Shown here: positions 1 to 64,000 of the stretch, one piece after another
Layout of the letters: the number at the start of each line of letters is the position of its first letter
Position numbering within the stretch: position 1 is the first letter of the stretch
Source: Nocardioides sp.
GTDB taxonomy: Bacteria; Actinomycetota; Actinomycetes; Propionibacteriales; Nocardioidaceae
Reading direction: 5' to 3'
Assembly: GCF_029937575.1 (NCBI RefSeq)
Contig: NZ_JAPYPS010000019.1
Location: 230 to 64,229 of the forward strand
Length of the DNA: 64,000 nucleotides
Notes under the pieces: generated by a model
Told to the model about the DNA's origin: nothing
Database searches by the model: none
Seen by the model: only the letters and a program-made list of their open reading frames with translations
Made by a program: the position numbers and the translations under genes

Positions 1-188
1 CGTGCGACTTCGTACCTCAGTCGCGTCGCTTGCTCAATCTCTTCGGTCGACGTGGCCCACTCCTTCGTCGTGGTCCACTGACCTCAGACGTCGCGCTCGT
101 GCGACTTCGTACCTCAGTCGCGTCGCTTGCTCAATCTCTTCGGTCGACGTGGTCCACTCCTTCGTCGTGGTCCACTGACCTCAGACGT
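1..188. repeat. two near-identical direct repeats, 97-bp period
   Basis: Bases 1-91 recur at 98-188 with one visible change (C to T at about position 55 of the unit), separated by six bases. The first copy may begin before the window. The unit contains the short repeat GTGGTCCACT twice. The second copy runs into the 3' end of disA and supplies its last codons and stop. It looks like a tandem duplication of an intergenic element; function unknown. Confidence 0.85.
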
Positions 189-1266
189 ACCGCTCGAGGA
201 TCGTCGACTCCGCCAGGCGGCTGAGACCCTCACGTACGCTGCGGGCGCGCAGCTCGCCCACGCCGTCCACGGCCTGGAGGTCGTCGACGCCTGCCGAGAG
301 CAGCTTCTGCAGGGTCCCGAAGTGGTCCACCAGTCGATCGACCACGGCCGGAGGGAGGCGGGGGACCTTCGCGAGCAGCCGGTAGCCGCGAGGGGCGACC
401 GCACCGTCGAGGTGCTCTCCGGTGCCGAGTCCGAGGACGCGGGCCGAGGCGCCGGGGTCGACCAGCTCGGTGGGGGAGAGTGCCTCGAGCCGGGCCAGGA
501 GCACCTCGGGGCTCTTGCCCTTGCGGCCGGAGGGCACGTAGTCGCGGATGACGAGCTCGCGCTCGGCATCGACGCCGGTGATGAGCTCCTCGAGCTGGAG
601 CGAGAGCAGTCGACCGTCGGTGCCGAGCTCGAGCACGTAGTCCTCGATCTCGCGGGCGATCCGGGTCACCATCTCCAGGCGCTGGGCCACCACCGCGACG
701 TCACGCACGGTGACGAGGTCCTCGATCTCCAGGGCGGACAGGGTGCTCGACACCTCGTCGAGGCGGAGCTTGTAGCGCTCGAGGGTCGCCAGGGCCTGGT
801 TGGCCCGCGACAGGATCTGCCCCGAGTCCTCCAGGACGTGACGTGTCTCGCCGACGTAGGCGGCGATGATCTGCATCGACTGCGACACCGAGATCACCGG
901 GAAGCCGGTCTGCTTGGCCACCCGGTCGGCGGTGCGGTGGCGGGTGCCGGTCTCCTCGGAGGGGATCGAGTGGTCGGGCATCAGGTGGACCGCTGCGCGG
1001 ATGATCCGGGTGATGTCCTTGTCGACGATGATGCCGCCATCCATCTTGGCCAGCTCGCGCAGTCCTGTCGCCGTGAACGGGACGTCCAGGGCGAACCCGC
1101 CCGTCGCGATCGACTCCACGGTGCGGTCGTGCCCGATGACGACGAGGGCACCGGTGCGTCCGCGCAGGATCCGCTCGAGGCCGTCACGCAGCGCGGTCCC
1201 CGGGGCGATGGAGGCGAGGGTGGCGCGCAGGCGCAGCTGCTCCTCGCTCCGATCGGTGGCACTCAC
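181..1266 (-). CDS. disA: DNA integrity scanning diadenylate cyclase DisA
   Basis: DisA condenses two ATP into cyclic di-AMP and scans DNA for branched structures. The 361-residue length fits the family. The N-terminal DAC domain (about 1-145) shows KMDGGIIVDKD near residue 76 and GTRHRTA at 107-113. A helical linker follows, and a C-terminal HhH/RuvA-like DNA-binding end with AVDGVGELRA. The usual DGA motif reads DGG here. The gene lies 127 bp downstream of radA on the same strand, the classic actinobacterial pairing. The ATG at 1266 is the natural start. The stop codon lies within the second copy of the 97-bp repeat. Confidence 0.96.
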   Translation of the reverse strand: MSATDRSEEQLRLRATLASIAPGTALRDGLERILRGRTGALVVIGHDRTVESIATGGFALDVPFTATGLRELAKMDGGIIVDKDITRIIRAAVHLMPDHSIPSEETGTRHRTADRVAKQTGFPVISVSQSMQIIAAYVGETRHVLEDSGQILSRANQALATLERYKLRLDEVSSTLSALEIEDLVTVRDVAVVAQRLEMVTRIAREIEDYVLELGTDGRLLSLQLEELITGVDAERELVIRDYVPSGRKGKSPEVLLARLEALSPTELVDPGASARVLGLGTGEHLDGAVAPRGYRLLAKVPRLPPAVVDRLVDHFGTLQKLLSAGVDDLQAVDGVGELRARSVREGLSRLAESTILERYV

Positions 1267-1393
1267 GAGTGCACCTTAGTACCGGTCAACGCCTTGACCT
1301 GCCTTGACAGGGGCGTGGCGGGCCATGCCGGACGAAGTCCGGACAGGGACGAGGCGCCGGCCGCGCCCAGGGTCAGGGCCCGTCCCGCGGGCC

Positions 1394-2827
1394 TCAGTGG
1401 TCCTCGACGACCTCGAGCGCATGCTTGGTGCGCTCGCTGAGGTGGAGCAGGCGCAGCGCGGTGTGGACGTCGGGGGCCTCGACGACGCGCATCCCGTCGA
1501 CCATCCGGCCCTCCGAGGACGGGCGGGGTCCGCCCGGGAGCGTGTGCTCGCTGGGGACGACGGCCATCGAGAACCCGAGCCTGGCGGCCTCGGCGAGTCG
1601 CTGCGGCATGTCGCGCACCCGGCGCAGCTCGCCGGCCAGGCCGATCTCGCCCATCGCCACGACACCCTGCGGTGCCGGGCTGACGAAGTGCGACGACGCG
1701 AGGGCGACGGCCACGGCGAGGTCGCTGGCCGGCTCGGTGAGCCGGGCGCCGCCGACCGTCGAGGTGAACACGTCGTGGTTGTGCAGCCGGATCTTGCAGT
1801 GCTGGTGCAGCACCGCCAGCACCATCGCGAGCCGCGAGTTGTCGATGCCGGAGGTCGTACGGCGGGGACGCTCGCTGCCGCTGAGGGTCACCAGGGCCTG
1901 CACCTCGGCCAGCATCGGACGCCGGCCCTCCATCGCCACCGCGACGCAGGTGCCGGACACGCGGCCGTGGTGCTGCTCCAGGAAGAGCCCGGTGGGGTCC
2001 TCGACCGCGCTGATGCCGTCCGGGCCGAGGTCGAAGCAGCCGACCTCGTCGACGGGACCGAAGCGGTTCTTGACCGCGCGCAGCATCCGGAAGCGGGAGT
2101 TGCGGTCGCCCTCGAAGTGCAGCACCACGTCGACGAGGTGCTCGAGCACGCGCGGACCGGCGATGCCGCCGTCCTTGGTGACGTGACCGACCAGGACGGT
2201 GGCGATGTTGCGGGTCTTGGCCACCCGCACGAGCGCGGCGGCGACCTCCTTCACCTGCGTCACGCCGCCGGGGACCCCGTCGATGTCGGAGGCGCCGATC
2301 GTCTGCACCGAGTCGACCACCAGCAGCGTGGGGCGCACCTCCTCGATGTGGGTCAGCACGGCTCCGAGGTCGGTCTCCGCTGCGAGGAACAGCTCGTCGA
2401 AGACCCCTCCCGTGCGGTCGGCGCGCAGCCGCACCTGGCTCGCCGACTCCTCTCCGGTGACGTAGAGGACCCGCTGCCTGGTCGCGGCCGAACGGGCGGC
2501 GACCTCCAGCAGCAGGGTGCTCTTGCCGACCCCGGGCTCGCCGGCCAGCAGGATCGCGGCACCCGGCACGACGCCGCCACCCAGGACGCGGTCGAGCTCG
2601 GGGACTCCGCTGACGCGGGCGACCGAGTCGTCGACGGAGACCTGGGCGATCGGGACGGCCGGTGACGTGACGGGGCCTGCCGCCGTCCGCGCGGTGACGG
2701 CGCCGGCCTCGGCGACCGAGCCCCAGGCCTGGCACTCGCCGCAGCGCCCCACCCACTTGGCGGTCTCCCAGCCGCACTCGGCGCAGCGGTAGCTCGGTCG
2801 GGGAGATCGGGGTGCTGACTTGGCCAT
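1394..2827 (-). CDS. radA: DNA repair protein RadA (Sms)
   Basis: RadA is a RecA-like ATPase that processes recombination intermediates and promotes branch migration. From the ATG at 2827 the protein has 477 residues. It carries an N-terminal four-Cys zinc finger (CAEC and CGEC at about 15-32), a Walker A motif GEPGVGKST near residue 100, the RadA-specific KNRFG motif, and a Lon-protease-like C-terminal domain. An upstream in-frame ATG at 2872 would add 15 residues not typical of the family, so 2827 is preferred. It is followed by disA on the same strand and divergent from the LacI gene. Confidence 0.96.
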   Translation of the reverse strand: MAKSAPRSPRPSYRCAECGWETAKWVGRCGECQAWGSVAEAGAVTARTAAGPVTSPAVPIAQVSVDDSVARVSGVPELDRVLGGGVVPGAAILLAGEPGVGKSTLLLEVAARSAATRQRVLYVTGEESASQVRLRADRTGGVFDELFLAAETDLGAVLTHIEEVRPTLLVVDSVQTIGASDIDGVPGGVTQVKEVAAALVRVAKTRNIATVLVGHVTKDGGIAGPRVLEHLVDVVLHFEGDRNSRFRMLRAVKNRFGPVDEVGCFDLGPDGISAVEDPTGLFLEQHHGRVSGTCVAVAMEGRRPMLAEVQALVTLSGSERPRRTTSGIDNSRLAMVLAVLHQHCKIRLHNHDVFTSTVGGARLTEPASDLAVAVALASSHFVSPAPQGVVAMGEIGLAGELRRVRDMPQRLAEAARLGFSMAVVPSEHTLPGGPRPSSEGRMVDGMRVVEAPDVHTALRLLHLSERTKHALEVVEDH

Positions 2828-2917
2828 GCACCGAACGCTAGGCGAGCCCACCGACACCGACCGACGTGACACTCGTGTGCCGCCCCGCAGATCGCTCTAT
2901 GCTGGCGCCTTGGATCG

Positions 2918-2930
2918 TTAAACTGGTTCG
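2918..2930. promoter_or_regulatory. possible LacI-type operator
   Basis: TTAAACTGGTTCG contains the near-palindrome AACTGGTT, resembling the AACCGGTT core of many LacI operators. It lies 25-37 bp upstream of the LacI-family start, next to a TATGCT-like -10. Autoregulation is an inference. Confidence 0.3.
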
Positions 2931-2954
2931 TCGACGACGGGTGAGTGGGGTGAG

Positions 2955-4019
2955 ATGGACAGGACCACCGGGACGTCCGGGCTCGCCGGGATCTCCGCCC
3001 ACGTGCCGCTGTCGCCGCCCACGCTGGCAGACGTCGCCGAGCGCGCCGGGGTCTCGCGCCAGACCGTCTCCAACGCCGTCAACAACCCCGACCTGCTGCG
3101 CGCCGAGACGCTCGTCCGGGTCCAGCACGCCATCGAGGAGCTCGGCTACCTGCCCAACCGGGCCGCCCGCAACCTGCGCACCCGCGCCTCGCACCTGGTC
3201 GGCCTGCGGCTGAGCCCGGTCCAGGAGGGCACGGCCAACGCTGCGATGGACCGCTTCGTCCACTCGCTGGTGTGGACCTCGCGCGAGGCCGGCTACCACG
3301 TCCTGCTCTTCTCGGGCGAGGGCGCCGACCCGCTCGAGGGGTACGACGACCTGGTGCGCTCGACGGCGGTCGACGCATTCATCGTGACCGACACCTACCT
3401 CGGCAATCCGCAGGCGACCTGGCTGCGTCAGCGACGCGCGCCGTTCGTGGCCTTCGGGCGTCCCTGGGACGACCCGGAGGCGCGTCACCCGTGGGTCGAC
3501 GTCGACGGGGCAGCCGGCACCGAGCTCGCGACCCGTCACCTGCTCGAGCGCGGACACACCCGGATCGCCTGGATCGGTTGGCGCAAGGAGTCCCGGATCG
3601 GGGAGGACCGTCGCTCCGGCTGGAGCCGCGCGCTCAAGGAGCGCGGCCTGTCCACCACCGGCATGGCCTCCCGGGTCGAGGACACCGTGTGGAGCGGCCG
3701 CGACGCCAGCAGCCACCTGCTCGACGAGGCGCGTCCCACCGCGTTCGTGTGCGCCTCGGACACCCTCGCGATGGGGGTGCTGCGGACCCTGGCCGAGCGC
3801 GGGCTCCACCCCGGCAAGGACATCGCCGTCGTCGGCTTCGACGACTCCCAGGTCGCCCAGGTGGTCTACCCCGGGCTCACCTCGGTGCGTCAGCCGCTCG
3901 AGGAGGTCGCGGTCGCCGTCGTGCGCGCCCTCGAGGACCTCCTCGGCGTGCCGACGAAGGTCGCCGACGGTCTGCTGCTCACTCCGCACCTGACCATCCG
4001 CGCCTCGTCCGGGGCGTAG
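2955..4019 (+). CDS. LacI-family transcriptional regulator
   Basis: This is a 354-residue one-component repressor of the LacI/GalR family. An N-terminal HTH (TLADVAERAGVSRQTVSNAVN, about residues 24-44) and hinge (YLPNRAARNLRTRAS) precede a periplasmic-binding-like sensor domain ending VVGFDDSQVAQVVYPGLTSV. A tail of about 23 residues before the HTH is longer than usual, and a GTG or internal start is possible. It is divergent from radA and convergent with a methyltransferase. No sugar genes lie next to it, so its target is unknown; an operator-like site upstream suggests autoregulation. Confidence 0.9.
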   Translation: MDRTTGTSGLAGISAHVPLSPPTLADVAERAGVSRQTVSNAVNNPDLLRAETLVRVQHAIEELGYLPNRAARNLRTRASHLVGLRLSPVQEGTANAAMDRFVHSLVWTSREAGYHVLLFSGEGADPLEGYDDLVRSTAVDAFIVTDTYLGNPQATWLRQRRAPFVAFGRPWDDPEARHPWVDVDGAAGTELATRHLLERGHTRIAWIGWRKESRIGEDRRSGWSRALKERGLSTTGMASRVEDTVWSGRDASSHLLDEARPTAFVCASDTLAMGVLRTLAERGLHPGKDIAVVGFDDSQVAQVVYPGLTSVRQPLEEVAVAVVRALEDLLGVPTKVADGLLLTPHLTIRASSGA

Positions 4020-4035
4020 GGCGCAGCTCCGCGGG

Positions 4036-4737
4036 TCAGTAGGTCCGGCTCCACAGGTTGACCGCGTAGTCGACCTCCAGGCCGGTGTGCTCGCGCAGGA
4101 TCTCGTCGGCGGTCTCCGGCCTGAACTCGATCCGGACGACCGCCTCGAGGTCGGCGCGTGAGGTGAAGCGCCACCCCATGTCGACCGGTGTGCGGGTCCA
4201 CCCGCGCAGTCCCCAGAAGCGCTCGATCTCGTGTGGCGAGGGGAGGTGCGGGTAGCCGCGTCGGAACCACGAGCCGAACGTCGAGCGCGAGCCGTCGTTG
4301 TCGATCACCAGGGCGGTGCCCCCGCGGCGCACGACTCGGTCCAGCTCGGCGAGGCCGGGCTCGCACCCGGGGCCGAAGAAGTAGGCCCAGCGGACGTGGA
4401 CGACGTCGACCGCGGCGTCCGGCAGCGGGATGGCCTGCGCGGTGCCGGGCAGCACGCTGACGTGGTCGAGCCGACGGGTACGGCGTGCGGCCAGCGCCGC
4501 CAGGTCGGGATGCGGCTCGACGCCGGTCACCGTGCGTGCGTCCTCGGCGAAGGCGGGCAGGTGGAAGCCGGTCCCGCAGCCGAGGTCCAGCACGTCGCGA
4601 CCGGCCCACGTGGCCTGGTCGGCCATCGCCGTCCAGAGCCGACCGTCGGGGTCGACGGCGTCGTTCTCGATCTCGTAGGTGGCGGTGTGCTTCCAGATGT
4701 TGGGGCTGGGGATCGCCCCCGCAAGCGGCTTGCTCAG
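4036..4737 (-). CDS. class I SAM-dependent methyltransferase, probable CTG start
   Basis: A Rossmann-type methyltransferase with VLDLGCGTGFHLP as motif I and VDVVHVRWAYFFGPG as post-motif II; the substrate is unknown. The first in-frame ATG (4626) leaves only 196 residues and would start right at motif I. The frame stays open upstream and encodes LAGAIPSPNIWKHTATYEIE, which looks like a genuine N-terminus. No ATG, GTG or TTG occurs there. A CTG at 4737 (CTG AGC AAG CCG) gives 233 residues and lies 4 nt after the stop of the upstream VOC gene, fitting translational coupling. Confidence 0.75.
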   Translation of the reverse strand: MSKPLAGAIPSPNIWKHTATYEIENDAVDPDGRLWTAMADQATWAGRDVLDLGCGTGFHLPAFAEDARTVTGVEPHPDLAALAARRTRRLDHVSVLPGTAQAIPLPDAAVDVVHVRWAYFFGPGCEPGLAELDRVVRRGGTALVIDNDGSRSTFGSWFRRGYPHLPSPHEIERFWGLRGWTRTPVDMGWRFTSRADLEAVVRIEFRPETADEILREHTGLEVDYAVNLWSRTY

Positions 4738-4741
4738 CGGC

Positions 4742-5380
4742 TCAGATCCGGATCAGGCCGGCCGGCGTCTGGACCTGGGCGGCGAGGATGCCCGGGGTGC
4801 CGTGCGGGGCGACCCACTCGACCTTCACGTCCTCCAGCGGTGCCTCGACGGTCTCGCCGAGCCACTCGCTCACGCGCTGCGGGTCGCCGGCGATCTCGAG
4901 GCAGGCAAGGCTCATCCCCTCGTCGGCCCCGGCGGACGGGTGCAGCTCGGCGGCGACGTCCCACTGCACGAAGAACGGCAGCTGCGGGTCGGCGATCGTG
5001 CCGTTGACGCCGATCTGCTGCCAGCGCAGCTCGGTGCCGTCGGGGCGGTGCCGGTTGCCGGCCACGGCCGAGCGGCCGAGGCGCTCCTCGACGACGGAGA
5101 TGTCGTCGACCGAGACGACCCAGCCGAGCCAGCCGCCGCCGAGCGCCGAGCGCGCCTTGACGGCCTGCCCGAACGGCGCCTTGTCGGAGGCGGGGTGGTC
5201 GAGGGCCTCGACGATCTCGATGTAGGTGCCGTCGGCCAGCGCGAGCGTCATGTTGACGGTGCCGAACCGGGGGTGGATGCCCCCGTCGGCGAAGGTGCCG
5301 CCCAGCAGTGACCCGATCTTCTCCGCGGTGGCGGCGAGGCCATCGGGTCCGGCAGCGTACGAGAGATGGTCGAGTCGCAT
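4742..5380 (-). CDS. VOC-superfamily glyoxalase-like protein
   Basis: A protein of about 212 residues starting MRLDHLSYAAGPDG, typical of the glyoxalase-like domain family (Glyoxalase_3 type), with LGGTFADGGIHPRFGTVNM and YIEIVEALDHP. The reaction is unknown; VOC folds usually bind a metal and act on small molecules. The alternative start MFGMRLDH at 5389 is equally possible. Longer starts to 5449 run into a palindromic repeat and are unlikely. It is followed within 4 nt by the methyltransferase gene, so the two probably share a transcript. Confidence 0.75.
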   Translation of the reverse strand: MRLDHLSYAAGPDGLAATAEKIGSLLGGTFADGGIHPRFGTVNMTLALADGTYIEIVEALDHPASDKAPFGQAVKARSALGGGWLGWVVSVDDISVVEERLGRSAVAGNRHRPDGTELRWQQIGVNGTIADPQLPFFVQWDVAAELHPSAGADEGMSLACLEIAGDPQRVSEWLGETVEAPLEDVKVEWVAPHGTPGILAAQVQTPAGLIRI

Positions 5381-5428
5381 GCCGAACATTCTCAGCCCCG
5401 CCTCAGTCAGTGCTGACCCCGGGGTGGT

Positions 5429-5506
5429 GGTGTCTCGACGTCGAGACACCCACGGATGGTCAAGGCGCTCGCTGCGCTCCCCGTCGAGCGGCCTGGCTGC
5501 GCCAGG
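5429..5506. repeat. palindromic intergenic (REP-like) element
   Basis: Positions 5429-5450 form a perfect 22-bp palindrome with a GTCTCGACGTCGAGAC core. It is followed by GCGCTCGCTGCGCTC and a second hairpin CCTGGC-TGC-GCCAGG at 5492-5506. It sits between two co-oriented minus-strand genes and resembles dispersed palindromic elements of high-GC actinobacteria. It could also act as a terminator. Confidence 0.55.
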
Positions 5507-5509
5507 GCG

Positions 5510-6301
5510 TCAGGGCGTGGTGCGGGAGGCCGGATGGATGGCGAGCGCGGACCGGGAGCGCAGATGTGCCTCGCAGTGGCGCACGAGCTCGTCGTAGGCC
5601 GCCTTGCCCATCAGCTCGGTCAGCTCGGCCTCGTTGGTGACGTAGACGGGGTCGGGTGCCACGTGGGCCTCGGTGTTGCCCGAGCAGTACCAGTCGAGGT
5701 CGTGGCCGCCGGGGCCCCAGCCGCGGCGGTCGTACTCGGCGATCGTCACCTCGGTGTAGGTGGAGCCGTCCTGCTGCTCCACGTCGCGGAACGTGCGGCG
5801 GATCGGGAGCTGCCAGCACACGTCGGGCTTGGTCTCCAACGGGTTGCGACCCTGGTCGAGAGCCAGGCCGTGCAGCGCGCAGCCGGCACCGACCGGCTGT
5901 GCGTCGGGTCCTCCGGGGGCGAAGTCGGCTCGGTTGTGGAAGACGCAGGCCTGCTGCCCGTCGACGGTGATGGCGAGGGTCTTGCGCTCGCCGTCCTCGT
6001 CGGTCTCGATCCAGTCCTTCTTCTTGACCGCTCGGCCCGGGTGGAACTGCCACTGCTCCGGGGTCAGCTGTGCCACGAAGCCGGCGACCCGCTTCTCGTC
6101 CTCCTTGTCGGCGAAGTGGGCGCCGAGCGTGCAGCACCCCGTGTCCGGTGCATCGGCGTAGATGCCGGCGCACCCCTGGCCGAAGATGCACATGTAGGCG
6201 CTCGTCAGCCACGTGAGGTCGCAGCGCATCACCTCGGTCTCGTCGGCGGGGTTGACGAACTCCACGAACGCGCGCGGAAAGACGAGATCGACCTCAGGCA
6301 T
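5510..6301 (-). CDS. conserved cysteine-rich protein of unknown function
   Basis: A 263-residue protein from the ATG at 6301 ([20 protein letters not shown]). I do not recognise a characterised enzyme. Visible features are clustered Cys residues ([40 protein letters not shown]), suggesting a bound metal or Fe-S cluster of the zinc/iron-chelating type, and a C-terminal [16 protein letters not shown]. There is no signal peptide, so it is presumably cytosolic. It is divergent from the Ppx/GppA gene, with about 43 bp between starts. The longer upstream start at 6379 overlaps that gene and was rejected. Confidence 0.7.
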
Positions 6302-6344
6302 GGGCGCGAGCCTACGGCGGCCCCGCCGAAGGTAGGTTGGTCCC

Positions 6345-7292
6345 ATGCGCTTGGGCGTCCTGGACATCGGGTCCAACACCGGCCACCTGCTGGTGGTCGA
6401 CGCTCACGACGGCGCGGCACCGCTGCCGGCGTACTCCTACAAGCAGCCGCTGCGCCTCGCCGAGCACCTCGACGAGAGCGGTGCCGTCTCCACGAGCGGC
6501 ATCGAGGCGTTGGTCGACTTCACGGCCGAGGCACTCGTCGTGGCCGAGGAGAAGGGCTGCGAGGACATGCTCGCGTTCGCCACGTCCGCGGTGCGTGACG
6601 CGGTCAACTCCGACGAGGTGCTGGCCACGGTGCGCAGCAAGACCGACGTCGAGCTCGGCGTGCTCTCGGGCGAGGACGAGGCCCGCCTGACCTTCCTGGC
6701 CGTACGTCGCTGGTTCGGGTGGTCGGCCGGCCGGCTGGCCGTCTTCGACATCGGTGGTGGCTCGTTGGAGATCGCCGGTGGCGGCGACGAGCGACCCGAC
6801 GTGGCCTGGTCGCTCCCGCTCGGGGCGGCGCGGCTGGCGCGGGCCCACTTCGAGGAGCGTCTCGACGAGTCGGACCTGAAGAAGATCCGCAAGCGGATCC
6901 GCACCGACATCGCCCGCGACGCGGGCAACCTGCTGCGCGCCGGCACTCCGCACCGTGCGGCGGCGACCTCGAAGACCTTCCGCTCCTTGGCGCGCATCTG
7001 CGGTGCCCCGCCGTCGGCCGACGGCCCGTTGGTGCCGCGGGTGCTGCACCTCGACGACCTGCGTGACTGGATCCCCAAGCTGGTGGACATGGGCGCCGAG
7101 GAGCTGGCGGCGCTGCCCGGAGTCTCCGGCAGCCGCGCCCACCAGGTGCTGCCCGGAGCGCTCGTCGCCGAGGCGTGCATGGACATCTTCGACCTGCCTG
7201 CGTTGGAGATCTGTCCCTGGGCCTTGCGTGAGGGCGTCATCCTTGAACGCATCGACCGGCTCAGCGTCACCGAGGGCCCCCGGGCCACCTGA
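6345..7292 (+). CDS. ppx: Ppx/GppA-family exopolyphosphatase
   Basis: A 315-residue member of the Ppx/GppA family (ASKHA fold), which hydrolyses polyphosphate or pppGpp. Phosphate-binding motifs are [13 protein letters not shown] at residues 7-19 and [13 protein letters not shown] near 134-146, with FATSAVRDA between them. The length matches the short actinobacterial Ppx type without an HD domain. A TAGGTT box lies 10 bp upstream of the ATG, consistent with a leaderless transcript. Whether the substrate is polyP or pppGpp cannot be told from sequence. Confidence 0.9.
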
Positions 7293-7357
7293 CCAGAGTG
7301 CGCAGAGCACCACGAGGGAGTAGTTGGAGTGAGGCATCGCAACGAGGTGAGCCGCGC

Positions 7358-8146
7358 GTGACCCGCATCGGCCTGTCCACCTCGTCGGTCTATCCCGAGT
7401 CGACCGCCCACGGGTTCGCCTACGCCTCCGCCCTCGGCTACGACGCGGTCGAGGTGATGGTCGGCATCGACGCGCTCAGCCAGCAGACCTCGGCGGTCCG
7501 CCAGCTCTCGGAGCACCACGAGATCCCGATCTGCGCCGTCCACGCCCCGACCCTGCTGCTCACCCAACGGGTCTGGGGCACCGAGCCGTGGGGCAAGCTC
7601 GAGCGGTCGGCAGAGATGGCGCACGAGGTGGGCGCCGACGTGGTCGTCGTCCACCCGCCGTTCCGGTGGCAGAAGGAGTACGCCCGCGACTTCGTCGACG
7701 GGATCGCCGCGCTCGAGAACTCCACCGGCATCCGCTTCGCCGTCGAGAACATGTACCCCTGGCGCGCCACCAAGAAGCGCGGCGCCGAGATGTACCTCCC
7801 GGGCTGGGATCCCTCCGCGGAGCCGTACGCCAACACCACCATCGACCTCTCGCACGCCGCGATCGCGCACTCCGACGTCGTCGAGATGGCCCAGCGGCTC
7901 GGGGAGCGGCTGCGCCACGTCCACCTCACCGACGGCAGCGGCTCGGCCAAGGACGAGCACCTCGTGCCCGGACGCGGAGCGATGGACGCGGCCGGCTTCC
8001 TGAAGCACCTGGCATCCACGCCGTTCGCCGGCGCCGTGGTGCTGGAGATCAACACCCGGCGGTGCAACAGCCGCGAGGAGCGCGAGGCCGACCTGCGGGA
8101 GTCGTTGGCCTTCGCGCGCGAGCACTTCGTCGTACCCACGCCCTGA
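7358..8146 (+). CDS. sugar phosphate isomerase/epimerase-like TIM-barrel protein
   Basis: A 262-residue xylose-isomerase-like TIM barrel (AP endonuclease 2 superfamily). Motifs are VHAPTLLL, VVVHPPFRWQ, FAVENMYPW, TIDLSHAAI, HVHLTDGSG, HLVPGRGAMD and VVLEINTRR; the His, Glu and Asp residues on strand ends are the expected divalent metal ligands. The GTG at 7358 is chosen because a GAGGTGA ribosome-binding site precedes it by a few bases; the ATG at 7298 gives an untypical tail. It lies 65 bp after ppx. Substrate unknown. Confidence 0.82.
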   Translation: MTRIGLSTSSVYPESTAHGFAYASALGYDAVEVMVGIDALSQQTSAVRQLSEHHEIPICAVHAPTLLLTQRVWGTEPWGKLERSAEMAHEVGADVVVVHPPFRWQKEYARDFVDGIAALENSTGIRFAVENMYPWRATKKRGAEMYLPGWDPSAEPYANTTIDLSHAAIAHSDVVEMAQRLGERLRHVHLTDGSGSAKDEHLVPGRGAMDAAGFLKHLASTPFAGAVVLEINTRRCNSREEREADLRESLAFAREHFVVPTP

Positions 8147-8194
8147 CGAGCCGCGACGCCGCCCGGATCCTGCCAGGAGGGCACGCCGAGCGGT

Positions 8195-9982
8195 TCAGGC
8201 CGCCGGCAGCGTGACGGTGAACGTCGTGCCCTCGCCGAGCCGGGACCTGACGGCCACCGTGCCCCCGTGGCGTTGCGCGATGTGCAGCACGATGGACAGT
8301 CCCAGGCCGGTGCCGGGCTCACGCAACGCCTCCGGGTTGGTGGTCCGGTAGAACGAGGTGAACAGGCCCACCTGGTCGGCCTCGGAGATGCCGAGCCCGT
8401 TGTCGACGAGCTCGAGGACGACGGTGCTGTCGCGACGGACCACCGAGAGTCGGACCCGCCCGTCACGAGGCGTGTACTTCACCGCGTTGCTCAACAGGTT
8501 GCTCAGCAGCCGGTCGAGCTCGGCATCGTGTCCGGAGACCGTGAGGTCGTGGTCGCTGAGGCGGACGTCCAGGGTGAGCCGCTTGGCGCGCACCGGGTTC
8601 TCGACCAGGGCGACCACGTCGTGAACGACCTGACGCAGGTCCACGGGAGTGCGGACCAGCGGGTGGTGCGGATGGCTGACTGTCGCCAGGAGGAGGAGGT
8701 CGTCGACGACGCGCTGCATCCGGGTGGTGCCCCGGGTCATGGCGTCGCGCAGATGGCTCGCCTCCGCGTCGAGCTCCACGTCGCCGAGCATCTCGAGGTT
8801 GCCCGTGATGACCGTCAGGGGAGTACGCATCTCGTGCGACAGCGTCTCGATCAGGTGGGTCCGGTAGTCGTCGACCTGGCGCAGCTCCTCGACCAGAGCC
8901 CGCTGGCTCTCGAGCGCCTGGGCGGTCATCAGGGCAGCGCCCAGGTCGTGGCCGATCTCGAGGGCGGAGTCGATCTCGACGACGGACCAACGGGGGTCCT
9001 GGGCCCTGCGGGTGAGAGCGAGGAAGCCCAGGCACTCCTGGCCCACTCCCAACGGGACGGCGAGCACCGAGCCCAGCCCCAGAGCGCGCAGCTGCTCGTG
9101 GGTCTGGTCGAGCAGGTCCTGGTCCAGCACCCCGGCCGACAGGTTCGGCTCTGCGCTGTCGTCGACCACGAAGACCTGCTGGTGCGCCCAGAGGCGGGGG
9201 GCGAGCTCGTCGGCCAGGGTGGCCACGTCGGCGGGCAGTCGCACGGCGCTGCCGTCCCGTGCCCGGGCGCGACCGCGCCGGGACTCGTCGGCGCCCAGCA
9301 CCTGGATCCACGAGCCGGAGGCGTCGAAGCCCTCGACGAGTGGCCGGTGCGTGTGGTCGAGCACCGCCTCGAGAGAGGCCTGGGCGGGCATCGAGGCGGA
9401 GCGGACGAGCCGACGCGCCGCCTCGGCGTGGGCGATCTGCTGCATCAGGGCATCGCGCTCGAACGCGGTGATGACGGCACGCTCGGCCTGGGCCGCATAC
9501 CGCTCGAGCAGCCGCCGCTGGTGTCCGTCCGGGCGTCTCCTGGAGACGGGCATGTCCACCGACAGGATCCCGCACATCTTGCCCTGGTCGTCGGAGAGGA
9601 CGCCGAGCAGGACGTCGCGCGGATGCCAGCCGTCGGGCGCCTCCAACGGATCGGTGACGGTCTCGACCCAGGTGCCCTCCAGCTCGCCGACGATATCCTC
9701 GGCGGCCAGGAAGCGGAAGCGGCCCCAGGTCTCCGCCTGCTGCAGGATCGGGTCGAGCACGGAGGCGGGGTCGGTCGTCATCACCTCGTCGCGGAACTCC
9801 TCGGGCCCGGCATAGGCGACGGTCACCAGGTCCTGGCCCAGCACCACCGAGAGCACGGCCACCCGGAAGCCGATCATCTCGGTCACCGACTCGACCATCA
9901 GCTGGAGCACGGAGCGGGCCGACGAGTCCGACCAGGCGTCGTTGCCGGGGCGCGCAGGCACCCCGAGACTCCCCTCCGCCAT
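8195..9982 (-). CDS. soluble GAF-domain sensor histidine kinase
   Basis: A 595-residue cytosolic kinase from the ATG at 9982. Two GAF-like sensor domains (about 20-170 and 200-355) are followed by HisKA with the H-box IETLSHEMRTPLTVI, and an HATPase_c domain with N-box LLSNLLSNAVKYTP, G1 DNGLGI and G2 GTGLGLSI. No transmembrane segment is visible. No response regulator is adjacent, so this is an orphan kinase. Ligand unknown; GAF domains commonly sense redox state, haem-bound gas or small molecules. The longer frame to 10081 overlaps the promoter of the divergent proline dehydrogenase gene. Confidence 0.9.
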   Translation of the reverse strand: MAEGSLGVPARPGNDAWSDSSARSVLQLMVESVTEMIGFRVAVLSVVLGQDLVTVAYAGPEEFRDEVMTTDPASVLDPILQQAETWGRFRFLAAEDIVGELEGTWVETVTDPLEAPDGWHPRDVLLGVLSDDQGKMCGILSVDMPVSRRRPDGHQRRLLERYAAQAERAVITAFERDALMQQIAHAEAARRLVRSASMPAQASLEAVLDHTHRPLVEGFDASGSWIQVLGADESRRGRARARDGSAVRLPADVATLADELAPRLWAHQQVFVVDDSAEPNLSAGVLDQDLLDQTHEQLRALGLGSVLAVPLGVGQECLGFLALTRRAQDPRWSVVEIDSALEIGHDLGAALMTAQALESQRALVEELRQVDDYRTHLIETLSHEMRTPLTVITGNLEMLGDVELDAEASHLRDAMTRGTTRMQRVVDDLLLLATVSHPHHPLVRTPVDLRQVVHDVVALVENPVRAKRLTLDVRLSDHDLTVSGHDAELDRLLSNLLSNAVKYTPRDGRVRLSVVRRDSTVVLELVDNGLGISEADQVGLFTSFYRTTNPEALREPGTGLGLSIVLHIAQRHGGTVAVRSRLGEGTTFTVTLPAA

Positions 9983-10095
9983 GCTCGTCGTCTCCCTGCT
10001 GTCCCGTCCCCTGCCGCCATTGTGCGCTACGACGTGACTCCGCGGGCGGCAATGCGAAGGACGGACCTCCGTGGTGGCCACGTAGATTGGGATCC

Positions 10096-11031
10096 ATGTC
10101 CCTGCTCCGCCAGCCGATCCTGCTCCTCGCCCGCAGCAGCGGGGTGAAGAAGCTCGTCAGCACGATGCCGGTGACCTCCGGGATCGTCACCGGCTACGTC
10201 CCCGGCGAGTCCACCGAGGCCGCCGTCGAGGCCAGTGCCGGCCTGATCGACGACGGCCTGAAGGTCACCCTCGACTACCTCGGCGAGGACACGCTCGACT
10301 CCCAGCAGGCCGACGCCACCGTGGCGGCGTACGTCGAGCTGCTCGCGGCCCTCGGGTCGCGGGCGCTGCCGCGCAGCGCGGAGGTATCGGTGAAGCTGTC
10401 GGCCATCGGACAGGCCATCCCCGAGATCGGCGACAAGCTCGCTCTCGAGAACGCCCGCACGATCTGTCGGGCGGCCCGCAACGCCGGCACGACGGTCACC
10501 CTCGACATGGAGGACCACACGACGACCGATCGCACGCTCGCCGTGCTGCGCGACCTCCGCAAGGACTTCCCCGAGACCGGCGCCGTGGTGCAGGCCTACC
10601 TGCACCGCACCGAGCGCGACTGCCGCCAGCTCGCCCACGAGGGGTCGCGCGTGCGGCTGTGCAAGGGCGCCTACAACGAGCCCGACGACGTGGCCTTCCA
10701 GGACAAGATCGACGTCGACAAATCCTACGTGCGCTGCCTCAAGGTGCTGCTCGGCGGGGACGGCTACCCGATGATCGCCACCCACGACCCCCGGATGGTG
10801 GAGATCGCCGCCTCCCTCGCCAGCCGCTACGGGCGGGCGCAGGGCAGCTACGAGTTCCAGATGCTCTACGGGATCCGTCCCGACGAGCAGCGGCGCCTGG
10901 CCGGAATCGGCGAGACCGTGCGGGTCTACGTGCCCTACGGTCAGGAGTGGTACGGCTACCTGATGCGGCGCCTCGCCGAACGCCCGCAGAACCTGTCGTT
11001 CTTCCTCAAGTCCCTGATCTCCAAGAAGTAG
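10096..11031 (+). CDS. proline dehydrogenase (monofunctional)
   Basis: An FAD-dependent proline dehydrogenase that oxidises L-proline to pyrroline-5-carboxylate. The 311 residues form the TIM barrel alone, without the P5C dehydrogenase domain of PutA. Family motifs are VSVKLSAIG, TLDMEDHTTTD, VRLCKGAYNEP, ATHDPRM and YEFQMLYGIRPDEQRR. The start is ATG 10096, with a TAGATT box 7 nt upstream suggesting a leaderless message. proC follows after 8 nt, an odd pairing of a degradative and a biosynthetic enzyme sharing the intermediate P5C. Confidence 0.94.
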   Translation: MSLLRQPILLLARSSGVKKLVSTMPVTSGIVTGYVPGESTEAAVEASAGLIDDGLKVTLDYLGEDTLDSQQADATVAAYVELLAALGSRALPRSAEVSVKLSAIGQAIPEIGDKLALENARTICRAARNAGTTVTLDMEDHTTTDRTLAVLRDLRKDFPETGAVVQAYLHRTERDCRQLAHEGSRVRLCKGAYNEPDDVAFQDKIDVDKSYVRCLKVLLGGDGYPMIATHDPRMVEIAASLASRYGRAQGSYEFQMLYGIRPDEQRRLAGIGETVRVYVPYGQEWYGYLMRRLAERPQNLSFFLKSLISKK

Positions 11032-11039
11032 GTGCCCCT

Positions 11040-11876
11040 GTGACCGGTTCCGCGACCCCGTCGGTGGGTCCGTCAGTGCAGACGGCCGTGATCGGAGCCG
11101 GTGTGATGGGGGAGACCCTCCTCTCCGGGCTCGTGCGTGCCGGGCGCCGCGTCGACCGGCTCCTGGTCGGCGAGAAGCGAGCCGACCGTGCTCGCGAGCT
11201 CGAGGAGCGGTACGGCGTCGCCGTGGTGTCCAACATCGAGGCAGCCGCGAAGGCCGACACCGTCGCACTCGTGGTGAAGCCGCAGGACATGGCCGACGTC
11301 CTCGCCGAGATCTCACCGTCGCTGCGTGCCGGTCAGCTCGTCGTCTCGCTCGCGGCCGGCATCACGACGTCCTTCATCGAGGCCCGCGTCCCCGAGGGTG
11401 TCGCGGTCGTGCGGGTCATGCCCAACACGCCCGCGCTGGTCGACGAGGGGATGGCGGCGATCTCGCCGGGCTCGCACTGCTCCGACGCGCACCTCGCCGA
11501 GGCCGAGTCGCTGCTCGCCTCCGTGGGGCGTGTCGTGCGGATCCCGGAGCGCCAGCAGGACGCCGTCACCGCGATCTCCGGCTCCGGCCCGGCGTACATC
11601 TTCTTCGTGGTGGAGTCGATGATCGAGGCCGGCGTCCACCTCGGACTGCCGCGCTCGACGGCGAGCGAGCTCGTCATCCAGACCCTGGTCGGGTCGGGCA
11701 AGATGCTGCGCGAGACCGGTACCCACCCGACGGTGCTGCGCGAGCAGGTCACCTCCCCGGGCGGCACGACCGCCAGCGCGCTGCGCGAGCTGGAGGACCA
11801 CAAGGTGCGTGCGGCGTTCCTCGCGGCGATGGAGGCCGCGCGCGACCGGTCGCGCGAGCTGGCCGAAGGCTCCTGA
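11040..11876 (+). CDS. proC: pyrroline-5-carboxylate reductase
   Basis: ProC reduces P5C to L-proline with NAD(P)H. The 278-residue protein starts at GTG 11040. It shows the Rossmann motif VIGAGVMGETLLSGL, VVKPQDMADVL, VRVMPNTPALVDEGM, and the signature near the C-terminus with SGSGPAYIFF and REQVTSPGGTTASAL. It lies 8 bp after the proline dehydrogenase gene and is probably co-transcribed with it. Confidence 0.95.
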   Translation: MTGSATPSVGPSVQTAVIGAGVMGETLLSGLVRAGRRVDRLLVGEKRADRARELEERYGVAVVSNIEAAAKADTVALVVKPQDMADVLAEISPSLRAGQLVVSLAAGITTSFIEARVPEGVAVVRVMPNTPALVDEGMAAISPGSHCSDAHLAEAESLLASVGRVVRIPERQQDAVTAISGSGPAYIFFVVESMIEAGVHLGLPRSTASELVIQTLVGSGKMLRETGTHPTVLREQVTSPGGTTASALRELEDHKVRAAFLAAMEAARDRSRELAEGS

Positions 11877-11913
11877 GCCCCACCCCGAACCACCTCCGAG
11901 CAAGACTGGCGCC

Positions 11914-12648
11914 ATGACCGACTCGTCGTACGACCTCGAGAACCCCGACGTCCGCTTCTGGTTCGACCCGGTGTGCCCGTTCGCGTGGATGACGAGCAAG
12001 TGGGTGCGCACGGTCCAGGCCCAGCGCGACTACACGGTCGAGTGGCGCTTCATCTCGCTGCGGCTTCTCAATGCCCACATCGACTACGACAGCCACTTCC
12101 CGCCGGAGTACGAGGACGGCCACACGGCAGGGCTCAAGCTGTTGCGCGTCTTCGCCCACGTCCGCGACGAGCACGGTCCCGCGGCTGTGGAGGCGCTCTA
12201 CCCGGCGGTGAGCAGTCGGGTCTTCGACGAGCCGCCGGGCTCCTACGAGCCGACCGACCTGCGGCCGGTGATCGTGGGTGCCCTGGCCGACTGCGAGCTG
12301 CCGACCGAGCTCGCCGAGCATCTCGAGGACACGTCCAGGGACGCCCAGATCCAGGCGGAGACCGACGAGGCGCTGACCCTGACCGGCAAGGACGTCGGTA
12401 CGCCGATCCTGCACATCGCCCCGCCGCAGGGCGCTGCGTTCTTCGGCCCGGTGATCAGCCGACTGCCGTCCGACGAGCAGGCCGGTGAGCTGTGGGACCA
12501 CGTGGTCGGGCTCGCCACGTTCCCGGGCTTCGCCGAGCTCAAGCGCAGCCTGCGCGAGCTGCCGCAGCTGCGTGCCCTGGGGGTCGAGGAGGACGGGGTC
12601 GGGAAGTCCGAGGACTGGCACGGCGGGTCGCGGCGCCAGAAGAAGTAG
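11914..12648 (+). CDS. DsbA-like, Rv2466c-family mycothiol-linked protein
   Basis: A 244-residue thioredoxin-fold protein of the DsbA-like family whose mycobacterial member Rv2466c is a mycothiol-dependent nitroreductase. The N-terminal strand and active site read DVRFWFDPVCPFAWMTSKW; C-terminal family motifs are DVGTPILHI, AAFFGPVISRLP and FAELKRSL. The active-site motif is CPFA where Rv2466c has CPWC, so the resolving Cys is absent. The ATG at 11914 follows a CAAGACT box. No signal peptide, so it is cytosolic. Confidence 0.86.
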   Translation: MTDSSYDLENPDVRFWFDPVCPFAWMTSKWVRTVQAQRDYTVEWRFISLRLLNAHIDYDSHFPPEYEDGHTAGLKLLRVFAHVRDEHGPAAVEALYPAVSSRVFDEPPGSYEPTDLRPVIVGALADCELPTELAEHLEDTSRDAQIQAETDEALTLTGKDVGTPILHIAPPQGAAFFGPVISRLPSDEQAGELWDHVVGLATFPGFAELKRSLRELPQLRALGVEEDGVGKSEDWHGGSRRQKK

Positions 12649-12724
12649 CGCCGCCTGGGTGGTGCTGGTCTAGACCCTCACCGAGGTCGAGGCGCCCCAC
12701 CAGTGGACCGGAGGCTCGGCCGCT

Positions 12725-13528
12725 TCAGCGGATGGCGCTGTGCTCGCGCACCGTCGAGAGCCGCGCCTTGATGCTCAGCAGGGTCTCGATGATGTTGTCC
12801 TCGCGACCGCCGGTCAGCCGGCTGATCGGTGCGGCGACGCTGAGGCCGTCGGAGCCGGGGAGCCCGAAGGGGAGCGAGACGCCGAAGCAGCGCACGCCCA
12901 TGCAGGACTCCTCGCTCTCGACGGTGTAGCCGTCCCGCTCGGCGGCGTCGATGATCGCGAGCACCTCGTCCTTGCCCGTCGTGGTCTTCGCGGTCAGGGG
13001 AGCGATCTCGTCGGGCACGAGCCGGGCGCGCTCGTCGGCGGGCAGCTCGGCCAGCACGGCGCGACCCAGCGCGGTGGAGTAGGCAGGCAGGCGTCGCCCG
13101 ACCGCGAGGTGCATGCGCAGGGGGTGCACGGACTCGCGCTTGCCGGTGTAGATGACGTGGTCGCCGTCGCGACGCGCCAGGTTGACGGTCTCCTCGGTGG
13201 CGGCGGCGAGCTCGTCCATCACCGGGTTGGCGCGCGAGAGCACCGAGTCGCCGGTGAGGTAGGCCGAGCTCACGACCAGCGAGTGGATCCCCAGCTGGTA
13301 GACGCTGCCGGTCGGGTCGGTCTGCAGCCAGCCGCGCTCCGTCATCGTCTTGAGCAGCGCGTGGAGGCTGCTCTTGGGGATGCTCAGGCGGGTCGACAGC
13401 TGGAGCTGGGTGCCGGGACCGTGGGTGGCGATCTCGTCGAGCAGGTCCAGTGCCCGCGCCGCTGACTTGACCGGCCCGGCAACCGAGGTGCTGGTGCCGC
13501 TGGCGACCGTCGTCTTCTCAACCTTCAT
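12725..13528 (-). CDS. IclR-family regulator of the uronate cluster
   Basis: A 267-residue IclR-type regulator from the ATG at 13528 (MKVEKTTVASG). The N-terminal winged HTH (ARALDLLDEIATHGPGTQLQ, then SIPKSSLHALLKTMTERGWL) is followed by the IclR effector domain with EETVNLARRDGDHVIY, PAYSTALGRAVLAEL, and CFGVSLPFG near the C-terminus. It is divergent from kduI across a 156-bp promoter region. Position and family (KdgR of enterobacteria is also IclR-type) make it the likely repressor responding to KDG or a related keto-sugar acid; this is inference. Confidence 0.9.
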   Translation of the reverse strand: MKVEKTTVASGTSTSVAGPVKSAARALDLLDEIATHGPGTQLQLSTRLSIPKSSLHALLKTMTERGWLQTDPTGSVYQLGIHSLVVSSAYLTGDSVLSRANPVMDELAAATEETVNLARRDGDHVIYTGKRESVHPLRMHLAVGRRLPAYSTALGRAVLAELPADERARLVPDEIAPLTAKTTTGKDEVLAIIDAAERDGYTVESEESCMGVRCFGVSLPFGLPGSDGLSVAAPISRLTGGREDNIIETLLSIKARLSTVREHSAIR

Positions 13529-13684
13529 CGCGACGCCTTCTGTCGGTGGGTCATGGGAGGGAGTGGCGAAAGCATACGCCCAGTTCGCATACATGGACAA
13601 CAATCGACCCCTTGACCGTGACCGCCGTCACGTGTACGTTGCAGTTCACATAGACGAACGTAGTTCAAGAAATGAGGATCATTC
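13529..13684. promoter_or_regulatory. divergent iclR-kduI promoter with repeated CAGTTC(A/G)CATA boxes
   Basis: Two copies of CAGTTC(A/G)CATA lie at 13581 and 13642, 61 bp apart. The second belongs to the inverted repeat GTTC-N8-GAAC (13644-13659), the kind of palindrome bound by IclR dimers. It lies 26-41 bp before the kduI GTG. A GAGGA ribosome-binding site precedes that GTG. Confidence 0.55.
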
Positions 13685-14503
13685 GTGATTCAGGTTCGAT
13701 ATTCGACGTCGCCGTCGAGCGTGGAGACTGCCACGACCGCGGAGCTGAGGGACCAGTTCCTGGCTGGCGACCTGTTCAGCACGGGTGAGGTCAACGGGGT
13801 CTACACCCACGACGACCGCCTGGTCATCGGTGGTGCCATGCCCCACGACGAGCAGCTCGAGCTCCCCGCGTGGGAGGAGGTCCTGGGCGCGCAGACCCAC
13901 CTGACGGGTCGCGAGCTGGGAGTCATCAACGTCGGGGCCGCGGGCCACGTGCTCGTCGACGGCGAGAAGTTCGAGCTCGACCACCTCGACGGCCTGTACG
14001 TCGGTCGTGGCAGCGAGGTCGTCTTCGCCGGCGCCGACGCGGCCTTCTACTTCGTCTCGGCACCGGCCCACGCGACCTACCCCACCACGCCGCTCCAGCA
14101 CGGCAAGGTGGAGCCGCTCGCCCTCGGGACTCCCGAGGCGGCCAACGAGCGCAACCTCTACCGCTACGCCTGGGGCCAGGAGCTGAAGACCGCGGCCCTG
14201 CAGTTCGGCCTCACCGTCATCTCCGAGGGCTCGGTGTGGAACACCTTCCCCCCGCACCTGCACGACCGTCGTACCGAGGTCTACATGTACGTCGACCTCG
14301 ACGAGAGCGACCGGGTCTTCCACCTGATGGGCCAGCCCGGGGCCACGCGGCACCTCGTGGTGAGCGACCGCCAGGCTGTCATCTCGCCGCCGTGGTCGAT
14401 CCACTCCGGCGCCGGCACCGGCTCCTACGCCTTCATCTGGGCGATGACCGGGGAGAACAACTGCTACACCGACCTGACCCCGGTCGCGGTGGAGGACCTG
14501 TGA
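13685..14503 (+). CDS. kduI: 5-dehydro-4-deoxy-D-glucuronate isomerase
   Basis: KduI isomerises 4-deoxy-L-threo-5-hexosulose uronate, the product of pectate and other polyuronide lyases, to 3-deoxy-D-glycero-2,5-hexodiulosonate. The 272-residue cupin-type protein has the zinc-site region NTFPPHLHDRRTEVYMYVDL and the family motif SPPWSIHSGAGT. The start is GTG 13685 behind GAGGA. Its stop overlaps the kduD start (GTGA). It is the first gene of the operon and divergent from the IclR regulator. Confidence 0.95.
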   Translation: MIQVRYSTSPSSVETATTAELRDQFLAGDLFSTGEVNGVYTHDDRLVIGGAMPHDEQLELPAWEEVLGAQTHLTGRELGVINVGAAGHVLVDGEKFELDHLDGLYVGRGSEVVFAGADAAFYFVSAPAHATYPTTPLQHGKVEPLALGTPEAANERNLYRYAWGQELKTAALQFGLTVISEGSVWNTFPPHLHDRRTEVYMYVDLDESDRVFHLMGQPGATRHLVVSDRQAVISPPWSIHSGAGTGSYAFIWAMTGENNCYTDLTPVAVEDL

Positions 14504-15279
14504 GCACCCTGACGGCGACCGAGCGTCGATCGCCCTTCGACCTGCACGGCAAGCGCGCCGTGGTCACCGGCGCCGGTCGGGGACTCGGCCAGGCGGTGGC
14601 CCTCGGGCTGGCCGAGGCCGGAGCCGACCTCGTGCTCGTGGGCCTGCCCGGCAGCCAGGAGTCGACCGAGCGACAGGCCGCCGACCTGGGCCGCGAGGTC
14701 GAGGTCCATGACCTGGACGTCGGAGACCTCGACGCCGTCGAGCGGATCGCGGCGCAGGTGACCGGGCGCCACCAGATCGACATCCTGGTCAACAACGCCG
14801 GCATCATCGACCGCGAGGACTCCGTCAACGTCTCGGCCGACGCCTGGAACCGCGTCCTCGACATCAACCTGTCCGGCCTCTTCTTCTTGTGCCAGCAGCT
14901 CGGTCGGCCCATGGTGGAGCGTGGCCAGGGAAAGATCGTCAGCATCGCGAGCCTCCTGGCCTTCCAGGGCGGCCTGCGCGTCGTCTCCTACGCAGCCTCC
15001 AAGCACGGGGTCGCCGGCATCACCAAGGCACTGGCCAACGAGTGGGGACCGCGCGGCGTCCAGGTGAACGCGATCGCTCCCGGCTACATGGCCACCGACA
15101 ACACCACCGCGCTGCGCGAGGACGCCGATCGCGCGCAGTCGATCCTCGACCGGATCCCCGCCGGTCGATGGGGCACCGCCGCCGACGTGGCCGGTGCCGC
15201 CGTCTTCCTCAGCAGCCCCGCTGCCGACTACGTCAACGGCCACGTGCTGGTCGTCGACGGTGGATGGATGGCGCGCTGA
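14500..15279 (+). CDS. kduD: 2-dehydro-3-deoxy-D-gluconate 5-dehydrogenase
   Basis: KduD is an SDR that reduces the KduI product to 2-keto-3-deoxygluconate with NAD(P)H. The 259-residue protein starts at GTG 14500. It contains the cofactor motif TGAGRGLGQAVAL, LVNNAGIIDRED, the catalytic Ser region VSIASLLAFQGG, and the YAASKHG (Y-x3-K) pair. It overlaps kduI by 4 nt, so the two are translationally coupled. Confidence 0.93.
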   Translation: MSTLTATERRSPFDLHGKRAVVTGAGRGLGQAVALGLAEAGADLVLVGLPGSQESTERQAADLGREVEVHDLDVGDLDAVERIAAQVTGRHQIDILVNNAGIIDREDSVNVSADAWNRVLDINLSGLFFLCQQLGRPMVERGQGKIVSIASLLAFQGGLRVVSYAASKHGVAGITKALANEWGPRGVQVNAIAPGYMATDNTTALREDADRAQSILDRIPAGRWGTAADVAGAAVFLSSPAADYVNGHVLVVDGGWMAR

Positions 15280-15418
15280 CCACGACACCATCGCGGCCGG
15301 CCTCGCGCCAGTCAGCACCCGACCCACCAGCACGTTGCACCAGCACCAGCACCACGCCGTACCCCTCTCGGATCCAACCCCGCCGGATTTCCTGGCACGA
15401 AGAGAACGAGGATCAACG

Positions 15419-16507
15419 ATGACCCTGAAGTCACGCCCCGCCATCGCCCTGCTCAGCCTCTCGCTGGCCGCGATCGCCCTGACCGGCTGCAGCGAGGAAG
15501 CCGCGGGTGGCAGCGACGCCGCCGGCGACTCCGGCTCGTGCGCACCCGAGGACGTCCAGCTCGTCGGGCAGGTGCGCAACGAGTCCAACCCGTACGAGGC
15601 CTCGTGGCTCGACGGCGGCGACGCCTTCGCCGCGTCGGTCGGCCTCGAGCAGAACCGCCTGACCTACGACGGTGACTCCACCAAGCAGCAGGAGCAGGTC
15701 CGTCAGCTCCTCGCCGGCGACACGTCCTGCCTGGTGATGAACGTCCTGCCCAACGGTGACTCCGACACCACCCCGATCGTCAAGGGTGCCGACCAGGCCG
15801 GCGCCTACCTCGTCACGCAGTGGAACAAGCCGGCCGACCTCGACCCGACCGACTATGAGCGCTGGATCAGCCACATCACGTACAACGGTGTCGAGTCCGG
15901 TCAGCAGATCGGCGACGCGCTCGTGGAGGCGATCGGCGGCTCCGGCGGCATCATCGCGCTGCAGGGCGTCCTGGACACCGCCGCCGCCAAGGACCGCTTC
16001 GCGGGCCTGGAGGCGACGCTGGCCGAGAACCCCGACGTCACGCTGCTCGACCAGCAGGCGGCCAACTTCTCCCGCGCCGAGGCGCTGGAGGTGACCAAGA
16101 CGCTGCTCACCAAGCACGGTGACGACGTCCTCGGGATCTGGGCGGCCAACGACGACATGGCGCTGGGGGCCCTCGAGGCCCTCCAGCAGGCCGGTCGGGC
16201 CGGCGAGGTCGCGGTCGTCGGCATCGACGCCGTCCCCGACGCACTCACCGCGATCGAGGGCGGGGAGATGACCGCGACGGTGTCGAGCGACGGCCCGTGG
16301 CAGGGCGGGATCGGCCTGGCCATCGGCTACTGCGTCGCCACCGGCGACCTGGCGGTGGACGACGTCTCCGACGAGGACCGCGCGTTCTTCGCCGAGCAGT
16401 TCCTGATCACCGACGACAACGTGGGTGAGTACCTCACCCCGGAGACCGACGCCGCCGACTTCGAGTGCGACAACGTCTTCAACCGTGTGGCAGGTCCGCT
16501 GTCGTGA
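15419..16507 (+). CDS. sugar ABC transporter substrate-binding lipoprotein
   Basis: A 362-residue periplasmic-binding protein of the ribose-type family (Peripla_BP_4 fold). It has a lipoprotein signal: hydrophobic LLSLSLAAIALTGC with lipobox LTGC, then a Ser/Gly linker. The GIWAANDDMALGALEAL and VAVVGIDAVPDAL segments are typical of the family. AACGAGGATCAACG precedes the ATG. The gene is 139 bp after kduD and overlaps the permease gene by 4 nt. By context it captures an oligo- or monouronate at the cell surface. Confidence 0.9.
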   Translation: MTLKSRPAIALLSLSLAAIALTGCSEEAAGGSDAAGDSGSCAPEDVQLVGQVRNESNPYEASWLDGGDAFAASVGLEQNRLTYDGDSTKQQEQVRQLLAGDTSCLVMNVLPNGDSDTTPIVKGADQAGAYLVTQWNKPADLDPTDYERWISHITYNGVESGQQIGDALVEAIGGSGGIIALQGVLDTAAAKDRFAGLEATLAENPDVTLLDQQAANFSRAEALEVTKTLLTKHGDDVLGIWAANDDMALGALEALQQAGRAGEVAVVGIDAVPDALTAIEGGEMTATVSSDGPWQGGIGLAIGYCVATGDLAVDDVSDEDRAFFAEQFLITDDNVGEYLTPETDAADFECDNVFNRVAGPLS

Positions 16508-17520
16508 CGATGACATCCCCCGCCGAGGACTCCCGAGAAGTCGTCACGGCGCCCCCTCGGCCTCGGCGGGGGGTGTCCCTGCGCGAAGCCGGTCCGCCGG
16601 TCGCGCTGATCGCGATCTTCACGGTCTTCGCCGCGCTCAGCTCGCAGTTCCGCACGGTCGGCAACATCCAGAACATCCTCGACGCGGCGGCCGTCCTGGC
16701 CGTCGTGGCGTGTGGGATCACGTTCGTGCTGATGATGGGGTCGATCGACCTCTCGGCCGCCGGGGTGATGGCCACCTCCGCGCTCGCCGTGGCCCTTCTG
16801 GTCGAGAACAACCGCAACGACAACGACCTCGGGCTCATCGGGATCGTGCTGGCGGTGCTGCTCGCAGCATCGCTCGGAGCCCTCAGCGGTGTGCTGCTCG
16901 TGCTGCTCAAGGTGCCGTCGTTCATGACCACCCTGGGCGTCTCCGCCATCGGTCTGGGTCTGGCCACGCTGATGTTCGCCGGCGTGCAGCCCAACATCTC
17001 CGACGCAGGCCTGGAGAGCTGGGCCGTCGAGCGGCTCCTCGGCTTCACCTACCTGACCTGGATCGCGGCCGGCTGCGTGCTGGTCGGTTGGCTGATCCAG
17101 CGCTACACCCGGCTCGGGCGCTACGCCTACGCGATCGGCGGTGCCGAGGAGGTCCTCGCCCTGTCGGGCGTGAAGGTGGCGCCGTACAAGGTGGCCGTCT
17201 TCACCCTGGCCGGGGCCTTCTACGGACTCGGCGGGGTGATGGTCACCAGCCAGCTCGGCGCGGGACTGGTGCAGGCCGGCAAGGGTTACGACTTCCTGGC
17301 CATCACCGCCGCCGTCGTCGGCGGCACCCTGCTCACCGGGGGCCGGGGCGGCGTGCTGCACACCACCGTCGGTGTGCTGCTCATCGTCGTGCTCACCAAC
17401 GGCCTCGTGCAGGTCGGCGTCAGCCCCTACTGGCAGGGCGGCGTGCAGGGCCTCATCGTCGTCGCCGCGGTCGCCGCGGCAGTCGTCCCGCTGCGACACA
17501 GGAACCAGGTGGTCAAGTGA
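16504..17520 (+). CDS. sugar ABC transporter permease (RbsC type)
   Basis: A 338-residue polytopic membrane protein, BPD_transp_2 family, with about eight to ten hydrophobic segments from PPVALIAIFTVFAAL onward. Motifs are MMGSIDLSAAGVMATSAL, VPSFMTTLGV and the C-terminal GGRGGVLHTTVGVLL. The GTG at 16504 overlaps the lipoprotein stop; the ATG at 16510 is an alternative. It is followed by the ATPase with a 4-nt GTGA overlap. Paired with a second permease, so the channel is probably a heterodimer. Confidence 0.9.
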   Translation: MTMTSPAEDSREVVTAPPRPRRGVSLREAGPPVALIAIFTVFAALSSQFRTVGNIQNILDAAAVLAVVACGITFVLMMGSIDLSAAGVMATSALAVALLVENNRNDNDLGLIGIVLAVLLAASLGALSGVLLVLLKVPSFMTTLGVSAIGLGLATLMFAGVQPNISDAGLESWAVERLLGFTYLTWIAAGCVLVGWLIQRYTRLGRYAYAIGGAEEVLALSGVKVAPYKVAVFTLAGAFYGLGGVMVTSQLGAGLVQAGKGYDFLAITAAVVGGTLLTGGRGGVLHTTVGVLLIVVLTNGLVQVGVSPYWQGGVQGLIVVAAVAAAVVPLRHRNQVVK

Positions 17521-19088
17521 GCATCGATGCAGAGCTGGAGCTGGACCTGAGCAGGAGCGCTCCGGTGCCGGCGCTGGAGGTGCGCGGCCTGGTCAAGCAC
17601 TACCCCGGGGTCAAGGCCCTCGACGGCGTCGACCTGGTCGTGCACCAGCACGAGGTGCTCGGACTGGCCGGCGAGAACGGCGCCGGCAAGTCGACGCTGC
17701 TCAAGGCCCTGGTCGGACTCGTGCGCCCGGACGCCGGCGAGATCTACGTCCGCGGCGAGCAGGTCCGGCTGCGCAGCGTCGTCGACGCCGCCCACCACGG
17801 CATCGGGATGGTCTTCCAGGAGCAGTCGCTGGTGCCCAACCTCACCGCCGCCGAGAACATCGTCCTCGGCAGCGAGGGGGTCGGCGTGCGCGGCGGGATC
17901 TACCGCTGGGATGCGATGCGGCGGATGGCCCAGGAGCAGCTCGACAAGATCGGCTCGAGCATCGACCCCCTGGCCCGCACCGACTCGCTCTCCTTCGCGG
18001 AGCGACAGATGGTCGAGATCGCCAAGGTGCTGCGCATCGAGGAGCGCTCGAAGTTCGCGCCCGTCATCATCCTCGACGAGCCGACCTCGGTGCTCGAGCC
18101 GAGTGAGATCGAGACCCTCTTCGAGCAGGTACGACGGCTGCGCGAGTTCGCCTCGGTCGTCTTCGTGTCCCACCGTCTCGACGAGGTCCTCGACGTCTGC
18201 GACCGGGTCAGCGTCCTGCGCGGAGGCCAGTCCGCCGGCGAGGTCACGACCGCTGGAGCGGTCCCGGCCGAGTTGCACCGGATGATGATCGGCTCCACGG
18301 GCTCGGAGGACCACTACCACGACAACGTGGCCGAGCGAACCCACGGCTCCGACGAGGAGGCCGCTCCCCGGCTCTCCGTGCGAGGCCTGACCAGCGCCAC
18401 CTTCCGCGACGTCGACCTGGACGTGGGCGAGGGCGAGATCGTCGCCGTCGTCGGCGTGCACGGCTCGGGTCGCGAGGACCTGTGCCGCGCGCTGTTCGGC
18501 GCCGCGGAGACCGCTGCGGGGTCGGTGGAGCTCGACGGGAAGCCGCTCGACCTGTCCGGCACCCGCTCGGCGTGCGCCGCCGGGGTCGGCTACGTGCCGG
18601 CCGAGCGCAAGACCGAGGGCATGGTCGGCCCGATGTCGGTCGCCGACAACATGACCCTGACCAAGCAGGGGGTGCGCTGCCGCGGGCCGCTCGTCGTACC
18701 GACCAAGCAGGCCTCTCTGGTCGACAGCTGGATCAAGCGGCTCTCGATCCGCACGCCCCACCGCGGGACCGCGATCCAGCGACTCTCGGGAGGCAACCAG
18801 CAGAAGGTGGTGCTCGCCCGGTGGCTCGTGGGCGGCGACATCCGCCTGCTGCTGCTCGACCACCCGACCCGTGGCCTGGACATCGGAGCGCGCTCCGAGG
18901 TCTACCGGCTGATGCGCGAGCTCGCCAACAGCGGCGTCGCGACGGTGCTGCTGGCCGACAGCCTCGAGGAGGCGATCGGGATGGCGGACCGGATCGTGGT
19001 GATGAACGACGGCCGGATCACGGCCGAGGTGGGGTGTCCCGCCGGGAGCAAGCCGACGCCGTTGGACCTGGTCAAGGAGATGGTATGA
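17517..19088 (+). CDS. sugar ABC transporter ATPase, two fused nucleotide-binding domains
   Basis: A 523-residue RbsA/XylG-type protein. NBD1 has Walker A GENGAGKST, Q-loop VFQEQSLVPNL, a degenerate signature LSFAERQMVEIAKVL and Walker B IILDEPTS. NBD2 has a degenerate Walker A GVHGSGRED, a full signature LSGGNQQKVVLARWL, and LLLLDHPTRGLD, where the catalytic Glu after Walker B is His. One composite site looks canonical and the other crippled. GTG start overlapping the permease stop; ATGA overlap with the second permease. Confidence 0.93.
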   Translation: MSIDAELELDLSRSAPVPALEVRGLVKHYPGVKALDGVDLVVHQHEVLGLAGENGAGKSTLLKALVGLVRPDAGEIYVRGEQVRLRSVVDAAHHGIGMVFQEQSLVPNLTAAENIVLGSEGVGVRGGIYRWDAMRRMAQEQLDKIGSSIDPLARTDSLSFAERQMVEIAKVLRIEERSKFAPVIILDEPTSVLEPSEIETLFEQVRRLREFASVVFVSHRLDEVLDVCDRVSVLRGGQSAGEVTTAGAVPAELHRMMIGSTGSEDHYHDNVAERTHGSDEEAAPRLSVRGLTSATFRDVDLDVGEGEIVAVVGVHGSGREDLCRALFGAAETAAGSVELDGKPLDLSGTRSACAAGVGYVPAERKTEGMVGPMSVADNMTLTKQGVRCRGPLVVPTKQASLVDSWIKRLSIRTPHRGTAIQRLSGGNQQKVVLARWLVGGDIRLLLLDHPTRGLDIGARSEVYRLMRELANSGVATVLLADSLEEAIGMADRIVVMNDGRITAEVGCPAGSKPTPLDLVKEMV

Positions 19089-20077
19089 GTACGTCCGTCC
19101 AAGCGACGCCCACCGCCGACGAGGCCGTCCACCGACGTCCCTCGGCCGGGGACCGGCTCACCTCCTTCATGCCGGTGATCGCCCTGGTGGCGATCATCGG
19201 CGCCCTGACCGTGGCCGACCCCGACTTCCTGACCCGCTCCAGCCTCACCGCGGCGATCAACACGGCCGCACCGCTGGCTGTGCTCGCCGGCGGGGCGACC
19301 CTCGTCGTGCTCTGCGGGGGCATCGACCTGTCGATCGCGGCGATGGCCTCGCTGTCCACGGTCTTCCTGGCCCTGTGGCTGCCGGACCTCGGCGGCCTGA
19401 CGACGTTCGCGGTGATCGTGGTGGCCGCGTTGATCGGAGCCGTGCAGGGAGCCGCCCACGTGTACCTGCGGATCCCCTCGTTCATCGTGACCCTCGGTGG
19501 GATGAGCATCTTCGCCTCGGTGGCGCTCGTGGTCTCGGACGCCGGCACGGTGCCAGTCGTCGACGACAGCCCGATCCGCTGGCTGAACCTCTACATCGGC
19601 GGCTACGTCCCGACCTCGGTCGTCGTCGCCGTCGCGGTCGTCGGCGCGCTGGCCCTGGTGATCAAGGCGACGCCGCTGGACAGCTGGATCAAGGCGACCG
19701 GCTACTCCGAGGCGGCCGCGCGGCTCGCGGGCATCCCGGTGGACCGGGTCAAGATCGGTGCCTTCTGCGTCTCCGGCGCCTGCGCCGGACTGGCCGCGGT
19801 GATGCTCGTGTCGCGCAACTACAGCGGCAGTCCCACGATGGCCGACAACCTCCTGCTGCCGGCGGTGGCGGCGATCGTCGTCGGCGGTACGGCGATCACC
19901 GGCGGCCACGGCAGCCTCTGGCGCTCCCTGGCCGGGGCCCTCGTCGTCACCCTCCTGCGGGTCGGGCTGCCGATCGTCGGCGTCCCGTCGGCCTACGAGC
20001 AGATCCTCTACGGCGCGATCATCGTCGTCGCCGTGGCGCTGACCCTCGACCGCTCCAAGGTGCTGATCATCAAGTAG
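19085..20077 (+). CDS. sugar ABC transporter permease, second subunit
   Basis: A 330-residue RbsC-type permease with motifs LCGGIDLSIAAMASLSTVF, IPSFIVTLGGMSIFASVAL and GGTAITGGHGSLWRSLAGAL. It is clearly paralogous to the first permease. The ATG at 19085 overlaps the ATPase stop. The following 125 bp to the aldehyde dehydrogenase are C-rich with no clear structure; AGGAAGGCACC provides the next ribosome-binding site. Confidence 0.9.
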   Translation: MSTSVQATPTADEAVHRRPSAGDRLTSFMPVIALVAIIGALTVADPDFLTRSSLTAAINTAAPLAVLAGGATLVVLCGGIDLSIAAMASLSTVFLALWLPDLGGLTTFAVIVVAALIGAVQGAAHVYLRIPSFIVTLGGMSIFASVALVVSDAGTVPVVDDSPIRWLNLYIGGYVPTSVVVAVAVVGALALVIKATPLDSWIKATGYSEAAARLAGIPVDRVKIGAFCVSGACAGLAAVMLVSRNYSGSPTMADNLLLPAVAAIVVGGTAITGGHGSLWRSLAGALVVTLLRVGLPIVGVPSAYEQILYGAIIVVAVALTLDRSKVLIIK

Positions 20078-20202
20078 CCCCAGCCCGCCCAGCGCAGCCC
20101 GTCCAGCCCACCCAGACCGCACAGCCTGACAGCACTCCCGACCACCTCGACCACACGTCGTACCAACGGTCCCACCGGACCACCGTCACCCAGGAAGGCA
20201 CC

Positions 20203-21699
20203 ATGTCGAACGACACCTCTCAGCTCCTGCCCGCAGTCCGCTCGTTCCTGTCCTCGCCCAAGAAGCTGTTGATCGACGGCGAGTGGGTGGACGCCAAGGA
20301 CGGCAGGACGTTCTCCACCGTGAACCCCTCGACCGAGGAGGTGCTGGTCGAGGTCGCCCACGCCTCCGACGTGGACGTGGACCGTGCCGTCGTCGCGGCG
20401 CGCAACGCCTTCGAGGCCCCGTCGCCCTGGTCGAAGATGACGCCGCGCGACCGATCCCACCTGCTGTGGCGCATCGGCGACCTCATCGACGCCCACGCCG
20501 ACGAGCTCGCCCAGCTCGAGGCCCTCGACAACGGCAAGCGGGTCGAGGCCGCGCGCGACGGCGACGTGGCCACCGCTGCCGAGCTCTTCCGCTACTTCGC
20601 CGGCTGGGCGACGAAGATGGAGGGCACCACGATCCCGATGTCGGTGCCCGACCGCTCCTTCCACGCCTACACCCGTCGCGAGCCGATCGGGGTCGTCGCG
20701 GGCATCGTGCCGTGGAACTTCCCGCTGCTCATGGCGTGCTTCAAGATCGTGCCGGCCATCACCGCCGGCAACACAGTGATCCTCAAGCCCGCCGAGCAGA
20801 CGCCCCTGACGGCGCTGCGGCTCGGTGAGCTGCTCCTCGAGGCCGGCGTGCCCGCCGGCGTGGTCAACGTCGTGCCCGGCTTCGGCGACACCGGCGCCGC
20901 ACTCGTCGACCACCCCGGTGTCGACAAGGTCGCCTTCACCGGCAGCACCGACGTCGGCAAGAAGATCGCGGCCGCCGCGTCGAGCAACCTCAAGAAGGTC
21001 TCGCTCGAGCTCGGTGGCAAGGCGCCCAACATCATCTTCGCCGACGCCGACATCGATGCCGCCATCGCGGGCGCCGTCCTCGGTGGGTACTTCAACGAGG
21101 GCCAGTGCTGCGTCAACGGCTCGCGTCTCTACGTGCAGCGCGAGGTCTTCGACCAGGTCGTCGAGGGCGTCGCTGCGGCGGCCCGGGCGATCACCGTGGG
21201 CGACGGGTTCGCCGAGGGCGCCCACATGGGCCCGATGGTCTCGCAGGAGCAGCACGAGAAGGTGCTCGGCTACATCCGCGGCGCGGTCGAGGCCGGTGCG
21301 GTCCTGGCCGCCGGCAGTGCCGATGCTCCGCTGGAGCGCGGCTACTTCGTGCAGCCCACGCTGATCACGTCGGTCACCGAGGACATGGCGGTGCAGACCG
21401 ACGAGATCTTCGGACCGGTCGTCACCGCGATCCCCTTCGACACCGAGGACGAGGTCGTCCAGGCCGCCAACAACACCGTCTACGGCCTGGCCGCGGGCGT
21501 GTGGTCGCGTGACCTCGGTACGGCGCACCGCGTGGGCGCGCGCCTGCGCGCCGGCACGGTCTGGCTCAACACCTGGCACGCGGACGACGTGACGCTGCCG
21601 CGCGGTGGCTTCAAGCAGTCCGGCTGGGGCCGCGAGCTCGGGTCGTTCGGCCTGGACGACTACACCGAGCTGAAGACCGTCATCGCCGAGCTGCGATGA
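20203..21699 (+). CDS. NAD(P)-dependent aldehyde dehydrogenase
   Basis: A 498-residue ALDH superfamily enzyme. Catalytic features: VPWNFP (Asn), VILKPAEQTP, the Glu motif ELGGKAPN and FNEGQCCVNGSR with the catalytic Cys at residue 302/303; C-terminal PRGGFKQSGWGRELG. ATG 20203 follows AGGAAGG. It is not required by the Kdu-KDG route, so it may oxidise an aldehyde form of an incoming sugar to the uronate, or a lactaldehyde-type product. It overlaps the aldolase gene by 4 nt. Confidence 0.9.
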   Translation: MSNDTSQLLPAVRSFLSSPKKLLIDGEWVDAKDGRTFSTVNPSTEEVLVEVAHASDVDVDRAVVAARNAFEAPSPWSKMTPRDRSHLLWRIGDLIDAHADELAQLEALDNGKRVEAARDGDVATAAELFRYFAGWATKMEGTTIPMSVPDRSFHAYTRREPIGVVAGIVPWNFPLLMACFKIVPAITAGNTVILKPAEQTPLTALRLGELLLEAGVPAGVVNVVPGFGDTGAALVDHPGVDKVAFTGSTDVGKKIAAAASSNLKKVSLELGGKAPNIIFADADIDAAIAGAVLGGYFNEGQCCVNGSRLYVQREVFDQVVEGVAAAARAITVGDGFAEGAHMGPMVSQEQHEKVLGYIRGAVEAGAVLAAGSADAPLERGYFVQPTLITSVTEDMAVQTDEIFGPVVTAIPFDTEDEVVQAANNTVYGLAAGVWSRDLGTAHRVGARLRAGTVWLNTWHADDVTLPRGGFKQSGWGRELGSFGLDDYTELKTVIAELR

Positions 21700-22352
21700 C
21701 GTTCGCTGACCTGCTCGGCTCCCACCGGGTCGTGCCCGTCGTCGTCCTCGACGAGGTCGAGGGCGCCGACGGGCTGGGCCGCGCCCTGGTGACCGGCGGC
21801 CTGCCGGTCGCCGAGGTCACGCTGCGCAGTCCCGGTGCCTCGGCGGTCCTCGAGGCGCTGGCGGCGAGGGGTGACGTCCTGGTGGGGGCGGGGACTGTCG
21901 TCTCGGCCGAGCAGGTCGACGTGGCCGTGGACGCCGGCGCACGCTTCGTGGTCTCCCCGGGCGTCAGCGCGAGCGTCGTACGGCGGTGCCAGGACCGCGA
22001 CGTCCCGGTCGTGCCCGGCGTGAGCACGGCCACGGAGGTCATCGCGGCGCTCGACCTCGGGCTGAGCACTGTCAAGCTCTTCCCGGCGGAGGCGTGCGGG
22101 GGTCTGCGGACCCTCGCGGCGCTGGCCGCCGCCTTCCCGCAGGTCCGCTTCCTGCCGACCGGAGGGATCACCGCTGCCCTGGCGCCGAGCTACCTGGCTC
22201 ACCCGGCGGTCGCCGCCGTCGGCGGCAGCTGGATGGTTGCCGCCGACCTGCTCCGGGACCGGAGGTGGGGCGAGGTCGCCGACCTCTGCGCCGAGGTCGT
22301 CGCGTCCACGGTCGCGGCCCCCCGAGGCGACCTGGCCGGAGCCAGCGCATGA
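21696..22352 (+). CDS. eda: 2-keto-3-deoxy-6-phosphogluconate aldolase
   Basis: A class I aldolase that cleaves KDPG to pyruvate and glyceraldehyde-3-phosphate. The 218-residue TIM barrel shows VPVVVLDEVEGAD, AEVTLRSPGA (the conserved Glu), VGAGTVVS, FVVSPGVSASV, STVKLFPAEACGG (Schiff-base Lys) and FLPTGGI. ATGA overlaps on both sides couple it to the aldehyde dehydrogenase and the KDG kinase. Confidence 0.93.
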   Translation: MTFADLLGSHRVVPVVVLDEVEGADGLGRALVTGGLPVAEVTLRSPGASAVLEALAARGDVLVGAGTVVSAEQVDVAVDAGARFVVSPGVSASVVRRCQDRDVPVVPGVSTATEVIAALDLGLSTVKLFPAEACGGLRTLAALAAAFPQVRFLPTGGITAALAPSYLAHPAVAAVGGSWMVAADLLRDRRWGEVADLCAEVVASTVAAPRGDLAGASA

Positions 22353-23470
22353 TCACGATCCGGCCCGCGGGGGAGTGCGATCTCGACGTCGTCGCGCTGG
22401 GCGAGGTGATGCTGCGGCTCGACCCGGGCGAGGGCCGCATCAGGACCGCTCGGAGCTTCCAGCCCTGGGAGGGCGGCGGGGAGTACAACGTCGCCCGAGG
22501 GCTCAGCACGGTCTTCGACCAGCGCGCCGGCGTGGCCACCGCCCTGGTGGACAACGAGATCGGTCGCCTGGTCGAGAACCTCATCCGGCAGGGCGGTGTG
22601 GACACCTCGCTGATCAGGTGGCAGGGCTTCGACGGCATCGGCCGGACCGGCCGCAACGGCCTGAACTTCACCGAGCGCGGCTTCGGGGTCCGCGGCGCAC
22701 TGGGCGTCTCCGACCGGGCCGGCACCGCGGTCAGCAAGCTGTCCCCGGGGATGATCGACTGGGACGACCTCTTCGGTCGACGCGGCGTGCGGTGGCTGCA
22801 CACCGGCGGCATCTTCGCCGGGCTCTCCGCCACCACCGCGGACGTGGCGGCGGAGGCGATGGCGTGCGCACGCCGGCACGGCACCGTCGTGTCCTTCGAC
22901 TGCAACTACCGGCCCAGCCTGTGGGAGGGCATCGGCGGCAGTGCGTACGCCCGCGACGTCAACACCCGGCTCGCCGAGCACGTGGACGTGCTGATCGGCA
23001 ACGAGCAGGACCTCGACGCGTCGCTGGGCTTCGACGCCGGGCCTCTCGCCGGGCCTCTCGATGGGCGGGCCGACGAGCCGCTGCGACGCTCGCCGGTCGA
23101 CGGCTTCACCGCGATGGTCGACACCCTGACGCAGAAGATGCCCTGGCTCTCGGTCGTCGCCACCACCCTGCGCACCGTGCACGACGCCGGCGACAACGAC
23201 TGGCAGGGCGTCGCCTGGTCGCGCGAGAGCGGCGTGCTCGCCTCGGTGGCGCGCGACCACCTCGACATCCTCGACCGCGTCGGCGGGGGCGACGGCTTCG
23301 TCTCCGGCCTCGTCCACGGACTGCTGGAGGGTGAGGACCTGCAGACCTGCGTCGAGCTGGGTGCCGCCCACGGCGCCCTCGCCATGACCACTCCGGGCGA
23401 CACCTCGATGGCCACCGGGCAGGAGGTCCACGCCTTGGCCACGGGCAGCAGCGCCCACGTCCGACGCTGA
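22349..23470 (+). CDS. kdgK: 2-keto-3-deoxygluconate kinase (PfkB family)
   Basis: A 373-residue PfkB sugar kinase; by context it phosphorylates KDG to KDPG for the preceding aldolase. Motifs: VVALGEVMLRLDPGEGRIR, WEGGGEYNVARGL, SFDCNYRPSLW, IGNEQDL, and the anion-hole/catalytic-base motif RVGGGDGFVSGL near the C-terminus. The last reads GGGD where most PfkB kinases have GAGD. The protein is longer than typical KdgK (about 310-340) because of an insertion near 230-250 (AGPLAGPLDGRADEPLRR). Confidence 0.87.
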   Translation: MITIRPAGECDLDVVALGEVMLRLDPGEGRIRTARSFQPWEGGGEYNVARGLSTVFDQRAGVATALVDNEIGRLVENLIRQGGVDTSLIRWQGFDGIGRTGRNGLNFTERGFGVRGALGVSDRAGTAVSKLSPGMIDWDDLFGRRGVRWLHTGGIFAGLSATTADVAAEAMACARRHGTVVSFDCNYRPSLWEGIGGSAYARDVNTRLAEHVDVLIGNEQDLDASLGFDAGPLAGPLDGRADEPLRRSPVDGFTAMVDTLTQKMPWLSVVATTLRTVHDAGDNDWQGVAWSRESGVLASVARDHLDILDRVGGGDGFVSGLVHGLLEGEDLQTCVELGAAHGALAMTTPGDTSMATGQEVHALATGSSAHVRR

Positions 23471-23546
23471 CAGAGCTCCGGTGGGTCGGGACGTCCGGCC
23501 CACCGGTCACCAGATGATCTGATCCACCCTCACCACCCACTCCAGG

Positions 23547-23597
23547 CACCAACCCCCGTCACCACCCCCCGTCACCAACCCCGTCACCAACCCCCGT
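23547..23597. repeat. four tandem 12-13-bp C-rich repeats
   Basis: The unit CACCAACCCCCGT is repeated four times (13, 13, 12 and 13 bp) with single-base differences. Such a tract is prone to slippage and strongly strand-biased. Confidence 0.8.
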
Positions 23598-23676
23598 CAC
23601 ACCGGATCGCCGACCTTCCTGGTCGCGGCGACGGTCAGGCACGTCCCGATCCAGTTCACATCGGGTCAGAAGTATC

Positions 23677-23685
23677 GAAAGTTTC
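23677..23685. promoter_or_regulatory. GAAAGTTTC palindrome, possible LacI/GalR-type operator
   Basis: The sequence tatcGAAAGTTTCacc is a 9-bp palindrome 32-40 bp before the oxidase start. It resembles operators of actinobacterial sugar-responsive LacI regulators. No regulator of that family lies nearby. Confidence 0.4.
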
Positions 23686-23716
23686 ACCACCAAGAATCGA
23701 GTACCAAAGGAGCCTC

Positions 23717-26700
23717 ATGAACGTGCTTCGCAGGTCCATCAGGAGGCGGGTGAGTGACCGCCTCCGGCGTCTGCTGATCCCCCTCGTCGCGGTGGCGGTA
23801 GCCGCCGTCGCGCTTCCGGTGATCGCGCTCGCGTCGCCGGCCGCAGCCGCAGAGGACGGGACCCTGCGGGTCCTGCTCTTCTACAAGCCCAACTTCCACG
23901 CCTCCAACGTGCAGGCGCGCGAAGCCGTGCGCGACCTAGCCGGCGAGCTGGCCGACGAGTACGGGCAGGAGGTCGAGATCCAGGAGACCGACGACCCGAT
24001 CGCCTTCACGGCCGAGAATCTCGCGACCCGCGACGCCGTGGTCTTCGCCCAGACCGGCGGGGTGCTGTTCAACGACGCCCAGCGCACGGCCCTGGAGGAC
24101 TACATCCGCGGCGGCGGAGGCTACTTCGGGCTCCACTACGCCGGCTGGTCGGTGGGCCAGAGCGAGCACGACGTCAACCCGTTCTACGCCCAGCTGGTCG
24201 GCGCCTCCTCGGAGGGCCACCCGGAGAACCCGGCGGTCCGCCCGGGCCGGGTCGAGGTCACCGCGGTGGACCACCCGCTGACCCAGGGACTCCCGGACGA
24301 GTTCACCCGCAGCGACGAGTGGTACGACTGGCTGGTCAACCCGGCGCCGACCGTGCGCACGCTGCTGTCGGCCGACGAGTCGTCGTACGGCATGGGGCGG
24401 CAGGGGACCTCGCACCCGATCACCTGGTGCCAGGAGATCGACGCAGGTCGGTCCTGGTACTCCGGGATGGGTCACGAGGGCACCGCCTACTCCGAGCCCG
24501 TCATCCGCACCCAGATGCGCAACGGTCTCGCCTACGCCGCCGGTCTGCTGCCGGCCGACTGCTCGCCGCCCGCCAAGGGCGACACCGGGGCCTGGAGCGG
24601 CGTCACGCCGTGGCCGCTGGTCCCGATCAACATGTCGTTGACCGCGGACGGCAAGGTGCAGTCCTTCGGCAGCGTCTCGACCGGCTGCACCGACGACACG
24701 CCGTACGACTTCACGGGCAACAGCTGCGTCTCGCAGGGTGGCCAGTTCGAGATCGACGTGTGGAACCCCGAGGTGCCCCGCACGCTCGCGAACGTCACGC
24801 ACGGCCTGGTGCCGAACACGACGTACACGGACCTGTTCTGCTCCATGCAGGTGCAGAATCCCCGCAGCCAGGTGACGATGACGGTCGGCGGTGACGACGG
24901 CCTCGGTGCCAACGCGCCCAACGACGCCGCCATCGGCGTCACGAGCTACTCGACCAGCAAGGGCCTGCACGACGAGGCTCCGATGAACTACCCGCGCTGG
25001 TACCCGACCGGGACCACGCTGCCCAGTGGCGACATCGTCGTCCAAGGCGGCAGCCTGCGCGGCGGACCGGGCGGACCGGGTGTGAAGACGCCTGAGCTCT
25101 ACGCCCCCGACGAGGGCAACGGCTGGCGTCTGCTCGACGGCGCCACCAGCGCGGTCGCGTACGGCGACGGCGGGGCCGACCACGAGGGCCAGGACGAGAA
25201 CCGCTGGTGGTATCCGCGCGCGTTCGTCGCGCCCGGCAACGGCAACGTCTTCAACATCAGCGGCACGCAGATGTTCGAGCTGGACCCCAGCGGGGACGGC
25301 GAGATGATCCTGCGCGGCAAGGTGCCGGCCGCCTCGGCCAACCAGGGCGACCTGGGCAACCCGGTGGGCGCCACGTCCACGGCCACGATGTACCGACCGG
25401 GCAAGATCCTGCAGGTCGGCGGCGGCTGGTGGGGCAACGGCGGAGGGCCGGACGGCGCGAGCGCCGGGTTCACCGTCGACATCACCGGACCCGACGGGAC
25501 GGCGTCGCCGATCGTCGAGCCGACCGAGCCGATGACCTACGAGCGGCACTGGCCCACCTCGACGGTCCTGCCCGACGGGGACGTCCTGGTCACCGGGGGG
25601 TCGCGGGTCAACAACGGCAACGACGGCTACGTCACCAACGCCGAGATCTGGAACCCGGACACCGGTGAGTGGTCCGAGGTGGAGGCTCCCTACGAGCACG
25701 CCCGCCTCTACCACTCGACGGCGCTCCTGCTGCCCGACGGTCGCGTGATGATGGGCGGCGGCGGCACTCCCGGCCCGCGCAGCTACACCGACGTCGAGTA
25801 CTACTCGCCGGCCTACCTGTTCGACGGCGACGAGCCGGCCGTGCGTCCGGAGATCACCGACGCACCGCTGGAGATCGGCTACGACGGCACCTTCGAGATC
25901 GCGACCGGCACCGACGTGTCCCGCGTGACCCTGGTCCGCAACGGATCGGTGACGCACGGCTTCAACAACGACCAGAACTTCCAGGACCTGGACTTCACCC
26001 AGGCCGACGGGTCGGACACCGTGAGCATCACCTCCCCCGTGGACGGGACCTACGCGCCTCCGGGCGCCTACATGCTGTTCGTCTTCGACGAGGACGGCAC
26101 CCCGTCGGTCGCCTCGATGATGAACATCAGCCCCGAGGTCGAGATGGACGCGCGCTCGCCCGAGCTGGTCGACCAGTTCGAGTACCCGCGGATCCCGACC
26201 GAGTGGCGCTCGGCGAACCCGCCGGCCGTCGTCGACGTCGACGCCGGCAACGGACGGATGGCCCCGTGGGCCGTCGACGACGGCGTGCAGCTCGTGCGCG
26301 CCGCCAACGGTGCCAACGGTGGTCTCGGCTCCGCCGGCTACCACCTGGCACTGGGTGACACGGGCTCGCTCGAGCGCACGCTCGACGGTCTGGACCCGGG
26401 CCGCGAGTACCGGGTGTCCCTGCGCTTCGCCCGGGACAGCCGCGACGCGACGGGGGTCGGTCCGGCCGCCGCTCAGCTGAGTGTCGGCTCGCTGGACACC
26501 ACCGTCACCGCGGGGACCGACACCCCCTCGCAGGCCGGCAGCGGAACGACGTTCGACACGCTCATCGAGACGTTCACCGCCGACAGCCGCTCGGAGACGC
26601 TGCGCCTCGCCGCTCCCGGCTCCGGGGCCGGGCTGGTGGTCGACGACCTCGTCGTCATCGGCGTCGACCCGGGCCTGGGCGACGTCCCGGTCCACTACGA

Positions 26701-29197
26701 GTTCGAGGAGGGTGAGGGGTCCGCGGCCGCCAACAGCGGCACCCAGGGGACCGCCGGCGCCGCAGTGCTCACCGGCGACACCACCTGGTCCGAGAACGGC
26801 GTCTTCGGGGGAGCGCTGGACCTGGTGGGTGGCACGAACGCCAACGCAGCCGACCTGCCGGACAACCTCCTGCAGGGCGAGGACGACTTCTCCACCGCGT
26901 TCTGGGTCCGACCCGACACCAAGGGGAACTGGATCGGTCTCTTCCACATCGGGGACGGTCTCGGTGGCGACGGAAGCTTCTTCCAGATCCAGATGCAGAC
27001 CCAGGCCGACGGCAACACCGGTCTGGCGGCGACCTTCAAGCAGAAGGGCAGCCCGGACCAGGAGCGCGTCTACGCCACGCCGACCCAGGACGTGGTCGCC
27101 GAGGAGTGGAACCACGTCGCCTTCACCCGTGAGGGAGCAGTCGGCACGCTCTACCTGAACGGCGAGCCGATCGCCTCCCGTGACGACCTGACGATCACGA
27201 TGAGCGACGTCGGGCCGACCAGCAACAACTGGCTGGGCCGCAACGGGTTCCCGGACCCGTCCTACGACGGACTGATGGACGACGTGCGCGTCTACACCTC
27301 GGCCCTCACCGGGGACGACGTGTCGCGGCTGCACGCCGACGGCTCGGCGCTGCGCACGACGACGTCGGTGTCAGTGACACCCGTCTCGCCGTCGCCGTTC
27401 GCGGCTCCGTTGACGGTCTCGACATCGGTGCAGGACGAGACCGAGCAGTCCGCCGACGGCTCGGTCGAGCTGTGGGTCGACGCGGCACGTGTCGGTGTCC
27501 CGGTCGAGCTGGCCAGTGGAGCGGCGACGTTCCCGGAGCTCACGCTCGGTCGCGGCGACCACGAGATCGAGGTCCGCTACAGCGCCGACGAGGGCTGGCG
27601 GGACTCGGTCGCCTCGGTGACGCACACCGTCGAGCGGCCCCCGCCGGGAGAGGGTGTGCCGATCCACTACGCCTTCGACGAGGGCGCGGGCACGACGGCA
27701 GCCAACACGGGCGGGGACCCCTCCGTGGGCGACGCGACCCTGATGGGTGACACGACGTGGACCCAGGACGGCCAGTTCGCGGCTGGTGTCTCGCTTCCCG
27801 GTGGCGGAGCCGGCACCGGCAACCACGTCCGGCTCCCGGACAACATCGCCGAGGACATGGACGAGGAGTTCACCGTCTCGATCTGGACCCGACCCGACGC
27901 CCTGCCCAACTGGGTGCCGTTGGTCCAGATCGGCAGCAGCACGGACACGTTCTTCCTGCTGCAGTCCTCCACGCAGGCCGACGGCCCCACCGGGTTCGCG
28001 GCCACGTTCAAGGCACCGGGCAACCCGGCGCAGGAGCGGCTCACCCTCGGTGGAGGCAATGACACCCCCCTCAACGCGTGGACCCACGTGGTCTTCACGA
28101 TGAGTGGCTCGACCGGGAAGCTGTACTTCGACGGCGAGCTGGTGGGCACCCGGGACGACTTCAGCCTCGGCATCGGGGACGTCGGCGTGGACGGGACCAC
28201 GACGGCCAACTTCATCGGCGGCACCAGCTGGCCCGACCCGCGCTACGACGGCCTGGTCGACGAGTTCCGGATGTTCGACTACGAGCTGACCGAGGAGCAG
28301 GTCGGCGAGCTGTTCGAGGGCCCGCCCGTGAACGCCGTACCGGTGGCGGTCGACGACGCCTACAGCACCGACGAGGGCGACCCCCTCACGGTGCCGGCCC
28401 CCGGCGTCCTGGGCAACGACACCGACGCCGAGGGCGACCCCCTCACCGCGGTCGGTCTGACCCAGCCCACCAACGGCACCGTCGCGCTCGAGGCGGACGG
28501 CTCGTTCACCTACACGCCGGAGGCCGACTTCGCCGGCGCCGACACCTTCACCTACCGCGCCACCGACGGGTCGGGCGAGTCCGCACCCGCCACGGTGACG
28601 GTCACGGTCGAGGAGGACGACGAGTCGCCGTTGGTCGAGACCTCGCTGACGGCCACGGCCGACGAGATCGTCTACGGACGTCCGGGCGCGGTGACGGTGA
28701 CGATCTCACCGGTGGCCGCAACCGGATCGGTGCTCTTGATGGACGGGGACACCGAGCTCGGCTCGGCGGACCTCGCGGAGGGCGAGGCCACCATCGCGGT
28801 GCCCGGCAAGGTGCTCGTGCCCGGGTCCTACCCGCTCGAGGTGCGGTACGGCGGTGACGACGTGCACGCCGCGTCGTCGAGCACCCTCACCCTGCAGGTG
28901 GACAAGGTGGCCCCCCGCCTGAAGGTCAAGGCGCCCAAGAAGATCAAGCAGGGCAAGCGTGCCAAGGTGAAGGTGAAGGTGTCCGCAGCACACCAGGTCC
29001 CGGCGACGGGACAGGTCAAGATCAAGGTGCGGCCGGGCAAGACGATCACCCGCACGGTCAAGGACGGCAAGTTGCTCACCGTCAAGCTGCCGCGTGTGAA
29101 GCGCACGAAGAAGCTGAAGGTCAAGGTCGTCTACCTCGGTAGCGACCTCGTGGAGCGGACGTCGTCCACGGTGGTGATCCGCGTCAAGAGGCGGTAG
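23717..29197 (+). CDS. secreted ThuA / AA5 copper-radical oxidase / LamG multidomain protein
   Basis: A 1826-residue secreted protein. Residues 1-45 form a signal peptide (basic start, LLIPLVAVAVAAVALPVIAL, then AAAAED). About 48-280 is a ThuA-like domain (VLLFYKPNFHAS, FGLHYAGWS). About 290-810 is a kelch-type glyoxal/galactose oxidase with all active-site residues in place: Cys375 (LFCSMQV), Tyr429 (PRWYPT), Tyr665-His666 (RLYHSTALLLPDGRV) and His747 (VTHGFNND). The rest: a beta-rich region (810-985), LamG-like (990-1205), Ig-like (1210-1310), LamG-like (1313-1532), cadherin-like (1539-1635), Ig-like (1636-1730) and a Lys-rich Ig-like end. It should oxidise a primary alcohol or aldehyde outside the cell with release of H2O2; substrate unknown, carbohydrate favoured by context. 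Confidence 0.88.
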   Translation: MNVLRRSIRRRVSDRLRRLLIPLVAVAVAAVALPVIALASPAAAAEDGTLRVLLFYKPNFHASNVQAREAVRDLAGELADEYGQEVEIQETDDPIAFTAENLATRDAVVFAQTGGVLFNDAQRTALEDYIRGGGGYFGLHYAGWSVGQSEHDVNPFYAQLVGASSEGHPENPAVRPGRVEVTAVDHPLTQGLPDEFTRSDEWYDWLVNPAPTVRTLLSADESSYGMGRQGTSHPITWCQEIDAGRSWYSGMGHEGTAYSEPVIRTQMRNGLAYAAGLLPADCSPPAKGDTGAWSGVTPWPLVPINMSLTADGKVQSFGSVSTGCTDDTPYDFTGNSCVSQGGQFEIDVWNPEVPRTLANVTHGLVPNTTYTDLFCSMQVQNPRSQVTMTVGGDDGLGANAPNDAAIGVTSYSTSKGLHDEAPMNYPRWYPTGTTLPSGDIVVQGGSLRGGPGGPGVKTPELYAPDEGNGWRLLDGATSAVAYGDGGADHEGQDENRWWYPRAFVAPGNGNVFNISGTQMFELDPSGDGEMILRGKVPAASANQGDLGNPVGATSTATMYRPGKILQVGGGWWGNGGGPDGASAGFTVDITGPDGTASPIVEPTEPMTYERHWPTSTVLPDGDVLVTGGSRVNNGNDGYVTNAEIWNPDTGEWSEVEAPYEHARLYHSTALLLPDGRVMMGGGGTPGPRSYTDVEYYSPAYLFDGDEPAVRPEITDAPLEIGYDGTFEIATGTDVSRVTLVRNGSVTHGFNNDQNFQDLDFTQADGSDTVSITSPVDGTYAPPGAYMLFVFDEDGTPSVASMMNISPEVEMDARSPELVDQFEYPRIPTEWRSANPPAVVDVDAGNGRMAPWAVDDGVQLVRAANGANGGLGSAGYHLALGDTGSLERTLDGLDPGREYRVSLRFARDSRDATGVGPAAAQLSVGSLDTTVTAGTDTPSQAGSGTTFDTLIETFTADSRSETLRLAAPGSGAGLVVDDLVVIGVDPGLGDVPVHYEFEEGEGSAAANSGTQGTAGAAVLTGDTTWSENGVFGGALDLVGGTNANAADLPDNLLQGEDDFSTAFWVRPDTKGNWIGLFHIGDGLGGDGSFFQIQMQTQADGNTGLAATFKQKGSPDQERVYATPTQDVVAEEWNHVAFTREGAVGTLYLNGEPIASRDDLTITMSDVGPTSNNWLGRNGFPDPSYDGLMDDVRVYTSALTGDDVSRLHADGSALRTTTSVSVTPVSPSPFAAPLTVSTSVQDETEQSADGSVELWVDAARVGVPVELASGAATFPELTLGRGDHEIEVRYSADEGWRDSVASVTHTVERPPPGEGVPIHYAFDEGAGTTAANTGGDPSVGDATLMGDTTWTQDGQFAAGVSLPGGGAGTGNHVRLPDNIAEDMDEEFTVSIWTRPDALPNWVPLVQIGSSTDTFFLLQSSTQADGPTGFAATFKAPGNPAQERLTLGGGNDTPLNAWTHVVFTMSGSTGKLYFDGELVGTRDDFSLGIGDVGVDGTTTANFIGGTSWPDPRYDGLVDEFRMFDYELTEEQVGELFEGPPVNAVPVAVDDAYSTDEGDPLTVPAPGVLGNDTDAEGDPLTAVGLTQPTNGTVALEADGSFTYTPEADFAGADTFTYRATDGSGESAPATVTVTVEEDDESPLVETSLTATADEIVYGRPGAVTVTISPVAATGSVLLMDGDTELGSADLAEGEATIAVPGKVLVPGSYPLEVRYGGDDVHAASSSTLTLQVDKVAPRLKVKAPKKIKQGKRAKVKVKVSAAHQVPATGQVKIKVRPGKTITRTVKDGKLLTVKLPRVKRTKKLKVKVVYLGSDLVERTSSTVVIRVKRR

Positions 29198-29217
29198 CAC
29201 CGCGACCACCCATAGCT

Positions 29218-29254
29218 GAGCGGGTCCGGGGGAGTCAGCCCCCCGGGCCCGCTC
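29218..29254 (+). terminator. intrinsic terminator hairpin 1
   Basis: A 15-bp stem with one G-U wobble (29218-29232 with 29240-29254), loop about 7 nt, 20 bp after the oxidase stop. No T-tract, as is common in actinobacteria. Confidence 0.7.
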
Positions 29255-29292
29255 TGGTGCGTCCGGCGGGATCGATCCGCAGGCAGACGCAC

Positions 29293-29334
29293 AAGAGCCG
29301 GCAGCCGACCATCTCTGGTCGGCTGCCGGCTCTT
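29293..29334. terminator. perfect 19-bp bidirectional terminator hairpin
   Basis: Bases 29293-29311 pair perfectly with 29316-29334 around a TCTC loop. It lies between the convergent oxidase (+) and tautomerase (-) genes and can serve both. Confidence 0.85.
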
Positions 29335-29359
29335 GGAGGTACGCCGGGGCCCGGTCGGG

Positions 29360-29581
29360 TCAGTCGGCGAGGGCGGCGACGACGCCGGCCCGGCTGTCGT
29401 CCTCGCTGGCCAGCACGCCGCCGTTGGCCACGATGTCGGGGGTGATCTCGCTGAAGACCATCCGGACGTCCTGGCGGCGGGCGCCGAGGATCTCCACGGC
29501 CTGGTCGGCCACGGCCTGGGCGAAGTCGCGACGTTGCTCCACGGTCCGGCCACGCAGCAGCTCGACGGTGATGTTGGGCAT
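29360..29581 (-). CDS. 4-oxalocrotonate tautomerase-family protein
   Basis: A 73-residue tautomerase-superfamily subunit. Pro follows the initiator Met (MPNITVELLRGRTVEQRRDF), giving the catalytic N-terminal proline, with Arg residues near 39-40 and the C-terminal half MVFSEITPDIVANGG. It is slightly longer than classic 62-residue 4-OT. Such enzymes catalyse keto-enol conversions of 2-hydroxymuconate-like acids. The gene is monocistronic, convergent with the oxidase and divergent from the copper genes. A role in the neighbouring aromatic cluster is possible but not shown. Confidence 0.85.
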   Translation of the reverse strand: MPNITVELLRGRTVEQRRDFAQAVADQAVEILGARRQDVRMVFSEITPDIVANGGVLASEDDSRAGVVAALAD

Positions 29582-29823
29582 GGGATTTCCCTTCGTGACG
29601 GCGTCCCTGAAGGTTCAGAAAGACGACCTTGGTTCGGTGATGTGAACTTGCGGCGATGCTACGCCCACTGGGGGGTCAGGCTCAAGGAATCTGTTCACAT
29701 TCTTGACAGAGGTTCGGCTGGCTGGTTCAGTGTGGTCGAGGTCACGTCGTCGGACCGAGTTCGCCTCCGCGAACCCCGCGCGGGCCGGAGCGCCGCGGTG
29801 TGCGGCGAGAAGAGGACCTCACG
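29582..29823. promoter_or_regulatory. divergent promoter region with inverted GTTCACAT boxes
   Basis: The 242-bp gap between the tautomerase and copper-chaperone genes contains ATGTGAAC at 29640 and its reverse complement GTTCACAT at 29693. The same 8-mer occurs in the kduI and oxidase promoters. The -10/-35 elements are not clear. Confidence 0.4.
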
Positions 29824-30564
29824 ATGCAGCGACCAGCTCCCCGTGCAACCCGGCTCGGTGCGGTGGTCACGGCCGCTGCCGCGGCGGTCCTGGTCGCCTC
29901 CGCGCCGGCGCAGGCCCACGTGTCGATCACCCCGTCCACGACCGCGGCCGGAGCGTACGCCGTCCTCGAGCTCAGCGTGCCGCACGGGTGCGACGGCTCG
30001 CCGACCACGTCGGTGACGATCCAGATGCCCGAGGAGATCACGGCCGTGACCCCCACCCGCAACGCCCTGTGGACGGTGGAGAAGGAGTCCCAGCAGCTCG
30101 ACCCGCCCCTCACCGACAGTCACGGCAACGAGATCACCGAGCGGGTCACCACGGTCACCTACACGGCGAGGACCCCGCTGCCCGACGGCTTCCGGGACGC
30201 CTTCGAGCTGTCGGTCCAGCTGCCCGAGAGCGTGGGGGAGGCCTTGGTCTTCCCCACGATCCAGACGTGCGAGCAGGGCGAGTCGGCCTGGATCCAGGTG
30301 CCGCAGGAGGGGCAGGCGGAGGACGAGCTCGAGCTGCCCGCACCGGCCTTCGTGCTCACCGAGGCGACCGGTGGGGGGCATCACGGCGAGGAGAACGGGG
30401 CAGCCGAAGGCGTGGCTGCCTCCTCCGACGACGTCCAGCGGGCCTCGAGCGTGGCCCCGGAGACCAGGTCCGGCAACGTGGTCCCGGTCCTCGGGCTCGT
30501 CGCCGGACTCATCGGTGTGCTGCTCGGCGGCGCGGCCCTCGTGCTCCAACGCCGCCGCGTGTGA
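29824..30564 (+). CDS. YcnI-like (DUF1775) copper-binding exported protein
   Basis: A 246-residue exported protein. The signal peptide (AVVTAAAAAVLVASAPAQA) is followed directly by HVSITPS, so the mature N-terminal His can bind copper as in Bacillus YcnI. The DUF1775 domain spans about 33-185 (LELSVPHGC, WTVEK), followed by an acidic/His-containing linker and a C-terminal membrane helix (VPVLGLVAGLIGVLLGGAALVL) with basic residues. It is anchored outside the membrane. Its stop overlaps the CopC-CopD gene (GTGA), so it likely hands copper to that importer. Confidence 0.9.
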   Translation: MQRPAPRATRLGAVVTAAAAAVLVASAPAQAHVSITPSTTAAGAYAVLELSVPHGCDGSPTTSVTIQMPEEITAVTPTRNALWTVEKESQQLDPPLTDSHGNEITERVTTVTYTARTPLPDGFRDAFELSVQLPESVGEALVFPTIQTCEQGESAWIQVPQEGQAEDELELPAPAFVLTEATGGGHHGEENGAAEGVAASSDDVQRASSVAPETRSGNVVPVLGLVAGLIGVLLGGAALVLQRRRV

Positions 30565-32273
30565 GCCGACCTCCGCGGCGCTCGACCTCGCGGTCGTCGT
30601 TCGCCCGGTCGCTCGTCACGCTGGCGCTCCTCGTCGTCGGCCTGGTGCTCGGGCCCGCGGGGCCTGCCGGCGCGCACGCCACCCTGATCGGGACCGATCC
30701 CCAGCAGGGTGAGGTCCTTGCCGCCGCTCCGGAAGCGATCCGGTTCAGCTACACCGAGTCCGTCGCCGCGGTGCCCGACGGCACGCAGGTCTTCGACTCC
30801 ACGGGGCAGGTGGTCGCCTCCACGGCGACCAGCAGCGGCTCCGACCTCGTCGTCACGCTCGCCGAGCCGGTCGCCGACGGGACGCTCGTCGTGGTGTGGC
30901 GGGTCATCTCCGAGGACGGTCACCCGGTCAGCGGGTCGCTCAGCTTCTCGGTCGGTGCTCCGAGCGCGGGCGCCGCTCTGGTGCCCCCCGACGTCGGTGG
31001 GGCCACGGACGCGCCGGCGGCCCTCAGCGTCGCGCGTGCCGCCGGGTACGTCGGACTCCTGCTGGCCGCAGGGCTCGTGGCCTTCCTCGTGCTCTTCCTG
31101 GGCCCGCACCAGCTGAGCGCACCGGTGCTGCGTCGCGTCGTGCGGCTCGCCAGAGCCTCGGCGGGGCTCGCTGCTCTCTCGTGGGGGGTCGCCCTCCCGC
31201 TCACGGCCACCTACCAGCTCGGCACCGACCTCGGAGCCCTCGGGAGCCTCGACACCTGGCGCGTCCTGCCCGTCGAGGTGTACGCCGTCGCTGTCGTCGT
31301 GGCGGGTGGGCTCGGCGCGGCGGTCGGGCTCCTCGGTGACCACGCGGTGGTCGGGCGACGGGCCGCGGCGGCGCTGGGGGCGGCGCTGCTCGCCACGATC
31401 GCTCCGGCCCTGACCGGTCACACCCGAGCGGTGAGCCCCGAGTGGCTCGTCGTCGGCACCGACGCTCTCCACCTCGTGACGGGGGCGCTGTGGCTGGGCG
31501 GCCTGGTGGGTCTCGCGCTGGCGCTGCGCGACCTGGCCGAGCGGGGAGCGGTAGCCGGCGACGTGCTGGTCCGCTTCTCGACCTGGGCCGCCGGCACCCT
31601 CGCGCTGCTGGTCGTGGCCGGCTCGGTGCTGACGTGGCGGATCCTCGGGTCCTGGGGGGCGATCCTCGAGACGGGCTACGGCCGTCTGCTTCTCGTCAAG
31701 GTGAGCGTCGTCGGCGTGGCGGTGCTCCTCGCCGCCTGGAACCGCTACCGGCTGCTGCCACTCCTGACGGACGCGAGCAAGCGGAAGGGTCGCCGCACGG
31801 CCGCGTCGATGATCGTCGGGTCGGTGCGTGCCGAGGCGGTGGTGCTGCTGGTCGTCCTGGCCCTGACCGGCGTCCTGGTCGACCGGAGCCCGGAGCCGGA
31901 CGAGGCGTTGAGCGCCGGTCCTCGTCCTGGACAGGAGCCGCGCTCGGCGATGCTCGACGACGTCAAGGTGCTGGCCACGCTCGCGCCCCTGGCCGTGGGC
32001 CCCAACACCGTGACCATCGAGCTCACGGACTCGGCGGGTGCGCCGGCCGAGTTCATGGTGCCGCCGAGCGTGCGGCTCTTCAACGACGAGGTCGATCTCG
32101 GGACGGTCCCTCTCAACCCGGGAGTCGTCGGCTCGCACACCGCCGAGGTCGTCCTGCCCTCGTCCGGTGAGTGGCGCGTGCAGGTGTCCCTGCGCACGAG
32201 CGCCTTCGACAACCCGATCGCGACGCTGGCCTTCGAGGTGCCGTCGGCTGCGGGGGATGCCGCCCCGGACTAA
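30561..32273 (+). CDS. CopC-CopD copper import fusion protein (YcnJ-like)
   Basis: A 570-residue protein starting at GTG 30561. A signal sequence (LVTLALLVVGLVLGPAGPAGA) is followed by HATLIGTDPQQG, the CopC N-terminal copper site, with DGHPVSGSLSF completing the CopC fold (about 38-130). A CopD membrane domain with about eight helices follows (LHLVTGALWLGGL, YGRLLLVKV), then an extracytoplasmic FixH/YtkA-like beta domain (about 460-565). It should carry copper inward. Coupled to the YcnI-like gene and close to the copper-radical oxidase, which needs copper. Confidence 0.9.
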   Translation: MSRPPRRSTSRSSFARSLVTLALLVVGLVLGPAGPAGAHATLIGTDPQQGEVLAAAPEAIRFSYTESVAAVPDGTQVFDSTGQVVASTATSSGSDLVVTLAEPVADGTLVVVWRVISEDGHPVSGSLSFSVGAPSAGAALVPPDVGGATDAPAALSVARAAGYVGLLLAAGLVAFLVLFLGPHQLSAPVLRRVVRLARASAGLAALSWGVALPLTATYQLGTDLGALGSLDTWRVLPVEVYAVAVVVAGGLGAAVGLLGDHAVVGRRAAAALGAALLATIAPALTGHTRAVSPEWLVVGTDALHLVTGALWLGGLVGLALALRDLAERGAVAGDVLVRFSTWAAGTLALLVVAGSVLTWRILGSWGAILETGYGRLLLVKVSVVGVAVLLAAWNRYRLLPLLTDASKRKGRRTAASMIVGSVRAEAVVLLVVLALTGVLVDRSPEPDEALSAGPRPGQEPRSAMLDDVKVLATLAPLAVGPNTVTIELTDSAGAPAEFMVPPSVRLFNDEVDLGTVPLNPGVVGSHTAEVVLPSSGEWRVQVSLRTSAFDNPIATLAFEVPSAAGDAAPD

Positions 32274-32304
32274 CGTCGCCGGTTGCCAGGCGGGTGGCCG
32301 ATCA

Positions 32305-32316
32305 ACTGTATACAGT
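32305..32316. promoter_or_regulatory. GntR/FCD operator, site 1
   Basis: ACTGTATACAGT is a perfect 12-bp palindrome, 34 bp before the start of the first decarboxylase-like gene. It matches six other sites in the island. Confidence 0.75.
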
Positions 32317-32349
32317 AAGCCATCATCACCTGACGAGAAGGACTCCGAG

Positions 32350-33330
32350 ATGGCTTTGCGCCTGCGTGCCAGTTTCATGCCCAACCCACGGGTGCTGCCG
32401 TTGCTCGACGTGACAGTCAGCCCCAGTGGGATCGACCTGGACTGGGAGACGGGTGATGCGGGCGACCTCCACGAGCACCACTTGCGCCACAGTGACTTCG
32501 ACGTCTTCGAGTTCTCGATCTCCAACTACCTGGTGACCCGGGACCGGCCGCTGGACCTGTGGGACTGGGTGATGATCCCGGTCTTCGCCAGCAAGGCGAC
32601 CCTCGGCATCAACACGTGGGTGCACCGTGACGCCGAGATCGACGGGGGCGCCGACCTCGCAGGCAAGCGGTTCGGGCTGCCCGACTACACCATGACGGCC
32701 GGGCTCTGGATGCGTGCCCAGCTCGAGACGCTCTGGGGAATCCGGTCCCGCGACATCGAGTGGTACCTAGGTCGCGAGGGGGAGCACAGCCACACACGAC
32801 AGCTGGGGTTCGCCGACGAGCCCCCTGCGGGTGTCAGCCTGACGTGGTCCAACCCGACAGAGCTCGACCGGCTGTTGCAGGAAGGGCGGGTCCACGCGGC
32901 CTTCGGATCGCTCGACGTGCCCCTCGACACTGCCAGCGGCCGGGTGCACCGACTCTTTCCCGATCGGGGGAGGGCGTTCTTCGGCGACTTCCAGGCGGCC
33001 GTCGGCTTCCTCCCGGTCAACCACGTCGTGCTCGTCCAGCGGCGAGTCGTGGAGCGCCACCCGTGGGTGGCTGAAGCGCTGCTGGATGCATTCGAACGCG
33101 CGAAGCGGGTCGCGTATCGCCGCGATCCGACCGCCGCCGGCGTCTTCCGTGGCGGCAACGACGACATGGACGCCCAGCGGGACATGTTCGGACCCGACCC
33201 GTTCCCCTACGGGCGTGTGGCCAATGTCGACATGCTCGAGATGGTCGCTCGACAGTCGCACGCGGACGGGCTCACCTCACGCCAGATCGACCTCGCGGAC
33301 TGCATTGCCGCCGGCGTGCGTGACGACTAG
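32350..33330 (+). CDS. 4,5-dihydroxyphthalate decarboxylase-like protein, copy 1
   Basis: A 326-residue protein with the type II periplasmic-binding fold but no signal peptide (MALRLRASFMPNPRVLPLLD). It is similar in layout to phthalate-pathway 4,5-dihydroxyphthalate decarboxylase: VFEFSISNYLVTRDRP, VFASKATLGINTWVH, DLAGKRFGLPDYTMTAGLWM, and NHVVLVQRRVVERHPWVAEA. It could be a cytosolic decarboxylase or a small-molecule-binding protein. Operator site 1 lies just upstream. It is a paralogue of the 41.5-42.6 kb protein (shared GKR-GLP-Y, HPWVA and ND-MDA-type tail regions). Confidence 0.72.
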   Translation: MALRLRASFMPNPRVLPLLDVTVSPSGIDLDWETGDAGDLHEHHLRHSDFDVFEFSISNYLVTRDRPLDLWDWVMIPVFASKATLGINTWVHRDAEIDGGADLAGKRFGLPDYTMTAGLWMRAQLETLWGIRSRDIEWYLGREGEHSHTRQLGFADEPPAGVSLTWSNPTELDRLLQEGRVHAAFGSLDVPLDTASGRVHRLFPDRGRAFFGDFQAAVGFLPVNHVVLVQRRVVERHPWVAEALLDAFERAKRVAYRRDPTAAGVFRGGNDDMDAQRDMFGPDPFPYGRVANVDMLEMVARQSHADGLTSRQIDLADCIAAGVRDD

Positions 33331-33392
33331 CCCGCCAAGAAGTTTGTGGCCAATCTGCCGATAGGTCTTGACTCGCGTAGCGACGTCAGTAA

Positions 33393-33404
33393 TCTGTATA
33401 CACA
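33393..33404. promoter_or_regulatory. GntR/FCD operator, site 2
   Basis: TCTGTATACACA contains the TGTATACA core at 33395-33402. It lies 124 bp upstream of the ABC transporter operon, downstream of a TTGACTC-like -35 element; its TATACA may form the -10. Confidence 0.65.
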
Positions 33405-33527
33405 TTGACCGGGTGATCGCAGTCACAGCAACGAGCGCGATGCTGTCACGAGAGACCACTCGGGGGAGCAACATCCGATCCCCGTACGACGCCGTCCCGA
33501 TCGGGAGGCTGAGGAGGAAAAACGCAG

Positions 33528-34424
33528 ATGAGCGGCGCTTCGCCCCAGGGCACAGGAGACGTGACGCGGACCCCCGTCGTGGAGTTCAAGCACGCCGAGG
33601 TGACCTATCCCGGAAGGCAGGTCACCAGGCCTGCGGTGATCGACGTGGACCTCAGCGTCGGCCGCGGTGAGTTCGTCTGCGTCGTGGGCCCTAGTGGATG
33701 CGGCAAGTCCACGCTGCTCCACGTGTGCTCGGGGCTGATGAAGGTCTCCGACGGCGAGTTCTTGTACCTCGGGCAGGAGTGGAAGAAGCTGCACCCCGAC
33801 GTGGGCTATGTCACCCAGAAGGAGACGTTGCTGCCGTGGAAGACGGTGCTGGGCAACATCGCCCTGCCACTGAAGCTCAGGGGAGTGCCGAGGGCCGAGC
33901 GGAAGTCCCGCGCCGCCGACATGGCAGCTAGCGTCGGGCTCGGCGACTGGCTCGACCGCTACCCGCGCGAGCTGTCCGGCGGCATGCGGCAGCGGGTCCA
34001 GCTCGGGCGGACCCTGGTGACCCAGCCGACGCTCCTGCTGATGGATGAGCCGTTCGGAGCCCTGGACGCCGTGCTGCGGGTTCGGATGCAGGAGTTCTTG
34101 AAGTCGCGTATCCAGGGGACCGACCTCACCACGATCTTCGTAACTCACGATCTCAACGAGGCGCTGACCCTCGGCGACAGCGTCGTCGCCATGGCTGGGG
34201 CGCCCGGGACGATCGACCAGGTCGACCACCTCGACGATCTCCCACGCGGAGTGTCCCCTGTGGAGCTGCGACAGTCGCCGGCGTACGCCGAGCACGAGGC
34301 CCGGCTCTGGAAGGTGATCGCCGGCCATCTCAGCGACGACGGCAAGGCACTCGACAACGACTCGTTCGTCCGTCGCGACGCCGAGGCACTACGGGCGGCA
34401 GCCCAGGAAAGCAGAGGAGCCTGA
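33528..34424 (+). CDS. ABC transporter ATPase (nitrate/sulfonate/taurine type)
   Basis: A 298-residue SsuB/TauB-like ATPase. Walker A GPSGCGKST, Q-loop TQKETLLPW, signature LSGGMRQRVQLGR, Walker B LLLMDEPFGALD and H-loop FVTHDLNEAL are all intact. ATG 33528 is preceded by GAGGAGG. TGATG overlap with the permease gene. It is the energy subunit of an importer for an organic anion, presumably the growth substrate of this island. Confidence 0.92.
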   Translation: MSGASPQGTGDVTRTPVVEFKHAEVTYPGRQVTRPAVIDVDLSVGRGEFVCVVGPSGCGKSTLLHVCSGLMKVSDGEFLYLGQEWKKLHPDVGYVTQKETLLPWKTVLGNIALPLKLRGVPRAERKSRAADMAASVGLGDWLDRYPRELSGGMRQRVQLGRTLVTQPTLLLMDEPFGALDAVLRVRMQEFLKSRIQGTDLTTIFVTHDLNEALTLGDSVVAMAGAPGTIDQVDHLDDLPRGVSPVELRQSPAYAEHEARLWKVIAGHLSDDGKALDNDSFVRRDAEALRAAAQESRGA

Positions 34425-35287
34425 TGACCACCCACGCAGTTGCGCCGACCCGGACCGATCGTGGAGCGCCGCCGAAGAGACGCCCGGTGAAGAAGCAGCG
34501 CAGCCAACGCTCTGCCTGGGCGCTCGACATGCTCATGCTCTGGGGCATCCGCGCCGTCATCGTCGTGGCGATGCTCGGCCTCTGGCAGTTCTGCAGCGGT
34601 CGCGTCTTCCCGGTCTTCATCGTCTCCAGCCCCCAGCTCGTCTTCGAGCGGTTCGGGGACTTCATGGAGGGCGGACAGCTGCTGAGCGACCTCAGTTACA
34701 CGATGCGAGCGTGTCTGATGGGCTTCGCGATCGGGGCCGTGATCGGCAGCTCTCTCGGCCTGGCGTTCGGCATCTTCGAGTCGGTCGCCCGCACCATTCG
34801 GCCCTTCGCCGCGATGCTCTACTCGACGCCCAAGATCATGCTCGCCCCGCTGATCGTGGTCTGGTTCGGCGTCGACCTGCAGATGAAGGTCGTGATCTCG
34901 GCCTTCTCCTGCATGTGGGTGATCTTCTACAACGTCTGGAACGCCACCCGTGCCATCGACCGCAACCTGCTCGACCAGTTCCGGCTCATGGGGGCCAACC
35001 AGCGACAGATCATCGCCGGCTTGTACTTCCCCTCGGCGACCACGTGGCTGCTCACCAGCCTGCGCGTCGCCTTTCCCATCGCGCTGATCGGTGCAGTCGT
35101 CGGTGAGTTCGTCGCGTCCAACCAGGGTCTCGGCCACCTGGCACTCGACTCGGGCCACCGGTTCGACACAGCGGGCGTGCTCGTGGCGGTCCTGACCATC
35201 ACGTTCACCGCCATGCTGATCGACAGCCTATTGACCGCTCTGCAGCGCAAGGTAGCGCTGTGGCAAGGTGAAGGAGAACGAAAGTAA
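34424..35287 (+). CDS. ABC transporter permease (SsuC/TauC type)
   Basis: A 287-residue BPD_transp_1 permease with about six helices. A basic N-terminus (RRPVKKQRSQRS) precedes the first helix (AVIVVAMLGLWQFC). The ATPase-contact loop is the EAA-like stretch NLLDQFRLMGANQRQIIAGL. Coupled by TGATG to the ATPase and TAATG to the binding protein. Confidence 0.9.
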   Translation: MTTHAVAPTRTDRGAPPKRRPVKKQRSQRSAWALDMLMLWGIRAVIVVAMLGLWQFCSGRVFPVFIVSSPQLVFERFGDFMEGGQLLSDLSYTMRACLMGFAIGAVIGSSLGLAFGIFESVARTIRPFAAMLYSTPKIMLAPLIVVWFGVDLQMKVVISAFSCMWVIFYNVWNATRAIDRNLLDQFRLMGANQRQIIAGLYFPSATTWLLTSLRVAFPIALIGAVVGEFVASNQGLGHLALDSGHRFDTAGVLVAVLTITFTAMLIDSLLTALQRKVALWQGEGERK

Positions 35288-36357
35288 TGAACATCCCCAT
35301 CGCACGAGGCAGCCGTCGGTTCCGCCGAACGCTTGCCACCGTCGGCGCTCTCACGCTGGCGTCCGGGCTCCTGGCCGCTTGCGGAGGCAACGGCGACACG
35401 ATCGAGGCCAACGAGGAAGGCAACCGGGTCATCCGGGTCGCGGCACCGTTCGTGTCGACGATGAACTCCGCCTTCCTCTACGGAGCGGGCGCCGGCATCT
35501 TCGACAAGTACGACATCGAGACCGAGTTCGTGGAGATCGACGGTGCGCGAGGGCTCGCCGCGTCCATGGGCGGCAGCGTCGACATGGCGATCACCTCGGC
35601 GGTCAACCCGCTGGCCGCCCTTGAGCAGGACCAGGCGTTCTACGTCATCGCCCAGGTCGGCAACGGGTTCCCCGAGTCGGTCCTCATCGAGACGGAGGCC
35701 TACGAGAAGAGTGGACTTGACGACGACTCGACCTTCCAGGAGAAGATCGAGTTCCTCAAGGACAAGCCGTGGGGCGTCTCCAGCCCAGAGGGATCCTCGG
35801 TCTACATGGCGCGCTACATGTTCGAGCTGGCCGGGCTGTCGCAAGACGACTTCAACGCCAACTCCCTGGGCTCGAGCTCGGGCACGCTCGCTGCCCTGCA
35901 GGAGCAGAAGGTCGTCGCCGGCAGCATGGGATCGCCGTTGCCGCAGGTGGCCGAGGCCGAGGGTTACGCCAAGGTCTTCCTCGACGTCACTGCTGGCGAG
36001 GTCCCCGAGCTGCAGAACACGCTCACCTCGGTCGTCGCCGTCACGCCGGAGTTCTACGAGAACAACAGGGAGCTCGTCGACGACTTCCGGGAGGCACTGG
36101 CAGAGGCTCAGTCGCTCGTCTACAACGACTCGGAGACCGTCGACGAGTGGATGTACGAGAACCACTTCGACGGTTCTCCGAAGGAAGCCGTCCTGGCCGG
36201 TGTCGCCAGCCAGCGTGCGGGGGGTTCCATCGCCCAGCAGCCGGAGGTCGACCCCGAGGCAGCCGACAAGCTCGTGAGCTTCATGCGGGCAACGGGCCAG
36301 CCGATCACGGACGACTACAAGAAGATCTTCATGGACTTCCCGGAGTTCGAGGGCTGA
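35287..36357 (+). CDS. NMT1/SsuA-like ABC substrate-binding lipoprotein
   Basis: A 356-residue lipoprotein with lipobox LLAACGG near residue 30. The NMT1-type fold is indicated by RVAAPFVSTMNSAFLYGAGAGIF, GARGLAASMGGSVDMAITSAVNPLAAL, and KPWGVSSPEGSSVYMARYMFELAG. This family binds organic acids and sulfonates. It is the third gene of the importer operon, followed by two GC-rich hairpins. Confidence 0.88.
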   Translation: MNIPIARGSRRFRRTLATVGALTLASGLLAACGGNGDTIEANEEGNRVIRVAAPFVSTMNSAFLYGAGAGIFDKYDIETEFVEIDGARGLAASMGGSVDMAITSAVNPLAALEQDQAFYVIAQVGNGFPESVLIETEAYEKSGLDDDSTFQEKIEFLKDKPWGVSSPEGSSVYMARYMFELAGLSQDDFNANSLGSSSGTLAALQEQKVVAGSMGSPLPQVAEAEGYAKVFLDVTAGEVPELQNTLTSVVAVTPEFYENNRELVDDFREALAEAQSLVYNDSETVDEWMYENHFDGSPKEAVLAGVASQRAGGSIAQQPEVDPEAADKLVSFMRATGQPITDDYKKIFMDFPEFEG

Positions 36358-36395
36358 TCTCCTGACCGCACCATCTCGGGAGCCGAGCCAACGGT

Positions 36396-36447
36396 CGTGG
36401 GGCGGGAGACCCGCCCCACGGCCGGCACGCGGGCGGGAGCCCGCCGT
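36396..36447 (+). terminator. two tandem GC hairpins after the importer operon
   Basis: An 11-bp perfect stem (36396-36406 with 36410-36420, loop AGA) is followed by GCGGGC-GGGA-GCCCGC at about 36429. They lie 39 bp after the lipoprotein stop and may terminate or attenuate read-through into the aldehyde dehydrogenase. Confidence 0.7.
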
Positions 36448-36503
36448 CAACACGAACGCAGCCGCGGCCCAGGGGGCCGCCGCAACAGAAAGAGGACGCG
36501 CCG

Positions 36504-37961
36504 ATGATCGAGAACCCGGCCTACATCGACGGGCGCATGCTGATCAACGGAAAGCTCGTCGAGAGCACGACCGGCAACTGGCTGGAGTCCATCGACCCCG
36601 CCACCGAGCAGGTCATCGGTCGGGTGCCGGCCGCGGGACCCGAGGACGTGGCGATCGCCGTGGACGCGGCGCAGGACGCGCAGAAGGACTGGGCAGCGCT
36701 GTCGGTCATCGAGCGCGCCAAGATCCTCAAGCGGTACGCCGCGAGGCTCTCCGAGGAGGGCGAGCGGCTGCTCGCCGTCGAGGTCCGCGACACGGGCAAC
36801 ACGATCGCGAAGCTGCGCCACGACATCTCCAACGCCGTGCGGGGCATCGAGTACTTCGCCGGCCTCGGCACCGAGCTCAAGGGTGAGACCGTGCCCGCGA
36901 GCGGTGAGTTCCTGCACTACTCGGAGCACCAGCCGTACGGCGTGGTGGGGCGGATCGTCCCGTTCAACCACCCCATCCTCTTCGCGGCGAAGTTCGGCGC
37001 GCCGCTGATGGCCGGCAACGCGGTCGTGATCAAGCCCTCGGAGCAGTCGCCTCTCTCCTCGGCGCTGCTGGGCGAGATTGTCGCCGAGACCCTGCCGCCG
37101 GGAGTCGTCAACATCGTGACCGGTGACGGGCTGGGGGCGGGGCTCCCGCTGGTCCAGCACCCCCAGGTCAAGCGCATCTCCTTCATCGGCTCCGTCCCGA
37201 CCGGGATGGCCATCCAGCGGGCTGCGGCCGAGGTCGGTGTCAAGCACCTGAGCCTCGAGCTCGGCGGCAAGAACCCGATGATCGTCTTCGACGACGCAGA
37301 TCCGGAGACGGTCGCCAGCAACGCGATCGGTGGGATGAACTTCGGCTGGATGGGTCAGTCGTGCGGTTCGATGAGCCGCATCCTGCTGCCCGACGCCATC
37401 TACGACGAGGTCCTCGAGCGCATCGTGGCCAAGGCCGACGCGATCGCCCTGGGCGACCCGTCCCTGGAGGAGACCGGTGCGGGGCCGATGAACAACCGAG
37501 GCCAGCTGGAGAAGGCGCTGCACTACATCCAGGCGGGCAAGGACGACGGCGCGCGCCTCGTGTCAGGCGGCGTGCGACCCGACGGCGCCGAGTTCGAGAA
37601 GGGCTTCTGGCTGCGCCCGACAGTCTTCGCGGACGTGACGCCCGACATGCGCATCTTCCGCGAGGAGATCTTCGGGCCGGTGATGTCGGTGGTTCGCTAC
37701 AGCGGTGACTTCGACGAGGCGTTGGCGCTGGCCAACGACGTCGAGTACGGGCTGACTGCGTCCATCTGGACCAACGACCTGCGCAAGGCCAACCGTGCCT
37801 CCCGCGAGGTCCGCGCGGGCTACGTGTGGGTCAACGGCGTCTCGAGGCACTTCCTGGGGACGGGCTTCGGGGGCTACAAGAACTCCGGTATCGGGCGCGA
37901 GGAGTGCTTCGAGGAGATGCTGAGCTACACCGAGACCAAGACCGTCCACGTCCGCTACTGA
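36504..37961 (+). CDS. aldehyde dehydrogenase of the aromatic island, copy 1
   Basis: A 485-residue NAD(P)-dependent aldehyde dehydrogenase. Catalytic features: VPFNHP (Asn), VVIKPSEQSP, LELGGKNPMIVF (Glu) and MGQSCGSMSRI (catalytic Cys). The FNHP form and GQSCGS are unlike the two other ALDHs in the window, so it is not a recent duplicate. Ribosome-binding site GAAAGAGGA. The next gene, a ThDP enzyme, follows after 36 bp. A plausible task is to oxidise an aldehyde released by that enzyme or a ring-cleavage semialdehyde. Confidence 0.9.
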   Translation: MIENPAYIDGRMLINGKLVESTTGNWLESIDPATEQVIGRVPAAGPEDVAIAVDAAQDAQKDWAALSVIERAKILKRYAARLSEEGERLLAVEVRDTGNTIAKLRHDISNAVRGIEYFAGLGTELKGETVPASGEFLHYSEHQPYGVVGRIVPFNHPILFAAKFGAPLMAGNAVVIKPSEQSPLSSALLGEIVAETLPPGVVNIVTGDGLGAGLPLVQHPQVKRISFIGSVPTGMAIQRAAAEVGVKHLSLELGGKNPMIVFDDADPETVASNAIGGMNFGWMGQSCGSMSRILLPDAIYDEVLERIVAKADAIALGDPSLEETGAGPMNNRGQLEKALHYIQAGKDDGARLVSGGVRPDGAEFEKGFWLRPTVFADVTPDMRIFREEIFGPVMSVVRYSGDFDEALALANDVEYGLTASIWTNDLRKANRASREVRAGYVWVNGVSRHFLGTGFGGYKNSGIGREECFEEMLSYTETKTVHVRY

Positions 37962-37997
37962 GACCATGGCCGAGCCAGGCCAGGAAGGGGCGTCTGC

Positions 37998-39755
37998 GTG
38001 AAGCCCGAGAAGCTCGTCGTCCCCGTTACCGACAAGCCCGAGCTCGAGTTCGGCAGCGACGCCGTTGCCGAGCTCTTGAGCCGACTCGACCTGCCCTACG
38101 TCGCGATGGTTCCGGGGGCCAGCTACCGAGGACTGCACGACAGCCTCGTCAACTACCTCGGCAACACGGGACCGCAGATGATCGTGTGCCTCCACGAGGA
38201 GCACGCCGTGGCCATCGCCCAGGGCTATGCCAAGGTCACCGGCAGGCCGATGCTGGTGGCACTGCACGCCAACATCGGGCTCCTGCACGCGACGATGGCG
38301 ATCTACAACGCGTACGGCGACCGGGTGCCGATGGTGATCCTGGGCGCCGCGGGACCCGCTGACGCCGCCAAGCGACGTCCCTGGATCGACTGGATCCACA
38401 CCTCCGCCGATCAAGCCGCGCTGGTGCGCCACTACGTGAAGTGGGACGATCAGCCGGCCTCGGTACAGGCGGCGGTCGACTCGGTGATGCGTGGGTACGT
38501 GCTGACACAGGCCGAGCCTTCAGCACCCGTCTACGTGTGCCTCGACACCGAGCTGCAGGAGGACCCGATCGAGAGCCCGGTGACGATCCCCGACCCGGAT
38601 CGCTACCCGGTGCCGCTGCCGCCGGCACCCGACGCGGGCACGGTCGGTGACCTCGCAGCTGCTCTGCGAGACGCGGAGCGACCTGTGCTGATGATCGGGC
38701 GCGCCGGCAGGGACGAGGCCTCCTGGCACTCCCGGGTGCAGCTGGCTGAGCGATCCGGGGTCGCGGTCCTCACCGACCTGCGCAACCCCGCGGTGTTCCC
38801 CACCGACCACCCCGCGCACCCGGCCCAGGTGAGCGCAGGAAGGCTCAGCGCCACCGGACTCCAGCTGCTGCGCAGCGCCGACCTCGTCCTCGCCCTCAAC
38901 TGGACCGACCTGGCGGGTCCTCTGAAGGCAGCGTACGGCGACGGGCAGCGGCCGCGCGTCGTGAACGTACGCAACGTCAACGCGCTGCTCAACGGATGGA
39001 CCAAGGACCACTACGCTCCGGTCGCGACCGACCTGGAGATCACGGCCGGTCCCGACGAGCTGATCACCGCGCTTCTCGCCGAGCTCGGGGACGAGCAGCC
39101 ACAGCAGCGGGAGGCCTGGCCCCCGTCGTACCCGGATGAGGTGGCCGCACGTCCGCAGGTGGAGGGCGACCAGATCCTGATGCGTGATCTTGCCGAGGCG
39201 TTGCGAGACCTCGCTGACGACGGTGAGCTGAGCTACACCCAGTTGCCTCTGGGGTGGTCCGGGGCCGACGCCCGATTCGCGCACCCCTTGGACTTCCTGG
39301 GCCGTGACGGAGGCGGCGGCCTCGCCTCGGGCCCGGGCATCGCCGTGGGCGCAGCCCTGGCGCTGGACGGCACCGGGAGGCTGCCGGTTGCAGTTCTCGG
39401 GGACGGTGACTACCTCATGGGGAGTTCCGCGCTGTGGAGCGCGGCGCACTATCGCCTGCCCCTGCTGGTGATCATCGCCAACAACCGGAGCTATCACAAC
39501 GACGAGAAGCACCAGGCGACGGTGGCCGAGCGCCGCGGTCGTCCGGTCGAGAACCGGATCGTCGGTCAACACCTGCGCGATCCCGACCCGGACCTGGCCG
39601 GCATCGCCCGGGGCCACGGGCTCACGGCGTACGGACCGGTGATCGAGCCCGACGAGCTCCTGCTCACGCTGGGCAAGGCGCTGGACGAGGTGCGGGCCGG
39701 CGGCACCGTGCTGGTCGACGTGCGGGTCAACCCGCACGGCTACGGCAAGGGCTGA
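37998..39755 (+). CDS. thiamine-diphosphate-dependent decarboxylase/lyase
   Basis: A 585-residue enzyme of the acetolactate synthase/benzoylformate decarboxylase superfamily. The N-terminal PYR domain contains the catalytic Glu in CLHEEHAVAIAQGYAKVTGR; a central domain spans about 200-345; the C-terminal PP domain has GDGDYLMGSSALWSAAHY and NNRSYHND for Mg-ThDP. Start GTG 37998. A 2-oxo-acid decarboxylation yielding an aldehyde for the preceding dehydrogenase is a reasonable inference. Followed by a perfect palindromic terminator. Confidence 0.85.
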   Translation: MKPEKLVVPVTDKPELEFGSDAVAELLSRLDLPYVAMVPGASYRGLHDSLVNYLGNTGPQMIVCLHEEHAVAIAQGYAKVTGRPMLVALHANIGLLHATMAIYNAYGDRVPMVILGAAGPADAAKRRPWIDWIHTSADQAALVRHYVKWDDQPASVQAAVDSVMRGYVLTQAEPSAPVYVCLDTELQEDPIESPVTIPDPDRYPVPLPPAPDAGTVGDLAAALRDAERPVLMIGRAGRDEASWHSRVQLAERSGVAVLTDLRNPAVFPTDHPAHPAQVSAGRLSATGLQLLRSADLVLALNWTDLAGPLKAAYGDGQRPRVVNVRNVNALLNGWTKDHYAPVATDLEITAGPDELITALLAELGDEQPQQREAWPPSYPDEVAARPQVEGDQILMRDLAEALRDLADDGELSYTQLPLGWSGADARFAHPLDFLGRDGGGGLASGPGIAVGAALALDGTGRLPVAVLGDGDYLMGSSALWSAAHYRLPLLVIIANNRSYHNDEKHQATVAERRGRPVENRIVGQHLRDPDPDLAGIARGHGLTAYGPVIEPDELLLTLGKALDEVRAGGTVLVDVRVNPHGYGKG

Positions 39756-39797
39756 CCCTGGGTCCAGACTTGGCCCGCAGCCGGCCAGCACAGCGAA

Positions 39798-39831
39798 AGG
39801 GGCCTGTGATCCGATCGGATCACAGGCCCCT
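39798..39831. terminator. 34-bp perfect palindromic bidirectional terminator
   Basis: Positions 39798-39831 are a perfect inverted repeat (arm begins AGGGGCCTGTGATCC) between two convergent genes. Confidence 0.85.
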
Positions 39832-39849
39832 CTCGCGTGGGCATCGAGC

Positions 39850-41514
39850 TCAGTCCCGGCCGCTCACCCGTGCGGCCAAGGACAGCGCATCCCCTTGCGC
39901 GGGGTCGCCGCGCCAGGCCACGTGTAGGTCGGGTCGCACGAGCACGGCCGGGGCGCCGTATGCCGCAGCCAGGTCGTCGCTCGGTACCTCGAGCACCCTC
40001 AGCGGCACCCCGAGGCGCTCGAAAGCGGCTCGGAAGTCCTCGATGCCTCCCACGTCGGCGAGTCGCAGCAGAGTGAACTCCTGACGTCCGAGCTGGTCGT
40101 GCAGGGCCACGCCATCTTCCAGCCACATGTGAGGGAGCCGGGCTCCGGGGCGTGCAGTGGGCAGGTAGACCTCGGGCACGTCGGGGAGATCGAGCTCGTC
40201 GTCGCCCTCCACGATCACCGGCGAGCCGATGTAGGTGTAGCCCAGCTCGGTACCGACCATCTCATGGGTACGCCGCTGGGTCGTGGCCGCCACGTGGGTG
40301 ACCGCACGCTGGACGCCGGCCGCCTCGGGGTGGGACGCGTCGATCTCGGGGCGCATCAGCTCCTGCCAGGCGCGCTGACCCTGGTGGGCGTAGCGGGAGC
40401 CGGCGACGCTTCGCAACGCCACCGGGCGTCGCTCTGCCTCGTAGGAGGCGAGCAGCCGCTCACCACCCCACCCGCGCACGGCTGCCTCCAGCTTCCACGC
40501 GAGGTCGGTGGCGTCGCCGATGCCGGTGTTCAGACCGAGGCCGCCGGTCGGGATGACCAGCCGGAGTGAGTCCCCGGCTAGGAAGACTCGACCTTTCCCG
40601 AAGTGGTCGGCCACGAGGAGGTGCAGCTTCCACGCGTTCGTGGAGATGAGGTCGACCTCGATGTCGAGTCCGACCAGGTCTCGGACGAACTGCGTGGTCT
40701 CGGCCTCGTCGCCCTCGAAACGGGTGTTGATCCTCAGGTAGGTCGGATCGTCCTGCACCGTGAGCACCGAGCGATCGGCATTCATGAAGAAGTACATGCG
40801 GCACGGCTTCGCACCGGCCTTCTCGAAGAGGTCGGGGGAGCGGAAGAAGATCTGGTTGCGCTCCGCCAGGGAGCCGTCCCCCTCGAGCTTGAACCCCAGC
40901 TCCTTGCGCACCACGCTACGGCCGCCGTCGCACCCGACCAGGTAGGCGCTGCGCACCGTGAACGAGGTGCCGCTTGCAGTCCGGATCTCGGACGTCACGT
41001 GGTCACCCTGGTCGGTGTGGGAGGCCAGCTCGTGACCGAAGAGGACCTCGACATTCTCGAGCTTCTCGGCGTGCTCGCGCAACAGAGGTTCCAAGGTGTA
41101 CTGCGAGATCACCTGGTAGGGCTCGAGTGGGATCGAGCCGTCGCGGCACTGTGCGGACGACTCCCGGCCCTCGTCGACGGTGGGGTAGGGAAGCCGGATG
41201 ACGGGTTCGCCCACCAGGGTCGTGACGACGCCGATGTCCATGCTGGCGTCCGTCGGGGAGCTGGCGGAGCGGATCTCGTCGGCGAGCCCCAGGCGACGGT
41301 AGATCTCCATGGAGCGCGCATTGCAGCGTTCCATCTTGGGGAGGAACAACGACTCCGTGCGCGCCTCCACCAGCAGGCACCGGAGGCCGCGCTGGCCCAG
41401 GTCGATGGCCAGGGTGAGTCCCACGGGTCCACCCCCGGCGATCACCACGTCGAAGTCGAGTGCGACCGTGGACGGGTCCGTCGCTCCGGTCCCCGCCGCC
41501 GGGTCGGCGGTCAC
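39850..41514 (-). CDS. FAD-dependent aromatic monooxygenase (PheA/TfdB type)
   Basis: A 554-residue flavoprotein hydroxylase. FAD motifs: FDVVIAGGGPVGLTLAIDLG (GxGxxG), the DG motif YLVGCDGGRSVVRKELG and VFLAGDSLRLVIPTGGLGLN. The last reads GDSLR where most relatives have GDAAH. A thioredoxin-like C-terminal domain follows. It should hydroxylate an aromatic substrate using NAD(P)H and O2, preparing it for ring cleavage. GTG 41514 overlaps the stop of the upstream decarboxylase-like gene. Confidence 0.88.
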   Translation of the reverse strand: MTADPAAGTGATDPSTVALDFDVVIAGGGPVGLTLAIDLGQRGLRCLLVEARTESLFLPKMERCNARSMEIYRRLGLADEIRSASSPTDASMDIGVVTTLVGEPVIRLPYPTVDEGRESSAQCRDGSIPLEPYQVISQYTLEPLLREHAEKLENVEVLFGHELASHTDQGDHVTSEIRTASGTSFTVRSAYLVGCDGGRSVVRKELGFKLEGDGSLAERNQIFFRSPDLFEKAGAKPCRMYFFMNADRSVLTVQDDPTYLRINTRFEGDEAETTQFVRDLVGLDIEVDLISTNAWKLHLLVADHFGKGRVFLAGDSLRLVIPTGGLGLNTGIGDATDLAWKLEAAVRGWGGERLLASYEAERRPVALRSVAGSRYAHQGQRAWQELMRPEIDASHPEAAGVQRAVTHVAATTQRRTHEMVGTELGYTYIGSPVIVEGDDELDLPDVPEVYLPTARPGARLPHMWLEDGVALHDQLGRQEFTLLRLADVGGIEDFRAAFERLGVPLRVLEVPSDDLAAAYGAPAVLVRPDLHVAWRGDPAQGDALSLAARVSGRD

Positions 41515-42557
41515 AGGGCGCTCACGGTCTCGGCGAACATCGAGCGGGGCTCCACCTTCGCTGCCGAGAGCCCCTGCTCGTGGTGGTACTGCGTGATCGT
41601 CTCGAGGAGGTTCTCGTTGGCGTTGTACCCGTACTGCATGGCCTCGGTCCCGGCCCGGAACTTGTCGATGTCCACCGCGCCGAGGGCCCGGCTGGGTTCC
41701 AGGGCGCGCTCCATGCGTTGGATGCCGATGGCCCGGGCCTCCACGAAGGCGTCGTAGAGGTTGCGGGCGACCCACGGGTACTTCTCGGTGATCTCCTCCT
41801 GCAGGACCAGGAGGTGGTTCATGTGGAACACGCCGTGCTTCTGGAAGTACGCGTAGCCCGCGGACGCATGGTCGGGGTGGAGCGCTCGAGTTGCCGGGTG
41901 CTCGTCCAGGTCATACCAGGCCGGATCGATCTCGCTGCGTGCCGCGGTGCGCTTCGGCGGCTCCTGGCCCAGTGCGAGGCCGCTGCGCTGCAGGCCGCCG
42001 CTGTAGGCGACGATCGCGTCGATCTTGCCCTCGACGAGCCAGGCCGCGATGTTCTCACCCTCGCTCAGGTGCTCGAAGCTGAGGCCCTCGGGGGGCGTGA
42101 AGCCGGCATGGACCCCGTGGCTGCGGGACAGCGGACGGCCCATCACCCAGTGCATGTCGGTGGGCTTGATGCCGTAGTCGTGCTCGAGCACGCCTCGCGT
42201 CCACAAGGCCGCGGTCTGCTGGTACTCCGGGAGCCCGATGCGCTTGCCCTTCAAGTCGGCCAGTGACTCGATGCCCGAGTGCCGGTTGATGTAGATCCGG
42301 GTGTGGAAGTAGCCGCGCGACGGGAAGGCCGGAATGCCCTTCCAGCCGCGCAGGCCGTTGGCGTTCATGCTGATCAGCTGTCCGATGGAGAACTCCGAGG
42401 CATGGAACTCCTGGTGCCGCAGCTGGCGGTAGAAGAGGTCGTTGGGGGGAACGACCGAGGTCACCAGGTCGACGCCCTCCACCTCCACCTCTCCGTCGAG
42501 GATCGGGGCGGTCCACGCGTTGCGTGCGTAGGCCAGGCTGATCGTCACTTTGCTCAT
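41511..42557 (-). CDS. 4,5-dihydroxyphthalate decarboxylase-like protein, copy 2
   Basis: A 348-residue protein without a signal peptide (MSKVTISLAYARNAWTAPIL). Family motifs are DGEVEVEGVDLVTSVV, LRHQEFHASEFSIGQLI, IPAFPSRGYFHTRIYINR, DLKGKRIGLPEYQQTAALW and VLQEEITEKYPWVARNLYDAF. These align with phthalate-pathway decarboxylases better than copy 1 does. It is encoded first in a two-gene minus-strand operon with the flavin monooxygenase; operator site 3 lies about 95 bp upstream with TATACT as a likely -10. Confidence 0.78.
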   Translation of the reverse strand: MSKVTISLAYARNAWTAPILDGEVEVEGVDLVTSVVPPNDLFYRQLRHQEFHASEFSIGQLISMNANGLRGWKGIPAFPSRGYFHTRIYINRHSGIESLADLKGKRIGLPEYQQTAALWTRGVLEHDYGIKPTDMHWVMGRPLSRSHGVHAGFTPPEGLSFEHLSEGENIAAWLVEGKIDAIVAYSGGLQRSGLALGQEPPKRTAARSEIDPAWYDLDEHPATRALHPDHASAGYAYFQKHGVFHMNHLLVLQEEITEKYPWVARNLYDAFVEARAIGIQRMERALEPSRALGAVDIDKFRAGTEAMQYGYNANENLLETITQYHHEQGLSAAKVEPRSMFAETVSAL

Positions 42558-42651
42558 CGTTGCCACCTGTCGTCGGGCTGTCTTGGGGAGCGTCGGCACC
42601 GAGCTCTGGAGCCATGCTCCACCACGGGCGACACCCTCTGCTTGTCTGCGC

Positions 42652-42663
42652 ACAGTATACACT
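42652..42663. promoter_or_regulatory. GntR/FCD operator, site 3
   Basis: ACAGTATACACT (AGTGTATACTGT on the minus strand) lies in the divergent promoter. On the minus strand it includes TATACT, a good -10 for the decarboxylase/monooxygenase operon. Confidence 0.7.
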
Positions 42664-42722
42664 TTGCTACGCCTCGAGCGACAGTGTGAAATCTGTCTTG
42701 ACGTGGCGATAGTCTGCAATAC

Positions 42723-42734
42723 ACTGTATACACT
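42723..42734. promoter_or_regulatory. GntR/FCD operator, site 4
   Basis: ACTGTATACACT lies 59 bp upstream of the ornithine-cyclodeaminase-like start and 59 bp from site 3. The TATACA within it may be the plus-strand -10. Confidence 0.72.
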
Positions 42735-42792
42735 TCACACTGTCGCTACTCCCGCATCTTGCCCGGTGCTCACCAGAGAGGACCCGATCGTC

Positions 42793-43779
42793 ATGACGAT
42801 CCTGCTCACCGACGAACACATTCGCAGTCTCCTCGACCCTCCGGACCTGGTTGCGGCCATCGAGCAGGCGATAATCGACGAGCGCACCACCCCATCCGAC
42901 GTCCCGGACCGGCTGAACCTCGCCGGGGCCGGCCGCTTCCTGCGTGTGATGCCGGCTGTCGTCCCCAGCTCCGAGGTGATGGGGTTGAAGACCTTCTTCG
43001 GAGGCGGGGGCACGGGCGTGCGGTATGTCATCCTGCTGATGTCGAGCGTCACGGGTGAGGTCCTGTCGGTGATGGACGCGTGCTATCTGACCGCTGCGCG
43101 CACGGCCGCGACCAGTGCCGTGGCGGCGCGAGCGATGGGCGTGAAGGCGCAGACGCTGGGCGTCCTCGGTACGGGTCTGGAGGCAGCTGCCCACGTGCGG
43201 ACCTTCGCCCTGCTCGACGCGCCCCGCGAGATCAAGGTATTCAGCCCCAACCCGGAGAGCCGTGCTCGCTTCGCAGAAGCGATGCTGGCGGACTACGACA
43301 TCGAGGTCATGGTGTGCGAGTCCGCCCAGGAGGCGGCCGCTGGGGTGGAGCACCTCGTGACCGCGACCAACACCGGCTACGGCGGGCCGATCGCCTGCCG
43401 GTCCGAGTGGATCGAGGCGGGCACGCACCTGTCCGCCATCGGGTCCACGCACCAGGAGCTGCGTGAGCTCGAGGCGGCCATCCTCGGGCGGGCCGACATC
43501 CTGGTCTTCGATGCTGACCCGGGTCAGATCGCCGGCGAGTCGGGAGACGTCCGCGACTATGCCGCGCAGGGAGGGGACCTTGCACGGGTCGTCGCCCTGG
43601 ACGACCTGCTCCAGGCCCAGGTCGCGATCCCCGGATCGCCCCAGGACCTCAGCATCTTCAAGTCTGTCGGCACGGCCCTGCAGGACATGGTCGCCGCCGA
43701 CCTCGCGTTCCGACGTGCCGCCGAGCTCGGTCTCGGCACCACCTGGGACGACATCGCATTGCCCAAGGGCAACCGCTGA
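42793..43779 (+). CDS. ornithine cyclodeaminase / mu-crystallin family protein
   Basis: A 328-residue member of the OCD/mu-crystallin family, which bind NAD(P)H and act on amino or imino acids (cyclodeaminases, ketimine reductases, alanine dehydrogenases). Motifs: VMGLKTFFGGGGTGVRYVIL (substrate Lys), AARTAATSAVAARAM, the Rossmann turn LGVLGTGLEAAAHV, and VFDADPGQIAGESGDV. It is the first gene of a plus-strand operon; a DHDPS-like gene follows after 32 bp. Its presence hints at a nitrogen-containing intermediate. Confidence 0.87.
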   Translation: MTILLTDEHIRSLLDPPDLVAAIEQAIIDERTTPSDVPDRLNLAGAGRFLRVMPAVVPSSEVMGLKTFFGGGGTGVRYVILLMSSVTGEVLSVMDACYLTAARTAATSAVAARAMGVKAQTLGVLGTGLEAAAHVRTFALLDAPREIKVFSPNPESRARFAEAMLADYDIEVMVCESAQEAAAGVEHLVTATNTGYGGPIACRSEWIEAGTHLSAIGSTHQELRELEAAILGRADILVFDADPGQIAGESGDVRDYAAQGGDLARVVALDDLLQAQVAIPGSPQDLSIFKSVGTALQDMVAADLAFRRAAELGLGTTWDDIALPKGNR

Positions 43780-43811
43780 CCGCCCCACCCATCTGAACAG
43801 GAGAACGACCG

Positions 43812-44828
43812 ATGCCGTCAACGATCGACAAGCAGGACCTCCGGGCCTGGGCCTGGGAGCACTTCCACGGAGTCAACAACGTGGTGATCCCCAGCTTCAG
43901 CCAGGACCTGACGCGACTCAACGAGAAGGGGATCCGTCACGACGTCCGCAAGGTCATCGACCTCGGCTTCACGGGCACTCTGCTGGTCGGAGAGCTCAGC
44001 ATCTCGCTCGAGGAGTACGTCCACTTCACAGAGATCGCCCAGGACGAGGCGAACGGCGCCCTGAACCTGATCTTCCACGCCTCCTTCAACACGTTGGAGG
44101 AGAACATCGAGGCGGCCCGCAGGGCGCATGCGGCGGGCGCGAAGCTGGCCCTGCTGTCGTACCCGTCTTGCTTCTATCCCACGAGCCTGCAGGACATCTT
44201 CGACTACACCAAGGCCTTCTGCGACGCCACGGACCTTGCGGTGATCCTCTTCCCAATGACGCACTGGGGCTTCGAACGCCTGCACTCGGCGTCCATTCCC
44301 GTCGACATGCTCGTCGAGCTCACCGATGCCTGCCCCAATGTCGTGTCCGTCAAGGCCGAGGGCGGCTTCCCGTCGGTCGCTGGGTTCTCGCACGCCTGGA
44401 ACAGGCTCGCCGAACGAGTGCTCATCACGATGCCGATCCTGCAGGAGGCCATAGCCCTGGCGAACCTGGTCCCGCTCCAGGTGATCGCTACCTCCAACAC
44501 GGAGTACTTCTCCGACGCGGCGCCGAGGATGCTGGCGCTGTCCCAGGCCGGCAAGGTCGACGAGGCGATGGACCTGCTGTGGGAGATCGCTCCCGCGTGG
44601 CGTGCCAACGGGACCGTGGCGCCTTTGCCGCACGCCCACTCGGTCAACCGGGCAGCGTGGAAGTACCAGGCCTGGCTCGCCGGGTTCAACGGCGGCCCGA
44701 TGCGCACGCCGGCGACCCGCCTGCATGCGGGGGAGATGGGCGCCTTCCGCAAGGCGTTGGTGGACTCGAACCTCCCGGTGACCGAAGATGGGGACGAGCT
44801 CTACTTCGTCGGGCGGACCTCGGATTGA
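43812..44828 (+). CDS. dihydrodipicolinate synthase-family aldolase/hydratase
   Basis: A 338-residue class I aldolase of the DHDPS/NAL superfamily. The Schiff-base Lys is in NVVSVKAEGGFPS and the catalytic Tyr is likely in LSYPSCFYPTSLQD; the N-terminal VIPSFSQDLTRLNEKGIRHD is family-like. Members outside lysine synthesis include hydratase-aldolases of aromatic catabolism that release pyruvate, which suits this setting. Preceded by an AACAGGAGA ribosome-binding site. Confidence 0.83.
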   Translation: MPSTIDKQDLRAWAWEHFHGVNNVVIPSFSQDLTRLNEKGIRHDVRKVIDLGFTGTLLVGELSISLEEYVHFTEIAQDEANGALNLIFHASFNTLEENIEAARRAHAAGAKLALLSYPSCFYPTSLQDIFDYTKAFCDATDLAVILFPMTHWGFERLHSASIPVDMLVELTDACPNVVSVKAEGGFPSVAGFSHAWNRLAERVLITMPILQEAIALANLVPLQVIATSNTEYFSDAAPRMLALSQAGKVDEAMDLLWEIAPAWRANGTVAPLPHAHSVNRAAWKYQAWLAGFNGGPMRTPATRLHAGEMGAFRKALVDSNLPVTEDGDELYFVGRTSD

Positions 44829-44857
44829 GACTTCTGCTCGCGTGACGACGACAGGCA

Positions 44858-44869
44858 ACTGTATACGGG
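44858..44869. promoter_or_regulatory. GntR/FCD operator, site 5 (autoregulatory)
   Basis: ACTGTATACGGG sits immediately before a TAGGAT -10 box (44872-44877) whose transcript would start at or near ATG 44884. A repressor bound here would block its own promoter. Confidence 0.72.
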
Positions 44870-44883
44870 TCTAGGATGCGAGC

Positions 44884-45561
44884 ATGAAGAAGCAAGCGGT
44901 CGTGGCGGAGTCCGGCATGAAGGCCGTCTCCCGGCAAACTCTCGGGGACCACGTGTACGAGCAGGTGCGCGATGCCATCATGCGTGGCGAGATCGCGGGG
45001 GGGACCGAGATCAACCAGGTTGATCTCGCCAACCGGCTCGGGGTGAGCCGGGTGCCGGTGCGGGAGGCGCTGCGGCGACTCCAGGCGGAGCGACTCCTCG
45101 AGGCCAACCCGTTCCAGCGTTTCGTGGTCACCAAGTTGTCGAGCGAGCAGGTGCTCGAGCTCTACGACCTGCGTGCCGAGCTCGAGGTCTTCGCGGCCCT
45201 GCGGGCGCGCCGCCGGGAGGGCTTCGTCGAGAATGAGCTCCCGGATGCCCGGGCGGCGGCGAAGGGGCTGAAGCTGTCGATGGGAAGCGAGGAGTGGTTG
45301 CAGGCCGACATCGACTTCCATCGCGCCATCAACGGGCGCGACTCGGCGGTGGCCTCGATCATCGACGAGGTGCGGTTCCGTATCTACCGTTACCTCCACC
45401 TCGCGGAGCCCGATCCGGCGCGCCGCAGGGAGGTGCTGGTCGAGCACCAGGCGATCCTGGACGCCATCGAGCGCGGCGACGATGCCGAGATCCGCGAGAC
45501 CATCGGCGAGCACGTGTCACACACGCGGGACCGCCTGACCAAGCTCGGCAGCGACACCTGA
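44884..45561 (+). CDS. GntR-family (FCD domain) regulator of the island
   Basis: A 225-residue FadR-type regulator. The N-terminal winged HTH contains LGDHVYEQVRDAIMRGEI and LANRLGVSRVPVREALRRLQ; the C-terminal FCD domain has ELYDLRAELEVFAALRARR, DIDFHRAINGRDS, EHQAILDAIERGD and EHVSHTRDRL, whose His and Asp residues usually bind a metal and a carboxylate ligand. The palindrome in its own promoter is found at six other promoters in the island, so it is very probably the local regulator. Confidence 0.92.
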   Translation: MKKQAVVAESGMKAVSRQTLGDHVYEQVRDAIMRGEIAGGTEINQVDLANRLGVSRVPVREALRRLQAERLLEANPFQRFVVTKLSSEQVLELYDLRAELEVFAALRARRREGFVENELPDARAAAKGLKLSMGSEEWLQADIDFHRAINGRDSAVASIIDEVRFRIYRYLHLAEPDPARRREVLVEHQAILDAIERGDDAEIRETIGEHVSHTRDRLTKLGSDT

Positions 45562-45576
45562 GCCCAGCCTGATCGA

Positions 45577-45620
45577 ACAAACGCCACGGGGCGCCTCACG
45601 GGGCGCCCCGTGGCGTTTGT
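45577..45620 (+). terminator. 19-bp perfect stem terminator of the GntR gene
   Basis: 45577-45595 pairs perfectly with 45602-45620 around a 6-nt loop, 16 bp after the GntR stop. Confidence 0.85.
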
Positions 45621-45641
45621 CACGCTTGCCAGCGTTGTGCA

Positions 45642-45655
45642 AACTGAATACAGTT
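45642..45655. promoter_or_regulatory. GntR/FCD operator, site 6
   Basis: AACTGAATACAGTT has perfect AACTG/CAGTT arms and a core GAATAC in place of GTATAC. It lies 37 bp before ATG 45692. TGAATACAGT may be an extended -10. Confidence 0.68.
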
Positions 45656-45691
45656 GGCACAGCCGCACAACACCGACGAAGGCAGGTGCGT

Positions 45692-46522
45692 ATGCAATAC
45701 GGCAGGGACGCAGGAGCGCGAGCTCGGTTCGCGACACTGGGAAGTAGCTTCACCTTCGCCGGCCAGGCAACCGAGGCTTTGCTCCGGCACCGCTCGGCAC
45801 CCGACGCGCAGTGCGACTACTTCCCGACGATGGATGCGGTCGCCGAGGCTGTCCTGGACGGCGTGGTCGACGCTGGGGTGTTGACCTCGGAGACCTCCCG
45901 CACGGCCTGCACGGACACCGCCGCGAGGATCCTGGCAGGCGATCCGCTCTTCGTCGTCGACGAGATCGTGGTGCCCTACCGGTGCGCGCTCCTCGGTCGC
46001 CCCGGCACTCGGATCGACCAGGTCACGCACGTGGGCGGTCACGGATCCATCCGTCAGTGCGCGGAGTTCCTGCGCACCCGGATGCCTCACGCGAGTGCGG
46101 CCATGCACGAGCAGAACTCCGTCGTGGCTGCACAGGAGGTGCTCGACGGGGACGGGACGACAGCGGTCATCGCCACCGAGGCGCTGGCGCACCACCTCGG
46201 TCTTGAGGTCCTCGAGACCGAGGTGGACGGTGGAGCCCTCGGCGGATGGTGGGCCCTCGCCGCCCGACCCTCGCGACCGACGGGCGCCACTCACGTCGCG
46301 CTGCGAGTCGTCGGCTCGGCGGCGCTCACCCGCTCCCTGGCCACGTTGTCGGGCAGCGGCCTTCAGGTCCGCACCGTCACGAACCAGCCGACCGGCGACC
46401 TCTTCAACTATCGCTACCTCGTCACCGCCCGCACCGTCGACGACCGGGCCGTCCCGGACGACGTCCTCGATGCCGTGGGCGACCACCTCGTCGGGGTGTT
46501 CTCGACGACCACCGTTCGCTGA
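45692..46522 (+). CDS. prephenate dehydratase-like protein lacking the TRF motif
   Basis: A 276-residue protein laid out like a monofunctional prephenate dehydratase: FATLGSSFTFAGQATEAL, VDAGVLTSETSR, VGGHGSIRQCAEFLRTRMP, VIATEALAHHLGLEVLE, then an ACT-like C-terminus (VTNQPTGDLFNYRYLVTA). The catalytic TRF motif expected after the second lobe is replaced by GGWWALAARP, so dehydration of prephenate is unlikely. It may be a ligand-binding or altered lyase protein. ATG 45692 is chosen; GTG 45686 is in frame. It heads the six-gene operon to 52.6 kb. Confidence 0.7.
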   Translation: MQYGRDAGARARFATLGSSFTFAGQATEALLRHRSAPDAQCDYFPTMDAVAEAVLDGVVDAGVLTSETSRTACTDTAARILAGDPLFVVDEIVVPYRCALLGRPGTRIDQVTHVGGHGSIRQCAEFLRTRMPHASAAMHEQNSVVAAQEVLDGDGTTAVIATEALAHHLGLEVLETEVDGGALGGWWALAARPSRPTGATHVALRVVGSAALTRSLATLSGSGLQVRTVTNQPTGDLFNYRYLVTARTVDDRAVPDDVLDAVGDHLVGVFSTTTVR

Positions 46523-46574
46523 CCATCCATCACGGCCACCCTCCCGGAAGGCCGAGCCCGATCAAGGAGCAGAC

Positions 46575-47537
46575 ATGACCGACTTCGAAGGTGCCGACCT
46601 TCTGCAGAAGTACATCGACGCGTGCAGCAACTGGGGCAGGTGGGGCGGCGACGACCAGCTCGGCACGCTCAACCACATCGGACCCGCACAGCTCCGGGCT
46701 GCCGCAGCACTCGTGGAGCACGGCATCAGCGTCAACGTATCGCTGCCTTACGACCAGCGGGGCCCTCAGACGGGCAGCCTGCGGGCCAACCCCCGCAACA
46801 TCATGACCGCCACCGGCGCCGATCACGTTGCGGGGGCCCAGGAGATCCTGCCGGCCGGTTTCGGCCCGGCGAAGGGCTACGGGCGCTCTGACGACATCCT
46901 GATCGTTCCCAACCAGGCGGGCACCCAGTGGGACTCCCTCTCGCACATCTTCTGGAAGGGCAAGATGTACGGCGGCCACTCGGCCGGCCTGGTCTCGTCG
47001 GCGGGTGCTGCCCGCAACGGGATCGAGAACTACGCCGGCAAGCTGGTGATGCGCGGCGTCTTCCTGGACGTCGCACGTCACCTGGGGGTCGAGGCTCTCG
47101 AGCCCGGGCACGCGATCTCGGTGGAGGAGCTCGAGGCCACCGCCGCGGCGCAGGGCGTCGAGATCCGCACGGGGGACTGCCTGCTCATCCGCACCGGTTT
47201 CCTCGAGGCACGGCGCGAGGCGTGGGGGGACTACGCCGGAGGCGCTTCGCCGGGGATCTCGCTGCACACCGCGCCCTGGATCCACGAGAAGGAGATCGCG
47301 GCCGTGGCCTCGGACACGTGGGGGGTCGAGGTGCGGCCCAACGAGGTGGACTGCTTCCAGCCCTTCCACGTGGTGGCGCTGGTGCACATGGGCCTGGCGA
47401 TCGGCGAGATCTTCGACTTCGCCGAGCTTGCGGAGACTTGCGCCCGCCTCGACACCTACGAGTTCCTGTTCGCCGCGCCCGCCCTGCCCATCACCGGGGC
47501 CTCCGGCTCGCCGGTCGCCGGCGTCGCAGTCCTGTAG
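46575..47537 (+). CDS. cyclase-family (kynurenine formamidase-like) hydrolase
   Basis: A 320-residue metal-dependent hydrolase of the cyclase family. The metal-site region QAGTQWDSLSHIFWKGKMYGG is the long-form version of the family's HxGTHxDxPxH motif, with Gln in place of two His. DVARHLGVEALEPGHAISVEEL and RTGDCLLIRTGF are also typical. Related enzymes hydrolyse formamides, lactones or ring-derived amides. Ribosome-binding site AAGGAG. Confidence 0.82.
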   Translation: MTDFEGADLLQKYIDACSNWGRWGGDDQLGTLNHIGPAQLRAAAALVEHGISVNVSLPYDQRGPQTGSLRANPRNIMTATGADHVAGAQEILPAGFGPAKGYGRSDDILIVPNQAGTQWDSLSHIFWKGKMYGGHSAGLVSSAGAARNGIENYAGKLVMRGVFLDVARHLGVEALEPGHAISVEELEATAAAQGVEIRTGDCLLIRTGFLEARREAWGDYAGGASPGISLHTAPWIHEKEIAAVASDTWGVEVRPNEVDCFQPFHVVALVHMGLAIGEIFDFAELAETCARLDTYEFLFAAPALPITGASGSPVAGVAVL

Positions 47538-47550
47538 AGAGAAGGAAGAG

Positions 47551-49032
47551 ATGACCATCAGTCCCGAGAAGTACCAGACCCCCACGCTGCCCGCGGTGCC
47601 GACCGGCCTGCTGATCGGTGGATCCTGGCGGCCGGCCACCGGTGGTGCCACCATCGCCGTCGACAACCCGGCCCCCGGGGAGATCCTCGCCGAGGTCGCG
47701 GACGGCACCGAGCAGGACGGGGTGGAGGCGCTGCGTGCGGCGGCCGCCGCCCAGGGTGCCCTGCACGCGATGACGCCCACCGAGCGCGCCCGACTGTTGC
47801 GTCGGGTCGAGACCGAGCTGCGAGACCGGATCGAGGAGTTCGCGCTGCTCATCACCGCGGAGATGGGCAAGGCCCTTCCTGAGGCCCGGGCCGAGGTGAA
47901 CTACTCCGCCGACTTCTTCGGGTGGTTCGCCGACGAGGCCGTCCGGGTTGCGGGTGACTATCGACTCTCCCCGAACGGGTCGACGCGCATCCTCGTCTCG
48001 CACAAGCCGGTGGGTCCCTGCCTGCTCATCACGCCGTGGAATTTTCCCCTGGCCATGGGGGCGCGCAAGATCGCCCCGGCCCTCGCCGCCGGCTGCCCCT
48101 CGGTCCTCAAACCCGCCGGTCAGACGCCGCTGAGCAGCCTCCTGCTGGCCGAGGTGATCGAGTCGGCCGGCGCGCCGGCCGGAGCCGTGAACGTCGTGAC
48201 CACGTCGCGCTCGGGGGCGGTCACGACGGCGATGATCGAGACCGGCCTGGCGCGCAAGCTTTCCTTCACCGGATCCACGGCCGTGGGCAAGATCCTGCTC
48301 GGGCAGTGCGCGCGCCACGTCATGCGTACCTCGATGGAACTGGGCGGCAACGCGCCGTTCCTGGTCTTCGAGGACGCCGACCTCGACGCAGCCGTCGAGG
48401 GTGCGATCGTCGCGAAGATGCGCAACGTCGGCCAAGCCTGCACCGCCGCGAATCGCTTCATCGTCGCGGCCGGCATCGCGCAGGACTTCACCACACGCCT
48501 GGCCGCCCGCATCGCCGCGATGGAGTCGGGCCCGGGCTGGGTCGAAGGAGTCGAGGTCGGCCCCCTGGTCGACGACGCCGCCGTCGCCAAGTTCGAGGAG
48601 CTGCTCGCCGACGCCGTCGCCAAGGGCGCCACGGTCGTCACCGGTGGGGGCGCGAGCTCGGGTCGCTTCGTCGAGCCGACCGTCCTGGCCGACGTCGCTG
48701 AGGGCAGCGCAGTCCTGGCCGAGGAGATCTTCGGCCCGATGGCACCCGTGGTGACCTTCACGAGTGACGCGGAGGCCGTGCGGCTCGCCAACGACACCGA
48801 CTACGGCCTGGTCAGCTACGTCTACACCCGCGACCTCGACCGGACTCTCGCGATGGTCGATCATCTGCACACCGGCATGGTCGGCATCAACGTGGGCGTG
48901 GTGTCCAACGCCGCCGCCCCGTTCGGCGGGGTCAAGGAGTCGGGACTCGGCCGCGAAGGCGGCTTCGAGGGCCTCTCCGAGTACCAGGACACGACGTACG
49001 CCGCGTTGCCCGCCCCGAGGCACAGCCCGTGA
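47551..49032 (+). CDS. succinate-semialdehyde-type aldehyde dehydrogenase, copy 2
   Basis: A 493-residue NAD(P)+ aldehyde dehydrogenase of the GabD-like group: LITAEMGKALPEARAEVNY, LLITPWNFPLAMGARKIAPAL, MELGGNAPFLVFEDADLD and NVGQACTAANRF (catalytic Cys), C-term FGGVKESGLGREGG. It likely oxidises a C4-C6 semialdehyde from ring cleavage. AGAAGGAAGAG provides the ribosome-binding site; GTGA overlap with the next gene. Confidence 0.88.
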   Translation: MTISPEKYQTPTLPAVPTGLLIGGSWRPATGGATIAVDNPAPGEILAEVADGTEQDGVEALRAAAAAQGALHAMTPTERARLLRRVETELRDRIEEFALLITAEMGKALPEARAEVNYSADFFGWFADEAVRVAGDYRLSPNGSTRILVSHKPVGPCLLITPWNFPLAMGARKIAPALAAGCPSVLKPAGQTPLSSLLLAEVIESAGAPAGAVNVVTTSRSGAVTTAMIETGLARKLSFTGSTAVGKILLGQCARHVMRTSMELGGNAPFLVFEDADLDAAVEGAIVAKMRNVGQACTAANRFIVAAGIAQDFTTRLAARIAAMESGPGWVEGVEVGPLVDDAAVAKFEELLADAVAKGATVVTGGGASSGRFVEPTVLADVAEGSAVLAEEIFGPMAPVVTFTSDAEAVRLANDTDYGLVSYVYTRDLDRTLAMVDHLHTGMVGINVGVVSNAAAPFGGVKESGLGREGGFEGLSEYQDTTYAALPAPRHSP

Positions 49033-49892
49033 CCCGGGTCGTCGGCCTGCGCCAGCACGGCGCCGTGTCGGTCGGTGTTCTGCGATCCGATGGCGTCCGG
49101 GTCCTCACCTCGCTCGAGGAGTTCTGGCAGGCACCGTCGTGCTGGCTCAGCAGAGTCGGCGAGGCGGACTCATCGCGAGCATTGGTCCCGACCGCCGAGG
49201 TCGAGCTGGTCCCGCCAGTGCTCCCCGGTGCGCGGGTGCTGTGCATCGGCCTCAACTACCTCAAGCACGTGGCCGAGGGCTCCTACGCCGGGGACGGGGT
49301 GCCGAAGCACCCGACGATCTTCGCGCGCTGGACCAGCTCGCTCTCGGTCGGGGGCCAGGCCATCCCGGTGCCGCCCGACGAGGACGGCCTCGACTGGGAG
49401 GGCGAGGTCGTGGCCTACATCGGAGAGACCCTGGTCGATGCCAGCCCCGAGGAGGCGCTGGCCGCCGTGGTCGGCTACTCGACCTTCAACGACGTGACCG
49501 CGCGCCGGGCGCAGAAGCTCACCTCCCAGTGGATCCTGGGCAAGAACGCCGATCACTCCGGTCCGTTGGGTCCGATCGTCCCGGCCGGAGAGGTGGGGGA
49601 TCTGCGTGACGGGCTCGAGGTCGTGACGCGGGTCAACGGTGAGGTTGTGCAGCAGGGCCGCACCGACGAGATGGTCTATACGGTCGGTGACACGCTGTCG
49701 CTGGTCAGCAGAACCATCACCTTGCGACCCGGCGACCTCCTGGCCACCGGCACCCCGTCGGGGGTCGGCTATACCCGGACCCCGCCGTGGCTGCTGAACG
49801 CCGGCGACGTCGTCGAGGTCGAGGTCGAGTCGCTGGGCACCCTCACCAACGCGATCGTCAGGCACGAGGCGCGGCGACCGGAGGAGCGTTGA
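49029..49892 (+). CDS. fumarylacetoacetate hydrolase-family enzyme
   Basis: A 287-residue FAH-family protein. Metal ligands are in GLDWEGEVVAYIG (Glu pair) and YSTFNDVTARRAQ (Asp); also GKNADHSGPLGPIV and DLLATGTPSGVG. Family members hydrolyse or decarboxylate acylpyruvates and oxalocrotonates in meta-cleavage routes. GTG start overlapping the dehydrogenase stop; its own stop overlaps a TTG start. Confidence 0.88.
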   Translation: MTRVVGLRQHGAVSVGVLRSDGVRVLTSLEEFWQAPSCWLSRVGEADSSRALVPTAEVELVPPVLPGARVLCIGLNYLKHVAEGSYAGDGVPKHPTIFARWTSSLSVGGQAIPVPPDEDGLDWEGEVVAYIGETLVDASPEEALAAVVGYSTFNDVTARRAQKLTSQWILGKNADHSGPLGPIVPAGEVGDLRDGLEVVTRVNGEVVQQGRTDEMVYTVGDTLSLVSRTITLRPGDLLATGTPSGVGYTRTPPWLLNAGDVVEVEVESLGTLTNAIVRHEARRPEER

Positions 49893-51070
49893 CGTCCACG
49901 GGCCCGCTGTCGGGCGTGCTGGTGGTCGACCTCTCCCGCGCCCTGGCAGGGCCGCACGCCACGATGATGCTGGCCGACCTCGGAGCCCGCGTGATCAAGG
50001 TCGAGTCCCCCGATCGTGGCGACGACACCCGCGGGTGGGGTCCTCCGTTCGTCGACCCGCCCCACGGTGAGCGGGAGTCGACGTACTTCCTGTCGGCCAA
50101 CCGCAACAAGGAGTCCATCTGCCTCGACCTGAAGGATGGCGACGACCTGCGCGTGCTGCTCGACCTGGTCTCGCGCGCCGACGTCGTGGTCGAGAACTTC
50201 CGCACCGGGGTGATGGAGCGACTGGGCCTGGACCCGGGCATGTTGAGCGCACTCAACCCGCGACTCGTCCAGCTGTCGATCAGCGGGTTCGGGCACGACG
50301 GACCCGAGGGTGGCCGCGCCGGCTACGACCAGATCGCCCAGGGCGAGGGTGGTCTGATGTCGATCACAGGTCCGACACCCGACCAGCCGCAGCGGATGGG
50401 TGTGCCGATCTGCGACCTTCTCGCTGGCATGTACGGCGCCTATGGCGTCCTCGCAGCGCTCCACCACCGGGAGACCACCGGACAGGGCCAGGTCGTGCGC
50501 ACCTCCTTGCTCGCAGCGGCGGTCGGTGTGCACGCCTTCCAGGGCACCCGATGGACGGTCGGCGGTCAGGTCGCGCGGGCCGACGGGAACCACCACGGCG
50601 CGATCGCGCCGTACGGACTGTTTCGTTGCGCCGACGGCGCCGTTCAGCTCTCGGTCGGCAGCGAGGCGCTGTGGCTGCGCTTCTGTGCGGGCTTCGATCT
50701 CGAGGCGACGGATCCGGCCTTCGCCACGAACAGCGACCGGGTGGTCCGGCGTGACGCCCTCGTGGCCGTGATCGAGCGTGCCTTCGCCTCCTGGGAGGCC
50801 GTTGACCTGTTGGACCGCCTCGCCGAGCTGGGTGTCCCCGCCGGACGGGTGCGTTCGATAGACGAGGTCTACGAGTGGGATCAGACGCGAAGTCAGGGAC
50901 TGGTCGTCGATGTGCAGCACAGCACGCTGGGTGGCCTTCGTCTGCCCGGACCGCCGCTGCGCTTCTTCTCCCCGGAGGGCGACGAGCGAACGCCTGGAGA
51001 CCACGCTGCCCCGCCTGTCCTCGACGAGCACGGGGCGTCCATCCGAGCGTGGCTCGCGTCGCCGCGATGA
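49889..51070 (+). CDS. CaiB/BaiF family (class III) CoA-transferase
   Basis: A 393-residue family III CoA-transferase. SGVLVVDLSRALAGPHATMM, ADLGARVIKVESPDRGDDTR, ANRNKESICLDLK and ISGFGHDGPEGGRAGYD are family hallmarks; the catalytic Asp is in GVPICDLLAGMYGAYG. It would activate a pathway acid as its CoA ester. The start is TTG 49889, overlapping the previous stop (TTGA); no better start lies near the conserved N-terminus. Confidence 0.88.
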   Translation: MTSTGPLSGVLVVDLSRALAGPHATMMLADLGARVIKVESPDRGDDTRGWGPPFVDPPHGERESTYFLSANRNKESICLDLKDGDDLRVLLDLVSRADVVVENFRTGVMERLGLDPGMLSALNPRLVQLSISGFGHDGPEGGRAGYDQIAQGEGGLMSITGPTPDQPQRMGVPICDLLAGMYGAYGVLAALHHRETTGQGQVVRTSLLAAAVGVHAFQGTRWTVGGQVARADGNHHGAIAPYGLFRCADGAVQLSVGSEALWLRFCAGFDLEATDPAFATNSDRVVRRDALVAVIERAFASWEAVDLLDRLAELGVPAGRVRSIDEVYEWDQTRSQGLVVDVQHSTLGGLRLPGPPLRFFSPEGDERTPGDHAAPPVLDEHGASIRAWLASPR

Positions 51071-52572
51071 GCGCCGCCGACTTCATCGACACCCTCGTGG
51101 ACGAGGGTTCCTTCCGCTCCTGGGACCTGCCGATCGACCTGCCGGACGACCCCGACTACGCGGCCGCGCTGCGGCGCGCCCACGCCCGCAGTGGCGCCGA
51201 CGAGGCGGCTGTGACGGGTCGAGCACGGATCGGCGGTCGGGACGTCGCACTCGTGGTCGGCGAGTTCGGATTCCTGGGCGGGTCGGTGGGCGCGGCCGCG
51301 GCGCTCCGGGTGGTCGAGGCGGTGCGTCGGGCGACCCGCGAGAGGCTGCCACTGCTCGCGGCACCGGCATCGGGCGGCACCCGGATGCAGGAGGGGACTC
51401 CAGCCTTCGTCAAGATGATCGACCTCGCGCGAGCCGTCGCGGCCCACAAGGGGTCCGGCCTGCTGTATGCCGTGTACCTCCGGCACCCCACGACTGGCGG
51501 CGCGCTGGCCTCGTGGGGGTCCCTGGGACAGGTGACCTTCGCCGAACCCGGGGCCTTGATCGGGTTCCTGGGCCCGTCGGTCTTCGAGGCACTGAAGGGC
51601 TCGCCGTTCCCCGAGGGGATCCAGACGGCGGAGAATCTGCATCGGGTGGGGGTCGTGGACGGCGTGCTGTCGGGCGGAGAGCTCGCGGCGGTGATGAGCG
51701 ACCTGCTTCGCCATGTCGGCGCGCCCGGTCTGGTCGCGGACCGGAGTGGTTTGCGGGACGGAGCCGGGGCCTCGGCCGAGCCCCCGGTCGAGGCCTGGAC
51801 CTCGATCCAAGTCACCGCGTCAGCACGGCGCCCGGGCGCTCGCGAGTTGTTGAGCACGACCGCCAGGCGCGTCGTGAAGCTGTCGGGCACCGGGCAAGGA
51901 GAGCGCGGCGCCCGTATCCTGGGGTGCGTTGCGGAGGTCTGCGGCGTCTCATGTGTCGTGGTCGCGCAGGACCGCGCCGCGCAGGAGGCGCTCGGGCCGC
52001 TGGGGCCTGCGGACCTGCGTGCCGCCCGCCGGATGGTGCGTCTGGCCGACGAGCTCGGGCTGCCTGTGCTGACGATCATCGACACCTCCGGCGGCGACCT
52101 GTCGGTCGACGCGGAGGAGGGAGCGATCGCAGGAGAGATCGCACGACTCCTCCAGGAGCTCGTCAGCACCCGGGTCCCGACCGTCTCGATCCTGCTGGGC
52201 GAGGGATGCGGCGGGGCTGCCCTGGCGCTGCTTCCTGCCGACCGCGTCGTGGCCGCCCAGCACGCGTGGCTCTCGCCCCTGCCGCCGGCCGGTGCCAGCG
52301 CGATCCTGCACGGCACCGGGGAGCGGGCAGCGGAGCTTGCCGCCCACCAGCGGGTGAGAGCGCACGACCTGCTCGCCGACGGGATCGTCGACGTGCTCGT
52401 GGCCGAGGACCCGCCGGCAGACGACGACCCGCAGGGCTTCTGCCGCCGGGTCGCCGGCGCTGCCGCCGATGCCCTGGTGCGTGAGTTGGCCGGGGAGCCG
52501 CAGCCGGCCGATCCGGGCCTGTCGGCAGGGCCAGCCGGGTCGGGCGAACGCGCCGACGCGACGGTCAGCTGA
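51067..52572 (+). CDS. fused beta-alpha acyl-CoA carboxyltransferase
   Basis: A 501-residue protein joining an AccD-like N-terminal half (RARIGGRDVALVVGEFGFLGGS, PASGGTRMQEGTPAFVKM) to an AccA-like C-terminal half (LPVLTIIDTSGGDLSVDAEE, LLGEGCGGAALALLPADRVV). No zinc-finger Cys is seen at the N-terminus. No biotin carboxylase or biotin carrier gene is in the window, so it either uses partners encoded elsewhere or acts as a decarboxylase or hydrolase on a CoA ester. ATGA-coupled to the CoA-transferase. Confidence 0.8.
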   Translation: MSAADFIDTLVDEGSFRSWDLPIDLPDDPDYAAALRRAHARSGADEAAVTGRARIGGRDVALVVGEFGFLGGSVGAAAALRVVEAVRRATRERLPLLAAPASGGTRMQEGTPAFVKMIDLARAVAAHKGSGLLYAVYLRHPTTGGALASWGSLGQVTFAEPGALIGFLGPSVFEALKGSPFPEGIQTAENLHRVGVVDGVLSGGELAAVMSDLLRHVGAPGLVADRSGLRDGAGASAEPPVEAWTSIQVTASARRPGARELLSTTARRVVKLSGTGQGERGARILGCVAEVCGVSCVVVAQDRAAQEALGPLGPADLRAARRMVRLADELGLPVLTIIDTSGGDLSVDAEEGAIAGEIARLLQELVSTRVPTVSILLGEGCGGAALALLPADRVVAAQHAWLSPLPPAGASAILHGTGERAAELAAHQRVRAHDLLADGIVDVLVAEDPPADDDPQGFCRRVAGAAADALVRELAGEPQPADPGLSAGPAGSGERADATVS

Positions 52573-52611
52573 TCTCTCGGCCGACCGTCGCGCGGGATGG
52601 AGCAGGGTCGT

Positions 52612-53550
52612 TCAGGCGATCGAGTTGGCGATCCGGGCCAGGCCCTCGTCGCTGGAGGTGACGCCCATGGCGGCGTTCGTCAGGCGCTTGATCTCCTCGC
52701 GGGAGGTGCCCTGCATCCAGACGTCGCGGCTGATCGGGGTGGCCTCGAGGATGCGCGCCCGGTGGTCGGCGTCCACGATGTCGTGCTCGGTGCAGAACTC
52801 GAAGGAGATGCCGGCGGCCGGGTCGGCGATGTAGACGCTGATGGAGCCCGAGGCGGCGTGACGCAGGACGTCCTTCTGCAGGGTCGCCCCCCTGCTGGTT
52901 GCGATGTTGCGGGCTCGCATGACGTCGTCGATGCTCTCGACCAGGATGCAGAAGTGGTCCATCGTCGCGGCCCGCTCTGGACTGCCGCGGAAAATGCCCA
53001 TGGAGTGGTGGTAGTTGTTGCCAGAGCGCATGAACACGGCGTTGCGCTTGATCCAGTCGGACGCACGGAAGCCGAGCACCCCGCTGTAGAAGTCGTGCGC
53101 GGCGACGGGATCGGTGGAGAACCAGACGGCGTGCAGCATCTCCTGCATCCGTACCAGGTTCTGACCTGGCTTCGTACCGCGCGACAACATCTGCGTGTAG
53201 ACGTCGATCTCGAGGCCGTCGGGGTCGGTGAAGCGGACGCCTCGGTCGATGGCGTCGCCGTCGAGGTCGCCGAACTCCTCGTAGGCGATGCCCCGCGCAT
53301 CCAGGCGGTCGGTCACGTCGCCGAGGGCGTCGTCGCTGCCGAGTTCGAAGCCGACCCGGAGCAACCCGCGACGCTGGTCCTGCTGCTCCAAGCGCAGCCA
53401 GTGATGGTCGTAGCCTCCACCGAGGAAGGCGGTCCCAGCCGAGGAGTCGTGCACCGTGAGGTGGCCGACGTCGCGATAGAAGTCGGCTGATCCTGCAACG
53501 TCTGGCACGCCCATCACCACATAGCCGAGTCGCTCTACTGCCTGATCCAT
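52612..53550 (-). CDS. two-domain extradiol ring-cleavage dioxygenase
   Basis: A 312-residue type I extradiol dioxygenase (VOC fold, BphC-like). Expected iron ligands are present: His140 (EMLHAVWF), His199 (TMDHFCILVES) and Glu251 (ISFEFCTEHD), plus active-site His near 181-182 (NNYHHSMG). It should cleave a catechol-type ring next to its hydroxyls. ATG 53550; 53565 is an alternative. Convergent with the carboxyltransferase gene; operator site 7 lies upstream. Confidence 0.86.
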   Translation of the reverse strand: MDQAVERLGYVVMGVPDVAGSADFYRDVGHLTVHDSSAGTAFLGGGYDHHWLRLEQQDQRRGLLRVGFELGSDDALGDVTDRLDARGIAYEEFGDLDGDAIDRGVRFTDPDGLEIDVYTQMLSRGTKPGQNLVRMQEMLHAVWFSTDPVAAHDFYSGVLGFRASDWIKRNAVFMRSGNNYHHSMGIFRGSPERAATMDHFCILVESIDDVMRARNIATSRGATLQKDVLRHAASGSISVYIADPAAGISFEFCTEHDIVDADHRARILEATPISRDVWMQGTSREEIKRLTNAAMGVTSSDEGLARIANSIA

Positions 53551-53632
53551 TCCCGTGCCCTCCACGCCGTGGTGAATTCCTCGGCTCGTCGATCTTTGTC
53601 TCCCAGCAGCGCTGGGACTCTGCTCAAGAGAC

Positions 53633-53644
53633 TAGTGTATACAC
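53633..53644. promoter_or_regulatory. GntR/FCD operator, site 7
   Basis: AGTGTATACACT is a perfect 12-bp palindrome 83 bp upstream of the extradiol dioxygenase start, marking the right border of the regulon. Confidence 0.75.
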
Positions 53645-53722
53645 TTGCGTCCTTCAAGTGGTGAAGTGCATGTCGAGTCCTCCTAGGCGTCTCGACCATG
53701 GGGCGGATGCCATAGTCGGAGC

Positions 53723-54646
53723 ATGCAGACCTACCGCACGCCCGAGGACGCCTTCGCCGACATCGACTGGCCCCGCGCCGGCACCGAGACGTCGTACGCC
53801 GAGGTGGCCGACCCGGACGGCGGGGAGCCCCTACGAATGGCGTACGTCGACGTGGTGCCCGACGGCTGGGCGGCCGGCGGGCCGGTCGTGCTGATGCTGC
53901 ACGGAGAGCCGACCTGGTCCTACCTCTACCGCGACGTCGTCGACGCGGTGAGCGCCGCCGGCGCCCGCTGCGTCGTGCCGGACCTCGTCGGCTTCGGTCG
54001 CTCGGACAAGCCGCTGGCGATCACCGACCACACCTACGCACGCCACGTCGAGTGGGTGCGCAGCCTGGTGGTCGACCACCTCGACCTCGCGGGAGCGACC
54101 CTCCTCGGCCAGGACTGGGGTGGCCTGATCGGGCTGCGCCTCGTGGCCGAGCACCCCGGGCGCTTCGCCTCCGTGGTGACCGCCAACACCGGTCTGCCGA
54201 CAGGGGACTTCGACATGCCCGAGATCTGGTGGCAGTTCCGCAACGCCGTCGAGAAGGCGCCGACCCTCGACGTGGGGCGGTTCGTCGAGTCGGGGTGCGT
54301 GCGCGGCCTCGACGACGCCGACCGGACGGCGTACGACGCCCCGTTCCCCGTCGAGGAGGCCAAGGCCGGGGCGCGCGCGATGCCGACCCTCGTCCCGACC
54401 CGTCCCGATGACCCCGCCACCGAGGCCAACCGGGCGGCGTGGGAGGTCCTGCAGACGTGGGACAAGCCGTTCCTGACGGCGTTCAGCGACTCCGACCCGA
54501 TCACCGGGGCAATGGCGCCGATCCTGCGCAAGATGATCCCCGGTGCCGCCGGTCTCGAGCACCCGACCGTCGAGCGCGCCGGGCACTTCCTGCAGGAGGA
54601 CGCCGGAGCCGAGCTGGGCGAGATCGTGGCGCGCTTCGTCGGCTGA
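53723..54646 (+). CDS. haloalkane dehalogenase-like alpha/beta hydrolase (HLD-I type)
   Basis: A 307-residue alpha/beta hydrolase. Oxyanion region MLHGEPTWSYLYR, nucleophile Asp131 with halide-binding Trp132 in LLGQDWGGLIGL, acid in FSDSDPITG and the catalytic His in ERAGHFLQED fit subfamily I haloalkane dehalogenases. A CATAGT box lies about 9 bp before ATG 53723. It is probably an independent unit and not part of the GntR island, as no operator faces it directly. Confidence 0.87.
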   Translation: MQTYRTPEDAFADIDWPRAGTETSYAEVADPDGGEPLRMAYVDVVPDGWAAGGPVVLMLHGEPTWSYLYRDVVDAVSAAGARCVVPDLVGFGRSDKPLAITDHTYARHVEWVRSLVVDHLDLAGATLLGQDWGGLIGLRLVAEHPGRFASVVTANTGLPTGDFDMPEIWWQFRNAVEKAPTLDVGRFVESGCVRGLDDADRTAYDAPFPVEEAKAGARAMPTLVPTRPDDPATEANRAAWEVLQTWDKPFLTAFSDSDPITGAMAPILRKMIPGAAGLEHPTVERAGHFLQEDAGAELGEIVARFVG

Positions 54647-54650
54647 GGCG

Positions 54651-55688
54651 TCACAACCCGATCGCCGCGTACGCCGCAGCCAGCACCGGCTGGGTGACCG
54701 ACCGAGCCCGCTCGGCACCGCGCGCGTAGGTCTCGGTGACGTACGCACGCTCGGCGGCCACCTCGGCGTACCGCTTCTGGACCGGATCGAGCTCGGCGAC
54801 CACCGCGTCGGTGACGGCGCGCTTGAGAGCGCCGTAGGTCGTGAGTCCCTCGGCGCTCCCGCCGCACGCCTCCAGGATGTCGAGCAGGTTGGTGACGCCC
54901 GGCTTCTCCGCGCGATCACGCCGCACGGCGTCCGGGCCGGTGTCGCTGTCGGTCACGGCGCGGGCGACCTTGCGCCGTACGACATCGGGAGGGTCGAGCA
55001 GCCGGATCACGCCGGGACCGTCCGCCGCTCCCGACTTGCCCATCTTGCTGGTCGGCTCGGCGAGGTCCATGACCCGCGCGGCCACGGGCGGGGTCGTGAT
55101 CTCCGGGACCGTGAAGACCTGGCCGTAGGTGGCGTTGAAGCGCACGGCGAGGTCGCGGGTGAGCTCGACGTGCTGGCGCTGGTCGTCGCCCACGGGCACC
55201 TGCTCGGGGCGGTAGAGCAGGATGTCGGCCGCCATCAGCACCGGGTAGGTGAGCAGGCTCGCGCGGGTGGACTCGACGCCGCGCCCCTTCTCCTTGAACT
55301 GGATCATCCGGCCGAGCTCGCCAGTCGTCGCCACGCACTCGAGGAGGTAGGCGAGCTGGCTGTGCGTCGGCACGTGGCTCTGCACGAACAGCGTGGCGGC
55401 GTCGAGGCCGACGGCGATCAGGGTCGCGGCCTGCTCGGCGACCAGGGAGCGGAGCCGTGCGGCGTCGTGGGGGATCGTGAGCGAGTGCAGGTCTGCGAGG
55501 CCGAAGAAGCAGTCGGCATGCTCCTGCGTCGCGGCCATCGGCCGCAGGGCGCCGAGGTAGTTGCCGAGCGTCAGGTGGCCGGTGGGCTTGAGCAGCGACA
55601 GCGCGCGCGGTCGGGTCCGGTGGGCGGGAGCGAGGTGGTCGGGCTGGTCGGGCTGGTCGGGCTGGCAGAGCTGGTCGGTGCGGGTCAT
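54651..55688 (-). CDS. trpS: tryptophanyl-tRNA synthetase under leader-peptide attenuation
   Basis: A 345-residue class I synthetase charging tRNA-Trp. HIGH-type motif PTGHLTLGNYLGAL, KMSKS-type motif TSKMGKSG, and ADILLYRPEQVPVGDDQRQH. The N-terminus carries a repeat-encoded extension (QPDQPDQPD). ATG 55688 follows AGGAG. The upstream leader has two adjacent Trp codons and a strong hairpin, implying induction when Trp-tRNA is short; an auxiliary, antibiotic-tolerant TrpRS in Streptomyces is controlled this way. A second trpS elsewhere is therefore likely. Confidence 0.93.
   Translation of the reverse strand: MTRTDQLCQPDQPDQPDHLAPAHRTRPRALSLLKPTGHLTLGNYLGALRPMAATQEHADCFFGLADLHSLTIPHDAARLRSLVAEQAATLIAVGLDAATLFVQSHVPTHSQLAYLLECVATTGELGRMIQFKEKGRGVESTRASLLTYPVLMAADILLYRPEQVPVGDDQRQHVELTRDLAVRFNATYGQVFTVPEITTPPVAARVMDLAEPTSKMGKSGAADGPGVIRLLDPPDVVRRKVARAVTDSDTGPDAVRRDRAEKPGVTNLLDILEACGGSAEGLTTYGALKRAVTDAVVAELDPVQKRYAEVAAERAYVTETYARGAERARSVTQPVLAAAYAAIGL
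55637..55663. repeat. three 9-bp tandem repeats within trpS
   Basis: GGTCGGGCT is repeated three times with exact period, encoding the QPD-type repeat at the TrpRS N-terminus. In-frame slippage would change only repeat number. Confidence 0.8.
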
Positions 55689-55751
55689 GGGGGTCTCCTG
55701 GGATGAGAGCCCACGGGTCGGCGCCGTCCGGTCGAGTCGACGGAAATGCCG

Positions 55752-55775
55752 AACGGCCGCCCGTGGGCGGCCGTT
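55752..55775 (-). terminator. attenuator hairpin of the trpS leader
   Basis: 11-bp perfect arms AACGGCCGCCC/GGGCGGCCGTT with a 2-nt loop lie 45 nt after the leader-peptide stop and 63 nt before trpS. A short T-run follows within 10 nt on the minus strand. Confidence 0.75.
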
Positions 55776-55819
55776 GGTGTCGGTGCGTCAGTGCACGCGA
55801 CCAGGGATGGTCCGCCGGG

Positions 55820-55840
55820 TCAGGCGGGCCACCACTGCAT
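55820..55840 (-). CDS. trpS leader peptide MQWWPA
   Basis: ATG CAG TGG TGG CCC GCC TGA: six residues with two consecutive Trp codons. A hairpin (55810-55831) overlaps its end. Ribosome stalling at the Trp codons would change downstream pairing and prevent the 55752-55775 hairpin from forming. This layout matches ribosome-mediated attenuation. Confidence 0.75.
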   Translation of the reverse strand: MQWWPA

Positions 55841-55893
55841 CGAGGACGTCGTCAGCACGCGGCTATCATGCCACGGCGGCCCGCCGGCCGGGC

Positions 55894-55965
55894 ATGTTAC
55901 TGACCGCTGTGACTACTGCCCAGCGGTTACAACCGTCAGGTAGTAGTCACAGCGGTCAGTAACAT
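55894..55965. repeat. 72-bp palindromic region with perfect 24-bp arms
   Basis: 55894-55917 and 55942-55965 are perfect reverse complements (arm contains TGACCGCTGTGACTACT) flanking a 24-nt spacer that itself holds CGGTT-AC-AACCG. It lies 20 bp after the stop of the channel gene and upstream of the trpS leader. It could be a terminator, a cruciform or a binding site. Confidence 0.85.
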
Positions 55966-55984
55966 CCCCCCGGAGCGCGCGGCC

Positions 55985-56806
55985 TCAACCCCGCGGCGAT
56001 GCGGGCGCCGACGAGTCCGGCCCGCCAGCGGTGCCCCGAGCCTCGGTCAGCTCACGGCGCAGCGCCGCGACCTCGTCGACGAGCGCCTTGATGTCCCCGT
56101 GCGTGGCCTGGCCGGCGTCGTCCTCGATGTCCTGCACCCGGTCGAGCAGCCAGGAGGCGAGGGAGGCGGTGACGACACCGAGCAGGGCGATGCCGGCGAG
56201 CATCAGGCCGGCGGCGACGAAGCGTCCCGTCGTCGTCACGGGGAAGTGGTCGCCGTAGCCGACGGTGGTCACGGTCGTCATCGCCCACCACAGCGCGTCG
56301 GCGAAGCCCCCGATGTTGGCGTCCGGCGCGCCGCGCTCGGCGTCGAGGACGGCCAGGCTGGCCACGAACATCACGATCGAGGAGGCGCCGGCGACGTAGA
56401 GCGCCACCCGGCCGCGCAGCGACCCGCCGGCGTACCGGTTGAGGACCGACAGCAGCGTGAGCAGCTGCAGCAGCCGCAGCGGTTGCAGGATCGGCAGCAC
56501 GACGATCGCCAGGTCGAGCGGGTGCTGGCGCACGAACTGCCACCGGTGCCCGGCCCCGATGAAACGGATCACGTAGTCCACGACGAAGACCAGCCACGTC
56601 GCCGCCGTCACCGAGCGGCACAGCGCCACCCACTCCTGCTCGAGCCCGGGGTCGAGGATCGGCCAGGCGTACGCCGCCAGGAAGGCGACCGCGGCCAGGG
56701 TCATCGGCACGTCGCGGCGCAGGCTGAACCTCGGCACCGAGCGCGGCACCACCTTCTTCAGTCCCGCTCCCGCCGCCTTGCTGACCTTCTGGGTGACCTT
56801 CGCCAT
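55985..56806 (-). CDS. voltage-gated-type potassium channel
   Basis: A 273-residue membrane protein with about five to six helices and the K+ selectivity filter in AMTTVTTVGYGDHFPVT. An S4-like stretch PLRLLQLLTLLSVLNRYAGGSLRGR has few regular charges, so voltage sensing is uncertain. The C-terminus (LLDRVQDIEDD to LVDEVAALRRELTEA) predicts a coiled coil that could tetramerise the channel. Cationic N-terminus. Ends just before the 72-bp palindrome. Confidence 0.9.
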   Translation of the reverse strand: MAKVTQKVSKAAGAGLKKVVPRSVPRFSLRRDVPMTLAAVAFLAAYAWPILDPGLEQEWVALCRSVTAATWLVFVVDYVIRFIGAGHRWQFVRQHPLDLAIVVLPILQPLRLLQLLTLLSVLNRYAGGSLRGRVALYVAGASSIVMFVASLAVLDAERGAPDANIGGFADALWWAMTTVTTVGYGDHFPVTTTGRFVAAGLMLAGIALLGVVTASLASWLLDRVQDIEDDAGQATHGDIKALVDEVAALRRELTEARGTAGGPDSSAPASPRG

Positions 56807-56845
56807 CGCTCCAGGCTGTCACGACCCGTGCTCACCCGCTGGGGG

Positions 56846-58144
56846 TCACGGAGGGAAGTCGCTGGGCGGCTCGAAGACCACCAGCCACCAGATCCACCCG
56901 ACCTGGCCGACGAAGCCCGCCAGCACCCAGAACGCCGTACGCCAGCGCCACCACCGCGACAGCGACATCCGGTGGGCCCCGACCAGGACGGCCGCGACCG
57001 GGAAGAGCGGCACGAGGTAGCGCACGATGCTGGTGTTGCCGTCGACGACGGCGAGCAGGTAGACGGCGTACGCCACGGCCCACACGCGCAGGCGTACGTC
57101 GATCCCCGGCGCGAGGCGCGGCACGAGCAGGACCAGCGACAGCACGAGGGCGAGCACCATGCTCAGGGCGGGGACGACGGTCTCGGGGGTGCGCTGCTCC
57201 CACGCCCACTCGATGGTGCGTCGCCACGGCTCGATCGGGTCGATCGCCGCCTCGCCCCGCCACGCGGTCATCGTCGTCGGGTAGGCGTCGCGCTGACCGG
57301 TGCCGGCCCAGGCGAGCGTGGTCCACATGATCCCGGAGATGCCGGTCGCAACCACCGCGACGCCGATGCCCAGCCGCTCGCCTACGCCCACGGGGCGGGT
57401 CTCACGCTCGCGCCAGCGCAGCCACACCGCGACCAGGACGACGACCGACAGCGGCAGGGCGATGGGTCGCGTCAGCCCGAGCAGCAGCGCGGTCAGTCCG
57501 CACCCGACCCAGCTCCCGCGGACGAGCAGGAGCAGGAAGGCGACCAGCAGCAGCATGCTGAACGACTCGGTGTAGGCCATCTGCAGCACCGGCGCGGCCG
57601 GCTGGGCAGCCCACACCGCGACGACCGCGAGGGCCGGTCCCACGCGCGAGCCCACGTCGTACGGCGAGGTCTCGACCACCAGGCGCGCCATGAGGATCGC
57701 GGCGCCGAGCCCGGCGACCAGCGCCAGCAGCGGCGCGACGGTGGCGAACTCGAGCGTGGTGGCCCAGGAGACGAAGCGGATCGCGTAGGGAAAGAGGGGG
57801 TAGAAGGCCCACGGGTTCTGCCGCACGCGGCCGTCGTCACCGACCGGGAGCCCGTCGGGATAGCCCTCGGTCGCGATCCGCTCGTACCACTTGGCATCCC
57901 ACGAGAGCGCCAGGTCGATGTCGCCCTCCGCGGGCCCGGTGACGGCGGGGAACCAGACCTGGTCCTGGGCAGCCAGTGCTAGCAGCACGCCCGAGACCAC
58001 GCGGATCGCGAGGTAGAGCGCGGTGACCTGGGCCCACAGCGGCCACTCCCGTGGGTGACCGGGAAGTCCGGGAGGTCCGGGAAGTCGGGTCCGCGAGGGC
58101 GGGCGCTCGCCGACGGTGTGGGCCACCCGACCAGTCTCGCTCAT
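56846..58144 (-). CDS. PIG-V-like integral membrane mannosyltransferase
   Basis: A 432-residue polytopic glycosyltransferase from the ATG at 58144 (MSETGRVAHT). Luminal-loop motif SWDAKWYERIATEGYP near 85-100 with QNPWAFYPLFPY is typical of PIG-V/GT-C mannosyltransferases using a polyprenyl-phosphate sugar donor. Roughly ten membrane helices follow (VVAVWAAQPAAPVLQMAYTE, SIVRYLVPLFPVAAVLVG). The longer frame to 58396 is a low-complexity Arg-rich artefact. The acceptor is unknown. Confidence 0.82.
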   Translation of the reverse strand: MSETGRVAHTVGERPPSRTRLPGPPGLPGHPREWPLWAQVTALYLAIRVVSGVLLALAAQDQVWFPAVTGPAEGDIDLALSWDAKWYERIATEGYPDGLPVGDDGRVRQNPWAFYPLFPYAIRFVSWATTLEFATVAPLLALVAGLGAAILMARLVVETSPYDVGSRVGPALAVVAVWAAQPAAPVLQMAYTESFSMLLLVAFLLLLVRGSWVGCGLTALLLGLTRPIALPLSVVVLVAVWLRWRERETRPVGVGERLGIGVAVVATGISGIMWTTLAWAGTGQRDAYPTTMTAWRGEAAIDPIEPWRRTIEWAWEQRTPETVVPALSMVLALVLSLVLLVPRLAPGIDVRLRVWAVAYAVYLLAVVDGNTSIVRYLVPLFPVAAVLVGAHRMSLSRWWRWRTAFWVLAGFVGQVGWIWWLVVFEPPSDFPP

Positions 58145-58224
58145 GCGACACAGGAGTCTGCTGCAGGCGGTCCAGCGGCCGTACGGCGTGCCTCGTCGAG
58201 GCCGCGGTTCCCTAGGCTCGGGTG

Positions 58225-59448
58225 ATGCTCGCCCCCGCCGACCAGTGTCAGGGACCCGCCACCGTGGTCCACGACCCGAGCCTGACCGACTACGACTTCG
58301 GGCCCGACCACCCCATGTCACCGGTGCGCGTCGACCTGACCGTCGTGCTGGCGACCGGCCTCGGCGTGCTGGGTGCGCCCGGAACCGCCCCCGCACCGGG
58401 CGTGCTGCGCGCCGTACCCGCGCCGATGGCCAGTGCCGACCAGCTGGCCACCGTCCACGACCCGCGCCTGATCGAGGCAGTCATGGCCGCCGGAGCCGAT
58501 CCGTCGAGGGCGTCGGCCGCCTTCGGCCTCGGGACCGAGGACAACCCGGCGTTCGCGGGCATGCACGAGGCGGCCTCGCACGTGGTCGGGGCGTCGCTGG
58601 AGGCGTTCCGGCAGGTGTGGTCGGGGGAGTCGTTGCACAGCGCCAACATCACCGGCGGGCTCCACCACGCGATGCCCGACCGGGCCAGCGGATTCTGCGT
58701 CTACAACGACGTCGCGGTGGGGATCCAGTGGCTGCTCGACCAGGGGGCCGAACGCGTGGCCTACGTCGACGTGGACGTGCACCACGGCGACGGGGTGGAG
58801 CGGATCTTCTACGACGACCCGCGGGTGCTGACGATCTCGTTGCACGAGTCGGGTCAGTTCCTCTTCCCGGGCACGGGGGAGTGTCGCGACTCCGGGGGGC
58901 CCGATGCCAAGGGCTCGGCCGTCAACGTCCCGCTCCCTCCCGGCACGGGCGACGGCGGGTGGCTGCGGGCCTTCCACGCGGTGGTGCCGGCGCTGCTGCG
59001 CGAGTTCGACCCCGACGTGCTGGTCACCCAGCACGGCTGCGACTCCCACGCCGACGACCCGCTGGCCCACCTGATGCTCAGCGTCGACGGGCAGCGCTCC
59101 ACCTACCTGGCGCTGCACGACCTGGCCCACGAGGTTGCCGACGGGCGCTGGGTGGTCACCGGTGGCGGCGGCTACGCGCTGGTCCAGGTCGTGCCGCGGG
59201 CGTGGAGCCATCTGCTCGCGGTCGTGGGCGGGCGTCCCCTGGACGTCGACCTCGACACCCCGGCGGCGTGGCGCGACCACGTCGAGCACCTGCTGGGGCG
59301 TCGAGCGCCGGAGCGGATGGGGGACGGTCGCGAGCCGTCGTACCGACCCTGGGAGGAGGGCTACGACCCCGACACCTGGCTGGACCGCAGCGTGAATCTC
59401 GCCCGCACGGAGCTGTTTCCGTATCACGGCCTGGACCCGTTGCCATAA
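58225..59448 (+). CDS. AcuC-like histone-deacetylase family protein
   Basis: A 407-residue zinc-dependent deacetylase-family protein. VDVDVHHGDGVERIFYDD and THGCDSHADDPLAHL contain the Asp/His/Asp zinc ligands, and GGGGYAL the catalytic Tyr; LHHAMPDRASGFCVYND is typical. In Bacillus AcuC deacetylates acetyl-CoA synthetase. ATG 58225 is preferred over the adjacent GTG 58222. A TAGGCT box 7-12 bp upstream suggests a leaderless transcript. Confidence 0.88.
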   Translation: MLAPADQCQGPATVVHDPSLTDYDFGPDHPMSPVRVDLTVVLATGLGVLGAPGTAPAPGVLRAVPAPMASADQLATVHDPRLIEAVMAAGADPSRASAAFGLGTEDNPAFAGMHEAASHVVGASLEAFRQVWSGESLHSANITGGLHHAMPDRASGFCVYNDVAVGIQWLLDQGAERVAYVDVDVHHGDGVERIFYDDPRVLTISLHESGQFLFPGTGECRDSGGPDAKGSAVNVPLPPGTGDGGWLRAFHAVVPALLREFDPDVLVTQHGCDSHADDPLAHLMLSVDGQRSTYLALHDLAHEVADGRWVVTGGGGYALVQVVPRAWSHLLAVVGGRPLDVDLDTPAAWRDHVEHLLGRRAPERMGDGREPSYRPWEEGYDPDTWLDRSVNLARTELFPYHGLDPLP

Positions 59449-59587
59449 GGACACGCCGTGATTTGGGAAGAAACATGAGGCTATCTCTTCCCCACACGTC
59501 ACATCAGGCCCTAGTGTCATCCGGGTCGTGCCCGACCAACACTGGTGGGGAAGCCAGTGGCGGGCACTTGGAAAGCTGGTGCCCCCC

Positions 59588-59791
59588 GTGTCGAACTCTC
59601 CTGGTCCTACCTCCGACCCGAAGTTCCTGACCATCGCCGAGGTCGCGGGCATGATGCGCGTCTCCAAGATGACCGTCTACCGCCTGGTCCACGGGGGTGA
59701 GCTGCCCGCCGTACGCGTCGGACGCTCGTTCCGCGTCCAGGAGGACGACGTCGACGACTACCTGCGCAAGAGCTTCTTCGACGCCGGCTGA
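59588..59791 (+). CDS. BldC-like/excisionase-type HTH protein
   Basis: A 67-residue DNA-binding protein from GTG 59588 (SNSPGPTSDPKFLTIAEVAG), a MerR-type winged helix: MMRVSKMTVYRLVHGGELPA and VRVGRSFRVQEDDVDDYL. Length and fold resemble BldC. An upstream in-frame GTG (59528) would add 20 untypical residues. It precedes bS22 and an epimerase gene, an arrangement commonly seen in actinobacteria. Targets unknown. Confidence 0.83.
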   Translation: MSNSPGPTSDPKFLTIAEVAGMMRVSKMTVYRLVHGGELPAVRVGRSFRVQEDDVDDYLRKSFFDAG

Positions 59792-59906
59792 GCCGCGCCT
59801 GACCGCTCTCGCTCGCGACACCGATTGCGGGTCCTGCGTGCGCGCCAAGTAGGCTGTGCCGGTCCCGGCGCTCGTGCTGGGTGCAACCTGATCTGAAGAG
59901 GTTTTC

Positions 59907-60008
59907 GTGGGTTCTGTCATCAAGAAGCGACGCAAGCGCATGGCCAAGAAGAAGCACCGCAAGCTTCTCAAGAAGACGCGCGTGCAGCGTCGCAAGCTCG
60001 GCAAGTAA
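59907..60008 (+). CDS. small ribosomal protein bS22 (AURKAIP1/COX24 domain)
   Basis: A 33-residue, extremely basic protein: GTG start, then [32 protein letters not shown] and stop TAA. It matches the mini ribosomal protein bS22 of the actinobacterial 30S subunit. The GAAGAGG ribosome-binding site lies about 7 nt upstream. It is too short for most gene callers. Confidence 0.92.
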
Positions 60009-60020
60009 CGCACCGTAGCG

Positions 60021-61134
60021 ATGGCCGGCGGCAGCAAGGTCGTCCTCGTCACCGGGGTCTCCCGTGACCTCGGCCGTCGCTGTGCCTCGGCCATCGCCGA
60101 GCACCCCTCGGTCGGTCGCGTCATCGGCGTCGACGTCGTCCCCCCACGTGGGGACGTCGGCGACGTCTCCTTCGTGCGCGCCGACATCCGCAACCCGGTC
60201 ATCGCCAAGGTCATCGCCAAGGAGGACGTCGACACCGTCGTCCACATGAGCGTGATCGCGACCCCCGGCAGTGTCGGTGGTCGCAACACGATGAAAGAGC
60301 TCAACGTCATCGGGACGATGCAGCTGCTCGCGGCGTGCCAGAAGGCGCCACGGGTCACCGACCTCATCGTGAAGTCGACCACCACCGTGTACGGCGCCAG
60401 CAATCGCGACCCGGCGATGTTCACCGAGGACATGGAGCCGCGCCGCGCGCCGCGCGCCGGGTACGCCAAGGACGTCGCCGAGATCGAGGGCTACGTCCGT
60501 GGGCTTGCGCGCCGTCGTAGCGACTGCCGGGTCACGATGCTGCGCTGTGCCAACGTGATCGGGCCCCACGTGATCAGCCCGATCACCTCCTACTTCCGGC
60601 TCCCGGTGCTGCCGACGGTGCTCGGCTTCGACGCGCGACTGCAGTTCCTGCACGAGGCCGACCTGATGGCCGTGCTTCAGCACGCCGTCGACGACGGTCC
60701 GGCCGGCACGTTCAACATCGCCGGTGACGGCGTCCTGATGCTCTCCCAAGCCGTACGTCGGCTCCAGCGGCCAAGCGTGCCGATGCCCGGCTTCGCCGTG
60801 GGCTCGCTCGGCTCGGCGCTGCGCTCGGCGCGGGTCGCCGACTTCTCGCCCGAGCAGCAGGACTTCCTGACCTACGGGCGTGGGGTCGACACCACACAGA
60901 TGCGGGAGACGCTGGGCTTCACCCCCCGCTACACCACCGCCGAAGCGTTCGCCGACTTCGCCGCCGGCCTCGCGCCGACCGGCGGACGCACCGAGAGGGC
61001 TCTCGCCGCCGTCGCCGAGCGCCTGCCCAGCACCCACACGCTCGACGACGCGGGACGACCAGCCCTCCAGGGACCGCGTGCGGTCCCGGACCTGGTCGGT
61101 TCCTCGGCACCCAGACGATCACGAGGTGACTCCC

Positions 61135-61142
<8 letters not shown>
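60021..61142 (+). CDS. NAD-dependent epimerase/dehydratase family protein
   Basis: A 373-residue extended-SDR protein. N-terminal VLVTGVSRDLGRRCASAI (TGxxxxxG) with an acidic VIGVDVVPP; KSTTTVYGAS and AGYAKDVAEIEGYV give the catalytic Ser/Thr and a Y-x3-K-like pair (YAKD). The C-terminal ~50 residues are low complexity. It lies 12 bp after bS22 and overlaps the acyltransferase gene by 8 nt. Substrate unknown, possibly a cell-envelope nucleotide sugar. Confidence 0.82.
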
Positions 61143-62490
<1,348 letters not shown>

Positions 62491-62516
62491 GGTCGAAGCC
62501 AACGCCGAGGGGGCGT

Positions 62517-62538
62517 GCGGCCACTCCGATGCGGCCGC
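62517..62538 (+). terminator. weak terminator-like hairpin
   Basis: GCGGCC (62517-62522) and GGCCGC (62533-62538) can pair, followed by TTT, 27 bp after the acyltransferase stop. Confidence 0.4.
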
Positions 62539-62612
62539 TTTGAGCCGCGCGATCCCGCGCCGACGCGACGTAGGCCCCGCGAGCGGTCGCCCCCTCGCGA
62601 CGAAGCTGCGGC

Positions 62613-63830
62613 CTACTTGTCGCCGGTCAGCCCGCCGAGGCCCTTGCCCAGGCCCTTGACCACGTCGTCGACGATCTCGGCGGTGCCGGTGAGCAGATCA
62701 CCGATCGGGTCGTCGGAGCCCTTGACGATGATGTCGTCGAGCAGCCCGCCGTTGCCCTTCTTGGTGCCCTTGCCCTGGTCGTCGTCCGTGGCTGCGGGGC
62801 CCTGCGGCAGCACCGGCTGGTCGGGCTTGCTGGTGCCGGAGCCGGGGGTGCTCGGCGGTGAGACCTGGGTCGGGGCCTTGTTGGCTCCGTCCGTGGCCTT
62901 CTTGCTCTTGCCCGACTTGTCGGTGCTGGAGGTCTTGGTGTCGGTCGCCGGGACGACCGTCTCCAGGAGCGGGCTGAGCACGTCGTCGAGGAGGTTGTCG
63001 ACCGTCTTCTGCGCGAAGACCGGGGCCTGCATGATCGGCAGGTCGGTGCACGCAGGGCACAGGCTCTGGGCCTGCACGTCGATCGCGTTGATCACCTGCG
63101 AGGCCTCGATCAGCGAGGAGCGGGCCGCTGCGGGGATGACGCTCTGCAGGCTCGAGAGCGCCCCCATGCTGTCGGCGGTGAACGTGCGCAGCTCCTCGAT
63201 CGAGGAAGCATGGCCGTTGTCGGCGAAGTCGCCCAGCAGCAGGTCGGAGGCCTCGGTGGCCTGCTCGACGAAGTCCTCGAGCGTGGTGGCGATGGCCCGG
63301 GCGTCGTCGTCGCCGGAGCGACTGAGCGCGCCGACCTCGTCGAGTCGCCCGGAGGCGTTGCCGAGCAGCGTGGTGCCCTTGCCGTCCGCGTCCCGCTGGA
63401 CGCCGGCCTGTGCGTTCTCGATCGCGCGCTTGAGCGGGTAGAGGGTGTCGCCCGGCAGGGAGCTCTGGGCAGCGACGGCCATCGAGCCGGTCGCGCTGAC
63501 GATCGCGAAGCCACCGACGGCAGCAGCGATCCGCCGCTCGCGGGGGGTACGGCGTACGGGCCTGGCGGTGCGGGCCGCGCTCTGCGCCGGGGAGTCGGGG
63601 GCCAGCGCCGTCTCGGCGGCGGCCATGAGCCGACCGCGCAGGTCGGCAGAGAAGTCCGCCCGGGGCTCGACGAGCGGAGCGTGACGCAGCGTGGCGACGA
63701 CCCCGAGGAGCTCCTCGAAGCGCGGGTCGGCCGAGGGCGCGGAGGATCCGGAGGTGGTGGCGCGCGTGGCGCGCTCGAGGAGCAGGTCGAACTCGTCGGC
63801 GCGTCGGCGCGAACCGAAGACGGGGTTCAT
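62613..63830 (-). CDS. DUF5667 protein, RsbN-like anti-sigma candidate
   Basis: A 405-residue single-pass membrane protein from the ATG at 63830 (MNPVFGSRRRADEFDLLLER). The cytoplasmic N-terminal ~105 residues precede a helix (IAAAVGGFAIVSATGSMAVA) and an extracytoplasmic DUF5667 region with SLPGDTLYPLKRAIENAQAG; the tail is Ser/Lys/Pro-rich. In Streptomyces the bldN gene is followed by rsbN, encoding a membrane anti-sigma factor of this type. The start is preceded by a sigma-BldN-like promoter. By analogy it inhibits an ECF sigma factor encoded just beyond the window. Confidence 0.75.
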   Translation of the reverse strand: MNPVFGSRRRADEFDLLLERATRATTSGSSAPSADPRFEELLGVVATLRHAPLVEPRADFSADLRGRLMAAAETALAPDSPAQSAARTARPVRRTPRERRIAAAVGGFAIVSATGSMAVAAQSSLPGDTLYPLKRAIENAQAGVQRDADGKGTTLLGNASGRLDEVGALSRSGDDDARAIATTLEDFVEQATEASDLLLGDFADNGHASSIEELRTFTADSMGALSSLQSVIPAAARSSLIEASQVINAIDVQAQSLCPACTDLPIMQAPVFAQKTVDNLLDDVLSPLLETVVPATDTKTSSTDKSGKSKKATDGANKAPTQVSPPSTPGSGTSKPDQPVLPQGPAATDDDQGKGTKKGNGGLLDDIIVKGSDDPIGDLLTGTAEIVDDVVKGLGKGLGGLTGDK

Positions 63831-63903
63831 CACTGTCCTCCTCTGCTGAGTGTGGTGCCCGTGGGCCGGGCGGTGCACGGACCCGTGCGGTCCGACACCT
63901 GTT

Positions 63904-63932
63904 TCAACGACGGGTGGAGCGCGGAGGTTACG
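63904..63932 (-). promoter_or_regulatory. sigma-BldN-like promoter
   Basis: On the minus strand CGTAAC (63932-63927) and CGTTGA (63909-63904) are separated by 17 bp, about 74 bp upstream of the DUF5667 start. These match the -35 and -10 elements recalled for Streptomyces sigma-BldN (spacing about 16 bp there). Confidence 0.6.
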
Positions 63933-63976
63933 GGCGATCGCCGGTGAGATGAGGAGGAATGTCCGAAGGGGGCCAT

Positions 63977-64000
63977 CAGTCGCGGATCCCTTCGGGCATC
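63977..64000 (-). CDS. 3' end of an upstream gene (possible ECF sigma factor), partial
   Basis: The frame entering at the window edge ends MPEGIRD then TGA at 63979-63977. Only eight codons are visible. It precedes the DUF5667 gene in the same direction, the position of bldN-type sigma genes. Identity is inferred from context only. Confidence 0.3.

Follow-up and report, generated by a model that had tools for sequence, protein, structure and literature searches.

Seven palindromes before the transcription units of a predicted catabolic island in Nocardioides are very probably sites of the island's own GntR-type repressor

The window analysed here, a 64,000-nt stretch of Nocardioides sp. DNA, contains an island of 21 kb with 18 genes in seven inferred transcription units. 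Its features are as follows, with operators scored by a matrix described below.

32305..32316: predicted operator 1, ACTGTATACAGT, its 8-mer ending 35 bp before the SBP1 start; matrix score 24.7
32350..33330, + strand: SBP1, of periplasmic-binding fold, resembling 4,5-dihydroxyphthalate decarboxylase (PDB 9jp7, E 1.7e-34)
33393..33404: predicted operator 2, TCTGTATACACA; matrix score 27.6, the top score in the window
33528..36357, + strand: ABC importer with ATPase (33528-34424), permease (34424-35287) and binding protein (35287-36357), by Pfam; conserved in three relatives
36504..39755, + strand: aldehyde dehydrogenase (36504-37961) and ThDP-dependent, benzoylformate-decarboxylase-like enzyme (37998-39755), in the importer's inferred transcription unit; conserved in three relatives
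39850..42557, - strand: SBP2 (41511-42557) and FAD aromatic monooxygenase (39850-41514), a pair present in the window only
42652..42663: predicted operator 3, ACAGTATACACT, before the SBP2/FAD monooxygenase unit; matrix score 15.8
42698..42725, + strand: sigma-70-like promoter, TTGACG-16-TACACT, its -10 overlapping the edge of operator 4 (promoter scan)
42723..42734: predicted operator 4, ACTGTATACACT, before the OCD/DHDPS unit and at a distance of 71 bp from operator 3; matrix score 19.1
42793..44828, + strand: ornithine-cyclodeaminase-family (OCD) protein (42793-43779) and DHDPS-family aldolase-like protein (43812-44828), by Pfam
44858..44869: predicted operator 5, ACTGTATACGGG, its 8-mer ending 16 bp before the GntR start; matrix score 14.9
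44884..45561, + strand: the proposed repressor, a GntR/FCD regulator of 225 aa with both PF00392 and PF07729 above cut-off
45626..45654, + strand: sigma-70-like promoter, TTGCCA-17-TACAGT, overlapped by operator 6 (promoter scan)
45643..45654: predicted operator 6, ACTGAATACAGT; matrix score 25.3
45692..52572, + strand: six-gene inferred unit, PDT-like (45692-46522), cyclase (46575-47537), SSADH-like dehydrogenase (47551-49032), FAH-family (49029-49892), CaiB CoA-transferase (about 49889-51070) and carboxyltransferase (51067-52572)
52612..53550, - strand: two-domain extradiol (VOC) dioxygenase; 70-74% identity to three relatives
53634..53645: predicted operator 7, AGTGTATACACT, before the leftward dioxygenase gene, at the island's right end; matrix score 26.1

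The genes provide for uptake, for ring hydroxylation by an FAD enzyme and for ring cleavage by an extradiol dioxygenase; they also encode a Pht5-like decarboxylase, aldehyde dehydrogenases, a hydrolase, an aldolase-like protein and a CoA-transferase, so the substrate is likely an aromatic acid. Two His and a Glu of the dioxygenase, matching the His-His-Glu iron ligands of such enzymes, align with 1han and 1mpy, consistent with a meta-cleavage extradiol enzyme. The importer's binding protein has a lipoprotein-like start, and SBP1 has no evident signal peptide (both judged by eye).

The same island, with gene order shuffled, occurs in Acrocarpospora, Nonomuraea and Frankia (one of these copies is cut by a contig end), in each case with a GntR/FCD orthologue (71-73%). 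Identities to the three relatives are 62-64% for SBP1, 62-64% for the OCD-family protein and 77-81% for the DHDPS-family protein. All six genes of the 45692..52572 unit are also present in Nonomuraea; Frankia has five of them plus an FAH-family protein that has diverged (34%), and these do not form a single block. Where each of the three relatives encodes a Rieske dioxygenase with both subunits (large and small), ferredoxin and reductase, the window's island has the FAD monooxygenase and a second Pht5-like protein. SBP2 is 29-30% identical to the relatives' SBP1, and the SBP2/FAD monooxygenase pair has no orthologue in the relatives' stretches covered. The island is rare: protein searches for orthologues revealed none beyond these four among 396 genomes of the phylum and 118 of the genus, nor among 341 genomes of one relative's family and 35 of another's order, though the phylum and family searches may have missed orthologues since only 7-8 first-look candidates were scored per genome. 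Plasmids gave no orthologue match at E 1e-20.

Exactly seven 8-mers in the window match TGTATACA with at most one mismatch (starting at 32307, 33395, 42654, 42725, 44860, 45645 and 53636), against a mean of 1.03 after shuffling, and none of 100 shuffles reached seven. The palindromes proposed in a preliminary description of this DNA are therefore real and far beyond chance; five of its 12-mer starts stand (32305, 33393, 42652, 42723 and 44858), but the two given as 45642 and 53633 were one base off and belong at 45643 and 53634. Four sites are exact copies of TGTATACA, and three carry one mismatch (AGTATACA, TGTATACG and TGAATACA). The 12-mer ASTGTATACAST at up to three mismatches was found 10 times in the window with 12.26 expected; lacking an excess, it was dropped as a measure of sites, and the signal resides in the 8-mer core. 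In keeping with the promoter positions first claimed for them, all seven sites are intergenic and each stands before the first gene of one inferred unit, at distances of 35, 125, 96, 60, 16, 39 and 85 bp in site order (a range of 16-125 bp that depends on the start codons we picked). No site within one mismatch of TGTATACA precedes any further gene in the window.

The word is nearly exclusive to the island. All four exact copies of TGTATACA in the 4.35-Mb genome lie within its 21 kb, as do six of the nine distinct genome places with TGTATAC. By the matrix, two of the three outside places reach 11.7 and 0.9, and the two highest-scoring 16-mers in the 3-kb locus of the third (8.5 and 6.3) do not include it; all fall below the seven window sites (at least 14.9). 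One of the three (C93:34869) is inside a GC-typical frame, and another (C44:24073) is in no frame that passed the filter used. The remaining one (C83:10950), also the near-match outside the island in a 14-base search with one mismatch, is inside a 500-aa open frame and was taken as chance. Pattern searches of the genome, in place of a full matrix scan, thus did not find the motif equally common away from promoters, the outcome that would have told against the original claim. Across 97 other same-genus genomes there are 30 exact copies altogether, at most three in any one, and P is about 2e-13 for four copies within 21 kb.

In Acrocarpospora, Nonomuraea and Frankia, sites precede the corresponding genes, down to individual variants. 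The TGTATACG variant stands in the GntR promoter in 4/4 genomes (the window and the three relatives), all four share an identical GTAATCTGTATACAC at the ABC promoter, and the TGAATACA form of operator 6 is retained in Nonomuraea. Operator 4 has a counterpart in the promoter of the same OCD-family gene in every relative, and the equivalent TGTATACT precedes SBP1 in Acrocarpospora and Nonomuraea. In Frankia no site lies immediately upstream of the SBP1 gene or the PDT gene, which would fit longer operons there. Exact sites also occur outside the relatives' islands (5/7 in Acrocarpospora, 4/6 in Nonomuraea, 1/4 in Frankia). A matrix trained on the relatives' sites only (13 of 14 one-mismatch matches; Acrocarpospora TGTATCCA, at 140951 of its contig, was excluded for its broken core) ranked the window's seven sites first to seventh (14.9-27.6; next 11.5), those at 42654 and 44860 scoring well under the window best. 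On a same-genus background of 440 kb (439,770 positions) it found no match as good as the seven.

These patterns bear on whether the palindromes have a dedicated binder at all. A+T-rich words gather in the promoters of a window of 70% G+C, so -10-like words could recur there by chance, or a mobile palindromic element could have spread. But the exact word is absent elsewhere in the assembly and rare in its genus, the flanks of the seven sites are unlike one another beyond a few bases, and variants are kept promoter by promoter across genera; this explanation is largely refuted and we regard it as extremely improbable. Because three distantly related bacteria have the same sites upstream of the same genes, the palindromes are very probably bound by the island's own GntR-type repressor. 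The proposal that operator, regulator and regulon extent can be read from this DNA is thus supported by genome specificity, genus controls, three-genus conservation and an out-of-sample matrix, from which we infer binding by the GntR protein.

The regulator has an N-terminal GntR winged helix (PF00392, 54.3 bits against a cut-off of 27, residues 22-82) and a C-terminal FCD domain (PF07729, 56.6 bits against 24.3, residues 92-212), and its recognition segment LGVSRVPVREALRRLQAERLL is identical in 4/4 orthologues. A C-terminal domain of six rather than seven helices separates the VanR group from the FadR group, and the predicted model (mean pLDDT 83.7, six-row alignment) has six, at 87-110, 114-127, 135-150, 155-171, 178-197 and 200-223, as in the VanR group. 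The metal site of FCD domains combines three His with an Asp; the candidate ligands D142, H146 and H188 are invariant in 6/6 aligned sequences, and H210 in the four orthologues. In one FCD structure the metal is coordinated by His148, His196 and His218 (PMC4746285, in part), and the FCD helices are given as "seven or six" in the available part of PMC4494728. Structure comparison gave Z scores of 16.8 for PmiR, 16.0 for Atu1419 and 14.1 for FadR (1hw1), with large rmsd for all because the domains move. Among solved structures, PmiR of Pseudomonas aeruginosa (7xp0/7xp1) is also the closest by sequence (E 2e-22; about 30% identity) and tops the Foldseek list; the literature searched yielded no paper on the PmiR operator.

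Atu1419 of Agrobacterium fabrum is an FCD repressor of the VanR group serving a hydroxycinnamate region, and its operator ATGTATACAT, which of the characterised operators comes closest to the window's sites, overlaps -10 boxes (PMC7797058, in part). As far as that source extends, it shares with the window's predicted repressor an aromatic-acid region, the operator core TGTATACA, and operators that lie on -10 boxes and also in the promoter region of the regulator's gene. Our model resembles its fold (6za3_B, rmsd 7.5 over 205 residues), and its G-reading Arg45 corresponds in alignments to R56 of an invariant SR. In contrast, the two are only about 26% identical over the fold, the base-contacting Thr46 is Val57 in the window, genes and flanking operator bases differ, and Atu1419 has four palindromes, three perfect and one degenerate, spread over two promoter regions, where the window has seven sites over 21 kb.

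The sites also conform broadly to the FadR-subfamily consensus TKGT/ACMA, whose boxes are typically 3 nt apart and 2 nt apart in the GntR, HpxS, HypR, MdcY, PrpR and UxuR groups (PMC4494728, in part). The window has GT and AC boxes as GT-AT-AC, with a gap of 2, and GTATAC is kept in 6/7 sites; unlike the consensus, C or G mostly precedes the T, and one GT box is broken at 45645, where TGAATACA reads GAATAC. HypR of Streptomyces coelicolor offers an actinobacterial parallel, a GntR-like repressor with several dispersed sites that represses itself more weakly, its own -10 covered by a site, but its operator CTNTGC(A/C)ATGTCAC differs from TGTATACA and its genes serve L-hydroxyproline use (PMC6608401, in part). 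Elsewhere, in the parts available, TGTATACA forms part of a scrambled control for a TetR operator (PMC7858072) and GTATAC lies inside a primer (PMC4746285). An operator for Caulobacter VanR was set aside as a comparison because the literature searched did not confirm it.

Since operator types are common to FCD proteins (PMC4494728, in part), genuine operators might be bound by some other regulator, of the FCD or another family, with the island's GntR sensing something else. The genome (G000) has five FCD matches, that is, four FCD genes besides the island's, whose own match, over the cut-off, is at G000:C97:45386-45748. However, the island's GntR is the only regulator recognised among the genes common to the islands, the promoter of its own gene carries a site in all four, and a shared outside regulator is unlikely given that the islands lie in different genera. 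We judge this alternative very unlikely.

A promoter scan of 32.2-45.8 kb returned two sigma-70-like promoters (0.6 expected by shuffling), both overlapping or abutting a site (42698-42725 and 45626-45654). None was found in 45.8-54.7 kb, so the 53634 site is without a scan-supported promoter. Remaining -10 assignments were made by eye, including an ABC promoter with a TTGACA-like -35 followed 16 bases on by TAATCT, where the site would fall at -10. We propose that the GntR/FCD protein would bind the seven palindromes as a dimer in which each winged helix-turn-helix recognises one TGTA half-site, and that binding over or beside the core promoter of all seven units, its own included, would repress them. 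The substrate, or a carboxylic-acid intermediate derived from it, may then fill the FCD domain and cause release, turning all units on together. Taken whole, this model of a local, autoregulated FCD repressor with seven operators and small-molecule release appears to us highly probable.

The same protein on the same operators could conceivably activate all units, or some while repressing others. The FCD activator CitO protects -41 to -65 and -51 to -74 at citrate-induced promoters (PMC4746285, in part), and the sites at 33395 and 42654 are the two farthest from their start codons. Yet both scan promoters have a site at -10, the repressor position seen with Atu1419, and the ABC boxes read by eye would place one there too, which makes activation an unlikely reading.

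The right-hand site (53634) most likely controls the leftward dioxygenase gene. The preliminary description had the sites bordering exactly the catabolic genes; this holds for the window's other genes, none of which has a site, but is less exact at the right end, where the adjoining haloalkane dehalogenase gene (53723-54646) looks like native flank. Its protein scores above the cut-off of a haloalkane dehalogenase subfamily and the site ends 79 bp before the gene, so a bidirectional operator, a regulon including this enzyme and a halogenated substrate could be imagined. Against this, the gene adjoins trpS in three of six other same-genus genomes with a 69-74% copy (G009, G013 and G004), which have no match to the island regulator (no trpS was found beside the copy in the other three), and no dehalogenase was found in the relatives' stretches covered. 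We consider its membership improbable.

The operator type is already known; the regulon and island are apparently undescribed. No description of either was found in the literature searched (most subscription journals lay outside its coverage), and searches on TGTATACA with Actinobacteria, on the gene combination and on the genera returned only unrelated work (the Actinobacteria papers judged by title). The FAD monooxygenase and SBP2 would be tied to the regulon by their own operator copy, so that a catabolic module may have been swapped while regulation was retained. Operator, regulator and regulon, readable from sequence with strong controls, offer a handle on this apparently undescribed aromatic-acid pathway.

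The word may reach beyond the island. Among same-genus genomes without a detected orthologue of the island regulator, 12/29 regions around exact TGTATACA contain a GntR/FCD-like gene, compared with 0/20 control regions (Fisher P 0.0006), the controls being offsets that we picked on the same contigs and not random draws. Matches are called GntR/FCD-like, not curated FCD, because the profile was built from six sequences, and two (L081 and L097) are weak or distant; the count is 10/29 at E < 1e-20 and 7/26 once neighbourhoods that look orthologous (L073/L076/L083 and L079/L100) are merged by eye. The FCD base rate is 3.2% per 16 kb (188 FCD matches in 21 genomes, summed by hand and assuming 4.5 Mb per genome); five site regions are shorter than 16 kb, through contig ends or our choice, and L066 is 20 kb. 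The other 17/29 regions have no such gene in the stretch covered, high-scoring sites among them (L087, 20.5; L088, 19.1; L091, 18.6). Tentatively, TGTATACA might be an operator word that a group of these actinobacteria's FCD regulators have in common, here holding together a portable aromatic-acid island with an exchangeable ring-activating front end and a pathway so far undescribed. Our data suggest that the word may be of use in assigning regulons to further FCD regulators in this genus.

Allowing at most one mismatch, the 8-base palindrome core TGTATACA occurs seven times in the window, and all seven matches (four of them exact) fall within 32.3–53.7 kb, consistent with the preliminary description, which held that genes flanking the catabolic island lack the motif. 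Shuffled versions of the window contained a mean of 1.03 matches, and seven were reached in 0 of 100 shuffles. All seven sites are intergenic, with a start codon 16 to 125 bp downstream, supporting their earlier placement in promoter regions. Strand and gene spacing suggest seven transcription units, each with one site upstream:

SBP1 (periplasmic-binding-fold protein)
ABC importer, aldehyde dehydrogenase and ThDP enzyme
39850-42557, minus strand (leftward), SBP2 (second Pht5-like protein) and FAD monooxygenase
OCD (ornithine-cyclodeaminase family) and DHDPS pair
44884-45561, plus strand, GntR gene alone
Six genes, PDT (prephenate-dehydratase-like) through carboxyltransferase
Extradiol dioxygenase, leftward

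A promoter scan of 32.2–45.8 kb returned two sigma-70-like promoters, both at a site and both with the -10 inside the palindrome or at its edge.

The motif is highly concentrated in the island. The assembly (4,351,021 bases in 131 contigs, 99.48% complete) contains four exact copies of TGTATACA, all within the island, and the 7-mer TGTATAC occurs at nine distinct places, six of them there. The 14-mer WNSTGTATACASNW was found at seven places with at most one mismatch, six in the island; island site 42654 has two mismatches to it, a level at which 55 places match genome-wide. Across 97 other genus genomes, we counted 30 exact copies of TGTATACA in 24 genomes (at most three per genome), a rate that gives a probability of about 2e-13 for four exact copies in a given 21-kb stretch.

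A search for relatives of the GntR protein in genomes of 84,980 species yielded eight loci, comprising close orthologues (71–73% identity) in Acrocarpospora macrocephala, Nonomuraea sp. and Frankia sp., and five loci at 28–34% identity. The Nonomuraea locus carries 16 of the 18 island genes (58–81% identity), Frankia carries 15 (45–83%) together with an FAH-family protein that has diverged to 34%, and Acrocarpospora carries 10, its contig stopping 1.7 kb past the GntR gene. The order of units is shuffled in these islands. The PDT-like protein (45692-46522) is present in two relatives, the third's contig ending earlier. Because the regulator was detected (at E 1e-40) in the window's genome alone among 118 genus genomes, the island counts as accessory and was probably acquired by transfer.

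The sites accompany the genes. All three relatives have sites upstream of OCD, the ABC ATPase and GntR, and both Acrocarpospora and Nonomuraea have an additional site upstream of SBP1, with the OCD site placed between OCD and a divergent dioxygenase. Nonomuraea has a further site upstream of PDT. In Frankia, neither SBP1 nor PDT is directly preceded by a site; an additional site there precedes a ferredoxin reductase gene leading to CaiB, carboxyltransferase and SBP1. Two promoters keep the sequence of their site in all four genomes, GntR with TGTATACG and ABC with GTAATCTGTATACAC. Exact copies lay within the island in 2 of 7 cases in Acrocarpospora, 2 of 6 in Nonomuraea and 3 of 4 in Frankia. 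A 16-column matrix trained on 13 sites from the relatives alone, with the window's sites excluded, ranked the seven window sites 1 to 7 (scores 27.6 to 14.9); the best non-site score was 11.5, within the FAH gene, followed by 5.8, and no score of at least 14.9 occurred in 439,770 positions of other same-genus DNA. A degenerate site, TGTATCCA, just upstream of the Rieske large-subunit gene in Acrocarpospora (L122, 12952), was not used for the matrix.

The preliminary description gave 32305-53644 as the extent of the regulon. A haloalkane dehalogenase gene right of the last site (53723-54646) lies beside trpS in three of the six other genus genomes with a close copy, and those three genomes had no regulator match. 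Since the dehalogenase adjoins trpS in these genomes, the island most likely ends near 53.65–53.72 kb, and the dehalogenase beyond looks like native flank.

The gene content points to a likely aromatic acid substrate, degraded by ring hydroxylation and then extradiol cleavage. SBP1 is similar to 4,5-dihydroxyphthalate decarboxylase, and the dioxygenase retains its extradiol ligands. In all three relatives, the island is accompanied by a complete Rieske set (large subunit, small subunit, ferredoxin-like protein and reductase); the window has no match to any of the four. The large subunits are 78–90% identical among the relatives; their nearest counterparts are the dioxygenases for benzoate, anthranilate and phenylpropionate, with scores that fall well short of the respective cut-offs. 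The window's genome gave only a 31% match to the large subunit, on a different contig. The FAD monooxygenase and SBP2 (39850-42557), with their own candidate operator, occur only in the window's island, where the relatives have Rieske genes. Each of the three relatives also has, adjoining its Rieske genes, a small conserved protein of 79–92 aa (VGNEFASxEISVDT) with no match in the window:

L121 4451-4726, small conserved protein
L122 10864-11142, small conserved protein
L044 12839-13078, small conserved protein

Both the GntR and FCD domains of the 225-aa regulator score above Pfam cut-offs, and its recognition segment is identical across the four orthologues. The predicted model (six-sequence alignment, mean pLDDT 83.7) has six C-terminal helices, and the solved structures closest in fold include McbR, PmiR and Atu1419. 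The last, from Agrobacterium fabrum, is described as an FCD repressor crystallised on ATGTATACAT, with sites overlying -10 boxes and binding abolished when the operator G and C were changed (PMC7797058); the two scan promoters of the window likewise have a site at the -10. Since this operator and a general FCD operator of GT and AC boxes spaced 2–3 bases apart (as given in PMC4494728) have been described, the class of operator is already established, and the window adds a new member to it.

The placement and conservation of the sites are established. On the most likely reading, the FCD protein would occupy all seven promoters and block RNA polymerase when substrate is absent, its own promoter being bound via a lower-scoring conserved variant site, and the substrate or an acid intermediate would release it. 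At the SBP2/OCD promoter, two sites 71 bp apart could, speculatively, accommodate two dimers or a tetramer holding both; for Atu1419, tetramers are reported to form a DNA loop joining palindromes spaced by 190 bp (PMC7797058).

Wider use of the palindrome is suggestive only, because controls were picked by offset, site regions are partly orthologous and 17 of 29 lack a GntR/FCD-like gene. Among these 29 regions (30 exact TGTATACA sites in 24 same-genus genomes), 12 contain such a gene (within 3 kb of the site in eight), and none of the 20 control regions does. The average is about nine FCD genes per genome (188 across 21 genomes). Sites at 8001 in L087, L088 and L091 score 20.5, 19.1 and 18.6, and the stretches fetched around them contain no GntR/FCD-like gene. 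Around 8001 in L084, two strong matrix scores occur (24.9 and 20.7, the second being TGCATACA), and a GntR/FCD-like gene lies 2.8 kb from the exact site. In L066, from another genome of the genus (G060), exact sites at 8859 and 10826 lie on either side of one FCD gene and one transporter gene; the neighbouring genes encode CaiB, a second FCD protein and a branched-chain-type ABC importer. This locus is likely a second regulon of the same kind.
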